64,000 bases of DNA from NCBI GenBank assembly GCA_015501595.1, contig JADNRX010000131.1, forward strand, positions 1-64,000. Direction: 5' to 3'. The translations under genes were made by a program, and so were the position numbers. Below, piece after piece: positions 1-64,000 of this stretch (position 1 is its first letter; each line of letters begins with the position of its first letter). The notes beneath the pieces are model-generated. The model did no database searches and was not told the origin of the DNA. It saw only the letters and a list, made by a program, of their open reading frames with translations. The DNA is from Hymenopellis radicata. Its lineage: Eukaryota; Basidiomycota; Agaricomycetes; Agaricales; Physalacriaceae.

Positions 1-1923
1 GCTTGTCGGAAGGAAATCGGTGATCTTACGGTTGATGAGCATCTCGATGAGTGGGAGGACGTAGAGCGAGATTTAGATGACCACGTTGCTGGTCCTCTAC
101 ATGCTCGTCTTGCTGCTTCGAAGCGGCGAGATGCGCGGAAGAAGGACAACCGAGCAGTGGTGAATTGGGATGTCGTCGAGGCGTTTAGGGTGAAAACAGT
201 TGCAGAGACGTTCGGGCGTCGGGCAAGGGCTGTATGGTTCCTGACCGAATCTATGACAGCGACGATGAAGAAGGGCAAGGTTATTATGCGGAAACAGCGT
301 CCGCACTCAACGGTAAGCAACTTCTTCCTTTAATGATAATGTATTCATTGGCCTCTAGATACAAGTTGCAGCGATCTCTTCCTTCGTACTTAGCCGCAAT
401 CGATATGCGAATGGCTACCTTGCAATGCAACTTGGGATTTGGCTTTGGGCATGCCGAGCCCATATTGATATAAAGCGCGTGCTGTCGCGGATGGGTCTTG
501 GAATCTCGGACAAGACGGTTCGAAAAGCCTTGATCTCCATGGCGAATTTGGGCCAGGAGAATCTTCAGAAGTCGATGGCGGAATACGCTGAACGGGGAGA
601 GCTCGGGTGGAGTGTTGTGATGGACAATGTGCAGAGTTACGCGTTGGTTCGACAATTCGGACATGGGAAGGAAAGTACACTTATCTGTGGTACTGCGGCG
701 ACGGCTGTGCGCCTCTACGACTGCCCACCAGACGCCTTCAAGCTAAAACCCTATCTCGAGAGCCTTGTCGAGAATAAGCGCGCAGCTTTGACCACCGATA
801 AACTCCTCGATGACCTCCATCTTCCCGAGCTCGAAAAAGTGCTTGCACTTCATTGGGTTCGCGCGCTTCTTGATTTCATTCCCGCGCTTCATCATCTCAA
901 GCCGCTTCTCTCAGAGATTTTCCGCTCCGCGCCCATCGCAGTAAACCGACTTCCCGATGATCGTGTTACCGAGATTCAGCCCATGCGAAGCAATGCAGAG
1001 CGTGAAATCGAACTCGAAGGGTCAAAGAATTGTATCAACGACTACAGCACGCAAATGGGCTGGAAGAAGGAGTGGGCTACCTGGCTTATTGCATGGTTTA
1101 GAGGTGATGGCGGAACATATGCCACCATTAAGCGTCTGAAGAAGCTACTTATGGCTACGGCGCCTGGCGAGTATGACTCCTTCATTCATCTTCTAGCAAC
1201 ACCCGAGCTCTGGCACATGGGCTCTACAATGATTGGTACACTGGCGTCGAATCATTACGGCGCTGCCTCATCTCCTGATCCATCATCCCTTTCGCGTGCT
1301 TCCTCAGCTGGTAGCCAGAAGCGTCCGACAGATCTGTCCAAGCCCGACTATTATCCGACGGTTGCAGCAATGAAGCTGATTTGGAATGCTCAGGTTCTCG
1401 ACTGTTGGAGGTATGCTTCACTCTTTACTTCTTTGAGCATAGAATTAACTTTGAATAGGGTTCATCTATGCCCAGACAGCTCCCTCGACGAACACTTTGA
1501 CAAGCTCTCGACTAGCGCCGCGCTTCCTACGTTGAGCGATCTCATCCATGAAGCCCAGGTACTGCAAAAGCGCTACGGATCACTCAACGCTTACGAACGC
1601 GTGCTTTCAAAATCGGATTGGATACACGCTAGTCCAGACTTGACTATTCCAGAAGGGTCTGCATGGACGCAGCCTTCACCTAGCCCTGCTCGCGTCCCAT
1701 CTGGCATCGACGTTCCCACTGATAGTGCTGCCGTATCAGACGACGATGACTCGACATCACTTGACGATCAACCGGCCAAGAAATCTGACAAAGTACATGT
1801 CGAAGAACTGGGATTCGACGGCGATAGGCCCGCTGCAAACGCCGCGCTGTTCAAGTTCGAATTTGGGTTATGGATAGAGTTCTCGTATGCCGTATCAGAG
1901 GGCGACACCGGCAGAGCATGGAA

Positions 1924-2339
1924 TAGAGCATGCCACGAGTCTAAACCCGGGTCCGGCGGGTCGAGTTTGCGCGAGTTTGCATATCTGAAGTCCGGACTTG
2001 CGACTTGTCTCAAACTCGCGAGTCGCGGGTCCAAAACTCGCGAGTTTGCGAGTTTTTGACGAGTTTTGAGCTATAACCCACTCATATCACCTCCAACTGA
2101 GGTCAAACACATGCAAACATCATCTCTATAGCCTGTTGCAGCTCTGTTGGATCATATTCATATGTATAATACAGTTTATATGCATAATATTATATATTAA
2201 CTGACTAACGGAACCTGCGCAAGTACTTGCCGAATGCTCCAATTCCAAACCTGCGACTTGCGCAAACCCAGGTCGCGAGTCGCGAGTCGCAGGTTACCTG
2301 CGAGTTACCTGCACTGGCCGAAACTCGTGGCATGCTCTA
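1924..2339. mobile_element. hAT-type MITE inserted in the DUF6589 gene
   Basis: The element starts TAGAGCATGCCACGAGT and ends with the exact reverse complement, a 17-base terminal inverted repeat. It is flanked by a perfect 8-base duplication GCATGGAA at 1916-1923 and 2340-2347. An 8-base duplication with ends beginning TAG fits the hAT superfamily. At 416 bases it holds no transposase. The interior has repeated CGAGT and CGCGAGTCGC motifs near both ends, typical subterminal repeats. Removing the element and one duplication restores the reading frame of the host gene up to its next intron. Confidence 0.9.
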
Positions 2340-2863
2340 GCATGGAATATCATCAAGGTATGAATGTTTATTATCTACGGTAGCGCGTACATACAGCTAA
2401 CACATTCAATCAGACTTGGATCTTCATATTCGGTGGATCCACTAACACGAACTACATGTTGTATCTTCTTGACATGTATTGCCTTCTCACGTACGACGCC
2501 CCGGAGCCATTACGAATCGCCATCTTTATGAACTGGTTAGCCAACTTCATGGCGAAGCGCGGACATCATATTCCTTTAGATCTGATGCAGGAGCATCATA
2601 ACCATGTGCTCGAGGACCTGGTTGAGCGAACGGGGAAGGAATTTGACGACCCAGCGTGGAGAGATATAGCATCTCCGAATGTTCACCATGTGACACGTCT
2701 GAAGGATGAGATTGAAGTCGGGTTCGATTTGAAAAGCCGAGGGAATACACATCCCGAAATCGACACTCGAAACGAGACGTTATCGGTCATGGGGCTCTAT
2801 AAAGAAAACGAGCTTCACTATTTTCGATCTAGGCGTTCTCAAGGGATATACTGTCGTATTACT

Positions 2864-3218
2864 ACCATAGGTTCACATCACAGGTCACGAGGCCTCATGA
2901 TGCGAACCTAATTGTAGTTGGTCACTAGGTCACAAGGCCCTGTGAACATATCTAAAATCGGTCACAAATCTGACTTAATCTAAATTTTGCTTCTTCGGCC
3001 CAATTTTAGTAGTTTTTTCTTCTATTTTCCTCTATTTATGATGAAAATTGTCTATTTCTGCTGTTTGCATCTACTTTATAGGTAAAATTAAGCTAAAAAA
3101 GCAGAAAGTTAAAAATCTCAATGAACATAATTTTTTTAGGTCACACGCTTTTGGCCAACATGAACATGCTACTTAACATATTCATGAGGTCACAGGTCAC
3201 ACCCTGTGAACCTATGGT
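2864..3218. mobile_element. Second MITE in the DUF6589 gene, older insertion
   Basis: Left end ACCATAGGTTCACA (2864-2877) is the exact reverse complement of the right end (3205-3218). The flanks CGTATTACT (2855-2863) and CGAAATACT (3219-3227) match at 7 of 9 positions, read as a mutated target duplication. GGTCAC is repeated many times beside both ends, as in hAT subterminal repeats. 355 bases, no coding capacity. The eroded duplication suggests it is older than the MITE at 1924. Confidence 0.75.
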
Positions 3219-3838
3219 CGAAATACTACAGTAATCGTTTAGACAAGGGGCGCATGACCGAATTCATCAATGAGGGAACTGAATTTGCAGAGTTCGTTAA
3301 GATGGTACTAAAGACAACAATATTAGCCGAGAAGACCGCTTCTAGTTCAACCGATGCTCCATCGCGCCCGTCCTCTCCTCCTTCGCCCCCTCCTCCTTCA
3401 CCCTCCCCTCCTCGTAGTCCTATTCAGCAAATGGCCATGGATTTCGCAGCCTCGGGTTCAGAATCAGAATCCGAAGCAAATTCGAACGAGTCTGAAAAGA
3501 GCATCAGCACTCGAAGCGATAGTGACTCGGAGGACCACAGCACCTCAAAGATTTTTACTGGATCGGGACGGCGAATGTTTACAGTAGACGAGAATGGGGA
3601 TATGCATGAGACGAGACTTGACGACAATGTGCAGTGGCTGGAAAGTTATGATTACACTGCTGGTGATGGGGAGAGTGACCGAGATAGCGAGAAAGACATT
3701 GAAGATGACAAGCCAGATCAGTCTAGTGATGATTCTGATATGTCAAACGATGAGCATGAAGAAGTAGAATCAGAATAATGATTACCTTATTCTCTTCGTC
3801 TTCTTGTTGAGTTTTCGTTCTGATAAGACTTTCGCGGT

Positions 3839-5962
3839 TAGGGAACAGCACGGGAGGATCCGCGGGTGTCGGGAGAGACACCCACGCCCGTGCCCGCCAT
3901 GGGTTAACACCCGTACTATACGGGTATGGTTAGGTGGGTTAGACAACCCGCGGGTACCCCATGGGTTTGGAGGTGGTTTCATGCCGGCCGACAGTCCCCG
4001 AGCCATTGCGCGGGGACCATCGACATGCATGAGGTCAACGGAGAAGGGTGGGGGGTGAGGTCGGCAGGATGAAGGTGGCGTGAGCGAGATCGTGAGCGAC
4101 ATTGGATTGTAAAGAGAAGCAACACGTACCAAGTTCATCTTGTACAGTGTCGTTCTCCCACGGCACAGCAGCGAACTCCTCATCATCCAATGCCGCCTGG
4201 CGCGCGTCTCAAGGACCCAGAGGAGGGTGATCTCCTCATGAGTCATCTGTCGTTGTTGACGCGTTGTCATCCTTGGCATCGAGGCATCCGCGTGTTGCCG
4301 TCCTTGTCCGTGTCGTCCTTGTGCGCGTGGATCTGGTCCTTGTTGTCTTGGATGCGTCGTCCGCATTGTCTTGGGCTAGTCACGTCCACGAGTGTCGGGT
4401 GTTTGCGGGTACTCGCGGGTGTACCCGCACTCAACACCTGAGTGCCGGGTGTTTACCCTAAACAGGTAGGGTGTCTTGACGGGTGCCCACCCGGGTGCGG
4501 GTGTCGGCCTCTGGGCCACGAGTACCCACCGGCAGATACCCGGGTGGACACTCGCATTTTTTCGCATTTTTTCTGATTTTATTTGGATTTTTTTGAGCCA
4601 AAAAACAAGCAGAAATGACACTTTTCTCGCGATGCGGCGATTTGGGCCGGAAGCCGAAGCGACGCGTCAGCCTGCGATTGGCCAGGTCTCTCTCTGTCTC
4701 TCTACCACCAGCCACCACGACCCGTCGCTCGACCTTGAGTCGGCGACGACGACAGCGGCGCTCGACTCTGTGTCGGCGTCTGCACATCTGGAGAGCAACT
4801 TTAAGTCGTCTCCATGGAGACAGATGCCAACAAGGACGCGTAAGCCCCCCGAGCGGGCAGCAGACGTCGAACGACGAGAACGATAGCCTTCAAGAGGCCA
4901 CAGGACGATAGGAGAGGTGTCCGTCCTGCTGTAGTGCAGGTGAGGGCGGTACGAGCAGGATTATGAGCGCGCGGCGCGTCTGCTGATGACGCCGCGCAAA
5001 TAGGTGCGTTTTAATAATTTTTCTCTGCGACAACGCCAACCACCACTACTACACCACCACCACACCACCACACCACTGCCACGCCATCTCACCACCACTA
5101 CCCCACCACTCCACTCCCCTTACCACCCCCACCCTCAGCCTCATGGACAGTTGAGTGTCCCCGTGCCATTGCCCGGGATGCTCGCTATCCATGAATATGG
5201 GTGGGTGCACCCGCGTACACCCGCCACTCGACACGAGTGTCTACACACTCGTGTGTGTGGAACACCCGCGAATGGGTGCGCCACCCGGGTGGGGTACTCG
5301 GGTGTCGCATGAGTGCGAGTACCGGGCTTTGAGCCACGAGTGACCCGCCCCGCGAGTGCGAGTGCACCCGGGTGCCTACTCGTGGACATGTCTATCTTGG
5401 GCGCGTCGTCCGTGTTGGCTTGGGTGCGTCATCCGTGTTGTGGTCGTCCGCGTCATCTAGGTCCTCCTCGTTGTCTTGCTCCAGAAGTCATTGTCCTGCT
5501 CCAGAAGTTGTTGTCCTCCTTCAGAAGTCGTTGTCGTCATCCAGTCGGTCGTCGTCCTGCAGTAGGCCCGGCGCAGAGCCAGGGCCATAAGCACACACCC
5601 CAGAGGCCGCCTGATAGTTATCAGAGCGGCAGCTGCGACGGCCGTCGCTCACTGGGTGGTCGTGGTGATCGGAGAGAGAGACAGCAACGACTCGATCAAA
5701 CGCTTACGCGTCGCGTCGGATCTCGGCCCGAAAGGCCGGATCGCGAGAAATTATCGCGTACTGCTTGTTTGCGGCCCATTTAACTCAGAAAAGGACTGTA
5801 AATTAACTTTAAATATGTCTTGCAGTACTTGCCTGTAGGTAGTACGGGTTGGCGCGGGTGCAGTGGGCTACCCACGGGTGTCTAGCTCACAACCCACACC
5901 CGCGCCCGCGCCAACCCGTACCCACGACCCGCGCCAACCCACGCAACCCGTGCTATTCCTTA
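3839..5962. mobile_element. Non-autonomous hAT element in the helicase gene
   Basis: Perfect 8-base duplications TTCGCGGT lie at 3831-3838 and 5963-5970. The ends are TAGGGAACAGCACGGG on the left and, read on the other strand, TAAGGAATAGCACGGG on the right, 13 of 16 matching. Both ends carry dense CGGGT/ACCCG subterminal repeats. No transposase is recognised; the interior has imperfect GTCGTC-rich tandem repeats (about 4250-4376 and 5395-5560). A second hAT is nested inside. The open frames here are low-complexity and not believed to be genes. Confidence 0.9.
4377..5394. mobile_element. hAT element nested inside the hAT element at 3839
   Basis: Left end TAGTCACGTCCACGAGT; right end on the opposite strand TAGACATGTCCACGAGT, 15 of 17 matching. 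Flanked by perfect duplications TCTTGGGC at 4369-4376 and 5395-5402. The ends are full of CGGGTG/CACCCG repeats. The stretch about 4610-4720 resembles the reverse complement of 5640-5770 in the outer element, so the two belong to related families. No transposase seen. A CAC/ACC-rich run lies at 5035-5140. Confidence 0.88.
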
Positions 5963-8171
5963 TTCGCGGTGGTCGCATATCTGCGAGGACGGCTGCAGCA
6001 GCTTCCAATGGCTTCCTTGGTTGTCGCGGTTGTCGCAGTTGTCGAGCAGCAGTCGCGGGAACAGGTAACATATTGGTAACGTCAGCAAGAGCTTGACGCT
6101 TTGGTGGCGGCCGGCGTGGGGATGAAGGTGCGGGGGATCCGAGCGGTGTTCGTTGGGGAGAGGAGAGTTGTTCAGCCTCGCTTTCATCATCACCGGAGTG
6201 CCATGTATCCTCGTCTTCACTCGATTCAACAACTCTTTTCCTCTTTCCCTTTGATCCACCCTTCTTTGCTTGCTTCTTTCTCATCTTGGGAAGTAAGCGC
6301 TGTATTTCTGAGATAACGTCGAATAAGGCTGGTCCGTACGCAAATGAAAAGCGCCAGGAAGAGGGTCCAATAAGATTTAGAAGCGAAGCCGTATCACTAA
6401 TGGAATGGATATTGGTGATGACGAGCTTGGTCAAGGAGGACGGAAAGAAGGCAAGTCGGGGAAGATGTTCGTAGTCCTTCTTCTCGTGATTCTCGCGCCA
6501 TATGGTATCTGCAAATTCTCAGAGCTTCTGATCAATCACTGGCCTGAGTTCCTTTGGGATCTTGTAAGATTTCTTTGCTTTCTCCTTTGGTAATGGCGTC
6601 AGGAATGGCGGAGGGATATCAGAATCAGCAGGGTAGACGGGTATCGGGAAGTCGACAGTATAATCGGGATAGCGCTCTCTACAGATGGAGCAGTATAAGA
6701 CGCGGCCAGCTTGTCGGCAGTCGAGGAGAGAGATAGCGAGCGGAGAGTTTTCATATTCGCGATTGAAGGCAGCAACGATGCAGACACGCTCAGTGAGTAC
6801 CCGAGTCTTGGCATCTTCGATTCGCTTAGTCTTGTGCTTGCCGGCCTTGACGTTAGTAGGCGCGACAGGTGCTATTACAGTCTGATTAGAATATTGAATA
6901 GGACACGCGGTATAACTTACACGTCAACTGCTTCTGCGAGGCAGTAATCTGACGCGGCTGTATCAAGGTAATGGCGTGTGTCAGCATGCTCCGTACTCGT
7001 CCAATATGACCCATTCGTTGAACAGCTTCGTTGATGGTCTCCGGAAATCCAAGAAGGATCGCGATTGTCAAGGTTCTAGTGTTGATGCCATTCGCTAAAG
7101 CAACGGTCCCGATAACAATACGACAATACAGATCGGTGTCGAGGAGCTCTAGCGTCTTGCGGTTGTACGTGTCGGAGCAGAGTGAGTGATACATGCGAAC
7201 ATGGCGAAGAAAATCCATGTCTGGAGGAGCCATCTTCCATAGATAGATAAAAACTCGAAGTACTTGATCTATTGTCGCACAGTGTATGATGATCTTGTGT
7301 CCAGGAAGAACGTAGTCAAGTAGCTGAGGAAAGGATTTGCCTCCAATAGCATCCTGCAGTGGAGCGAAGCTGATCTCGATGTTCTTGCGTTCATTAGAGT
7401 GTCGGATCGTGGTATAGTTGCCGCGAGTAAAGCCAAGGTTCCTACAGACGCGACGAGTTTGTTCTCCAGGAGGAAGAGTTGCCGAGAGAGTAAAGACAGA
7501 GATGGTGGAAGGGAGCAGACCGCGAAAATAGACGCCGATAAATCCAAACGCCTTCCGAAAGGATAAACCCCACTCATTCAACAGATGTCCTTCCTCGGCG
7601 CACGCATAGATCAGATTCTCGCGGAAAGCAGATGAGCGCGGGATCGTTTTTCGCCATTCCTCATCGCGTAGATGCTCTGGGTCGACACAAATAACCTGCC
7701 ACCTTTTGCATGAAGCAATCTCCTCAGCCAGCTTTTCTCTGTTCTTGTGCGCTTCTGTCTTGCGTGCAGCCGTATATGCCAGTGCCCGTATTCCGAGTTC
7801 CTCAAGCTCATGTACCTGCATGTAATTAGATGGTTATTACACTTTTGAAGCGAAGAACGTACGATATCACCAGCAAGACCTTTAGTTGGGGTAACGATGA
7901 TTCCAACAGCAAAATTTCGACACGAGAAGCGGGGATAGAGATGGGGATTGGCAGCGACCTCATTATGAACCAGGATGGGCACAGAAAATGCAGCAGATTT
8001 CCCGCCTCCCGTAACCTCTACGCACAGCACGTCTTCGCAATCCAAGATTGGCGGCACATACTCAAGCTGCGCATCACGGAGACCTTCTGTCCACTTGGGT
8101 ACCGTCTTCTTCACGATTTTCTGCAGAATTTCGCGGCCGTGCGGGTGATTCCAGCGATAAAAAGGCGGCAT

Positions 8172-8791
8172 GGATTGTCAAACGCGTTGAAATGGTGGGA
8201 GTCACTACCTAACGCGCACTCGATCACGATTCTTAATTAGGTCGACTTACATAATGGTGAGCTGCACGGTACAGACCCCGATCGAACCAACAGACTAGCG
8301 ATTACTGGCGCTCCGTTCGCCGTTCCCGCTGGCCTTGATCCCAGACTCTTCAACTAAAATGGACTTCATCTTCGACATTCAGTACTGCATTAAATAGACA
8401 TTAGACACTGATATTGAGAAGCCTGCAATTTTATCTAGTGAATACAATTTTTGTGAATTTTTTAAGTCAAATATTAAGAGAGATAGCGAGCTCATCGTGT
8501 GAGACGATGAGCGCGCGGTGTCGAGATGATTGATGGCGCGGAATGATGGTCGGGAATGAAGCCGAAGGAGGGACCACGCGACACGATGATGAGGATGCCG
8601 ACCCGCGGTTCTGGCTAGGGTATTCGGCAGAGGAGGAGCATTTTTGAGCTCCCCAAGTCCTCCAGCCAGAACACCTTTTCGACCACTACAGAAGGACTGA
8701 GCGAGTGAGTGGGAGACCTACCTAGTTAGGTAGGTCAACCGGGTCCTCTCCACCTGCCTAACTAGGTGCGATCGGTGGGATTATGAGGTGC
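8172..8791. other. Gap between helicase and P450 remnant
   Basis: No gene supported. It should hold the helicase promoter. A near-palindrome lies at 8715-8734 (ACCTACCTA, two-base centre, TAGGTAGGT), and a related CCTGCCTAACTAGG follows at about 8752. This lies just before the point where P450 homology begins and may mark the edge of the insertion or deletion that removed the P450 N-terminus. Confidence 0.4.
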
Positions 8792-9791
8792 TCAGAGCTT
8801 GAGGAAGCCGATGCTGATACTAAGGAGAATATGATCATACTAGGAAACGTCCTGGCAACTTCGATTTATGGAGGTACGACACGCTGCTCATTCACCTTCC
8901 CAAGTTGATCCATATTGTCGGACAGCTGGGTCCGATACAGTTAGTGATGTGCCCTCCATTAGAAACAGCGAAAGTACTCACATATGGCATAGACGGTTTC
9001 GACTCTGACTGCCGCAGTCTTGGCTATGGTCCAGAACCCGTCAGTCTTGAAAAAAGCGCAGGCCGACATAGATAGCATCGTCGGGCATGACCGTCTTCCA
9101 GACTTCGGTGACCGAAAGGAACTTCCATACCTCGAGGCGATCTTGAAGGAACTTCTCCGGTGGCGACTCGTCACTCCTCTGGGTAAGTGTGTACTAGACG
9201 ATATGTTCCGATGTTGTTGTTGAAAATCATTGTGTATAGCGGTACCGCACAGAGTGATCCAGGACGACATATACCGCGGTTATCATATCCCCAAAGGTGC
9301 CATCATCGTCGGTAATTCATGGTCAGTCGTTATTTGGTACATACTTGCTTTCTTTCTGAACAGGTCGTTCGATAGGGCCATCCTCCACGACAAAGCAGTT
9401 TACGGCGACGACGTCGAAAAGTTCAATCCAGATCGCTTCCTGAACGCTGATGGTAGCCTCAACCCCTCCATTCCCCACCCGTCAGCTGCCTTTGGGTTCG
9501 GTCGGCGAGTCTGTGCCGGTCACTGGAACATTGCCGAAGATACTATTTGGATAGGCATCGCATCTTTGTTCGCAGCATTCAACATAACAAAGACTGTCGA
9601 CGAACAAGGCAGAGTAATTGAACCTTCCGGTGAATTTACATCAGGACTGCTTTGGTGAGTATTTGTGCGCCTTGCCTCGCCTGACAGTACTTAATACTCA
9701 TTACTCATTGACTGTGTGTGATAGCCACCCGCTCCCGTTCAAGTGCTCGATCTTTCCTCGGTCGCGTACGTCGGAGGCATTGATCACCTGA
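8792..9791 (+). pseudogene. Truncated cytochrome P450, C-terminal third only
   Basis: The homology opens near ELEEADADTKEN (8792) and becomes clear from about 8992: VSTLTAAVLAMVQNP, helix-K ExxR as KELLRW, then after an intron AVPHRVIQDDIYRGYHIPKG, the PDRF motif, and the haem loop FGFGRRVCAG with its cysteine ligand. A last intron (from 9656) leads to a short tail ending TGA at 9789-9791. The N-terminal two thirds, including the membrane anchor and oxygen-binding helix, is absent, and a TAG sits where the exon should join. It belongs to a different P450 group (O-methylsterigmatocystin oxidoreductase-like) from the four P450s further right. Non-functional remnant. Confidence 0.8.
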
Positions 9792-10174
9792 GTATTTTAA
9801 GATTATGCCAGTGGCGCCACTGTGGCGCCAAAAATAGGGCCCTCTGCTACGTGTACCTTATATAATGACCTCTGAAGTCTATGACACCAGTTACTGCTGC
9901 GGTTTTTTTAAAAAGCGCCAGTAATACGTTCCATGAGGGACACGCTTCACCGAACACTGATTTGTGGACGAAACATTGAGGATGTCAACGGGTGAATGCT
10001 CTTTTGCCTCGTGCAGTGTGAACGTTCGAATTCAATGCAATCGATAAGTATTTGACCACACGGTAGTGACTTGAGTGCAGAAGCCGCTTGTTCTGGAGGG
10101 CCGGCGCAGCACCCACGTCTGATTGAGCACACACGCCTCTTAACATTCCAGAGTAAAATATAAATAGGCACGGG
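9792..10174. other. Gap
   Basis: No gene supported. A short palindromic run, AGTGGCGCCACT then GTGGCGCCA, is at about 9811-9831. The remainder is unremarkable. Confidence 0.4.
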
Positions 10175-10475
10175 CCCGACGGGTATGAACCGCACTGTCT
10201 ACCTGGGCAAAATCCAGGCCGAGACGTCGACCAAGGACCTGTGCAATTCGATTTGTGGTGGTGTCCTGCAACGTATTCGCCACATTGCGGGAGCAGCATA
10301 CTTATTGCTTTCGTCACCTTTCTGGTGGGGATATCATCAACTCTCCCGAACGAAAGGTGAGTTGGCCCCCTCCAGCTGTCTACCCTTCTGATGTTGTATA
10401 GCAACTGTGCGTTTGCCAACTTTACCAACATCTCGAATGCTATCAAGGCCATCACTTCTCCCAACCACCCTCCCT
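10175..10475 (+). pseudogene. Relic of an RRM RNA-binding protein gene
   Basis: The frame from 10184 reads MNRTVYLGKIQAETSTKDLC and NSICGGVLQRIRHI, the start of an RRM as in fungal Nrd1/Csx1-type RNA-binding proteins. The next bases continue only in another frame (ILIAFVTFLVG). After a plausible intron ending at about 10401 comes NCAFANFTNISNAIKAI, an RNP1-like stretch of a following RRM. The rest of the gene is missing, so this is a decayed partial copy. Family recognised from memory; the frameshift is seen directly. Confidence 0.6.
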
Positions 10476-11955
10476 CTCATCTCTGCCCACTCTCAGGCTG
10501 CATCCCAAGACACATGTACGATGCATGCATCCGGCGCTATTGCACTGGGTCGTGTGTATGCCATCATCAGCAAAGTCACCCGGCAACTTTTCTGGACTTT
10601 TTTCGACTTTTTTGGGCTTTTTCCGTACGGAAAAGTCGACAAGCGACAAGTAAACCAGCCATGTCTCCGGGAGGCCACAAGTTCAATTCCCGATCGTCTC
10701 TCTCATTTCGACATCTTTTCCATTCCGTGTCTCATAGTACCTACAGCCATGTATCATACATTTGTACACTAAAATGAGTATTATAGGGATACTAGAGCCC
10801 ACTGAGGTGCAGCGCAGAGGCCTACATTTACCCAACAAGCCAAAAAGTCCCAAAAAGGCAACAAGTCGTAGGTCATCTTGCTGATGATGGAATAACGGAT
10901 GTTGTGGGTGTGTGGGTGATACTGAACGGTACGGGTTGAGGGTAACCTGGGAACCCGTACCCGTGAGGCGGGTGCAGGTCGTAGGCGGGCCGCGGGTAAG
11001 GGTGGGGGTTGAAATCGAGTCACCCGCCTATAGTAGTAGTAGGCTAGTAGTCGTGTAGTAGTCAGTGGACTGTACTCTCGGTCGTCTAACTTTCCCGCGC
11101 CAAGCTACTCTGGGTCTTCTCTCTTCAGTTTGTATTGACTCTTCGACTAACACAATCCGCAAAGTTACCAAATAATCCCCATTCTTGATGAAGACTACAT
11201 AGCCCCTCTCTGCACCAACCCTGCCACCTCTATGCAGATCACGACTCTAATATATGCCGCTTCGGCTCACATCCTATCCGTTCTCTTCCATGTATTCAGC
11301 AAAGTCCACGTACAGTGCTGCATACAGTTCATATTTTAATATTTTGCTCTGGACCGAATTGCGCTCGCGCAATTCGCACCCTATAGATATCGTAGACATT
11401 GTTGTATGACTCGGAGCGGAGTTCAACCTCCTCTGCGTAACTGTGTTGTCGGACGTCCGGGTCCACGGGAACAGTATTCTTAACATTATAAACATGACAG
11501 GAAAGAAGGAAGTCTATCATTTTGCCCACCAGGTATCGTACTCGCAGAGCCGCTTCGGAGAATGCCGAATGTATTTCTCTTCACCAGTGACAGTTCGCTT
11601 GTAGAACCTCCGGACGTCTGCAATGTAGCCACCACTCTTGCGGGCTCTTCGTACCTATCAGGGAGATCAGGTCCATATTTGACAGGTTTTCGTCCTCGTG
11701 TCCGACGCGTACAAGTAGCACCGTCTTGCGGCGGCTTTTTTTACGCCATCTTGTTAGCAAAGCATACTGTGAGTACCGCGCTATTTTCTTAAGATGTCCT
11801 CACGCTCATAGGTGTGGTAGACCTCGACTTGACTGGCATTTCGGAGCAGTCGCTATGGGGAATTATCGTCGGCAGCGCAATTATCGCCATGCAGTAAGGG
11901 CATATAGTCATTGTCGATGATACGCCTACTAAGTAAAACACCCTAGAACCATCAG
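10476..11955. other. Gene-poor repeat-rich stretch
   Basis: No convincing gene. About 10556-10625 resembles the reverse complement of 10830-10895 (shared core CATCATCAGCAA followed by an ACTTTTT-rich part). A CGGGT/ACCCG-rich patch at 10925-11030 resembles the subterminal repeats of the hAT elements at 3839 and 4377. This may be another eroded hAT-like element, but I could not find matching ends and duplications. The minus-strand frame at 11329-11529 matches nothing I know. The last 200 bases may hold the promoter or a first exon of the HET gene. Confidence 0.4.
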
Positions 11956-13860
11956 GCCCGGAACGAGCGATATGAAGCCGCCTGTTTCCGCCCGCTAGAG
12001 CGCGCGCATGCGGACACAGACATACCGGCAGACTATGTCGCGATCTACCCCTCCCACTCGAAGAAAGAATGCGAGAGTCTGGAGGTGCCCCTGCAGCGAG
12101 CCTTCTTCGGGCCTCGTCAGGTCCTGCCATCCGACGTAGCCTCGATCCCCCGCTCAGAGTTGGACCCACAGCAACTCCACGAGCTGATGAACGACTACCT
12201 CGGAACCTCCTATGCTCTTGACAAGGCGCGCTATTCCCTCCTGCGGGCTTCACTCAAGTACAGCAATGATTTCGGTGTCGCGTATTCGCTTCTCCGCCCT
12301 CGCTGGCATATGAGGCCGCTGGATGCGATCGACAACATTCGCGCCTGCATCGCGACTGACAACACGGCCCGCCGTAATGCAGTGCGTGATGGTTACGTTG
12401 TGAATAAGGGCATCTCGCCTCGTCGGGTGTGGGACCTATGGAGCAATCGCGTTGTCCCAACATGGATGGTCTGCACGGAGCTGGAGGAATATGACTGCAC
12501 CGTTAAGCAGTTGAACAAACAACGCAGGTTCTTCGCCGTCTCTCATTCTTGGGTGGACAGAGAAGAGTTGCAGTTCGTCGATACTCCGATCAATGGCTAC
12601 GAATGGCCTGTCCCCATTCCCTACGCCACGAACCTAGAGTGCATACGCACTGAGCTGCTCCATCACACTAGCATAAGCGACTCGTACAAGGGTCGATACG
12701 GAAACATATCGCTTGCCGAGGACAGGAACCTAGCGCATTTAAGCACTGAGCGAGGTGCTCAGCATATTCAATATGCTTGGCTCGACGTTTTGTGCCTGCG
12801 CCAGGAGGGCGAAGACGAGGATGAGCAGCTACGCGCGGAGGAATGGAAGCTCGATGTGCCTACTATTGGCACGGTATATGTCGGTGCGAATAGTGTCGTG
12901 TACTATTTCAGCGGGCTCGGTTTGCCTTTCCGTATTGGCGACTTGGAGCACCACAGGCATTGGCTGAAACGGGCATGGACGCTGCAGGAACATAATGGGA
13001 GTGTTACAAGCTTCCTTGCGGGGATAACCCCTTCCTCTCCGCAGTTGCCTCATCCCAACAACAGAAGCGATACTCCCCTCGACGATTCCGTGCACGAATT
13101 CAGCGCAAAGTTGAATAGGCTGCCACAGGCTGGTAGCGCCGACCTTTTTCATGCCATCGACGAGATGCGCCGTCGATGCGCCACTTCGGAGCTCGACAAG
13201 ATTTCAGGACTGCACTACCTTTGCAACATCGACCGGGTGCCCGTCTATGACATCGGTGAACAGCCGAACAATGCCTGGTTGCTATTCCTCGAGGCACTGC
13301 CTGCCTTCAAGAGAGCAACTGTCTTCTTTTCCTTCCCAGAGCCCGGGATCGGAGGAAAAAATCAACCTGTCTGGTGTCCGTCGTGGGAGCAGCTGATGGA
13401 CGCGCCAAAGCCAAGGCAAAGTGAAGTAGAGAGGTCCCTAGAAGTTCATTTCGATGACTATCGCGGGGAGTTCTCGATCGAGTGTCACAGCGTACGATGT
13501 CAGCTCATTGGCTTTGACGCTGACAGTGAAGATAGAGAAGGCCGGGTAATGTTGAAAAGTGAAACCGGAGAATGGATCCCCTTCCGTGCACAGGCGGACC
13601 ACGAACAGCCTATCCGTGATGGAGGCTATACTCTCTTATTCGGCGACTATGACACGGACGGAGCGTACGGGAGCAACTTGAAGGATACTCTCCGCTGCGT
13701 GATAGGGCACATCAAGTCTGGCGTGTTCAAAAAAGCTACGGTCATTGATGTCAATATCGGGCGATTGTACTCGGAGCTTGGACAAGATACAGTTGGGGAA
13801 TCCGGGGCATGGTACAAGGTCGCTAACTTGAATCGACATGTAGACATTGTGCTAGCCTGA
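11956..13860 (+). CDS. HET (heterokaryon incompatibility) domain protein
   Basis: One long open reading with stop TGA at 13858-13860. The frame is open back to at least 11956, where a CAG acceptor precedes it, so a first exon may lie upstream; no good ATG was settled on. Motifs in order: SPRRVWDLWSNRVVP (about 12415-12460), RRFFAVSHSWVD (about 12525-12560), YAWLDVLCLRQ (about 12772-12805), EEWKLDVPTIGTVY, YYFSGLG, and WLKRAWTLQE (about 12961-12990). These are the landmarks of the HET domain in agaricomycete proteins. Known family members trigger cell death on contact between genetically different hyphae; the role of this one is not known. No coding damage seen. Confidence 0.82.
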   Translation, partial: ARNERYEAACFRPLERAHADTDIPADYVAIYPSHSKKECESLEVPLQRAFFGPRQVLPSDVASIPRSELDPQQLHELMNDYLGTSYALDKARYSLLRASLKYSNDFGVAYSLLRPRWHMRPLDAIDNIRACIATDNTARRNAVRDGYVVNKGISPRRVWDLWSNRVVPTWMVCTELEEYDCTVKQLNKQRRFFAVSHSWVDREELQFVDTPINGYEWPVPIPYATNLECIRTELLHHTSISDSYKGRYGNISLAEDRNLAHLSTERGAQHIQYAWLDVLCLRQEGEDEDEQLRAEEWKLDVPTIGTVYVGANSVVYYFSGLGLPFRIGDLEHHRHWLKRAWTLQEHNGSVTSFLAGITPSSPQLPHPNNRSDTPLDDSVHEFSAKLNRLPQAGSADLFHAIDEMRRRCATSELDKISGLHYLCNIDRVPVYDIGEQPNNAWLLFLEALPAFKRATVFFSFPEPGIGGKNQPVWCPSWEQLMDAPKPRQSEVERSLEVHFDDYRGEFSIECHSVRCQLIGFDADSEDREGRVMLKSETGEWIPFRAQADHEQPIRDGGYTLLFGDYDTDGAYGSNLKDTLRCVIGHIKSGVFKKATVIDVNIGRLYSELGQDTVGESGAWYKVANLNRHVDIVLA

Positions 13861-14722
13861 TATTTAACCAAACTATACTAGTATATCGAGCATGGGAAAA
13901 TACGTACTGACTTATGTATATATTCTCAACTACGGACGTGTGATGGCCCGTTGACTTTAGGATTTGAGGATTTCAAAATGCGCACACTTGGATAGCTCGT
14001 ATGCCAAGCGCTACAGAGTTACAGCGGCCAAAACGGTGACAAAGTGACTCGCCGCCTGGACGGCGGAGTCGACGCGCAGCACTAACCGAATCCCACGAGG
14101 GTTGTCCTCCGCTTAGAGCGCTAACAGCGCCATTTTTCAAGATGAGAACACCAATTGGTGTCTCCTCCCACATACTTGGGAATCGGATCTTTCTGGTCGC
14201 TTTAACGTGTCCCGAATGGCATTTAATACATGAATAGCAATGAGGCGAGCTGCTTTGTGAAGATGTGAAATAGACCTTTTCTTATTTTTGGGAATGGCAA
14301 AACAAGAGCGGAAATTCCCATACCAGATTTGCGGTGCCCAGGGATTTCCCTGCGTTTTCGGGACGTTTCAGCCTGAACTGCCAGTGTTGATTGAACGTTC
14401 GTTGTCCAGCGTCCCCACTCAGTTTTTCTACCCCTACCTCGCCTTTGCCGGTACGCCACACTTCCTCGTTCCCCCGTACTTACCCCATTTTAGGGTTACA
14501 TCTTCCGATATTCGCAGTATGAGATAGAGAAGTCGATAACTACCGTCCCAGGCACTGTTACATGAGGTTTGAGTACTACTTCGTCGACGCCGCCACTCGA
14601 TCAACGACTGTAGCCAGCATGCTTCAGTGACCCATCGACTAAGTAGTACACGCCTGCAAAAAAAATTATGCTCCTAAAAATGCAATTGTGCGCCACTAAT
14701 CAACAGGCCCTCGAGTCCTTTC
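13861..14722. other. Intergenic, 3' ends of HET and MYND genes
   Basis: Two convergent genes end on either side. I see no gene or clear repeat here; the palindrome CACCAATTGGTG is at about 14150. Confidence 0.5.
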
Positions 14723-17079
14723 TTAAGCCTTGAAATGATCCAAAATACCGCGCTTCACCATCCCGAACTCCTCAAACCTCCCCGACTCCGCCAACTGATA
14801 CATGACCTCCACAAGGACGTCCTTCTTCGCCGGAATACGCGCCAACTCATACTCCTTCCCATCCAAACGCCTCTTATACACCTCTTTCCCATCTTCCCTC
14901 CTATAAATCTGCGCTCTCACTATCTTGACATACCCAGCGGAATACTCCTTCTCCAGCTGCCTCAAGAGCACCGCTTCCGGGATCTTCTTGCGCTGCAAGA
15001 CGGGGCGGAGCGCCATGAAGATGTACGCTAGGGAGTCAATGCTGAAGGGCCCGTATCTGAATAGGCAGTACCGGTGGTGGATGAATCCCAGGACGTCCTC
15101 CTTTTGGAAGAAGTTTAGGGCCATTGGGAGGTTGGGAGAGCTTGGGTGGCCCCATATCATGTAGTCCGCCTCGGGGTTCATTTGGAGGTATTTGATCTGG
15201 TCGCCTAGGTTGCAGTAATTTGCGTGGATGAACCCGTCCTCTGGACGGTCTTCAGGATCCGGAATACCTAGAGCCTCACATGAGTAAACGTCGTAGTAAC
15301 AGATGAATGAATCCCACTCACAGAAGTTCGGCCCTTTCGCATTTGCACCTGCAGCCTTCTTCGTGTTACTAGGAAGCAAACTAGCAGCGGCAGGCGCCGC
15401 CTCCCTCGGAAACTCCACCTTCGCAGCCACATCTTTGTTCGGGCCAACTGTAATACCCAACATCATGATATCTCCTTGTCCCTTGGTATACCCCGCCAGC
15501 TCCTCCGTAAACCTCGGTGTGCCCTTCAAATGCCCAATCATCTCCTCCATATCCGCTCGCGACACATCCGGAGCCCAATACATCGGCCCCGGCGCCGTCT
15601 TAACCATCGCCTTCATACGCTTCCACAAGTCCATCCCATACTCACGCTGGAGCTGCTGCTGCAGCCGACGCTCGTCCGAGAAGTTCTGCAGCACGCGGTA
15701 GACGTACATGAGGGCGCCCTCCGCTCCCGGGCCCGTGGAGGTGAAGAGGATGTTGCGCATGTGCATGAATACGGCGGCGCCGGGGACCTCGTCTAGCGCT
15801 GCAGACCCAAAGTCGAGCGCGGTGAACTCGGTAAGGTAGTCTTTCAAGGGGCAGGTTTCGAGGTCTTCGATTAGGCGTATGACGTGGGGCGATCTGCGGT
15901 GGCCTGGAGGACATGGAGGTATGTCGGGACGACCGCCGATGATTCGTTCGGAGCCTTGTACATACACGTCGTCGAGTACCAAAGATGCATCTATATAATA
16001 CTGAGTGGTGTGCGTGAATATAAAGCGGGGTGTGGGACACACCGAGAGGCTTTCCGCATTGCAACTTGTGCTGCTTCCAATCCGCAAGCTGGCAGTCGCG
16101 TCCACAGTATCGAATCTCTCGACCGAGCTTCCTGCATCTAGAGCACACCGTCATCTTGCCATTCTTCTCCTTCTCCTCAGCCTTGAGACAGTGCTGACAA
16201 AACAGACCCATGTCTTTGCGACGCTTCGCTTCCGCCTTTCTAAAAGCCTTCCCAGCAGATTTCCCGCCCATAATGGCATCGATCATCTGAGAGTGCGCCT
16301 TCAATGTGGATTTGGTCTTCGAGTGCTCGGTCGTGAAGACTTGATATGTAATTGTATGGCCTTTGACGGAAGCTAACGTCGCGAACACGAAGTTGACTAG
16401 GGATCATAATGAGGACGGCAAAGAAGAGTACAAAAGCATATTACATACCAATATACGCCGTCCTAGTCATCCTAGCCATCATGCAGACAGCTGCGCGACT
16501 TTTTATCGTTTCATTTTGCTTGTACTCAATGATATTGTCGAAGCGTTCGCTTTCAATAATCATCGGCTGAGCAGGAACGACGTTGTTATCAGGAAGCACG
16601 CATCGTCCCATTAGCTCAATGAAACCGCGTCCATTATCAGCGAAGAGCACGTCACGATTCAGTTCAGGACAGTCAGCCTTTCCCAGGGTGAACTGCAAGT
16701 AGCTGCTGCTCCGTTCGTTGACCGCGAAGGCCTCGAGAAAGTGGTTTTCTTGCTCCTCGGGCGTCAGCACCGTCCACTGGTCTTCAAATGCGTCCTCTGC
16801 TGTCAACAAGTCCACGAAGAGACGCGAATATTGGAGCTGGGAGGAAGCCGTGATGCGACGAGTAGAAACGCATTCGAGAAGGACGTCCTCGTTAAGTAGG
16901 CTGTCGTAGTATGCGCTGCGCTGGTTGCGGTGGGGATGGGAAGGTAGAGGCGCGTCGGGGCTGTATCGTTTGATCGTATGATGGTCCATAGCGGTCCACC
17001 ATCCTTTTGGATTGGTTTGGATATCCGGCGCGTCTAGCGTGCCATGCAATGCCCGAAAAACCGCGTTGGGAACTGCCAT
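14723..17079 (-). CDS. MYND zinc-finger protein, copy 1
   Basis: Four exons join in frame: 16449-17079, 16043-16396, 15322-15990 and 14723-15267, about 732 residues. The MYND finger lies at the end of exon 2: CQHC, then CSRC, YCGRDC, and W..H...C, the C6HC zinc-ligand pattern with an inserted basic loop. Most MYND domains bind proline-rich peptides. The remainder has no domain I recognise, but PDIPPCPPGHRRSPHV, FTSTGPGAEGAL and MNPEADYMIWGHP are shared with the second copy at the right edge of the window. Start is the first ATG of a long open exon. Function unknown. Confidence 0.85.
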
Positions 17080-17475
17080 TGACTGGTACTATTCAGATTC
17101 TGCAACAGAGTTCTGTCAACCCTGAAAAATTTCGACGGTAGGCTCTACCAGACAAACCTCGAGATATATATTCGCTCGAAATGCAGGCGTTAGAAGAGAT
17201 AGCGCATTTGAGATGATGGTGGTACAAGTTCAAGCCAGTCAAGTTTAGAACGATCCGATCGAATTTGCCTTACTTCGTAAACTGCTGACTCAGTGGATGT
17301 TGTACATGATCTTGTTGTGTTTCTACCGCGAGATGGTACAAGGGAGAGAACATCGTAGAGCTAAGAGTACACTGAGATGGTAGTTTTCGTCGTATACAAA
17401 TCCTGATAGAGAAATGATAGTAATAACGATAGTATTATGTATGAGCACCTAAAGAATGTCATCATGTCGCAATGT
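17080..17475. other. Intergenic, 3' flank shared with a second locus
   Basis: About 17345-17465 resembles 38345-38455: shared GAGCTAAGAGTACAC, TATACAAATCCTGATAG and GAGCACCTAAAGAA-like runs. Both lie just 3' of a copy of the unknown gene family, so the flank was duplicated with the gene. Confidence 0.6.
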
Positions 17476-19027
17476 TCAAACGGTATCGAGAACCACAGAG
17501 TCCGAAGCATGCAGGCGCTTGTTTGCATGCCTAACTTCATCCTGCAGGTTGTCAAGGAACGTCTCCGTCTCGTCACCACGATCCGTCTCCCGAGTGCGCT
17601 TACCCAACACAGGCTTGTCTTTGTTGAAGACCACTCAGCCAGCGCTGGCTGAGTGGTCTTCAACATAAAGTAAACTCCGACCATCACTTTTTCTGTGATG
17701 TCGGAGAGTCTTCCCTATGACCTTTCCCGGCCGGTAACCTAGCACTGTGGTGGTCTATTTTCAACTGCTATCCCCCTCTTCCCGGTCTTGTTGGTCTTCT
17801 GCTGCCTTCCGTGGGTCTTACACTGCCAAATCTTCTGCCATCGGGGGGGACTGATCTAGTGACATCGTGATGGTCATCGGAGTTTACTTTATGTTGAAGA
17901 CCACTCAGCCAGCGCTGGCTGAGTGGTCTTCAACAGTCTTCTTGGTCCGAAGCTGCGTCGAGGGTTGCGGTGTCTACGTGGATAAGCGAAGGCTCGAGAG
18001 TGTCGTCGCTGCTGGCGGTGGAAAGGGTATCCGAGGCGGAGAGAAGTGGGACAACAGTCTCTGTAGCGAGTAATTGCGGCGTCGTATCGTCAGATATGAC
18101 GAGAGGTAAGGAACTAATCGTACGGGGTTCCTTGGCGAGAATATCAGTGGACGGTGGAAGCACACCGAGAGCGAGTGGCGCTGGCGTTTCAGGCAAAGCC
18201 GCTTGAGCTAGGCCGTCGATCGGCAACTCAACCTCTTCGTTGTGTTCTAGATTAGCGTGAGCAGGCTCATCGTGTCCATCTTCGGATGCCGCCGTGTCAG
18301 GAGTGGCGGATAGCGGGAAGGAAGGAGGAGAAATGCTAGAGGTCTTGTTGGTAGTAGCAATGGTAGAGGTCTTGTCGGTAGGAGCAATGGAGTCGGCAGA
18401 AGGTAAGGATGGTGAGAGGCTTGGTAATGTTGGTGCATCCTGCGTCCCCGAGTCCGACGTTCCCGCCAACGCCAGGGAAGTTACGCGTTTCTTCTCGTCT
18501 CGTGGCCGCGGAGCCCTCTTCGTGCCCTTCACTCCCAGATGACTGTCAAGAATGTGCTCCTTGGCACCTTCCGGCACAATACCAAGCGTCCAATAGATAC
18601 ACAGCTCACTCACGCGAGTGTACCAGGCCTCAACTAAGGCAGCGGGTAGACCGGCGTAGAGTTTCTTGGACTCGCGCAAGACATCTCGCTGCGACGGGAT
18701 TGAAGCAAGGCTAGTCAGGGCGACGGCAAACTCTTGATCATAGAGGAGGGGTCTCCCATCGTGCATAAGGCGTTGGTCTACGCCTATAGTCGCGCCGTGG
18801 ATGTATTGCTTGACAACTTTGGCAGTACCGGCGGGCAGGGCAACGACATGATGACCGAGCTTTTGGCTAACGATTGACGCGTGACTGTCGGCGGTCAGGA
18901 AGAGATCAGCGCCATCAAACTCTGAAGTCCACGAATCGACAAGAAGGTGGGCGTGGTATAACAAATCTGCATCCGAGATATAAGGTAGTACAGACGATGT
19001 CGAAGTCTTGTCGGACGGTGAACGCAT
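17476..19027 (-). pseudogene. Unknown family, copy 1, split by a palindromic MITE
   Basis: From ATG at 19027 an open frame codes a folded-looking N-terminal region (LLYHAHLLVDSWTSE, LMHDGRPLLYDQEFAVAL, WYTRVSELCIYWTLGIVPEG) followed by a long Ser/Thr/Pro/Asp-rich, probably disordered part. It halts at a TGA inside the inserted element at 17622. Beyond the element the frame resumes at 17621 with a Lys/Arg-rich tail (LGKRTRETDRGD, HANKRLHASDS) ending at 17476-17478. The second copy at 38456 has the same tail uninterrupted. The basic KR-rich C-terminus resembles a nuclear localisation signal. I do not recognise the family. The insertion removes only the last ~50 residues, so a truncated protein is possible. 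Confidence 0.7.
17622..17935. mobile_element. MITE with perfect palindromes at both ends
   Basis: A perfect 44-base palindrome (half-site begins TGTTGAAGACCACTCAG) occupies 17622-17665, and the identical palindrome is at 17892-17935. The inverted repeats continue inward past the palindromes (ATAAAGTAAACTCCGA and its complement), about 65 bases in all apart from a 3-base indel. Flanks are GTCTT at 17617-17621 and 17936-17940, a 5-base target duplication supported by the uninterrupted paralogue. 314 bases, non-coding. A 5-base duplication and palindromic ends do not fit hAT, Mutator or Harbinger; superfamily unassigned. Confidence 0.85.
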
Positions 19028-20084
19028 GGCAGATGGGCCAGAAATTAGAAGAATGCGTTCTAGGTGGGAGAAAGATCAGGTTTGAACGCGGCAGCAGGCC
19101 CCAAGGACACGTACGATGAATTAGGAAAAGGCGATATGGTACTGGTCCTTGTAGGAGGGGCGGCGCAGCGATGGTGGTAGGAGGAAGAGGTGCACTGTTG
19201 ACCAAACTCCTCCAAACAGAGCTGTAAGTGTAACCCGATCCGTAAGGGCGGATCGTCGTTTTTTCCGCCACACATATTGTGGTAATGCCATGCAGTAGCG
19301 TCTGTCAAGCTGTGGGTATTACTGGAGCTGGAAGTCTCAGGCTTGCCGTTATCCAACAGTATTTCAGGTCTTATGCCGCGGAATGACTTTGCCTTGGAAC
19401 CATGAGTAGCTTGAACACTATTTTACACGCGTTTGCGGGCACATCTATTGATCCAAGCAATGTAGAGTAACTCCGAAAACTGAAAGACGCGTAAATGGGA
19501 GAGAGTTGCCCGACTTTTCTTCTTCTTGCAGGACGTCCGCCACCAACGAGTCGCATCAACCTTCCAACTTTGGCTGATAGCTCCTGTTATGACTCTTAGG
19601 GTTACTTGTATTACAAGACAGCTAACACTAGCAGAATCTAAGTAATAGACTATACAAGGGACTGTGAGGTGGGCCGTTAATGGGCAACATAGCAGCGTAC
19701 TGGTCTAATTCGTGAATAGGCCTGAGTCGCTGTGATGATGGCGGCCCACAACAGTTCCTGTCCTTCATGCGAACACACGATCTACAAACTTCCTATCCGT
19801 CAGACTATGTTTTTCCTTCGTTGTTAAATAACATACTTAAGTATGACGACTACAGTTGTCAAATTTTGGCCTCGTGTCGCCGCCCCAGAGAATCAGAGAT
19901 GAACTCACTCTGGTCCCTCTCATCTTCTCCCAAACCTGCGGGTAGATGCATGATCATGATGCACTATCATGTCCTCACAGAAACCTCATTTTCAGGACCC
20001 TCGAACTGTCTCGTGAACTCAACACGCACAAATTACAATAGATTTCTTAGCCATATCGTTCGAATGGAAATGCTTACACCTCTC
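19028..20084. other. 5' flank of the unknown family, duplicated elsewhere
   Basis: About 19140-19330 matches about 39750-39920 closely (for example CTCCTCCAAACAGAGCTGTAA in both), and 19615-19790 resembles 40210-40385 and, more weakly, 45400-45545. A minus-strand frame through the first block (LQLCLEEFGQQ) is preserved in both copies, so an upstream exon is possible; it may equally be a conserved promoter. The other open frames here look accidental. Confidence 0.5.
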
Positions 20085-20265
20085 CGATCCATGAGTCGGA
20101 CTCTGAAGCAGAGTCAGGGTCTTCTTGGTCGTCGTCAGTTTGATTGTCCTTTGTCGTCGTCCGAGCTCAAGGAGTAATCTGCTTAGGTATCAGTTGACTA
20201 AGACACGCCAGTAAACAACGAGAGCCTACCACTATCATCAGAGTGAGGCGACACGCTGCCTGACA
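20085..20265 (-). pseudogene. Fragment of the AAA-ATPase-like gene (acidic N-terminal exons)
   Basis: On the minus strand, a VSPHSDDSG-like exon end, an intron opening GTAGGCTCTC and an acidic exon start match the first two exons of the genes at 30837 and 50527. The acidic exon carries a stop soon after its start and a frame shift. No ATPase core follows. A dead third remnant of this family. Confidence 0.6.
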
Positions 20266-20480
20266 TCACCATAATTTGCGCCACACTTTCCCGTATCATC
20301 TTCAGAGCGTCAATTCATTTATAGACATTACTAGACTTGACGAGCGTGTCATAAGTTTCATACACGAAATATACACGGAATCTGTCTACCGTAGCATGTA
20401 AAAAAGCACAGAGTGGGAACAACAAACAAGGAAAGAAAGGTTATGCAAATAATTTTGATGACGATTGCCGTGCCGGATAC

Positions 20481-21935
20481 CTAGATGAGGTCGGCAACGT
20501 TGAGAGGCATCTCGTCGATTTGTGTGTTGTAGAATTCTGCAAAGAGAGGTCAGCCGAGAAAATGCAAGAAAGGTAGGCACCTACGTTCAATATCTCTCAA
20601 CATCCGCACATCATCAGTGGTGACAAAGTTGATGGCAACACCCTTCCTTCCGAACCGTCCACCACGACCAATACGATGGATGTAGTTCTCCCGGTTGGTG
20701 GGAAGGTCGTAGTTGATAACCAAAGACACCTGCTGGACGTCGATACCACGAGCAAGGAGATCGGTGGTGATCAAGACACGCGAGGAGCCGCTTCTGAACT
20801 CCTTCATGAGGACTTCACGCTGCTTCTGCTCCATGTCGCCGTGCATGGCACTGACGGTGAACTCGCGCGAGTGCATCTTCTCGGTGAGCCAGTCGACCTT
20901 GCGGCGGGTGTTGCAGAAAATGACTGCCTGGGTGATGGTGACGGTCTCGTACAGATCGCAGAGGGTGTCGAGTTTCCACTCTTCCTTTTCGACGGCGATG
21001 TAAAACTGCTTGATACCTTCGAGGGTAAGCTCGTCCCGCTTGACGAGGATACGGACAGGGTCGCGCATGAATTTTTTGGTGACCTCGAGGACGTCGGCGG
21101 GCATGGTAGCCGAGAGCAGGACAACCTGTGTGTCTTGGGGGAGAAGCTGGAAGACTACACAAGTAGGGTGAGAAAAGTAAGAAAAGTGTAAGGAAGCGAT
21201 GTTACCTTCGTAGATCTGGTCCTTGAAACCTCTTGACAACATCTCATCAGCCTCGTCCAGACAGAAAATCTTGATGGTGTCGGTCCTCAACGCCCTGCGG
21301 TTGATCATGTCAAAGACCCGGCCGGGGGTTCCGACAACGACATGGACGCCCTCCTGGAGCTTTGCCATGTCCTCCCGAACGTTCGTTCCGCCAACACAGG
21401 CATGGCATTCAATGTTCATATAGTCACCAAGGGCGATAACGACCTTTTGGATCTGCTGGGCGAGCTCACGGGTAGGCGCAAGGATGAGGGCCTGCGTTCC
21501 CTTGACGCTCATATCGAGCTGCTGGAGGATAGATATGGAGAAAGTAGCAGTCTTGCCCGTTCCGGACTGGGCTTGTGCAATAACGTCGTGGCCTTTGACG
21601 ACGGGCACGATAGCGCGCTGCTGGATAGCGGAGGGCCGCTCGAAACTGGCGCCGCCGTCAGCAGGCGGGAAAAGGCCGAGAATGGGTAGCTGCTCACCCG
21701 TAAGCGTAGACACCTCTCAACAGCTCGGGCTTGAGATCCATGTTATCGAAGCTATCGCAGGCGCCATCAGCGGCGCATCCAAGACAGTCCTCTGGTGCTA
21801 CACTCACTTGTCGACGACCTGGTCCCAATTTGACTCGATCTCATTCTCAGCGACATCCTGGAGCGTATCTTCACTGTTCGTCGTCGTTAGCTGTACAGCA
21901 TCGCCTATCGCAGACGGCGCAACGTACGCGGACAT
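20481..21935 (-). CDS. TIF1: Translation initiation factor eIF4A (DEAD-box RNA helicase)
   Basis: Five exons: 21808-21935, 21708-21751, 21206-21645, 20585-21154 and 20481-20534, giving 411 residues, the usual eIF4A size. All helicase motifs are present: Q motif ([12 protein letters not shown]), [25 protein letters not shown], and [10 protein letters not shown]. The C-terminus is the conserved [10 protein letters not shown]. eIF4A is the ATP-driven RNA helicase of eIF4F that unwinds 5' leaders before ribosome scanning, in the cytoplasm. Start ATG at 21935 begins MSAYV and leads into the conserved NWDQVVDNFDDM-like region (here DN in place of DD). It is the only clear housekeeping gene in the window and looks intact. 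Confidence 0.95.
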
Positions 21936-23842
21936 GTGTTTTTCTCTTTTTAAATGGGTCGACTTGTCTATGCAAGGTCGACGAGCGTAGCGGCGGCGAA
22001 GGGGTCGAGTATGTCGTGGAAGACAATGAGCAAGAATTTTTTGGCGCCTGCCACTGCCGGACCTTTTCGGCGTGGGAATTCACTACCAATTTGGTAAACT
22101 GTTTGATCCGAGTCGCCTCCACTCGCTCTGTCCGACTGGTACCGTTCAGTATGTCTGAGATTGCCTTGACGTTCTACGCACTGGCGGCGGTCCCGCCTTC
22201 ATGGTAATGCATCTATTTGGAACAGGAAGCACTGAAACTTGTTCTCCAAAACGCACTCCAGTTCAAAGCACTCCCTGCCTCTGGTAGGGAAACGCGCTAT
22301 CTTTATCACCTCTCCAAAGATAGTATCCGTATTCACTGCTCTATTTGCGACCTCGGCAATCTAATCCAGCGCGCTCAACGACCACCACCGCGGTCCAAGT
22401 TAGATTGATATATATGTGCGACAGGTACGCAGTCAACTATCAAACGAAGGGTTTGTCCGTACAACCGTCTTTTCCGAAAGTTGTGCTCTCTTCTTTTCTC
22501 GACCACCCTCACCTAGATTTTCTGTGTGGCGCTTCCAGCTTTGGTCACCAGACGCTCAAGACTTGTCTGTGTACAATTGGGATCATCCTCTGGACTTTCC
22601 CAATTGGCATTATCTCATCAAGGTCTCCGTCTCCCGGCCTTCCACTTTCCTGACCGTCAAGTTGGCAGACTTCTGACACAACATTAACATAGTCTGACTG
22701 CTATCCTATTGACCTCAACTGTCTATTCCCCGGCACATCCGTGGCGCCCGCTTTCTTATTCACAGATGTTGCAAGCCTCTATGTGGTCATCGGCCGTGCA
22801 TCTTCACCTGGCTTCTCGAGACTGCAGGACTCAATGGACTAAAGATGGGACACCCTCTAACATATCCTCTCTTGTTCTCCTTCCTTTCTCTCCCTTTTCT
22901 CTTTTTCTTTCTTCCCTTCAAGCACCAGCATCATTATCGAGCCTGTGCCCGAACATGGCCATTTCTGAATTGTCGAGCGAGCATTCCGTAAGTTCTCACA
23001 CACCCTTTCCTATCCTTTGAAGCTTAATATAATATATGTCGTCAAGGACTGCCGCTCGGGCCAATCTTGTTCTCTGTTTCGGTGTTTCCCCAGAAGGTGA
23101 AGCTAATCATGTCGCCCTGCCATTTCAGTAACAGGCGATGACTTCACTTGCTCCTCTTGTGTGGTTCCTTTCCAATTGTAACCGAGTGTAGTAACATCTC
23201 CGAAAGGTGGGGGGTGCGTACCTTCTTCCGACGCGGAAAGCTAAAGCCAGACTCGGATGCATTTATTCAACAGCAACTTGATAGAGATTTGGCGTTGACG
23301 TGTGGGGTGCCTGGACCAACAAGAGTCATTTGAATACAAAGTAAGTAACACCCTGTTACTTTGTTTGTGAATCCCGCATCTCATCGCCATCAATCCAACA
23401 GTGATACATACTACCAATGCTGCCGCACTTTCTCTCAACGTCGAAACAGGAAAACACCATTCCACGAGCCGCCCACCTTGTGTATAGGGCCTGCACGGGC
23501 AGATCCAAAAATGGCCTAGTCGAAACGGTCATCTCCAACACGTATGGGCTCCGACGTCCTCGTTTCGTAACACCGCCTCCCTTACACACACCCAGCGCCG
23601 CATCGAGCTCGCTGTCTGAATAACTGCCATACATGTCCTAGCGCGCCTCACACTTTCAGGCTCTCATCGATACATCCAGTAGCCGTGATACGAAACAACG
23701 CCCACCCACCCAACTGATGGCGCGGCAAGTGTTAGTTCTGTTCCCTACCCTCGTCGTCCCTCGGAGTTTATCATCATGAGCGTGCTGCATGGAGGCAATG
23801 ACTCACGCGCGTCCCCAAATTGTACCGGCTTCAATGGACTAC
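21936..23842. other. Intergenic 1.9 kb, eIF4A promoter and a possible orphan gene start
   Basis: The right-hand part of the eIF4A promoter must lie at 21936 onward. At 22880-22925 a long C/T-rich tract precedes ATG at 22955, then MAISELSSEHS and a strong donor GTAAGT at 22988, which looks like a genuine first exon. A possible second exon starts at 23047 but soon meets a stop. I cannot extend it to any known protein. The minus-strand frame 23356-23634 (92 residues) matches nothing I know. Confidence 0.35.
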
Positions 23843-23849
23843 TATATAA
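23843..23849 (+). promoter_or_regulatory. TATA box of the first intact P450
   Basis: TATATAA lies 37 bases before ATG at 23886, a plausible core promoter position with a short leader. Confidence 0.55.
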
Positions 23850-23885
23850 CAAGACTAGACTCGGCCCTACATACCCAAGTGCCTC

Positions 23886-26210
23886 ATGATGTTTTATCTC
23901 CTCATCATCCTTGCGGTAGTGTTGTATCTGCGGTTCCGGCGACGAATCTCTATTGCCCATGTCAGAGGCCCACCGTCTCCTTCTTGGCTCTACGGTACGC
24001 CAACCTTCGCTTCACGTCTCCAGCAGATTGACAGACCGTGGCAGGAAACTGGCTCGAACTGTTCGATTGCCCGGCTGCCGAGGTAGACTCTCTTCAATTA
24101 CCATTCACGCACTCATTCATTCATGCTCATCCTGTCGTAATCTAGACCGACTTTCGCTGGCAAGACCAATACGGCGGCGTCGTTCGCGTCAGAGCGCCTC
24201 TCGGGGTAAGTAATCTCTCCTCATCCCCTACTCTGAATTGCTGACACTCGGATAGGAAGACCGTCTATTCATCACGGACCCCAAGGCCATCCAATATATC
24301 TATCACACCGCAAATTACCGGTTCCCGAAGCCCACGGGTCGGCAAGCGATTATGCGTTCGGTGTTTGGACCTGGGTTGACGACGAGTGAAGGTACGTTTC
24401 TTGCAGTGGAAGAGGCGAAAGGTGGTTGACGAGAAATGTGTTGGTAGGCGATGATCATAGACGTGCGAGGAAGATTATGCTCCCTGGGTTTAACGGCCCC
24501 GAAGCTCGGACGTATTTGCCTATCTTTTTCGGCGCTGCGGAGAGGGTAGCGTTGGCTCTATCTTTTATACTTAGAAGAAGACTAACTGACTGACACAATT
24601 CAGCTAACGCACAAATGGGAGGATCTGATTGCATCCGAGACTCAGCAAACGGCTGTCGTATCCATTCCTTGGTGGGTATCTCGTGCTGCTCTAGATGCTA
24701 TCGGCGAAGGTCAGCAGCTCCTTCTAACCAACTCGCTCGAACTGTAGTTGAGTCAGCCCACAGCGGCGTTTGATTACCAGTTCGGTGCACTTGATAATTC
24801 GTGCAACGAGCTCGTTGATATGTACACAAACCTATTGTGCGTGCCAACTCCCCTTCGCCGAAGTGGATTTGTACTAAGAGGATACCTATAGCTTTAATGT
24901 ATTCGGTATACCGACCACAGGGTCTATCCTAACCGTCGGTATTGTAGACAAATTGGCACCGGCGGTGGTGAACTTTTTTCTCAAATACCTGCCTCCTCGA
25001 AGGCTATCGCATGCATTCGAGGCCCTAAAAATATCCACCGCAGTGTCCAAAAAGCTTGTCGAAGAAAAGACTGCAGCCCTATTGGAAGACAAAGGCCGGC
25101 GAGACATTTTCTCTTTACTAGGTTCGCTTCTTTCCTGGGTTTCAGGTCGTTCCGTCGTTCTCATATCGCTGGCTTCCAACTAGTCAAGGCCAATAATTCG
25201 GAAGATCCAGAAACGAGACTGGAGGAGAAGGAACTGCTTGCACAGATGCAGTATGTATTGCATGTCTCTACAGGTATTTCCTCAACCAATTATTGCAGCA
25301 CCATCATCGTCGCGGGACACGAAACAACCGCCAACACGCTCTCATTCACACTCTTCGAAATGTGCAAGGAGCCACAGATCCAACATCGCCTTAGAGCTGA
25401 AATACGCGCCATGGGAAAACCAACGGATTACACTTCTTCCGATTTCGACAACATGCCGTACCTCACGGCCGTGGTCAAGGTCTGCTCTTTAACTGCCCAT
25501 TGCCCTTGTTGGGGGTTTACAATTTGGCTTCTGTACAGGAGACCCTCCGATTCCACCCAATCATCTACAACACGTTCAGAGTTCCCGAATGCGACGAAGT
25601 TGTTCCGCTTCTTGACCCCATCACGCTTGATACGGGCGAGGTTCTGACGGAGGTGCCCATCGCGAAGGGCACGAAGATTATCACGTCTGTTGCAGCGTAC
25701 AATCGGTGAGTCCTGCCCCGTTCTGGCATTTGAACTTATTGCTCAAGGAAAAGGGCGGGTCCAGGAATAAAGCCATCTTTGGACATGACGCGGACGTGTT
25801 CAATCCCGATAGATGGCTCAGAGATGACCGTCCGACGAGCAAGGTTTCTTTGGGTGTTTACGCAAATCTGTACGGTGCCGGGCTGCCCTTTACTAGGACA
25901 TTTCATCATTCAAACCTTTTTGGCAGATTCACATTCGCAGGCGGCTCACGATCGTGCATAGGCTGGCGTTTCGCGTGTGTATCTTTTCCTCTATCCTCGC
26001 TCACATCTGATGCTTTGCAGTGTTTTGGAATTACACGCCTTCCTCGTCCAACTCGTGGGCAAGTTTGAATTCGAATTCGCGGAGGCGGCAGATGCGAATG
26101 ATTTCCGTCGGGAGGCGTGCAATCTTATGACGCCGACGTTGGCGTCGGATCGGACGAAGGGCTCGCAGCTTCCGATGAGGATTAGGATGGCGCGGAATGG
26201 AGTTGAATAG
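23886..26210 (+). CDS. Cytochrome P450 (P450-1)
   Basis: Fourteen exons join in frame into about 535 residues. An N-terminal hydrophobic anchor and RFRRR stop-transfer are followed by the proline hinge VRGPPSPSW. Key motifs: oxygen-binding helix AGHETT (residues ~311-316), helix-K ETLR (~367-370), PDRW (~436-439), and haem loop FAGGSRSCIG with Cys ~467. This is a microsomal monooxygenase of the many-exon type expanded in wood- and litter-decay basidiomycetes; substrate unknown. Two in-frame ATGs (23886, 23889) are possible starts. Splice sites and frame are clean throughout, so the gene is probably functional. Closely related copies are at 35852 and 56406, a more distant one at 32929. Confidence 0.9.
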
Positions 26211-26573
26211 GGTGTAGAGATACTAGTTATGAGAAATAAACATGTACTTATTTCTTGGTGCTTTCTTTCGAGGCTCTCCGAGGACGTTTCTTTCGAGGCT
26301 CTTACTAGAGGACGCCTATGTCCTGCTTTCTCATTCGTGTGTGCACTTTCGGAGCGCCACATGAGAGTGGGATACCCGTCGGAGAGACATCAGCAAGCGA
26401 TGAGAATCCCCAGATAGGCAATAAGTCTTGACGCTGAATATTGAATCCTGACATTTCCGTAGGCACACATCTACCTAATACTTATACAATTGTGAGATCC
26501 ATATGGCATCTGAAGAGGATGAGAAGTGATACATACATAAAGGAATGTGATGCTTACTCCCTATTTAATTTCA
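26211..26573. other. Intergenic, convergent 3' ends
   Basis: A short near-repeat, CTTTCTTTCGAGGCTCT-like, occurs twice at about 26263-26300. Otherwise nothing seen. Confidence 0.5.
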
Positions 26574-27082
26574 TCACATCAAAAGCGCCATTAAACCAGC
26601 GACGAAGCCGACAGCCACTCCTTCCACCCTTAACTTTCCTGCGGGCACGGCGGCATTGTTCGAGGATGCCCCGACTTCGGCAGTGCTGCTCCTGGAAGAC
26701 GTACCGCTGGCGGACGTTACTGTAGTAGAACGTGTTGGGCTCGTGAGTGTTGTGTGTGAGAGGGGAAGGTGGCTGATCCGGATCCTGAAGGATGGCTGAA
26801 GATGCTTCCTGGGAGCGACACGGATCCGGAGGGCTTCGAGAAGATGGAGGTGCCGCTACGAAAGTCTTAGTTATTGACAGTCTTGATAATGGTTAGTTTA
26901 GCACAATACCTGACGCTAATAGGACCAGGAAGACTGAAAGAAAGGCTCGGCGAGCTCGTGGGCAGTGGGCCAATCGCGCTGCCACCGGTTGGCGGAGATT
27001 CAGTGGGGACGGTCAATTCCTGAGGACGCGCATCGACGAGCGCAATGGTGACAATGGCAAGGTATGCTGCTGTAAACCTCAT
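26574..27082 (-). CDS. Small secreted Ser/Thr/Pro-rich protein, probably GPI-anchored
   Basis: ATG at 27082 opens a signal peptide (MRFTAAYLAIVTIALVDA) followed by Pro/Ser/Thr-rich sequence. The C-terminal frame ending TGA at 26574-26576 is Ser-rich and ends in a hydrophobic run, GVAVGFVAGLMALLM, as in GPI-anchor or tail-anchor signals. The join is uncertain: a donor near 26909 with the matching-phase acceptor near 26708 gives one clean protein, but that intron of ~200 bases is long for this genome; a shorter first intron with a further exon is possible. A similar protein is at 61891. Likely cell wall or surface; function unknown. Confidence 0.6.
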
Positions 27083-27402
27083 GATTGGTGATGGGGCATT
27101 GATGGGCGCTCCTGGCAGGTGGCTTTTATATGGCTTTTACGGTCAACATCGTGGAGCTGTCTACATCATCAAAGCCGCCACATGCAAGACCGAGGAGATA
27201 AAAATGGAGCAAATGTGATGGAAGCGACAAATGCGCAGTCCGTGAATATTTTGGCACAGAAGATAGTCGGCATTTGAACTCAAGAGATAAGTAAGGATGA
27301 CGATTACATAGAAATACATCAGTGGTAGCGATACAAATAATGTAAACCGAACGCCAACTTTGAAGTCCCCTAATATAGATGCCGAAAACGTATCACAGAA
27401 TC
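27083..27402. other. Intergenic
   Basis: Contains the upstream region of the surface-protein gene and the 3' end of the large gene. A GGCTTTTATATGGC element near 27121-27134 may act as a TATA-like signal for the minus-strand gene at 27082. Confidence 0.4.
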
Positions 27403-30400
27403 CTATCGCTGGTTCCTAGGACGGAATTCGCGTCCAGTCGGCTCGCTACCAACATCTCGAGCTATAACAAACCGCCCAGCTACAACCGTCACGGTGCCGA
27501 GCATGATCTTGTCCTTTATCTCCTTCGAAGCGGGCAGCGCTTTCAGGCGAGGATCATCCAAGCCACCTACATTCGGCCTGTCATTAACGACGAGACGTGC
27601 GCCTTTCCCTTGTGGGTGGCCATGCCTCGCGGCTTCTGCGCCATAGCGATGCACTTGGCCATCGGAGGAATACATGCTGTGGAAGATGCTGTAGCGTTTT
27701 CGCTCGCCTTTGTCGTCGTACCCAACGTAGAAGAGGTCCTGTAGTTTTCGTGGACGAAAGGCTGATCCGCGCGTCGCCGGAACCTTGGGCCAATCCTTGG
27801 GATTAGGACACTTGGTGTCGTTCCACTCGCTCGCTGCGATCTCGTCCAACGTCTCCATAAATTTTTCAAGAATGGGGTGCGCAGCGTACTTGAGTTTGCC
27901 CTGGGGAGTTCTCGGAAGCGGTCTGCACATCGTCGCCTCGTAGAGATCCGGAATCGGAATGTTTTTGAACTCCCACAGGTACAACTGTGGACGTGGTGTC
28001 CCCGCCTTGAACACCAACATCGCGTTGTCGATCCTGTTCCAGATTTGGGTCCGCACTTCCATGAAGGAGCGACCATATAACGCGCCGCTGCGAGGCAGCG
28101 CAACTTCCGATATGAGGTCTACGGCCGTCTGAGGCACATTTTCCGTCAGGTAGACCACGGAGGAAAACGGGCGGTTCACAAGGTGAGCTGATAACACGTC
28201 TCTGATCCATAAAACTGCAGGCTCTCTGTACTGGGCCGGCACTCTGTGAGTCTTCAATAGACTTCTTTCGACGATTTGACGATTGAACTACAACGAAAAC
28301 GTTGGACCTCGGTAATCGATATTAATGAGCAAGATGAACTGACCTTGGAGTGGACAGACGCTGTGGGAAACATAAAATAACAACGAGCGTGCTGCTGAAC
28401 GAGCCGCCACGAGAACAAGCCTTCCTCAACAAGATACTCTGCGAAATGGAGGGGCGTGATCTCAGTAACCTCTCTGTAAGAGTTGTCGGCAGAGATTGTA
28501 TCCATTGGGATACTCGAGTAGCTGAATCGGAGCCGCCGGACGCCCATTTCCAGCGGGACCTCCAACGTTTGGTTTAATAAGTCCGATGCTGCATCGTGCC
28601 CCCAGAAGAGGACGGCCCGTCCGTACAATGTACAGATAGTATTGAAGATACTCGGGGGCAGGCGAGAGAACGCGCCGCTGGTCTTCGAGCCTAAGGCTTT
28701 TCTCAGATCCTGGCTCGTCGCGTCGGGATTCTTCGTGATGAGCGAGAAGAAAACCTTGAGGTAGCGACGAGGAACATGGTGATACATAGTATCCCCATGG
28801 ATAGAACTATAACTGTAGAAAGGGCAAGACTCTTGGAGAAGGAGCATTGCTTTCTTGACATGCGGATCATCGACATTGTCGGTGCCGTATATCCACGCAA
28901 CCTGGGCCATTATTTGCACTCTATGTAGTCCGGAAACGCCTGAAAGATGACTGAGATCTTCGATGGTGAGAGACAGAGAAAGAGTCTCTGTAAAGGCAGG
29001 CGAGACACCAAAAAGAATCAGCCTTTGTATGACGGGTTTCGTCGTTACGGAATCCAGGGCATTGGCTAGGACGCTGTAGAAGCATGATTTGAAGCAGCTG
29101 GTGACAGCTTCGAGAGAAACATGTGTCCTGGGAGTGTTGGCAATGATATCTTCACTGTGCGCAAGGCGGGCTGCATTGTCGTAGCCATCAACCATTATTG
29201 CGATTTCAGTGTCTGATCCCGAGCACTTTCGCAACTCGTGTACATGCTCCTACGATAGCATATTTGAACACGGAGAATGGATGCCAAGAGAAGCGAGGAC
29301 GTACCAATACTCTTTTCAACGCTTCCCTGCCCGTGCATCCCTCAATGATGTCGCAGAGGGACGCCATTCCTGCAATCCTTTTGTATTTTTTCGCCGCAGC
29401 TTTCACTCCGTCATACACCGCTTCCTCTACGATTTCCTCGAATTTTTCTATACTCTTGCCCAGTGGCGTCACTTCACCAAATTGGAAATGAAGTATAAAC
29501 GATCGGGAATATAATGTGAATGATGGATTCTTTCTCAACCAATCCGATACGAAGAAGCTTCCAAACGTGCGCTGGAAAGCCTCTGCGTACTCGGGATGCA
29601 TATCGAGGAACGCCATGAGGGACGACCGGACGAAGTACAGGTCTTCTCTTGAGTCGGAGGAGACGTAGAAGCCCCACCCAACCGTCTCCCCGGCTATTGT
29701 AAAAGCACGTGAGATGATGGTCGTTTGGTCAACAACGACTGTGCGAATCTTCGTGGAGCAGAATGCTTCCTGGAGGTCTTTGGGAACAAGCTAAGCATGT
29801 AGCATTAAATGGAGCCGCTCATCAAACAAAAAGAATGACTCACATTGCATCCCTTGGGAGCCGTGGCTTCATTCCCGACCAGAATAATACGGGCTCGGGG
29901 AAATTCTTTGACTACGACAGGAAGGTTGTTCGCAACCTTGGTTTGCTTTGTGATCGGATTGATTTCGCCGCCGAGAGACGATGAGGCTTTGCGCTTGAGA
30001 GCATCGTTTGCCTCATTGCAGATGACAAACTGGGCGTAAGGACCGCTGGCGGATAGCTTGGCCGTGTATTGAGCTGGCACTGGCCAATCCTCCGCTGAAT
30101 AGAGCAGAGCATTGAAGGCAGGCGGATTAATATGAGACATTTCCCTCAGGTCATCACGAGCGAACTTATCCGAGAGATCCATCTGATATGCGTAGATGAA
30201 CTCGCGACTACCACGCCACGGGCATGGGCATGACTCTTGGTGTTGGCGATTCACTTCAGTAGAGATGTAGCTGGGGGTAATATCAGAGCCATTCAACGCG
30301 GTGACTCGATACCAAGGGTGGGGACAGGCGTAGTGATGCCCAGCAATAGCGACCATGAATGCAATAGGACTATCTGGGCCTGGGAGTTTCGGAGGTTTCG

Positions 30401-30410
30401 ACAACGACAT
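27403..30410 (-). CDS. Large protein with PD-(D/E)XK nuclease-like motif, copy 1 (module partner A1)
   Basis: Four exons join in frame: 29844-30410, 29305-29790, 28344-29249 and 27403-28287, 947 residues. The N-terminal region holds conserved EVNRQH and CPCPWRGSRE; the middle has SLCDIIEGCTGREALK. In the last exon, FMEVRTQ (Glu ~730), RIDNAM (Asp ~740) and LWEFKNI (Glu ~759, Lys ~761) give the E...D...ExK order of PD-(D/E)XK nucleases. All are kept in copy 2 at 50936 while the surrounding sequence differs. The nuclease reading is motif-based inference. It starts 426 bases from the divergent AAA-ATPase-like gene. An out-of-frame upstream ATG at 30526 opens a hydrophobic reading, MARRFVCCLSAFVL. 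Intact. Confidence 0.75.
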
Positions 30411-30836
30411 GGCGGCGGCGAGAGATGTAGTGGTGGATGGGGGGAAGCTGTGGGTGTCGGCGGTAGCAGAAGAAGACAGAATGGCAAAACAAAGGCACTG
30501 AGGCAGCAGACAAAGCGACGCGCCATTGTACAAAGTGCAGATAACGTGACGCGGTCAATGCGAGCCACGTTAGCTAGCCCCATTATGGCAGTCCCTGCAC
30601 GCCATTGTCTAGACAAGGACGCGCTAAGGTGCGAGACACAAGATAAGTGAAGAGATGTAGCCTCTGCCATGTCAAGGAGGAGGTCGACAAGTCGAAAGCT
30701 GAAGTCAAGAACAACGAAGACTAAATCGGACTGATGCGATCGAACGCGTTCGGCCATCATCGGCAAGTCACGTGGTCAAGCAACAAAGGGCGATCTGAGC
30801 TTTTGTCGTCTCTCTCTACAACCACCATCATCTACC
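30411..30836. promoter_or_regulatory. Bidirectional promoter of the A1 / ATPase-1 pair
   Basis: This stretch separates two divergent start codons. Compared by eye, it is nearly identical to the reverse complement of 50528-50935. It holds a palindromic E-box CACGTG at 30769-30774, conserved in copy 2, and a run GCGATCGAACGCGTTCGG beside it. bHLH-type factors commonly bind CACGTG; a link here is inferred. Confidence 0.7.
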
Positions 30837-32282
30837 ATGGCGTCTACAATCTCCAAGCTACCTTCTCTGGAACCATTCCTTAATTTGATTACGCCTACTA
30901 TTCGCTGTCAGGTCGACGAATCTGGCAGCGCGTCGCCTCACTCTGATGATAGTGGTAGGCTCTCATTGTTGACTGGCGCGTTGTTTGTCGACTAACAACT
31001 GAACAGATTACGCTTCGATCTCCTCCGGCGACTCTGGCGACGACAAAGAACAATCAAATCTATACTCTAGCCGCTCAGACGACGACCAAGAAGACTCCGA
31101 CTCTGCTTCAGAGTCTGAGCAAGAGTCCGACTCATGGGTCGGAGTGTTGCAAGCAGCTCCGGAGCGATATGAGAAGCCCTTACGCCTCAGCAAACATACA
31201 CGCGTCGGCCGTGTAGCTGGTGAAAGAGTGAGTTGTCGATGTTTACTGCTTCTCGCCTCGCTCAATCAATCGCAGCGCCTTCCTTACGCAGAGCAGGCCT
31301 GTTTTGATATTTTGGTCGGAACGCCGACAATATCTGTCCATAAAGTTTCCAAAATTCAGGAACTGTGTGCGATACAGTCTGACGAGTGCCGGCTTACCCT
31401 GCTTCGCCGTCCCTCTGGCTTTGGAAAAAGCAGCCTACTTGGAATGTTCATGTATGCCGTGGATGTAAACCACCGGGAAGAGTTTTCCCGGATATATGGA
31501 AAATTGCCAGCCCACGACTTAGACTTGGAGGACGATGTCCTGGTTCTTGACCTCAACCTCGATCGCCTGCCATCGGACGTCACGCTCTTTCGCGCCGGCC
31601 TTATTTCCTACTTGAATGGCGCTTTCCGGAGCTTCTTAATGCGTTACCGAGATCTTCTCCGCCTAACGCACCACGAAATCAACTCCCACATCTACAACTC
31701 TGGCCGTCCGGTATCAATCTTCTCATGGGTGATGGTACGGAGTCGACTGCAATGCTCGCTTATGTATCTCATATTTTTTCTTAGGATCTTGTCTATCGCC
31801 GTGGCTACAGCATTGCTATACTCATCGACAACCTGAATGCCCCCTTGATCAAGTCTACTGAGGACAACATTGATGACATCCGTGGCTTCCTCGATAGATA
31901 CCTCGTTGATCCCATTCAGGCGGCCATGCACGGGGGCCCCATCGTTGGAGGGGTCGCTGTCGCGTCGCCGCTCTCTGATGAGCCCCATTGGACTCGATTT
32001 CCGCCTGCGCAGGGTTATAGAGATAACCTTTTCGACGAGATTACCATTGATAAATCGGAGTGGAAGGCCGCTCACCGTGCATTGGGTTTCTCTCAGTCGG
32101 AAGTAGCTGCTCTTGCCGCAGAGTGCCTGCCCACTGAAGATGTAGAGCCTTTTATACAAGAGGTGGTGAGGACGCTGCATGCTTACGTCTCGGAGTACGA
32201 GATGTTGCGCACGTATAGCATGTCTGACGTGCTCGCCAAACTCAGGCAGCGGACTGGGCAGCGGGACAATCAATTTTGGTGA
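30837..32282 (+). CDS. AAA-ATPase-like protein (PF09820-type), copy 1
   Basis: Exons 30837-30954, 31007-31227, 31276-31734 and 31785-32282 join in frame, 431 residues. Exon 2 is a highly acidic Ser/Asp/Glu region. Exon 3 begins LPYAEQACFDIL and has a Walker A, RRPSGFGKSS (Lys ~164), followed by conserved DLNLDRLPSDV. Exon 4 has a Walker B-like AILIDN (Asp ~281) and then a likely C-terminal helical lid ending RTYSMSDVLAKLRQRTGQ. The arrangement matches the AAA-ATPase_like family, in which bacterial members are often joined to a PD-(D/E)XK domain; here no nuclease domain follows. The divergent neighbour may supply it. Substrate and role unknown. Appears intact. Confidence 0.8.
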
Positions 32283-32875
32283 TGAAAGGAGATAGTTTTT
32301 TCTTTCGTTCACCTCTACATGATTTCGTTGTCTTCGTTTGTCTGTTGCTATCGATTACGAGTTACTCGCCGCGGTATTACTTTCTACTACTACAAAGTCT
32401 AGTACATACAAGCATCCTCGCTCGGTAGGTAGGTAGGTAGAATCGCACAGTCTGAGAACGTCGTATTTGTTCATTGACATTAGTATCATTATGTATTTTA
32501 TTTCTCTCCAATCCTCGCGACCGTCCGAGATCCTGTCCACAAGACGAGGGCTACCCTTCCACCACCACCGTTAACGTTCCATTTAGCTACGAGCCATGAT
32601 TCACATCAACCCCCTCGCTAGTTGACCAAACCGCTGGATGGACCTGCAGAAGACACGGGAGGAAGCAGTGTAGGACTTGCACGGAAGTGTTAAAGTGGCG
32701 CCGGCACGCCTAAGTTTAGTGCCCATCTACGCTGCTGAAGGTGTGGAGGGGCAATTATCACACTTTGAGGAGTCTCGATCCGCATCTCGAAAAAGTGTCC
32801 AGGATCGGTGTTGCCGGATTGCCGGCTCTGTGCTTATCTCAACCAGTAACCACGATGAACAGGCTCGACCCCAGA
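32283..32875. other. Intergenic
   Basis: Holds the 3' end of the ATPase gene and the P450-2 promoter. A GGTA run repeated four times is at about 32424-32439. No gene seen. Confidence 0.5.
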
Positions 32876-32883
32876 TATATAAG
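32876..32883 (+). promoter_or_regulatory. TATA box of P450-2
   Basis: TATATAAG lies 46 bases before ATG at 32929. Confidence 0.55.
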
Positions 32884-32928
32884 TAAGAGTGTGAACACCT
32901 GCTGGATGATATCTCCGACCACTACAGT

Positions 32929-35230
32929 ATGATAGTTTCTTTGACTTTGAGCGTTACGCTCGCGTATGCGCTTTACTTCCTGTTCAAGCGGTCGCGGCGC
33001 GTATCCATCGCGCACATTCGCGGACCGCCATTTAGCTCGTGGTGGCACGGTGCGTTTTCGCTTTATACTAGAGCGCCATGAATCATCCTTAACGTTGTTC
33101 CAGGGAACTTGTACGATCTTGTCCGAGTACAAACCGCTGAGGTGCGCCATTTCTTATTATTGAACTCCGGACATGAGGTTAACCACAGGTTGAAGGCCGA
33201 CTTCAAATGGCGAGCCATGTACGGCGATGTCATACGCCTTCACGCTCCGCTTGGGGTGAGCTTAAGCTCCTGCACTCGACTTAAAGCTGACCGTATATTC
33301 CAGGAGGACCGTCTCCTAGTATCAGACCCGAAGGCCATCCAGTACATCTTCCATACTGCGCCGTATCGATTCCCTAAACCTCCTAGTCGACGGTCAATCT
33401 CCCGGACACTCTTCGGACCCGGTCTGACGAACGTTGATGGTGAGTGTCCCCCGCCCTGTTCTACCTCAATACCTATTGCCAACGCTGGATCCAGGTGACG
33501 ACCACAAGCGCGCGAGGAAGATCATGCTTCCAGGATTCATGGGATCAGAGGCCAAGTCGTCCCTTCCCATATTCTTTGGCTGCGCAGAGAAGGTAGGCAG
33601 ACAGGTCATTTTCCTGGGTCCCTTTTCATGATTGTAGATGGCGGAGCAATGGCAGGATATGATTGCATCAGACCCTGCCCAGTCGGCGGTTATTGACATT
33701 CCCAACTGGACATCTCGTGCGACGTTGGACGCGATTGGCCAAGGTGAGTACGAAGGTCTTTGCTGAGAACATTGCTAACCCTTTGTAGCTGCCTTCGATT
33801 ATCAGTTTGGTGCTCTGGATGATGCACAGAACGCATTAGCGAAAGCATACACCAATTTCTTGTAAGTGCCACGCCTTTTGACGTCAGGACCTTCGCTCAA
33901 GAACGCGTCCAGCTTCAAGGTTTTCGGTATCCCCAACAAAGCTGCCGTCTTGGTGTTTTCGGTTCTGGATAACCTCCCTGTGCGGTTGACGGACTTCTTT
34001 TTCACCCACTTCCCTCCGAAAAGGCTGCTAAGCGCTCTCGCTACCACGCGACTAGCGAACTCGGTTTCAAAGGATTTGGTGGAGGAGAAAAGCTCTGCGT
34101 TGCTTGGATGCAAAGGCAGGCGAGATATCATGAGTTTGTTGGGTATGACCTCTTCAGCTCTTCGATGTCGTTATTGAAAGAAACTATTGCAGTTAAAGCC
34201 AACCGCACGGAAGACCCAAAGGCGAAGCTCAGCGAAAAGGAGCTTCTGGCCCAGATGAAGTATGTGTAACTGTTCTAAATCGTATGTACACGAGCTCACC
34301 CTTGTACTTCACTAGCATCATCATCCTCGGCGGGCATGAGACGACGTCGAACACACTATCCTTCGTGCTAATCGAAATGTGCAAGAACCCCGATATGCAA
34401 AAGCGTGTTCGGCAAGAAATCCACTCCAAGGGCAACACGCGCGATTTCACTGCGGCGGATTTCGGCAGTATGCCGTATCTCACCGCATTCATCAAGGTCT
34501 GTTACAAGTGCGTTTTGGGGTGAACATGGCTTGATGAAGCTCTGCTGATAGGAAACTCTTCGCTTCCACCCTGTGGTCTACAATCTCTGGAGAATAGCGG
34601 GCGGAGACGATGTCATTCCGCTCATGTATCCCATTACCACGGAAACAGGCGAGGTCCTCACTGAGTTGCCCGTCCCCAAGGGTGTACACATCACGACGTC
34701 CATTGCGGCATACAATAGGTATGTGAGTTGTACTGACGGGACGGTGGGATGCTCACGTACTGTGGCACAATTAGGAATACAGATATCTTTGGCGAAGATG
34801 CGGATATCTTTAACCCAGACCGCTGGTTACGCGAATCGGAAGTGCAACGCAAGAATAAGGTGCCGCTTGGGGTGTACGCAAACTTGTGAGGTTCTTCCAC
34901 TCAGGCCCTAGAAATGTGTTCACATATCCTTAGATTCTCGTTCAGTGGTGGCGCCCGATCATGCATTGGCTGGCAATTTGCGTACGTCGTCTGAAAAACG
35001 TCTTAGCAAATCACTGATGATATAATATTTGGTGTTATAGGGTACTGGCATTGCACGCGTTCATGGTGGAACTGATCGGTCAGTTCGAGTTTGAGTTTGC
35101 AGACGTGACGCCGGAATCCATCCGACGCGAGGCTTGTAATATTATGACCCCGACATTGAGGGATGATGTGGCGAAAGGAGCTCAGCTACCGTTACGGGTC
35201 AGGCCGGCTACTAGAGGACAGGAGATGTGA
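32929..35230 (+). CDS. Cytochrome P450 (P450-2)
   Basis: The same fourteen-exon layout as P450-1, all splice sites found and in frame, stop TGA 35228-35230. Features: hydrophobic N-terminal anchor, HIRGPPFSSW hinge, oxygen-binding helix GGHETT (Gly for the usual Ala), ETLR, PDRW, and haem loop FSGGARSCIG. The acceptor of the intron before FKVFGIP had to be placed at CGTCCAG near 33913 for the frame to hold. It is the most diverged of the four intact-length P450s: C-terminal region and substrate-recognition stretches differ strongly. Microsomal monooxygenase, substrate unknown. 0.6 kb upstream of P450-3 in tandem. Confidence 0.88.
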
Positions 35231-35851
35231 TAGCCATATGTCACTGAGATACTTCAGATACTTCAGTAACCTGTACTACTATCAATGCGCGTCAGCCCTC
35301 TAGAGTGTTGTCCAAGCTGAGGTTCGATTCGGAGTTGCGGCCGAAAAAGGCAAGTCGCTTCTTGAGTTCGAACTCTCGGAACTCTGGTGAACCATAAACG
35401 TTTAAACTTGGACGCGGTTAAAATGACGGATCCGCTTCCGTGTAATACATTTGGCCGTCTTCTATGCGACTCTCTATCTCCACGCTCGAGGTGTCTGCAG
35501 ATGTTCGTATGTACCGTGCGCGACCCTTTAGCATTATACTCAACGAATTTTAGCTTGAGGGTTTTCTTGCCATACAGAGAGGCTGCCGAGGGAAGAAGTC
35601 TTATATCTCAATCCTGCATATCTCCCGTAGGTGCCTTCTGTTAATCATCTCAGTCTGACAGGTCACAGTTACGACGTCCTACATTCACATGGCGTTGATG
35701 ACACTCTATCTATGAGTCGCTCTGTCTTCAAATACTAGTCACAAGCGCATAGTGTCAGTGAAAAACGACACTTTCGTCCGTGATGACCGGTCTGGCGAAA
35801 GAATAGAAGAGGAGGTGTTCCCAGTCGATTGCCACTGGAGCTCCGTTTATC
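35231..35851. other. Intergenic between tandem P450 genes
   Basis: No gene supported. P450-3 promoter presumably at 35600-35850; I see no clear TATA box. A tRNA-like T-loop sequence GGTTCGATTC at about 35322 has no matching cloverleaf. Confidence 0.45.
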
Positions 35852-38155
35852 ATGGTCGCATACCCATTGCTAGCGTTTGCCTCTGCGGCACTGCTGTATC
35901 TGATTTACAAGCGTTTCCGACGACGCATCACTATCTCGCATGTGAGAGGCCCTCCAGTCGCCTCTTGGCTGTATGGTATGTTGACGGGAGGCGCAAAAGT
36001 GCAGTGATTGACATATTAAAGGAAACTGGCTGGAGCTGTTAGACTGTCCTGCGGCCGAGGTATCATCTAATCCTTCCTCGTCTATCTTGACTAATGTTCT
36101 CCAGACCGATTTCCGCTGGCAAGCAGAATTCGGAGGCATCGTACGAGTGAAGGCGCCGCTTGGGGTAATTTCAAGACGACCTTCCTACATTCTGACCATC
36201 TCATAATTCTCATTCAGGAGGACCGTCTGTTGATCACCGATCCCAAGGCCATCCAGTTCATTTATCACACAGCGAGCTATCGGTTTCCCAAGCCTCCAGG
36301 TCGTCAATGCATGGCGCGAACACTCTTTGGACCGGGATTGACAGTCATCGAGGGTAAATTTACCTTCAATATATCGCTTTTAGGACTGACACTATCATGT
36401 CGTTGCAGGGGATGACCACAGGCGGGCGCGAAAAGTTATGCTTCCTGGCTTTGGCGGTCCGGAATCTCGGGCGTACCTGCCTATCTTCTTTGGCGCTGCG
36501 GGAAAGGTAGCTACCTTCATCGCGTTCTCCTGATGAATATGGTGTCTGACTTGGGAAACTAGCTGGGACAGAAATGGCAGGATTTGATTACTGCAGAAGC
36601 AGACCAAACAGCTGTTGTATCCGTTCCATGGTGGATGTCGCGCGCAACTTTGGACGCTATCGGTGAAGGTTAGTCGCTTCTCGTCAGTGCAGAGAAGCAG
36701 CTTCCTGATCCATTTCATAGCCGCGTTCGACTATCAGTTTGGCGCTCTCGATGACGCGCAAAACGTCCTGTCTAAAATCTATACGAATCTATTGTATGCT
36801 CCTTCCTCGTCTACAAAGACATCGTTGACGATGGCGTAGCTTCAACATGTTTGGTCTTCCAACCAAGGGCTCTATACTGTCTTTTGGCATCGTAGATCAG
36901 ATTCCGACATGGGTCGTCGGGTTGATCATGAAATACTTGCCACCTCGACGGCTCTCTCCTTCTTTTAAGGCTTCCAATGTGTCGACGGCGGTATCGAAAA
37001 AGTTGGTCGACGAGAAGATGGCAGCCCTTCTGGCAGACAAGGGCCGGCGGGACGTTATGTCTTTATTAGGTTCGCATCTCATGCTTGTTCTGAACGGTTC
37101 ATCTCTCATTTGGAGATTTCCTAGTCAAAGCAAACAACTCGGAGAATCCGACGACCAGATTAGAGGAGAATGAACTAGTTGCACAGATGAAGTATGCATC
37201 GTCCTTTAATCCGCCTCGGTTGCTTAACAGGTCGTTCCAGTACTATAATTTTGGCGGGCCACGAGACTACGGCAAACACGCTCTCCTTCGTTTTCTATGA
37301 GCTGTGCAAGCAGCCGGAAATCCAGCACCGACTTCGCGCTGAGATTCGGTCCATGGGACAGAAGACGGATTATACTGCTTCTGACTTCGACAACATGCCC
37401 TATCTCACGGCTGTTGTCAAGGTTTAGTTGCCTCTATTGCCTACAAACGAGTCAATTAACGCGTCCTGCTATGTAGGAGACGCTTCGATTCCATCCCGTC
37501 ATTTATAACACGTTCAGAGTTGCTATAGGAGACGAAGTCCTCCCACTGCTTGATCCCATCACTACTGATGCGGGCCAAGTCCTGACTGAGCTACCCATCC
37601 CGAAGGGCACAAAGATTGTTACATCTATTGCAGCCTATAACAGGTCAGTAGCACTGTCCTTTGCGCCTCTGACTGTCCGACGCCCAACTAACTGCGTGTT
37701 TAGGAATAAAGCTATCTTTGGCGACGACGCCCACGTCTTCAATCCTGATCGTTGGCTGCGAGCGAAGCCTCCGAAGAGCCCTGTTTCCCTAGGCGTCTAT
37801 GGGAATCTGTAAGCACTCCCTGCTGATTTTCACCCCGGCTCGTCTCAATGCTCCCTAGATTCACTTTCGTAGGGGGTGCTCGTTCTTGCATCGGCTGGCG
37901 ATTTGCGTGCGCCCTTCCCTCTTGGTCTTAACGTCACTTCCAGGCTCAGTGTTACTGCTTTATAGCGTCTTGGAGTTACATGCCTTCCTCGTCGAGCTCG
38001 TCGGCAAGTTCGAATTCGAATTTGCCGAGCCAGGCATTGCCGGTGATTTCCGTCGTGAAGCGTGCACTATCATGACACCGACGTTGAGATCAGAGAGGGA
38101 GAAGGGCTCCCAGCTCCCCGTAAGAGTCAGCATAGCGCGCAGCGAGGAGACTTGA
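35852..38155 (+). CDS. Cytochrome P450 (P450-3)
   Basis: Fourteen exons in the common layout; every join keeps frame and the stop is TGA at 38153-38155. N-terminal anchor (MVAYPLLAFASAALLYL), HVRGPPVASW hinge, helix AGHETT, ETLR, PDRW and haem loop FVGGARSCIG. It is close to P450-1 and P450-4 in the exons compared, pointing to recent duplication. A hydroxylase-type microsomal enzyme of unknown substrate. Its 3' end faces the unknown-family gene at 38456. Confidence 0.9.
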
Positions 38156-38455
38156 TTACCATGTACATCAGACTTGACATTGAGGGCCTTACTACTAGTA
38201 CCACCAAAATAACCGGCCTCATTTCGAATGCAGAAGCTTTCCAACCCCATTACCTGTTTATCCTAAGCAATTAATTGATTGAGTTCCTTCTGGTGTTACC
38301 GAGTGGACCAACAACCATCATGATACAATAGTAAAACAACACTAAAGAGCTAAGAGTACACCAACATGGTACAATACAAATCTAGTTGTAGGTATACAAA
38401 TCCTGATAGCGAGAGAGTAATAATAATGATAAGTAGTATGTAGCACCTAAAGAAG

Positions 38456-39646
38456 TCAAATGGTATCACCAGAGTCCGAAAGATGCGCACGCTTGTTTAC
38501 ATAGCCAACTTGCTCCTGTAGACCTGTCTCGCCACCATCTACATCCGTGTCCCGCCCGCGCTTCCCTAACAAAGGCTTGTTTTCCTGATCCGAAGCTGCG
38601 TCGACGGTTGCAATGCTTGTACGACTGACCGATGTCTCGGGAGTGTTGTCAACACACAGAGGAATGGCAGGAGAAAGAGCATCGTCAGAGATGACGGGAG
38701 ACAAGGGTGATACGATGCTGGATGTGTTCTCGGCAAGGAAATCGCAGGGCAGCGATGAGACGCCGACGGAGGAAGGCGCAGGTGACTCAGGCACAAGAAT
38801 TTGAACGTTGTTGGGCACGGCTGGCGAGGACGCCTTAGGCTGAACGTCTTCTACTAGTTCGGCGCGCGCACTACAACTGTCTTCGGAAGCCGCCTCCTCA
38901 GCCGCTGAGTCTCCGTCGGATGCAATAATGTGTGGTTTCGTAGAGGGAACAGTTAGGGAAAGAAAAGGATCTGAAGGATTGGTGGTTGCTTGTAGTGTTG
39001 CGTCCTCCTCGTTTGTAGGCTTCATGTCGGTGGAAGTATCGATCGTCGAAAGGCTCGATGAGGTTAATGCGCCGTCCTTTGTCTCCTTCCTTCCTGCCGA
39101 TACCAGAGGAGGTACACCTTCCTTCTCGTCTCGTGGCAGCGGGGCCTTTGTCACAGTGACTGCCAAGTGCTTGTTGAGTATATGCTCATCCGCACCTTCT
39201 GGCACGATGCCCAACGTCAAATACACGCAGAGCTCGCTCACGCGCGCATACCAATCGTCGACGAGGCCATCAGGGAGGCCTGCATAACGCGCCTCGGCAT
39301 CTTTGAGAATAGAAGTGCGTGAAGGGCTTGCCGCTAGAGCAACTAGCGCAACAGCAAACTCTCGATCACAGAGGAGCGGACGTCCTGCGTGGGTTAGACG
39401 ACGGTTGTCGTCCAAAGTCGCGGTACGAATGTACTGGTAAACGATGGTACCACGGGCTGCAACGACGGGCCGCCCAAGTTTACGGTTTATGACGGATGCA
39501 CGGCTATCTTCGGTAAGAAAGAGATTGGCGTTGTTCGCATTGGACGTCCAAGCGTCAACGAGGAGGCGGGCGTGATATAGCAAATTCGCGTCTGATATAC
39601 ACGGAAGTAGTGGCTGCGTCGAGATCTCGGTTGAAGGCGAAGACAT
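38456..39646 (-). CDS. Unknown family, copy 2 (intact)
   Basis: One exon of 397 residues from ATG at 39646 (MSSPSTEISTQ); the frame remains open upstream to 39703. It matches copy 1 at 17476-19027 along its length: CISDANLLYHARLLVDAWTS, LTHAGRPLLCDREFAVAL, WYARVSELCVYLTLGIVPEG, then a Ser/Thr/Pro-rich disordered region and a KR-rich tail (LLGKRGRDTDVDGG, YVNKRAHLSDS) like a nuclear signal. No domain is recognised. A start in common with copy 1 was chosen because alignment begins there. The upstream conserved block may contain another exon. Nothing suggests damage. Confidence 0.65.
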   Translation of the reverse strand: MSSPSTEISTQPLLPCISDANLLYHARLLVDAWTSNANNANLFLTEDSRASVINRKLGRPVVAARGTIVYQYIRTATLDDNRRLTHAGRPLLCDREFAVALVALAASPSRTSILKDAEARYAGLPDGLVDDWYARVSELCVYLTLGIVPEGADEHILNKHLAVTVTKAPLPRDEKEGVPPLVSAGRKETKDGALTSSSLSTIDTSTDMKPTNEEDATLQATTNPSDPFLSLTVPSTKPHIIASDGDSAAEEAASEDSCSARAELVEDVQPKASSPAVPNNVQILVPESPAPSSVGVSSLPCDFLAENTSSIVSPLSPVISDDALSPAIPLCVDNTPETSVSRTSIATVDAASDQENKPLLGKRGRDTDVDGGETGLQEQVGYVNKRAHLSDSGDTI

Positions 39647-41099
39647 GACTGGTCCGAGAAGTAGTGTTCTATGTACTAAAAAGATAAGTTTTGAAGTCGG
39701 CAAGAGGCCTCAGGGCACGCACAAGGAGAGGAGAAAAGGCGAGATGTCGTAGGACGGGCGACGCAATGATGGTGGTAGAAGAAAGAGGTGCGCTGCTGAC
39801 CAAACTCCTCCAAACAGAGCTGTAAGCCGATCGTCATTTCGCAGTTTGTTTCCTCGCCGCCACATAGATATCGTGACAACGCCATGCAGTAGCTGTTTGT
39901 CAAGCTGTAAGTATTATTGAGCAGGAAGTCTGCGGTTTTCCATTATCCAATCCTACTTATAACTTTGGCTTGCCAGAGCCTTCCGACCTTCGAAGCTGCT
40001 TTCTCATTGGCAGCCTGCTGGACGCGTTTTAGGACACAATTATGGATCAAAGCAACACAGCGTGATCTCTAGAACCGAAAGACGCGTAAATTGGAGAGAT
40101 TTTTCCCATAGAACTTCATGTTGATGCTCGAAGCCCCGTCTCCGCCGATCGAGTTTTCTTTTCCTTCGCTATTCCCTCCTATTGAATGAGAAGTATAACT
40201 CTCCTCCTCACTTATATTACAAAACAGCTAACACTAGCAAAATTCAGCCCATATACTATCCGAGGGACAACGGACGTGGGCTGTTAATGAGTTGTCATGC
40301 GGTGTAATGGTCTAAGTGAATGGACTTACCCACCGTGGTGATAGTAGCCCACACATCCTGTCTTTCATGCAAACAAGCTATGCACAAACTAATCCAACAA
40401 CCTACATTTTTGCCATTCCTATTATTATATCTGCACAGCGAAAGACTAGTAAATGAGAGAGTCGTTAATGCAAGTCGTCGGAGTCCCCGTGGTGATGGCG
40501 GCCCACACATCTTGTCTTTTATGCAAACAGACAACAACCCTCATGATAGAATAAGTAGTCGAACCAGTATCGTAGAGGTAAAAGTACACTGGCACGTTTG
40601 AACCAGAGCTAGACAAGCACCGGGGAAAGACCAGCGTAGCGATTCCTGGAAGGAAGGCATCCCAGCGATTGTCGCTTCAACCGCTGAGTTCTGCACCACG
40701 TGTGTGTCCGGTCACACGTTGCCGCCGTTGACGTTTTGAACGCCACCGCGACTCTCGCGCCTCAGGACGGTGGTGGGTTTTGGACACTGGCCCTGCCATG
40801 GAAACCAGCATCCTTGTACGGACAACGGTCACGAGACGCCCCGAAGAGCACCGCGCGCGGCACTTCAAAAGCACAGGCTAAGCACATACTTGCATATGCC
40901 CCGTATACAAACAGTGTAACAGCTACACACCAATACACCACTTCTTACACCTCGCCGCCATCCTGGTCCTCACCCCCTGGTGCCACCACCCTTTTCACAT
41001 TGTATTCAATCCCCTTCCACCAATACGACACCACCTAGCCCCTCAAGACATGTCGTGCGGCCACGTCACCACCCAAGCACCCGAGAGTCTCCGAATGCT
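39647..41099. other. 5' flank of copy 2 and intergenic DNA
   Basis: 39750-39920 and 40210-40385 are the counterparts of blocks upstream of copy 1. A second partial repeat of GTGGTGATGGCGGCCCACACATC at about 40489-40511 echoes the one near 40335. 40620-41099 shows no gene. Confidence 0.45.
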
Positions 41100-41108
41100 G
41101 CCCGAGAC

Positions 41109-41977
41109 TAGCCAGGTAACCTGGCCTACTAGTATGAGCAAGCGTCGATACAGTAGGCCAGGTAAATCGGAGTTTAAATTTGGCGTGAACATGTCGTTGG
41201 AAATTCGCACAGATCGGTCCGAGTTCCTATATGCCGTATATGGAAATAAAATCTTTCCGCCACTCGCAGCGAGCTTGTCTATGGTGTCCACACTTCCCTC
41301 TGATGTGCCAATTGACAAGAGTACATATATTCCACTAGGTCTCAACTATTTACTGATAAAAAAACATAACTAGATGCGCCTCCGGTATGCACGCCACCCC
41401 CAGGCGATGTATCATGTTCTACACGCATCCGCGTGCATAGGCGACTTCCAATTGCGCCTGTTGACGCGGACGACTTCCCAAACCAGCTCTGCCCCAGCCT
41501 CTTGGCCGATAGCCTCTCAGCTAGCTGTCTTGTAGACGTTGTAATCCCAGTTTTCAACAATAAGATGATGTTCCAGAAAGTTGGAGGAGTTGGAAGGCTG
41601 ATTCTAGATGGACCAGATCGACAAGTCTCGTCGGAAACGGCTGCATAGCGTGTTGATGAACGTGTTGGGCTACCGGTGGACAGATTGAGGTTTCAACGGG
41701 ACATAACGGGGTTTTAAAGTCATTACTTACCCGGAATATATATTTTATCATATCTAAAGTCATTCTGGCATACTTGTGCATGCTGGAAACGGCCTGGATA
41801 CTGCTACAACGAACTTCGCCTTGAAGGCTACACATTTTATTTCCATATACGGCATATAGGAACTCGGACCGATCTGTGCGAATTTCCAACGACATGTTCA
41901 CGCCAAATTTAAACTCCGATTTACCTGGCCTACTGTATCGACGCTTGCTCATACTAGTAGGCCAGGTTACCTGGCTA
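41109..41977. mobile_element. MITE with 144-base inverted repeats, Mutator-like
   Basis: The first 144 bases (41109-41252, beginning TAGCCAGGTAACCTGG) are the exact reverse complement of 41834-41977 as read by eye. A perfect 9-base duplication, GCCCGAGAC, flanks it (41100-41108, 41978-41986). Long terminal repeats and a 9-base duplication fit Mutator-like elements best, though hAT with 8 bases overlapping cannot be excluded. 869 bases, no transposase. Identity of the arms suggests recent activity. Confidence 0.9.
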
Positions 41978-42134
41978 GCCCGAGACGACCCGCACGAATG
42001 CGACCACCCCACCACAGAGCCCCCACAGTAGTCTCTAGCCACACGAGCAGCCGAGGCGCAGAAACAGAAACACCATCCCCGCAGCTGATGTCCAGACCAA
42101 CAAATCCCTCGCTAGCAACAGACCGCCCCCGTAA

Positions 42135-42614
42135 GAGCCTGTCCGGTGTCAGTCGGTCCTGCGATCGACTCTCGACTACCCCGAGTCCGTCAAATCGGAC
42201 CGAGCTAGTCACATCATGTCACTCGTCCATTCCTGTCAGAGGTACCGCCCTCCCGCCCACTGCCCGTACTTTGGTTGTTCTGTGTGCTTTGTACCATGTA
42301 GAAAAAATTAAAATTCATTTGAATCATTTTTATTGTGAAGGCTAAGCAAAGATGAACAGGAGGAGTATAAAATCCAGGCGAAAAAAATGCCAAAAAAATT
42401 GTACCAGACAGTGAGCGGGCATTCGGGATGTGCCAAGGGTAGGCGGAAACAGTGATCAAATGACGGGGGCAGTGATGCCGGGGCATCGGACTTGTCGGAA
42501 GAAAGGCTGCGTGACAGTCCCAAATTTTCATCCGGTGCCTAGTCGGGCTCAGGATACTCGCGACTGGGTTTTGGCTGGAGTCGATCGTATGACCGACTGA
42601 CACCGGACAGGCTC
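42135..42614. mobile_element. PIF/Harbinger-type MITE
   Basis: Ends begin GAGCCTGTCCGGTGTCAGTC, with 37-base inverted repeats (42135-42171 and 42578-42614) differing at two positions. The flanks are TAA on both sides (42132-42134, 42615-42617), the usual 3-base TWA target of PIF/Harbinger. 480 bases, non-coding. Confidence 0.82.
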
Positions 42615-42708
42615 TAACACGTCCACCTAGCTGTACGAGCGACGAGCCGCGGACGCTCCAGTACCCAACCCCCGCTATACGACTGACTAGGTTCTGCTTG
42701 CAAGCCCT

Positions 42709-42822
42709 GGCTACACGAGCAGCCCAGGTCGAAGCACACCGTCCCTCGCTACACGAGCAGCCGAGGTCGGAAGACATAATCCCTCGCTACACGAGCAGCT
42801 CAGGTCCAAGCACATGAGACGC
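42709..42822. repeat. Tandem repeat with CTACACGAGCAGC core
   Basis: Three copies of about 35-41 bases share CTACACGAGCAGC, then C/T, G/C and AGGTC; a fourth related copy (CCACACGAGCAGCCGAGG) is at about 42041, on the other side of the Harbinger MITE. Confidence 0.7.
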
Positions 42823-42858
42823 GACGAGGTGATGCGAGTACTGGAATTGAAGGCAAGC

Positions 42859-42943
42859 AGCATTTGATGATGGTGGTTAGATGTAACATGGTGGTTCGAA
42901 AGTAGGAGCAGATTTTTACATCTAACCACCATCATCAAATGCT
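42859..42943. repeat. Perfect 28-bp hairpin
   Basis: Arms 42859-42886 and 42916-42943 (starting AGCATTTGATGATGG) are exact reverse complements around a 29-base loop. It lies at the 3' border of the chimeric fragment. Possibly a foldback-element remnant; no duplication was identified. Confidence 0.8.
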
Positions 42944-43549
42944 GGATTCGACGATCACCTTGTGCATGGAAGGGATTGGCGAGAGATCAACGAGGGCGGC
43001 CGCCGCGGCAAAGTCATCATCGCAGAGAAGAGGTCGGCCGTCGTGCAAGATGCGTCCGTGTTCACCGAGCCTCACGTTACGACTGTAAGCGTTTACAACA
43101 TGTCTTGGCTGGCGAACGAAGCCTAAGAGCCGCTTCACAGGCTTGCGACCGACGAGAGACGCTCGTTGGTTGAAGGTCAAGTACTCACTTTGGTTGGTCA
43201 ACTTGTCGCTGGTCCAGGCGCGCACAACGAGATTCGTTTGGTGACACGGGTGGGAGTTGGAGACAAAAGGTAGTTGAGAGGTAGGAGTTGCCGTTACAAC
43301 TGTGGAAGGGTTCGACGCGATTAGGTTCAAAAGGTGCAAGCAGCGACGTACACAGAGATTCAAGAAAGGCGGTAGCGGAGTCAAGGAGCGGGTGATGGTA
43401 GTAAGAGGCAAGAGGGATTCCGCAGAGGCAAATGACAGTTCTACTGCCAACCTGTTATAGGCTGCAACAGATGCAACAACCTCGGTATCCTTCGGGATGG
43501 GAAGCTCGGTCAGGACTTCAAGCCGGGGGAGGACTTCAATGTGCACCAT
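42944..43549 (-). pseudogene. Chimera: P450 exon joined to a fragment of the unknown family (copy 3)
   Basis: A 204-residue frame on the minus strand. Its first ~33 residues (LTELPIPKDTEVVASVAAYNR) match the P450 exon just before the PDRW exon in P450-1, -3 and -4, ending at a donor-like GTTGGC. After a stretch of low similarity, residues from about 95 match the unknown family: AWTSDKL, ILHDGRPLLCDDDFAAA. It ends at 42944 at the hairpin border. It lacks the rest of both genes, so I regard it as a rearrangement product and not a gene, although the frame is open across the junction. Confidence 0.65.
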
Positions 43550-43627
43550 GCCATACTAAATCAATGAATATAACATTTCCACCTTTCTCGGGTACTTATC
43601 TCGAATAGAAATCAAATGTGGCTGATC

Positions 43628-44860
43628 TTAATCGCTATCCCGAATCCCTTCAAAATCACCTGCTCCCTCCCATTCGTCATAGAGGTTAGCTTCAAGATGT
43701 TCGATAACCTCTAATAATTATGGTATCAGCTAGGTTTCACTATACCACGAACATATAGTACTCACCTGAAAAGTCATGTTTCCCACTTGCAAGTTGTTGC
43801 TGGACCTTCCTTTCTGCCCATTTCCACCTGACTGAGTGCCTGTACATGTCCTTCATTGCTCGATTATACCGCGTCGAATTACTACTACTGACGGAACTTT
43901 CATCCCAATCATCAAGAGAGGTAACAGAGACCCCCGAGCACCCGTAGTGGGTGGGCGGGCTGAATAATATTCCCTCATTGTCGGAGTAGTCGTACTCAAG
44001 AACGACACGGAGAGAACCGATATCAAAGGCGTCGGATTGCAGGACGTCAAGATCGGTGTGAGCATTCCGGGTGAGAAGGAGGATGACCTCTACGCCGGCG
44101 TGCTGCGCTACGAAATCAGCCAGAGCTGAAGGATCCGTTGCCGGTTTCCACGACCTCCCCGACCAACACATTGCCAGATGCGTCAACGAAGGCACGGTCG
44201 CAGACAGACTAGGAAGGTAGGTGGCCCAATTCATGGGTACGATCTTCGTGTCGAGGTGGGTGATATTGGCAAGGAAAGATACTACCGAACTTGCGGTGAT
44301 ATCGTTATCGGGTGAATCCTTGAAGCGTCTCGAGTTCTTGAATGACGTTGGAATGTGTGGTGAGATGCGTGGGATGATTGGCCGAACTAAGAAAGACTTC
44401 CCAAATGTCGGAGACATCTACGCTTCCACGGCTATAAGGATCTCCTCGTCGAACAAGCACCTCTTCGACACCCTTGCATTTGCTCAAAGTCCAGCGCATG
44501 CAGCGACGATCTTCGATACGAATAGCTGAGCCGGAGGGGAATAGTAGATCTTCCTCGTCAAACCTCTGGACCCGGATATAGACGTTCTTGACATGCTTCC
44601 CTATGAAAACATCTCCTTTAGCCTCCACCGCGTGCAGAAGCAATCGGCTATTTCCCTCGTCTAGAACGATTGTGGCATACAGGATGGGGTCAATCCTAAG
44701 TGTACATCCATCAGCTCACGATTCCTTCGTAGATCTACACTTACCACGTCTGGATCCTGCGGCATACCCGGACAAGTGCAAGAGCGGTCCTGTGCGAGTC
44801 GTTGGCTGCGATCTGCAAGATCTTGAGCTCCAGCTCGGGAGGGAATTCAAAGGCGGTCAT
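43628..44860 (-). CDS. F-box-like protein
   Basis: ATG at 44860, exon 44745-44860 with FPPELELKILQIAANDS and LALVRVCRRIQTW, the usual F-box-like start of agaricomycete receptor families. Intron 44696-44744. The next exon continues IDPILYATIVL and beyond; a weak intron opening GTCTTT near the middle is needed for the frame to reach the last long exon (SSVVSFLANITHLDTK). Intron 43711-43765 leads to the acidic C-terminus ending at 43628-43630. F-box proteins bind Skp1 and choose targets for ubiquitin ligase SCF; target unknown. The middle intron is the least certain part; a frameshift cannot be excluded. Confidence 0.6.
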
Positions 44861-45699
44861 GATGGTGGGTCACAGGTACTAGGTAGTGACCTCAGCATGG
44901 CGTGGCTGATGTCGTTCGCCACGTCATACACGCCAAATAGAGTTATGTGCCGCTGTGACCACTCCAGTACATTGGTGGTTGCCGACATTTGCTTATCGAA
45001 AGCAAATATCTCGCTTTGATGACCTAGGTCGACTGTCCAAAAGCGCACGACATCATAACCGGGGAGAAAAGCTCAGAGTCGCGCAAGACAGAGCGGACGA
45101 TCACGACTGTAGGATGTCAGGACAAAATATATGTCGTCCAAACCCCAACAAACACAATCGGACCGATCCGTTTTTGATGCACAGGGCGCTTCACTAGCAC
45201 CAGACTAGCACTTTCGGTATTGCTTTGGCCATTCATGTAAAATACCCAAACTTTGTTCAACGGTTGCGTACTTGCGCACCATGAACTGATCGAGCTATTC
45301 CCTCCTTTCTACACTCTGTCAAGACTCAAGCTACCACACCTTACGCCTCTTTCAACTCAAAATACACAACGTCTTACTTCAACTCAATCTGCGAATGCAG
45401 TATTTTGAGGGACAATCAAAGGGCATGGGTCGTCGATGAGTACTGAACGGCGTGTATTGGTTCTTGAAGTACATCTACCTAACCCACGGTGTTGATGACG
45501 GCCCACCACATCCTGTCCCATTCTTACACGGTGTAAATGCAAGCTACCGGCGGAACCCTTTTGGTCTGAATGACTCCGAGCTGCTGCGGCGCAGTCCGAG
45601 GGGATGCCAAGTCGATATTGGTAAGGTAGAAGAATTCAAAAAACATTCATCTAATGTGCCCCACTTCTTCATCAATTAGAGAGGAGGTTCGGTGTCTGA
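44861..45699. other. Intergenic
   Basis: F-box promoter at the left. About 45400-45545 resembles blocks upstream of the unknown-family copies (GTTGATGACGGCCCACCACATCC). This could be the promoter of a copy whose gene has been lost. Confidence 0.45.
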
Positions 45700-45780
45700 C
45701 TAGCGCTCAATCTTCTTCTGTAGTTCGACGTGCACGTCAGACATGCTATACGTGCTTGGCGAATGATATATCAAATCGAA
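45700..45780 (-). pseudogene. C-terminal scrap of the AAA-ATPase-like gene
   Basis: The reading SPSTYSMSDVHVELQKKIE matches the last ~20 residues of the ATPase family (RTYSMSDVLAKLRQRTGQ in copy 1). Nothing of the core is present. Confidence 0.6.
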
Positions 45781-46056
45781 AGACTGCAGCGAATCGAATC
45801 GAATTTCGCTCCTTTTGAGAGAGCTGTGCTTGGAAGTCGGGAGAGTCTGAAGCGATATCGCTTTATGGACGCGCGGCGTAATGCAAATTGAGAAAGAGAT
45901 ATGATAGTAATGCACAAATGGTGCATGATGTACAGTAATTTGGAGAAAGTTTGTATGTAGGATAGAAAACCGAAAAAGCGCGCCGAGTAGGTTGTATCAG
46001 GTCATCAGTAGCAATGAGCACGCCTAGATATCACGGAGGAAAGGAGAGAGAAACAT

Positions 46057-46400
46057 TTACTTCAGCGGCAACGAGAGCAACGGTTTCTGCCCAGTCCGCT
46101 TCCGTAGTTGGGCGAGCACGCCAGACATGCTGTATGTGCTCGGCAGATTTAAAGCCGAATCAAACACATCAACATCGTCCACAAAGGGTTTAACATCTTC
46201 AGCAGAGAGCCTTTCAAGCGACCGGGTTTCCGATATTTCGCTGGAAAAGCTTCCAACTCTTCTGTCCATGACTCGGGCTCGACTTCAGAATCGGAAGATG
46301 AGTCAGAGTCCTTCTGCTCGTCGCTGGAGGACGAGCCCGATTGTTCGTTGTCGTCTGAGTCGCAGGGCCACACTGCGGTTAATGATGAGAATCCCGAAAT
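46057..46400 (-). pseudogene. AAA-ATPase-like gene with its core deleted
   Basis: The acidic exon (SSSDEQKDSDSSSDSEVEPE, then AFPAKYRKPGR) is joined directly to the C-terminal part (LSAEDVKPFVDDVDV, STYSMSGVLAQLRKRTGQ), with a frame change at the junction. Walker A and B are both missing. The 3' flank resembles that of ATPase-2 at 49099, so this is probably a deletion derivative of a copy like it. Confidence 0.75.
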
Positions 46401-47014
46401 CTGATCTGTTCAGAGTAAAAGCACAATGATCAACAATCGAGTTCTACCTTTATCATTCAAGCGGAGCGATGCGCCACCAGTTTGGTCTTCTTCCGTATGG
46501 CTCACGGAATGCCGTAAGCTTGCCCTTGACAAGTGGTTGCGATGGGCATAAAGTCGAGATATTGTGATGAGGTGCAAGGTCAGGGGCCGGCGGCGCAAGG
46601 GATTAGTATCACCGGCCGACGGTCATCGACCACAAGGCTAGTCAAGACAAGATCAAACAAACACTTCACCGACGTTCAGAGTTTTGTGGCGACGCTTTTG
46701 GCTTCTTAACCACTGAATGCCAGGATTCTCTCCAGTCGGCGAAACTAGAAAAATGATCCGGATTGTATCTAGAAAGGTATCAGTAAGTATTTCTGCAGCT
46801 CAGACTGAAATGCTCACGTTTCAAAGCCTCCAGGGTTATCGAGCGTGAGTCGCTGATCGGCGAAATCCTCGTTTGACGCGCAAATACCACATGTCTGACC
46901 ATCAACCTCTGATATTGAGTAGACGCACAGACCCGCCGAGGCCTGCATAGCCTAGAGACATATCTTGACTGTATTTCCAGTGGATTGCGCCGAATCCCCA
47001 ACTTTCTCCCTACC
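46401..47014. other. Intergenic
   Basis: No gene supported; contains the acyltransferase promoter. Minus-strand frames here overlap the acyltransferase and match nothing. Confidence 0.5.
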
Positions 47015-48277
47015 ATGCTGCCCGAAAACCGTCCCCCATTCTCCCCACTCGCATTCCTGTTCTGCATCCTCTGCATCGCTCTATCCTTGATCATCCGCCC
47101 AACATTCGCCCGCTCAACTTTGTTCTTCCCAACTGCCGCCTCCGCCATCTATCTCCTCACGACCACCACCGGCAGCGCGCCGCACGACGATATGATCGGC
47201 TTCGTATACGTCTCTTGCATCATGACCGCGTCGGACTACATGCTCATCTCCGAGCCCCAGCGCGACTTCCGACGCGTCGGCCAACGGGAGGAGAGCATCG
47301 AGACTGCGCCATTGTGGGATCGCGTCAAGTGGGGGTTCAAGCTGTGGTCGAGCATCCGCGGGATAGGGTGGCAACATGAGCCCAATGTGTTTCCGCGTAG
47401 AGCAGCGCCTGGAACGCCCAGGGTGTACTTTATTGGGAGGCAGATCGTCGGGATTTTGGGATGGATGATAGTATGGGATTTGGCCACGATGTATGGTCGG
47501 CAGTGCCCTGCATTTGCGAAGGAGGGGATATCGTTCAGAGAGCGACCGTGGTTCTGGAGGACCGTCGACATGTTCGTTTGGGTTCTGATGCCGATGGCAA
47601 ACGCAAATATCTCCGTGGCGGTCTTTAGTGTAGTTTCGGTGACGATGAAGCTCTCACGTCCGGAGGACTGGACGTCGTCGATTGGAAAATGGTCTGACGC
47701 GTATACATTGAGAAGGTTTTGGGGGTAAGTGGGTCTTGGTCTCAGATGAACGTTATTAATGCTGCCCATAGCCGCGTCTGGCACCAGTATCTGCGAAAGG
47801 TAAGCATGATCCTACCACAATGAAAATACAACTACTCACCCGACTTAGTTCCTCTCCGCACACGGGCAATTTGTTACCCGACGCGTCCTTAATCTTCAAC
47901 CTGGCACAAAAGCATCCTCATACGTCCAGCTATACGTCGCGTTCATCCTGTCGGCCCTTATGCATTGGTTGAGCGAAGTCACCCAGCTGTATGACCATTG
48001 GAGCCAAAGCACCGCCTCTATATTCTTCCCACTGCAAGCTGTCGGGATCACTTTTGAGGACGGTGTCATTGCCATCGCACAAAAATGGGGTATAAAGGCG
48101 CCAGAAGGTGCTCCACCACTATACTTGCGCGCAGTTGGGTATCTCTGGACATATTTGTGGTTTGCGATGGTAGGGCCGATATGGTGGGATGCGCTGCATA
48201 GAGCAGGTTTTTTGGAAGCGCTTTACATGCCGAAAAGCCTAATCCTTGGGGTATGGAAGGGGAAGTGGGAATATTGA
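47015..48277 (+). CDS. Wax synthase-like membrane O-acyltransferase (MBOAT_2)
   Basis: Exons 47015-47724, 47772-47799 (28 bases) and 47849-48277 give 388 residues. Several hydrophobic segments start at the N-terminus (FSPLAFLFCILCIALSLII). The family signature runs across the small exon: RRFWGRVWHQYLRKFLSA; a later ALMHWLSEVTQLY holds the candidate active-site His. Relatives include plant-type wax synthases and fungal acetyltransferases that modify terpenoids. Acts in a membrane, likely ER, transferring an acyl group from acyl-CoA to an alcohol. With four P450s in the window a tailoring role in a metabolite pathway is possible, but this is inference. Start at first ATG of the exon. Intact. 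Confidence 0.85.
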
Positions 48278-49098
48278 CAGTCTCGCGTTTCATGAATGCC
48301 ACATGCGTTATTCAATGGACACGTCGAAGCATTTTCTTCAGCCTGGAGATGATGGTGGTTCCAGTTCAAGTAGCGATCGCCGTCGGGTGACCTGGGCGAT
48401 CATTTGGTCACGTTTGTTGTGGCGTCCTCAGATTCTGACTCCTAAAATCAGAGCGTCCTAAAGAGCTTTGTGGGCAATTGCATACGTAGTCTAGAGGATC
48501 AAGGACCGGCAGACTGGGATCAGATGAAGCATCGAAAGAAACTCACTCCGAGTAGCTCTGAGTCGAGGCTTTCGGGTCTTCCTGCGACGATGGCGGGACT
48601 GGAGCGATATCAACATCCTCCATCCTGCGTCGCCTTGTCCTTGAATTCAGAAGACCCGTCGGAATCCGCTTGCACTGCTGTGTACGCCGTGCCTGATAGC
48701 GCATTCGTCGGAACTTCGTGGTCAGAAAGAAACAGAAAGAGACCTAACAAATTCGAACACAAGAAAGACAGAGGCCGGGAGGCGTGGGCGTATCGTCCAT
48801 GTCATCCAACAAGTCTCAAGTTTAAGTAATTCCCTGCGACAGAGCGGTACTCGTCTTGCGATAGGGTTAAGACGTATGCGCCATGGCTCGTTGGGACGCG
48901 CACTTCATAGTGATGAAAAGATAATGCACAAATTGTCCAGAATGTACAGTACAGTAAGTATAGGAAGCTTATTATATGTAGACCTTGTAATGATGAAAAC
49001 CCGTAATAGCGCGACGAGTGGAATCGATAGCAATGTACAAAAAATGTACGGTAATCACATAGAGATCACGAAGGAAACGGAAGAAAGGAACCTTTACT
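48278..49098. other. Intergenic
   Basis: No gene supported. A 119-residue plus-strand frame at 48470-48829 has no recognisable domain. About 48940-49098 resembles 45930-46060, the shared 3' flank of ATPase copies. Confidence 0.45.
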
Positions 49099-50527
49099 TC
49101 AGGGCAATGGGACTAACGGTTCGGAGGCCGACTGCCCAGTCCGCTTCCGTAGTTCATCGAGCACACCAGACATGCTGTAGGTTCTCGGCAAATGGAATTT
49201 CGAGTCGAACGCATCAACCCTCCCAACGACATCGTTCACAAAGGGCTCGACATCTTCAGCGGGGAGCCTTTCTGCGGTAAGGGCAGAGATTTCTGACTTG
49301 GTGAAGCCCAAACAGCGATTGACCACATCCGACTCGGATCGATCGATGGTAATGTTGTCGAAGACGTGGGTTCTATAGCTTGAACCAGGGGGAAATGGAG
49401 TCCAGTCTGGCTCATGCGAGAGCGGTGAAGCGACAGCAACACCTCCAATGACACTGCCCTTGCGTATAGCCGCTTCAATGGGGGCAACGAGCAAGCGATC
49501 AAGAACGCTGCGGATGTCTTCGATGTTGTCCTCTGTGGACTTCATGAGAGGAGCATTCAAGTTGTCGATGAGTATAACAACACGAGTGTTGCAGCTTATG
49601 GCAAGATTCTAGGAAACGGATGAGTTTTGAAATCAACAGCGAAAGCAAGGACAGGTACGCACCATCACCCATGTGAAGTTGGAGCAATGCCTGCCTAAGT
49701 ACATCCGGTGGTTGATTTCGTGTTGGTTGAGGTCGAGAAGGTCCCGGTAACGCGACAAGAAACTGCCTAAAGCGGTATTCATGTATGCGATGAGGCTAGC
49801 GCGAAAGGCGGCGATGTCCGACGAAAGGTTGTCCAGGTTCAGGTAAAGAACGAGAACATCGTCGTCGAGTGGGGAGTAATGCGGGAACACTTGACAGAAT
49901 TCTTCGCGATGATTGATGTCCAAGATGTTAATCATCATGGAAAGGAGGCTTGTCTTTCCAAAGCCTGGAGGGCGGCGAATCAAGGTGAGGCGGTCGTCTA
50001 GCGACTGATCACAAAGCCTCTTAATTTGAGGTATTTTGCTGACGAAGATGGTTGGTGTTTTTGTGAGTATATCGAAAGTGGCCGGTCTTGCGTGAGGAAG
50101 GCGCTACGATGAATTAAGAATAGGCAATCTCTAAAGGACGTAGACAACTCACCCTTTCGCCAGACACACGTCCTACGCGTATATGCTTGCTTAGGCGAGC
50201 GGGCTTGCGATATTTCGCTGGAAAGGTCTCTAACTCTTCTGTCCATGACTCGGACTCGACTTCGGAATCTTCTTGGTCGTCGCCTGAATAGCTGGAGGAC
50301 AGGTCCGACTGGTCTTTGTCGTCTTCCGAGTCGCTGGAAGAGGAACCCGAAGAGTAATCTGTTCAGTTGTTAGTCGACTAACAACATGGCAGTCAACAAT
50401 GAGAGCCTACCACTATCATCAGAGTGAGGAGACGCGCTGCCAGATTCGGGACCTGACAGCGAATAGTAGGCGTAATCAAATTGAGGAATGGTTCCAGAGA
50501 AGGTAGCTTGGAGATTGTAGACGCCAT
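49099..50527 (-). CDS. AAA-ATPase-like protein (PF09820-type), copy 2, frameshift in exon 1
   Basis: Exons as in copy 1: 50411-50527, 50153-50358, 49663-50103 and 49099-49608. Walker A is RRPPGFGKTS, Walker B-like VVILIDN, and the end is STYSMSGVL-like followed by LRKRTGQ. Exon 1 is 117 bases here against 118 in copy 1: a one-base loss after CAGGTC shifts the frame from the shared ATG, so that start no longer reaches the acidic exon. An upstream ATG at 50594 is in the right frame and could give an alternative N-terminus. All later joins are in frame. Divergent from the large gene at 50936. Either slightly damaged or using a different start. Confidence 0.7.
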
Positions 50528-50935
50528 GGTAGATGATGGTGGTTGTAGAGAGAGAGGACAAAAGCTCAGATCGCCCTTTCGTTGTTCTGACCACGTGACT
50601 TGCCGATGATGGCCGAACGCGTTCGATCGCATCAGTCCGATTTAGTCTTCGTTGTTCTTGACTTCAGCTTTCACTTGTCGACCTCCTCCACGACATGTCA
50701 GAGGCTACATCTCTTCACTTATCTTGTGTCTCGCACCTTAGCGCGTCCTCGTTCAGACAATGGCGTGCAGGGACTGCCTGGGGGTCTAGGTAACGTGGCT
50801 CGCATTGACCGCGTCACGTTATCTGCACTTTGTACAATGGCGCGTCGCTTTGTCTGCTGCCTCAGTGCCTTTGTTTTGTCATTCCGTCTTCTCTTACTAC
50901 TACCAACATCCCCCACTCCACCTATCGCCGTCACC
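50528..50935. promoter_or_regulatory. Bidirectional promoter of the A2 / ATPase-2 pair
   Basis: 408 bases between the two shared start codons, near-identical to the reverse complement of 30411-30836. The E-box CACGTG is at 50592-50597. In this copy ATG at 50837 is in frame with the large gene (33 extra codons, MARRFVCCLSAFVL... a hydrophobic leader), whereas in copy 1 the same ATG is out of frame. Confidence 0.7.
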
Positions 50936-53914
50936 ATGTCACAGTCCGAACCCCCACAGTCCACCGACCATCCTATCTCGTTCGTAGTTGCTGCTGCAGG
51001 TCACACCCATGGCATAGCCTGCATGTCGTACGACGTTGTTGCCCAGAACCACTCCCAAATCACCCCTAGCTTCATTGCAGACGAAGTGAACCGCCAGCAT
51101 GGGGCGAAATGTCGTTGTCCATGGCATGGTAGCCGAAACTTAATCTATGCATTTCCGGTGGACGTCAATGACTTGTTTGTCTCTGACAGGCTAAAGGATA
51201 TGTCCTTTTCCAACCCGCCCAATCCGCATGCTTTGATTCCCTCCCTAAAGGACTGGGCGCTAGCTCCTGGCTTTACTGCCAGTCTTCCCGCCAATCAGGC
51301 CCATTTTATCATTTGTCGGGAGCCGAATGATGCTCTCAAGCGAAAGGCCTCGTCCTCCTTCCACGAGGAACAGCGTTCGACAACCAAGCAAAGCAAGTTG
51401 GCCGATGACTCCCAAGTTGAAGTGACAAAGTTCGGCAACCGGAGAATATTCCAAATCGGAGCTAAGTCCACTCCTCCCGGACGATGTATAGTGAGTTCGA
51501 ATATATCCTGTTGGCAACTACTAACCTTACCTGCTCAGTTTGTTCCGACAGATCTTTATGGAGCGTTCCGCCCGACCAAGCGGCGAATAGTGTTTGCAGA
51601 TTCAACGAACATCATTGCGAGCGCTTTCGACATCGCCGGTGACACAATTGGATGGGGTTTCTATACTTCTTCCGAATCGTTGCTAGACTCGCAGTTTCAC
51701 CAGTCGTCCTTCATAGCTTTTTTTGACGCCCATCCAAAGTATGCATCCGCGTTCCGGCGCATCTTTGGTGAATCCTTCGTAGAAGCCTGGATGGAGATAA
51801 CTTCAGACTCTGCACTTCATTCTCGATCGTTTGTACTAGTCTTCACGTTTAACGACATCACACCACTGGACATCGATGCTAGGAAGTTCGAGGATGACGT
51901 CGAGCAAGCGGTGTATACTGGAGTCGTCGCCGCTGCCAGTAAATACAGAGAGTTTCCTGGAATGGAATCTCTGAGCGAGCTCATTGAGGGCTGTACGGGC
52001 AGCCAAGCGCTGAAACTAGTTTTGGTACGTCAAAACGTTCTTCTATGTTTCGCTCACTGTTCTAATTCCGCTGCTTATCACAGTGCCATATCGCTAAGAA
52101 GCGCTCATCAGGCGTATTCGACATTGATATCGTCGTCATGGTTGAGGCATACGACGATGCAGCCCGGATTGCGCATAGTGCTGCTATCACCGGCGTGCCG
52201 GAAGACCATGTTCCTCTCGGAGTTGTCACCAATCTCTTCAAGACATGCTTCTACTCTATTCTATCCATGTTAGATCCCATAGACAACAGGCCTGTCATAC
52301 AAAGGCTCATTCTTCAAGGCGTTTCTCCCGCTTTTACGGAGAATCTCCGTCTGTCGTTGCCAGTTAAGGATCTCAGCGGTATTCCCGGCGTTCCAGGTCT
52401 TACTTCGGGACAAATAGAGGCCCAGGTTGCTGTCATTCTTGGTGTCGACAGTACTGTCGACCCTCGTGTCAAGCATGCGATCTCTGCTCTCGCACAATCT
52501 TGTCCGGGCTACAGTTACACAGACAACAGTACGGCGGATATCACATATAGTTTCCCCAGGAAATATCTCAATGCCTACTTCTCCACCATCGCAGAAAACC
52601 CGAACGCGACTTCCCAGGACATTAAGAATGCTCTTACCTCTCATAGAGTGAAGGCTTCTATCATGCCGGAGAGCGTCTTGGCCGCGGCCAGCAAATTGTA
52701 CGGTCGGGGAATCCAATTCTGGGACAACAGTACGGCTTCAGATCTGCTGAACGAGAAGCTGCAGGTACGAGTAGCACAGGGCTGCCGGCGTCGACTCAGT
52801 TATCGTAACATCCCGAAGGATGTGGTCACTGCTGACTCTGGCATCGAGATCACCGAGATTACGCCACTTCATGTCGCTCAGTTTCTCTTTGAGGAAGGCG
52901 CACTCACTTGGCGTGCCGGCTTGGACAAGCGTTGTTGTTACAAATTCCCTAGCGTTGCCATGAAGAACCAGGTCTGTCCCTTTTCTGCAAACTTCTCGAA
53001 CCAATGACTCCTAACTTCTGCATCAGTTTATTCGCGACGTCGTTGAACGAAGTTTACTCAGGACTTTCAAATTTCCCGCGAGGTATAAAGAGCCTGCAGA
53101 TCTTTGGCTTAAAGGAGTGTTGTCGAACCACTTCAAGAACCGTCCGCTAACCTCGGTGGTCCACATAGTAGAGAATGTGCCGCAGACGGCGTTGGACATC
53201 ATAGCGGAGGTATCGCTGCCTAGCAGCGGCGAACTGTGTGGCCACTCTTTCATGGAACTCAAAACGCAGCTGGGGAAGAGGATCGACAATGCCATGTTTA
53301 TCTACAAAGGTCCTGAGCCCCGACGTCCGCGGGCGTCCTTTTGGGAGTTGAAGAGTATTCCGATCGGGGACATCCTAGAGGCTACCCTGTGCTGCACTCT
53401 TCCCAGGGAGTCGGATAACAGCTTATCGTACTCTGCATTCCCTCGCATAGAGACGTTTATGGAGGACCTGAAAGCCTTTCCCGCATCCGAATGGGATGCG
53501 AAAGACTACTCGGAGAATCCCAAGCATTGGCCGACGCTCCCGACCGCGCGTGCCACGGGATGGAAGCCAACGAAGTTGAAGGATCTATTCTACTGGGGAT
53601 ACGATAATTCGGATCCAAAGAAAAGAGGCGTTCGAGTGAAGTACAGTATCTTCAACGTGATATTCCAGTCGGATATACAGGTGTGGCAATACGGCAAGGA
53701 AGTCGCTAAAGATAGCAAACCGTCCAAAAAGGGCGGCTTTCCAGATGTGGGCGGTTTGCGGGATGAACGCGTTCGAGCTCTGCCCCCGTCAAAGACGGTC
53801 AACGACAGTATTGACCTCGGGATTGTCATCCTTGTAGCCGGACGTTTTATCATCACAAGGAACGTCGGCAGTGTAAAGACTCAACGGGAATTTCGTATTA
53901 TGACCCAGCGTTAA
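50936..53914 (+). CDS. Large protein with PD-(D/E)XK nuclease-like motif, copy 2 (module partner A2)
   Basis: Exons 50936-51490, 51539-52024, 52084-52971 and 53027-53914, 938 residues, all in frame with the same intron positions as copy 1. Shared landmarks: EVNRQH, CPWHGSRN, SLSELIEGCTGSQALK, then in the last exon FMELKTQ (Glu ~720), RIDNAM (Asp ~730), FWELKSI (Glu ~750, Lys ~752). A run rich in Lys/Arg/Ser at NDALKRKASSS resembles a nuclear signal and is kept in both. The two copies look roughly half identical by eye, yet the motif and splice sites are preserved, implying selection. If ATG at 50837 is used, a hydrophobic leader is added. Function not known; nuclease call is inference. Confidence 0.75.
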
Positions 53915-54449
53915 ATGTTGATCATGATGTACCATCTGTACCCTAACCTTCCTTTTCATATCTGTACTATTTAATACCACTGTATCCGTAGCACAACCAA
54001 ATATCAACCTATCGTTCGTTACTACCTCAGCTCAGCAACTGCGCTGCAAGTGTTTCTTTTGGTGGGTACGTAGTACTAAGCATACCAGGCTGTATTCCGA
54101 CTGGCACTCAAATTGTAAAGCCCTTCGTGCTCTACAGTCTATGGGCGTACATGGTTCGCAGATATAAGGGCAAGAGTGAGTGGGTGCTACGAACACAGCA
54201 CAGCTGCGCTACTGATCAGGCGAATAGTGCAACGAGGCGAGGCGGCACATCCGTCACGTTGCATAGCTTGGCCACCCACACGCCAGATCAATGACACGTA
54301 ACAGTGCGTTCCCTTAAATCCAGACGGGGGTTCTATTTCAACTGGAAAGACAGCAGATTTCTGTTATTGTATGACGAATCTTGTCTGTAGAGGTTCGTAA
54401 ACATGAAGCGTGTTAGATCAAATAGTCCTGGCCTTCGGAATCGTCAGTA
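53915..54449. other. Intergenic, convergent 3' ends
   Basis: No gene or repeat seen. Confidence 0.5.
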
Positions 54450-55781
54450 CTACAGCACACGCCATTTGAATACGCCCGTACCGCATGAGCTCAATACGAG
54501 ATCGAGCCCTCCATCCCTCAACTCCCGCAACACCTCCCGATCGCCAGTGGGATCTCTCCACTTCACATGACGGATACACCCGTCACACTCGTCTCTCAAA
54601 AGGGACACATGCACCGTTAACATCTTTCGCGACCTAACAAAAGCACACACGGAAGGAGCGACTGTGTAGACATCAGATTCATGTTCTGTGTCGGCGTGCC
54701 GATGCGATGCGCCCACAACGAACATTGCGAAATGGTCTAAACGGGGCAGCAGCTGCTTGTCGAGAGTTAGCCAGTGAAATGGCTGCACTGGGCCGCTCCC
54801 GCGCATCACCAGCGCCAGATTCTCAATAGTACTGGCATTTTCTGCAATGGAAGCGAATTCGCCAGGCTGCATACCCGTGATGAATAGACCGTGAAGGTTG
54901 TTTAACCTGGACCTCTGGAGAAATGACGCCAAGAGTCCCTGGTTTTGGGGATGGAGCGTTACTCGTAACGATTCCAGGTTAGGGAGACATAGTTGATGCA
55001 AGAAGACATCGTTTTCCACCCACAAATGATGCATATTAGTATACGTGTGTATGCATCCTTGCGTTGGAAGAACCCGTTCCGCCGAGCCAAACATATCGTC
55101 TTTGAAGGTGACCGCGAAACCCTCGAGATTTGGAGATTGCCGCGGAATAGAGAGGAGGTAATCGAGGGACCGCGGCTGGGTGTACATGTAGCGAAACTTT
55201 TGGAGGCGGTCCCAAGGCAGCCCAAATTCCATATCTACCTCCAAATTGACATCCTTCAAGTTGGAGGCGACAAGGAATGTATCAAATGAAGGCGGTTGGA
55301 GCGGCGCCTCCGACGATGTGGATGTACTTTCCAGGCTGAGTAGTTCTAGAGTACTGAGATCGCTAAGAACATCCGATGCCAGAAATGATTGGAGGGTCGG
55401 CGCGGGAATACTGAAGATCACAGACTTCCATCGATGACTTTCGGCTGCGAGCATCCGTAGTGCTGTCCACGCTTTACGATCGTCGCTAGAAACTCTAGGC
55501 ATGTAGAATTCAAAGGTCAGGGGGTATGTACGTGATCTTCTCAACGTTGCGGCCAAGGCGTCGGGAGCGAAAGCGGTAGACAAGTCGATTACGAAGGTGG
55601 CCCACAAGCGTGAATACCCCAGCGACGTGGTCCTCCAGCTCCGACAAACGCGAGAAAGATTCCAAGGGAAAGTTGTCGTATGAGTGTCATGCAGTTCGAC
55701 CTGTACGTTCCCGACTGCAGAGAGGAAAATTTCGGATAGCAGCTCTGCCGGGCAGTGCGCAAAATTCAAGGACGCGTCCAT
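54450..55781 (-). CDS. F-box / leucine-rich-repeat-like protein
   Basis: ATG at 55781 begins MDASLNFAHCPAELLSEIFL, an F-box, followed by FPWNLSRVCRSWRTTSLGYSRLW, the rest of the F-box in the typical agaricomycete form. About 360 residues of irregular leucine-rich sequence follow, without an intron. 443 residues. The frame stays open upstream to 55895 with an apparent intron (GTACGT...CTTGTAG, about 55808-55866), so a short extra N-terminal exon is possible. Such proteins act as substrate adaptors for SCF ubiquitin ligases. Target unknown. Confidence 0.8.
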   Translation of the reverse strand: MDASLNFAHCPAELLSEIFLSAVGNVQVELHDTHTTTFPWNLSRVCRSWRTTSLGYSRLWATFVIDLSTAFAPDALAATLRRSRTYPLTFEFYMPRVSSDDRKAWTALRMLAAESHRWKSVIFSIPAPTLQSFLASDVLSDLSTLELLSLESTSTSSEAPLQPPSFDTFLVASNLKDVNLEVDMEFGLPWDRLQKFRYMYTQPRSLDYLLSIPRQSPNLEGFAVTFKDDMFGSAERVLPTQGCIHTYTNMHHLWVENDVFLHQLCLPNLESLRVTLHPQNQGLLASFLQRSRLNNLHGLFITGMQPGEFASIAENASTIENLALVMRGSGPVQPFHWLTLDKQLLPRLDHFAMFVVGASHRHADTEHESDVYTVAPSVCAFVRSRKMLTVHVSLLRDECDGCIRHVKWRDPTGDREVLRELRDGGLDLVLSSCGTGVFKWRVL

Positions 55782-56405
55782 CTTGTTCGAGAATAATCCT
55801 GCGTATCCTACAAGTCCAAAGTGGTCAGCCTTCGGCGTGGTTACTACAAATAAAGAACGTACCGCGAAGTTATCTAGGTTCAACGCCTCGTGCACTCCAG
55901 GACAAGTGTGCGTAATTCAAGGCTCTTTGATTGAGATGAGCACATGTTTTTCATAGACGAACGATGGACGGACTACTAACAAGAATCGCTTGAGGTTGAA
56001 ATGGTGGTGGTGGTCAGGACCAAGTGTGTATGTGCCGCCGGCAAGTACACTTCCTGTTTGAAACCTTACAAGAGGAGCTAGACAAGAAGGAAATTGGCGG
56101 GAAAAGAAGGTTGCATACAACACATCACGAATACTAATAATTGACAAGTTTCGAATATGAGCAAGGCGGAGCAGGCGAGCGCAAACTTGAACGACCATCT
56201 CGCTACTAAGCGCACGTATTACTAGAACCACCAACTGGGCTTGAATCAAGTCCCTTAACTTCTCGGCCATCTGCTTATCGAAAACTGTGTAGATTGTGAA
56301 GAGACGCATGTAGTTACACAAGTATCGACTAAAAGCAGCTAGATTCGCGACATTAGAAGACAGAGGAGAATCGTGATTTCGAAGGAACACTCGTGATGAC
56401 AATAC
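55782..56405. other. Intergenic
   Basis: F-box promoter or 5' exon at the left; the minus-strand frame 55917-56402 has no known motif and I do not call it. Confidence 0.4.
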
Positions 56406-58710
56406 TCAGGCCTCGTTGCGCGCAGCCCTAATCCTCAACGAAAGCTGAGAGCCTTTCTCCCTCTCAGACTCAAGGGTTGGCGTCATAAGCTGAGAAGCCT
56501 CACGACGGAAATCATTGACACTCGCCGAGCTGATGAACTCGAATTCGAACTTTCCGACGAGTTCAACCAGGAAGGCGTGCATTTCCAAGACGCTGCGAAA
56601 TCACAGGTTTATCAGAAGGGTTGTGCCAGTGAAAAGAAAGTTGATACGCACGCGAACCGCCAGCCAATGCAAGAGCGCGCGCCACCGACGAACGTGAACC
56701 TGATAAAAGATGAGATAACTACATTCACTTCGGACCAGCGAGGTTCTTACAAATTGCCGTAGACACCCAAGGAAACCTTGCTCTTCGGAGAATCCGCTCT
56801 CAACCAGCGATCAGGATTGAACACATCTGCATCTTCTCCAAAGATGGCCTTGTTCCTGAATGATAGCGTTGAGAAATATGCAAGAAAACAAAAAAAAATC
56901 GACTAGCCTGTTGTAAGCGGCAACGGACGTGATAATCTTGGTGCCCTTGGCGATAGGAAGCTCGTTCAATACCTCGCCCGTGTCGAGGGTAAGCGGGTCA
57001 AGAAGCGGAAGAACCTCGTCTCCTCCTGCCACTCTGAACGTATTGTAAAAGATGGGGTGGACGCGGAGAGTCTCCTGCGGAGCCCAGTGGCTTTAGTGCC
57101 TGGCTTGAATGTGTGAAGATTTTCAGACTAACCTTGACCACGGCTGTCAGGTAGGGCATGTTGTCGAAGTCGGACGATGTATAATCCGTCTTTCCCATGG
57201 CGCGAATCTCAGCTCGAAGACGCTTCTGAATCTCCGGTTGTTTACAGATTTCGAAAAACGCAAACGTGAGCGAGTTGGCCGTCGTTTCGTGTCCGGCTAA
57301 GATAATAGTACTTCAACGGCGCGTCAATAATGATCAGATGGTTGATCGTGGACGTCGTACTTCATCTGTCCAAGCACTTCCTTCTCTTCCAATCGAGTTT
57401 CCGGTTTCTCGGAGTGGTTCGCCTTGACTGAAAGATCGCAATATCAGAAGAATGGTAGCTAGATATGAAAGTAGTCAACAGACCCAGGAGAGAAAATATG
57501 TCCCGGCGACTCTTGCCTTCCAGGAGCGCTGCCGTCTTCTCTTCAACCAGTTTTCGGGCAACTGAGGTGGAGAGTTTGTTGGTCTCAAATAGATGGGCCA
57601 TGCGTCGAGGTGGAAAGTATTTGAACAAGAAGTTTACAACTGCCAGCGGAATCTCGTCGACAATACCCAGACCCAGGATGGAGCTCTTCGTCGGCAGACC
57701 AAACACGTCGAAGCTAGTAGAAAGTATCAAGAAATCTTGGATGCACTACAAGTCAAGAAAGTATACATACAAGAGATTCGTGTACATATCGGCGAGGGCA
57801 TTGCCAGTGTTGTCGAGGGCCCGAACTGGTAATCAAATGCAGCTATGACGGGTTGAGTCGCAACCAAGCTCTCGAAATGTTTTACTGACCTTCACCGATG
57901 GCATCCAAAGTTGCGCGCGAGATCCACCATGGAATGGATACAACGGTCATCTGCTGGGCATCGGAGGCAATAAGGTCTTGCCATTTCTGCGCCAACTTAT
58001 AACGACGTCAGATTGTCACGTTAATGGCCAAGCTGCTGAGTCCTCACCTTCCCAGCAGCTCCAGAGAAAACCGGCAAGAACGACCTCGATTCCGGACCGC
58101 CAAAACCAGGGAGCATAATCTTTCTGGTGCGTTTGTGATCATGACCTAGTCGAATAGCTGGATCAACAGCGACATCTCGTTCAAGCTTGCAAGTACCTTC
58201 GATGACCGTCAAGCCAGGTCCAAAGAGGGCACGAATGATAGCCGAACGACCGGTAGGTTTGGGGAACCGGTAGCTAGCCGTGTGATAAACATACTGAATG
58301 GCCTTCGGATCCGTGATCATGAGGCGGTCTTCCTAAGAAGAATTTGAGACCAGCCCAATGGTCGAAGGGTAGACGAAGTTACCCCAAGGGGAGCCTTGAC
58401 GCGGACGACGCCTCCAAATTGCTCTTGCCATCGGAAGTCTGCCTGTAGATAATGAGGATGGCATGCGGGGATAGATAAGGATTTGAGCTACCTCTCCAGC
58501 GGGAGCTTCCAAGAATTCGATCCAATTTCCTTGGTATCGTCAACGATCATGTACGTTGTGCGACAGTGCCGGCATACCGTACAACCAGGAGAAAGAGGGG
58601 GGCCCTCTAACATGCGAAATAGAGATACGTCGTTGGAACCTCTTGTAAACGAGGTAGAGGGCCACGACACAGGCAAAAGCGCTGGCAAAAGTCAATGCGT
58701 AGTAGAACAT
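56406..58710 (-). pseudogene. Cytochrome P450 (P450-4) with a one-base frameshift
   Basis: The fourteen-exon layout is complete, from ATG at 58710 (MFYYALTFASAFACVVALYL anchor) to TGA at 56406-56408. Helix AGHETT, ETLR, PDRW and haem loop FVGGARSCIG are all present. In the exon coding AAFDYQFG, the bases read TTCGGGCCCTCGAC where P450-1 has one base more, so the frame breaks at about 57817-57820 and is restored only by reading the next frame (LDNTGNALADMYTN). No intron can repair it. All other joins are clean, so the lesion is recent or a sequencing error. Close to P450-1 and P450-3. Confidence 0.8.
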
Positions 58711-58746
58711 GTTAAGTTTGTGCTGGAAAGAGTGGTAATCCTTCGC

Positions 58747-58753
58747 CTATATA
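58747..58753 (-). promoter_or_regulatory. TATA box of P450-4
   Basis: TATATAG on the minus strand, about 37 bases before the ATG at 58710, the same spacing as in P450-1. Confidence 0.5.
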
Positions 58754-59956
58754 CTCCTCTACAGGCCGTTGGATCACGGACGGTGTCGAATTTCTCGCGC
58801 GCGTGAGTCACTGCGCTTGGACAAGCTGAATCCTGCACTTTACGCGGCAGTCCACGGCATGTTCCCGTGACAGTGGTTGACGCTCTTTAAGTGGAAGACG
58901 ACGCGTCTCATGGTTTGGGTAGCGGGTCATTGATAGATCAGGAAGTACGTCCGGAAGAAGGTTGGGGAGGACGAGCTTCCTTCCCAGGACTGTCAGATTG
59001 AAGACGCACTGATTGGCAAAGCGTACTTACGCACAACGGTTATTCGTTAAACAGGCAAGATGGGAATATGGCGTACTGGATTAACAAGTATGCTTTGTGC
59101 TTATACGCTGAAGACCATTCGCCGACTGGTCAAGAAGCAAAAGAAGACCCGAATATCCGAGCGATGATGCGGCAGGTAAGCATCATTAGACGACTTGTGC
59201 ACTGTATCACGATATTCACGGATGTATGGAGAGAAAGGTTATGCCAGATACTTAGTACTTAAAGCTGCTAGGTGTCGAAATAGCGCCCGATTCGTCGTCA
59301 TAGTGCAGGCAATCATTAGGCGCAGGCAAATAAGGTCTCTGCTATACTGGAACAGGTAAGGTTTAAGAATTAAATGAATGCAGCACGCACACGAGCGTTG
59401 GAAGTGAAGTTTCCTTTTGCGTATACGTGCCATCAAAGTGCAGCCTCGGCTTGAAGTCTCTGGGAAAGGAATCAGCATGATGACCATGCATTCAAGTTTG
59501 AAATGGCTGAGAAATTTCCTCCCAACAAGCATCTGACTCGAATCGTCAGCGGCTGCTCGTGAGTTTACTTCTAGTTAGTACGCGAAATGACCAATCAATG
59601 CTTCAGCGACAGTGGGTCATCAATACTAGCCTTGCCGCGGAAACCTTTATCCAGTTACAGGTGATAAGCATTGACGACTTGATGAGGACGTGCTTCACGG
59701 ATAGGCAAATGGAAGTCGGAGGTAAGCGTTTTAATTTGTTTGGCCCGATTTGGTATCCACGTGCCAGTCACCTTGAGCTCTTTCATTGCAGGGTTTCTCT
59801 CAAGTCTCTCTGCTCTACCAACAGTACCATGCCCGACTTGAAATTTGAGACAAGCGTTGATCATGTCAACAACATTCAAAACTATCATACGGATTGTATG
59901 ATCCTCTGCCGCGCGCTTCACTGATCTGATTAGAAACATCATTTCCTTCTCTTCAG
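58754..59956. other. Gene-poor stretch
   Basis: No firm gene. About 59690-59790 resembles 60735-60800 (ATGGAAGTCGGA..., GCCC.ATTTGGTAT), showing that the BTB region that follows was tandemly duplicated and has decayed. Confidence 0.4.
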
Positions 59957-60484
59957 TCAACGACGAAACTGCAGACATCTGCTTCAAATCGTCGGACGGG
60001 GTGGCCTTTCTCATTCACAGGAACAATTTGAATGCCCACTCCTCCATCTTCCCTCCGCTTCGATTGAAGACTGTCGAAATCGTGGAACTCCCCGAAGCAA
60101 GTCGCGTCATAGAAATACTATTCTGGTGGATATATCCCATCCCACCTTACCCAAATCTTAGTACACTGCCCATTTTCCCTCCTGGAATCAGTGGCTGTCA
60201 CCGCGGAAAAGTACCAATTTCTAGGGCTCATGGCGGTGTGTGATCTTCTCATGGAGTATACTACTTCGCTGGTCGCTGGAACGTCTACGAAGGCTGACTT
60301 GTGTGAATATAGACCCAACGCAGCTGAGCACCCCGCAGCGGTTCTGAAATATGCTGCTCTACGATCAGACGAGGACTTGGCCGACCGTGTTGCCATCTAC
60401 ACACTGTCTCTCGATACTACTGTCGCTGTGAAAGAGTTTGACGGCGATCTCTTCAAACGCTGGGTGCCGTCAGGTTACTATTAG
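59957..60484 (+). pseudogene. BTB/POZ-domain protein, frameshifted
   Basis: After an acceptor at 59956 the frame reads NDETADICFKSSDGVAFLIH, RNNLNAHSSIF, then VEIVELPEASRVIEILFWWIYP, typical of the fungal BTB fold. At about 60165-60180 it changes frame and resumes with LLESVAVTAEKYQFLGLMAV and HPAAVLKYAALRSDEDLADR to about 60484. No intron fits the shift. A donor-like GTTACT at 60475 may lead to one more exon. The N-terminus is not resolved. BTB proteins form dimers and often serve as adaptors of Cul3 ligases; this one is probably dead. Confidence 0.6.
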
Positions 60485-61565
60485 CCTGCCTATCCTCTAC
60501 TGATGCGAACTTGGGCAGGTACTATTTCGAGAATGTTGGATCTTTTGGATGCGCAACATAACCCCAGAAAGCGGAGTTACCTTCAGTGCTCTTCAAACAA
60601 GCGTCCTCGAGTGGTTGAAAACTAAAGAGCACCCTACTGGGCATCCGGTCTTCTCCATAACTTCTCCCATGGGCATCGATGAGTGGAAACATTCCGGAAA
60701 GATGAAAGGGAAACTTGTTGCGCGCATGCTGAGAAGCTGAGGTGATGGAAGTCGGAAGGAAGCGTTTTGGTTAGCCCAATTTGGTATCAATACGGTTACC
60801 GTCACGGTCATGCCCTTACACTCGACCATCAGCACTTTGAAACTGGAGATAAGGGCTTAACAATGTTCAGAACTCTGTACCGTTCACTGCCGCAAGCTGC
60901 TCAGATGTGAACTCAGCCTTCTTCTTATGTCGTCGGACGGACGTTATGCACCACAAAAACCTGGCTGCCCCTCGGTGTTTACAACGGCTACTACCGCCTT
61001 GCATATGTACGAAGGCGGACACCTGGGCACCTTTCGGAAATCATAGGCCGTCGAAACTCCGCTCAAACGAGGAACTTCTCGTCGACACTCTCTGGCAACT
61101 GATCCAAGTTCTGTTACTGTAAAACTTCTTGATAGTGATCTTTCTAAACGCTCGGGGCATCAGAACCTGAACATGCTACGACTACTTACACTGAAGTTGG
61201 CCGGTCTCGTTAAGAGACAATGGACCCATGGAAGCGAAATATAGCCCCATCGACGAACACAGGTTCAGTGCTTTTCGAAAAAGTGTACTAACACGATTGA
61301 AAGGCAGCAGATTGGAACCGTCGTGCCGCAGGTGGATAGTACCCGAGTTGTCCGAACCGAGTGGTGTTGACGCGTGGCACGGAGATGAAAGGCAACCTCG
61401 TAGTGCGTATGACCAGGGACCGGTAGAATTACATGGTATTACCGTGCCACTTTTTTTTGAGAATGAGTAGGACCGTTGATTTGCTTGAATACAGATTTTG
61501 GATTGACTTCAGTCGCGTCCGCCGCCTCGAAGTCGTGCTCTCACGATACCCCACTTGGTGCCTTT
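60485..61565. other. Decayed second BTB-type copy and intergenic DNA
   Basis: 60735-60970 repeats parts of the upstream BTB locus (a SSDG-like reading at about 60939) with many stops. The frames at 60549-60740 and 61228-61470 share a faint pattern (S.L..SVL..LK) but nothing convincing. Treated as relics. Confidence 0.35.
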
Positions 61566-61800
61566 GCAAATTTTCTTCGCCGGTTTCATAATGCCTACAG
61601 GCTACTGCGCCACGTTCACCAACAGGCCAACTCCCTCCGACGTGGGAAGTTCAACTACACTGACTGCCGGTTGCTCGCTAACCCTTCTCTACGCATATGC
61701 GATTTTCTCTGGCGGGCCGGTTTCATAACGCCGCCTACAACCCCTTCACCCAAAGGTCAACTTCGTCCGACGTGGGAAGTCTACTATAGTCTGACTACAG
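61566..61800. repeat. Imperfect tandem duplication in a promoter
   Basis: Two units of 80-90 bases, both starting CGGTTTCATAA and including CCGACGTGGGAAGT, at about 61578-61665 and 61720-61800, just before the surface-protein gene. They may hold repeated factor-binding sites. Confidence 0.6.
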
Positions 61801-61825
61801 CGCAATGAGATCATAATATGGCGCG

Positions 61826-61834
61826 TATATAAAG
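61826..61834 (+). promoter_or_regulatory. TATA box of the surface-protein gene
   Basis: TATATAAAG lies 57 bases before ATG at 61891. Confidence 0.6.
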
Positions 61835-61890
61835 GCCTACGCACCCTCGAACGTCAACACATCTCACGACTAAAGTAACACCTTCGTTCC

Positions 61891-62415
61891 ATGCAGATCA
61901 AACTCCCCATAATCATCATGGCCTTGTCAGCCGCCACCGCGCGCTTGGCAGGGCACGGGCCCCGTCGAGGTGACCACCACTTCCTCCAGCGCGACCCTCG
62001 CAGCGACGCAGTAAGCACCTCCCAGTCCACAGTAGCATTCAATTCAAGTTCCATTAACAGGTCCTCGTCGCAAGCCCCAGTAGTAACAACGACGTCGTCC
62101 TCCGCGACGGGTGCAGCCACCTTCACAACTTCCTCCGCGACGGGTGCCGCCACCTTCACGTCCTCCAGCGCGGAGACCGTCATCCCGGTTAGCTCTGGCT
62201 CCTCGTCCGGCACTACTCTCAGTGCACCTGGCGGTGGCGCTGGCACGAGCACTCGCACATCAAACCAGCAGACCTCATCAGGCAGTGGCAGTCACGGAAC
62301 GGGCGCATCTTCCAGCGACACAGCTGTTCAGTCCGACGGGGCTGCGGAACGCCTCAGTGGAATGGGCATGGCGGTGGGCATCGCGGGTGTTCTTGTGGGC
62401 TTCATGGGAATGTGA
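61891..62415 (+). CDS. Ser/Thr-rich secreted protein, probably GPI-anchored
   Basis: 174 residues without an intron: a signal peptide (MQIKLPIIIMALSAATARLA), a Ser/Thr/Gly/Ala-rich middle with two near repeats of SSATGAATFT, and a hydrophobic C-terminus (GMAVGIAGVLVGFMGM), the pattern of GPI-anchored wall proteins. Many Ser/Thr are likely O-mannosylated. A candidate 50-base intron (GTAAGC...TAACAG at about 62010-62060) would join a Thr/Ser-rich alternative frame to the main one, but then the signal peptide is out of frame, so the unspliced model is preferred. Resembles the gene at 26574. Function unknown. Confidence 0.65.
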   Translation: MQIKLPIIIMALSAATARLAGHGPRRGDHHFLQRDPRSDAVSTSQSTVAFNSSSINRSSSQAPVVTTTSSSATGAATFTTSSATGAATFTSSSAETVIPVSSGSSSGTTLSAPGGGAGTSTRTSNQQTSSGSGSHGTGASSSDTAVQSDGAAERLSGMGMAVGIAGVLVGFMGM

Positions 62416-62538
62416 TCTGGAGTTGTTCAGTTAGAACAGTTGCAAAGGAACAACGGTGGAACAGTAGCTGCAGATGGACTATAGGACATTTTAATACCAT
62501 ACTTTTATCCCTTGCTGAAAACCGTAGTGCGGAACCCT

Positions 62539-64000
62539 TCAAGGATCCTTCAGATTCGCCAACAACTCCTTGAACCGCCCCACCGCCTTCAGCTGATGCA
62601 TAATCCTAAGGCTCGCATCCTCTTCCCTCAACGGAATCTGGCCCATCTCAAAAATCTTCCCATCCCTGTGCTTATACACCTCCTTCCCATCCTCCCGCCT
62701 CACAATCGACTCCCTCGCAATGTCCACATACCCCGGATCGTACTCCCTCCCCAACTGCCGCATCCACACGTCCTCCGGGACTTTCTTCCTCCGCAGCGCG
62801 GGCCGCAAAGCCAGAATCATGTACACGAGCGCGTCAATGTCGAATGCACCGTATTTGAAGAGAATGTAGCGGTAGTACAAGAAGATGTTGGCGGAAGTGA
62901 AATCGGAGAACTGGAGGGCCAGGGGCGTGTTGGGCGACTCGGGATGTCCCCAGATCATGTAGTCCGCCTCGGGGTTCATCTGTAGGTAACGGATCTGCTC
63001 GGAGAGGTTGCAGAATTCGGCATGAATGAACATGTCGTCGGCGTGGTCGACGGGCGTAGGGAGTGCTATGAATGCGTGGTTTAGTGAGTATCAAAAAATA
63101 ATCAATCAAGGTCCCTACAAAAATTAGGTCCAACAGCCTTGGAACCAGTAGCCCTCCTCGTGTTACTGGGCAGGAGAAGAGTCGGCGTCGGCGAAGCATC
63201 TTTCGGAAACTCGACTTTGGCGATAACGTCCTTCGTCGGCCCGACCATGCTCCCAATCATCATCGTCTTGCCCTCCCCAATCGTATACCCCATCAACTCC
63301 TCCGTAAACCTCGGCGTCTTCTTCAAATGCCCAATAACCTCGTCCATCTGCGCGCGCGAGATATCCGGTACAGCGTAGGGCGGCGGCCCTCTCCTTAACA
63401 GCTCCTGCATCCTATTCCATATATCCATCCCATACTCCCTTTTCAGCTGATTCTGTAAACCGCGCTCTCCATGTCCGCCCGGGGCGAAATTCTGAAGCAC
63501 GCGATACACATAGAGAAGCGCGCCCTCAGCTCCCGGGCCGGTAGATGTGAAGAGGACGTTTCGCATGTGGATAAAGATGCTTGCCCCGGTGACCTCGTCA
63601 AGCGAAGCACCGTTGAACTCGTCGCCCTCGAAATCTCTGAGGTAGTCCTGAGATGGGCTCGTCTCTAGATGCTCGATTAGGCGTACGACATGGGGTGATC
63701 TTCGGTGGCCTGGCGGACAGGGCGGAATATCAGCGCGTCGTTTGAATTTGCCTTTGTCGTCAGATTTTATATGAACGTCTGCTAATGCAGCTGATATATC
63801 TGGCAAATTCATCAGGATCAGGCTATACGAGTCCATGATACTACACACCAAGAGGTTTTCCACACAAAGGTTTGTGCTGCTTCCAGTCAGCCACCTGGCA
63901 CTCGCGTCCACAGTAGCGAATCTCGCGCCCAATTTTCTTGCACTGGGAACAGACGGTCATTTTTCCGTTGATCGCCTTCTCCTCCGGCTTGAGACACGAT
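62539..64000 (-). CDS. MYND zinc-finger protein, copy 2 (start outside window)
   Basis: Exons 63849-64000 (partial), 63119-63790 and 62539-63065 join in frame. The visible finger part is CSQCKKIG, YCGREC and DWKQHKPLC; the first Cys pair is cut by the window edge. The rest matches copy 1 at 14723: DIPPCPPGHRRSPHVVRLIE, LFTSTGPGAEGALLYVYRVL and MNPEADYMIWGHPESPN. Introns are at the same positions in both copies. Copy 2 has the same C-terminal organisation but a shorter end. Function unknown. No damage in the visible part. Confidence 0.85.

Follow-up and report, generated by a model that had tools for sequence, protein, structure and literature searches.

The 64,000-nucleotide stretch analysed here (the window) belongs to contig C347 of Hymenopellis radicata and contains two gene pairs, in each of which a gene for a small ATPase stands head to head with a larger gene (Table 1). 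Both pairs reported in the preliminary description are present, pair 2 being inverted relative to pair 1. All four genes consist of four exons with corresponding splice sites, as had been described, but the layouts are not fully identical: exon 1 of the ATPase gene in pair 2 measures 117 bases instead of 118, which interrupts the reading frame, and the public annotation, P0004, takes another splice there. The two large genes align from end to end, and the longer protein annotated for copy 1 arises from an alternative acceptor of exon 3. Dead ATPase copies had also been said to lie nearby, and two relics and a possible third were located. The same contig carries further pairs at 107.4–112.1 kb (copy 3, broken) and 128.6–133.2 kb (copy 4), and a 7-kb inverted segmental duplication holds copies 2 and 3. 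An Rfam search of the window yielded no match.

Table 1 Genes, relics and shared segments in the window
Feature	Position	Strand	Exons	Remarks
Relic, ATPase exons 1-2	20052..20305	minus		
Large gene copy 1	27403..30410	minus	30410-29844, 29790-29305, 29225-28344, 28287-27403	939 aa (main model); annotated P0011, 947 aa
Shared divergent promoter, ATPase exon 1 and intron 1, pair 1	30443..31010			92-99% identity to copies 2 and 3
ATPase gene copy 1	30837..32282	plus	30837-30954, 31007-31227, 31276-31734, 31785-32282	431 aa (model); annotated otherwise as P0003, 433 aa
Possible relic, ATPase 3' end	45703..45789			DNA repeat only, 64% identity over 87 bases
Relic, ATPase acidic part and C-terminus	46084..46379	minus		
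ATPase gene copy 2 (P0004)	49099..50527	minus	50527-50411, 50358-50153, 50103-49663, 49608-49099	P-loop RRPPGFGKTS; exon 1 frameshifted by one base
Shared divergent promoter with ATPase exon 1, pair 2	50355..50911			94% identity to 30440-31010 (DNA search)
Large gene copy 2	50936..53914	plus	50936-51490, 51539-52024, 52084-52971, 53027-53914	938 aa

The pair extends beyond the two copies in the window. At 8 of the 12 large-gene loci examined in the H. radicata genome an ATPase gene stands head to head with the large gene, and at 2 of the 12 it lies on the same strand. Both proteins are also listed for Mucidula mucida, on a contig of identical size. The expectation that the pair would occur together in other species is probably borne out for M. 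mucida; homologues came only from these two species among the roughly 8,000 candidates scored per protein search. No description of such a pair was found in the open-licence literature, judged on titles and abstract openings.

The small protein had been described as a PF09820-like ATPase of about 430 residues, and this identification holds. Its copy-1 model scores 28.7 bits against the PF09820 (AAA-ATPase_like) profile, over the curated Pfam cut-off of 26.1 bits, and the annotated proteins P0004, P0006 and P0007 score 31.8, 36.8 and 33.6 bits, respectively. Copy 1 combines an acidic, serine-rich N-terminus with the P-loop RRPSGFGKSS and a Walker B-like segment, ILIDNLNAP. A P-loop with its lysine (GFGK[ST] or GYGKT) is found in four ATPases on C347, including both window copies, in one on C807 and in two on C526, whereas the lysine is lost (GLGQT or GFGQR) in two on C1162, one on C410 and two on C252.

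A fold match to TnsC was also found for the ATPase. In Tn7-type elements, TnsC and TnsA are a separate AAA+ regulator and a nuclease of restriction-endonuclease fold. Copies 1 and 2 of the present pair differ from such elements in having no visible shared ends, because their similarity stops at about the stop codons, and a transposon reading was rejected.

The larger protein, described earlier as about 940 residues with an E...D...ExK motif, proved to be more than a nuclease-like protein. In copy 1, a possible ubiquitin-like header (residues ~13–134) precedes a degenerate ATPase (~200–460) and a PD-(D/E)XK-like nuclease region (~700–940). The motif itself (E730, D740, E759 and K761 in P0011 numbering) is kept in seven of eight aligned rows, the exception being C1162b, which is without D and K; the rows omit copy 3 on account of its frameshifts, C807 because it barely differs from copy 4, and the incomplete C526b, C410 and C252. 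In profile–profile comparison, the middle region matches the ATPase of the small protein with an E value of 1.5e-8, against 0.37 for a reversed control, and no P-loop occurs in the large proteins aligned. On these alignments, the middle of the large protein is a diverged paralogue of its partner ATPase, an assignment that is new here. The C-terminal domain may adopt a PD-(D/E)XK-like fold, and the header may be ubiquitin-like in fold.

Searches with the large protein returned little else. It has no Pfam match to PF09820 up to an E value of 1, and four nuclease exons have none to PF08011 (PDDEXK_9) up to 10; a search of the genome itself for the latter was silent, as was its control. A PDB sequence search gave no match, and the Pfam candidates NAGidase (E = 0.01–0.057), BRK (0.08) and SPMIP8 (0.11) stayed below the cut-offs. 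With PADLOC, PtuA1 against P0011 (E = 0.048) was not useful. Separately, the PADLOC model PDC-S11, which is without description, aligned with the C212 nuclease exon (E = 9e-4, 16.9 bits).

Bacterial PF09820 proteins with a PD-(D/E)XK-like end share the order of ATPase followed by nuclease, and their ATPase is homologous to that of the small protein (E = 1.6e-15, profile comparison). Their nuclease aligns with the large protein such that D and ExK are in register, but the first E is not. For a helix-turn-helix-like part between ATPase and nuclease, alignment to the bacterial proteins gives an E value of 0.59. When the bacterial profile is compared over its whole length with the entire large protein, the values of 0.16 and 0.42 are not significant, lower ones being reached only domain by domain. 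The bacterial proteins are one chain of about 560 residues, whereas here there are two genes, the P-loop and the nuclease reside on different proteins and the large protein has an additional N-terminal part. From these comparisons, the two genes seem to derive from the splitting of a one-chain bacterial-type ATPase–nuclease, each having lost what the other kept. The losses are not uniform, in that C1162-clade ATPases are also without the P-loop lysine. The earlier suggestion of a two-gene split of a prokaryotic-type ATPase–nuclease in a conflict setting is upheld in part.

We give roughly even credence to a model in which the pair is a two-component nuclease that evolved from a one-chain ATPase–PD-(D/E)XK protein and acts in a conflict setting. 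The ancestor would have been a single chain of the bacterial kind, which in the fungal lineage became two genes, mostly transcribed from one promoter. The small protein would have retained the P-loop without a nuclease, and the large protein would have retained the nuclease, lost the P-loop and possibly carried a ubiquitin-like N-terminal header. Physical pairing between the ATPase domains of the two proteins is the most likely arrangement, and nucleotide binding and hydrolysis by the small protein would hold, load or release the nuclease of the large protein on nucleic acid. The likely setting would be a cell or genome conflict, such as intracellular defence, non-self recognition or killing.

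Other known systems resemble parts of this arrangement. Passages of PMC5289972 give many Crinklers the order ubiquitin-like header, NTPase, HTH and REase, and place NTPase–nuclease proteins in a large conflict class of bacteria and eukaryotes, described there as one chain. The large protein, whose header may be ubiquitin-like, has a similar domain order, which would fit a secreted Crinkler-like effector aimed at other organisms, and an in-frame upstream ATG in copy 2 would add a hydrophobic stretch. However, copies 1 and 3 do not have that stretch in frame, and it is thus probably 5′ untranslated. The NTPase here also differs from that of Crinklers in being without a P-loop, a separate ATPase gene adjoins, and the Crinkler Pfam header model (PF20147) has no match in two header exons of the large family or in whole proteins. 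A Crinkler search of the H. radicata genome was silent, its control equally so. H. radicata is a saprotroph, which also counts against an effector, and we regard this reading as very improbable.

According to the passages of PMC6660238 on the Spok drivers of Podospora, killing requires a predicted PD-(D/E)XK domain and resistance requires another domain of the same protein. That precedent, again a fungal protein joining such a nuclease to a second domain, lends some weight to a selfish toxin–antidote or spore killer, in which the large protein would kill by cutting DNA, the acidic ATPase would neutralize it and linkage would keep both together. In keeping with this, the nuclease-like protein and its partner are separable, the pairs have multiplied locally, some copies are broken and ATPase relics occur with no adjoining large gene. 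Spok, however, is one gene whose second domain is a kinase rather than a degenerate ATPase, and Pfam scans of the large protein revealed no kinase family. Moreover, dN/dS is low in both genes and not just in the candidate antidote, and we consider such a system unlikely.

Among copies 1, 2 and 4, dN/dS is 0.22–0.23 for the large gene (923–928 codons) and 0.24–0.27 for ATPase exons 2–4 (374–379 codons); these ratios are rough because synonymous sites are near saturation. The low values argue that the pairs are more than chance associations. Between copy 4 and C807 the ATPase ratio is 0.38, with few differences, and the large-gene value of 0.55 was discarded because a frameshift spoils it. The shared promoter alone is 94–98% identical among three copies, whereas most coding exons of copy 1 (outside exon 1 of the ATPase) are only 57–73% identical to copies 2 and 3, a mosaic pattern that points to gene conversion. 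It could be held that the pairs are decaying, functionless remnants of domesticated ATPase–nucleases whose promoters are alike through ectopic gene conversion only, given the frameshifts and relics in several copies and the loss of the P-loop lysine and nuclease residues in the C1162 clade. The low dN/dS in both genes, the reading through of copies 1 and 4 in the models used, and the E, D and ExK residues in nearly all rows make this quite unlikely.

Plant paired NLRs offer a further parallel, with head-to-head genes, a short common intergenic region, one P-loop-dependent partner and another with an extra domain. By analogy, linked head-to-head ATPases would sense a foreign or non-self signal and release the nuclease in the cell. 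Here, however, the extra domain is nuclease-like, neither LRR nor NB-ARC has a Pfam match in either protein, nor has any other Pfam domain apart from PF09820 in the small protein. Diverged islands occur in only one copy pair and are absent between copy 4 and C807, copy 3 is broken, in the C1162 clade it is instead the nuclease half that has diverged, and the ATPases of that clade have no P-loop lysine. We find this reading unlikely.

A bolder reading would have a fungal two-gene recognition system arise by complementary degeneration of an ATPase–nuclease. One partner would be the motor and the other an executioner nuclease with a pseudo-ATPase, each copy being matched to its own partner, and gene conversion would keep the promoter alike while both ATPase domains co-diversify. 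This reading is conceivable although doubtful. If true, it would be an independently evolved nuclease counterpart of paired NLRs. The pair also offers a possible case of how head-to-head recognition pairs arise. The split sets the control part apart from the cutting part, such that their interplay may be tested gene by gene, and mushrooms would gain a tangible candidate, present in several copies, for a system directed against non-self or against genetic elements.

The preliminary description of a duplicated divergent gene pair with matching intron layout was borne out by gene models built by hand with GT-AG introns: all four genes of pairs 1 and 2 have four exons with corresponding splice sites. 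Three of the four genes read through, and exon 1 of the pair 2 ATPase gene is one base short. An in-frame upstream ATG in copy 2 (window 50838–50935, plus strand) would give the large protein a hydrophobic, signal-peptide-like addition. This upstream stretch is probably 5′ untranslated, because in copies 1 and 3 it is not in frame.

Genes of the two divergent pairs within the window
Gene	Pair	Position	Strand	Basis
Large gene	1	30410–27403	minus	hand-made model
ATPase	1	30837–32282	plus	hand-made model
ATPase	2	50527–49099	minus	hand-made model
Large gene	2	50936–53914	plus	hand-made model

The bacterial relatives carry a P-loop ATPase and an ExK-bearing end on one chain. Here, the P-loop ATPase resides on one protein, and its neighbour bears the ExK-bearing end together with a dead ATPase copy. 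The simplest history would be duplication of a one-chain ancestor, wherein the two daughters then lost opposite parts. The ATPases of the C1162 clade (named for another contig of this genome) have lost the P-loop lysine too, and therefore this division of labour is not maintained everywhere.

The window covers the first 64 kb of contig C347 (134,119 bp), which holds four pairs, at 27, 49, 107 and 128 kb, and both genes of the third (107 kb) are broken. A fifth pair, on contig C807, matches the fourth at roughly 98.7% identity across two long alignments that overlap and at 91.7% across a third, and its large gene has a one-base insertion in exon 2. More distant large-gene relatives (about 25–31% identity over aligned stretches) occur on C212, C1162 (two), C410, C526 (two) and C1165. 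At 8 of the 12 large-gene loci inspected with their flanks, the ATPase gene stands head to head (four on C347, one on C807, two on C1162 and one on C410), although these loci are not independent: copies 2 and 3, copy 4 and C807, and C1162a, C1162b and C410 are duplicates, and the eight thus represent about four head-to-head lineages. The ATPase lies downstream on the same strand at two loci, both on C526; at the second, nuclease-exon fragments were all that was seen. No ATPase was detected at E 0.01 within the 8 kb examined at the one C1165 locus, and at the one C212 locus the contig stops about 500 bp upstream. Outside this count are C512, three short fragments on C1162, and C252, which carries only parts of an ATPase and a nuclease tail. 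In a second species, Mucidula mucida, a large protein (P0012) and an ATPase (P0008) are probably encoded on one contig, because the contig given for each is 19,642 bp long.

Among copies 1, 2 and 4, for which synonymous differences are near saturation, dN/dS is 0.22–0.23 for the large gene and 0.24–0.27 for ATPase exons 2–4. A core of roughly 570 bp, which takes in the divergent promoter together with exon 1 and intron 1 of the ATPase gene, is 92–99% identical by part among copies 1–3, and the remaining coding exons of copy 1 are 57–73% identical to those of copies 2 and 3. The copy 4 promoter has diverged (66–68% over 179–190 alignable columns). Copies 2 and 3 are recent duplicates, yet the core is closer between copies 1 and 3 (98% in the promoter core, versus 96% for copies 2 and 3). 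C1162a and C1162b share 93–100% identity over a stretch that starts within large exon 3 and runs through the promoter and ATPase, and identity falls to 61–89% toward the nuclease end. Gene conversion around the promoter would fit these sharp switches in identity.

Synonymous differences between copies 2 and 3 are 0.14, 0.18 and 0.25 in the nuclease, acidic and header exons, respectively, compared with 0.41–0.47 in the degenerate-ATPase exons and 0.31–0.61 in the ATPase exons. The ATPase domains of both genes being the old parts in copies 2 and 3 would fit matched specificity, although this pattern comes from a single comparison, in which copy 3 is broken. Diverged ATPase-domain islands of this type are absent between copy 4 and C807, and the split in the C1162 clade differs from that of copies 2 and 3.

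Other repeats share the contig. Members of a gene family of about 2.2 kb, roughly 66% identical, are interleaved with the pairs (window 23930–26197, 33302–38139 and 56416–58649); an open reading frame close to where one member begins (33082–33495) has no Pfam match at E 0.01. Two sets of diverged duplicates, each about 65% identical, lie at 14766–17012 and 62564–64000 (running past the window) and at 18460–19790 and 39091–40390. A perfect 145-bp inverted repeat (41108–41252 and 41834–41978) has arms 581 bp apart. Beyond the window, C347:65566–76044 and 78630–89040 form a direct duplication of about 10.5 kb (96.5% identity), with an additional partial copy at 91.6–94.4 kb. A related PF09820 ATPase family, whose N-terminal exon differs and contains cysteine (MA[AP]QPDT...), occurs on C929, C1307 and C854 (loci L001, L002, L005, L007 and L008), several of them on C929.

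The best-supported interpretation of the pair is a two-part predicted nuclease controlled by the ATPase. Published accounts describe three systems that resemble it in logic, but not by membership. Where CR proteins combine NTPase and REase domains, toxicity is believed to reside in the REase and its regulation in the NTPase (PMC5289972). Killing by Spok3 depends on its predicted nuclease, and resistance on another domain (PMC6660238). Paired NLR genes of plants mostly have a head-to-head arrangement and share promoter sequence, and the P-loop matters in the helper only for two studied pairs and in both partners for a third (PMC9528088). NTPase–nuclease conflict proteins are already known; among the open-licence papers listed, titles and abstract openings yielded no divergently transcribed version with complementary degeneration. 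Judging from this analysis, the pair may serve in defence, recognition, killing or drive.
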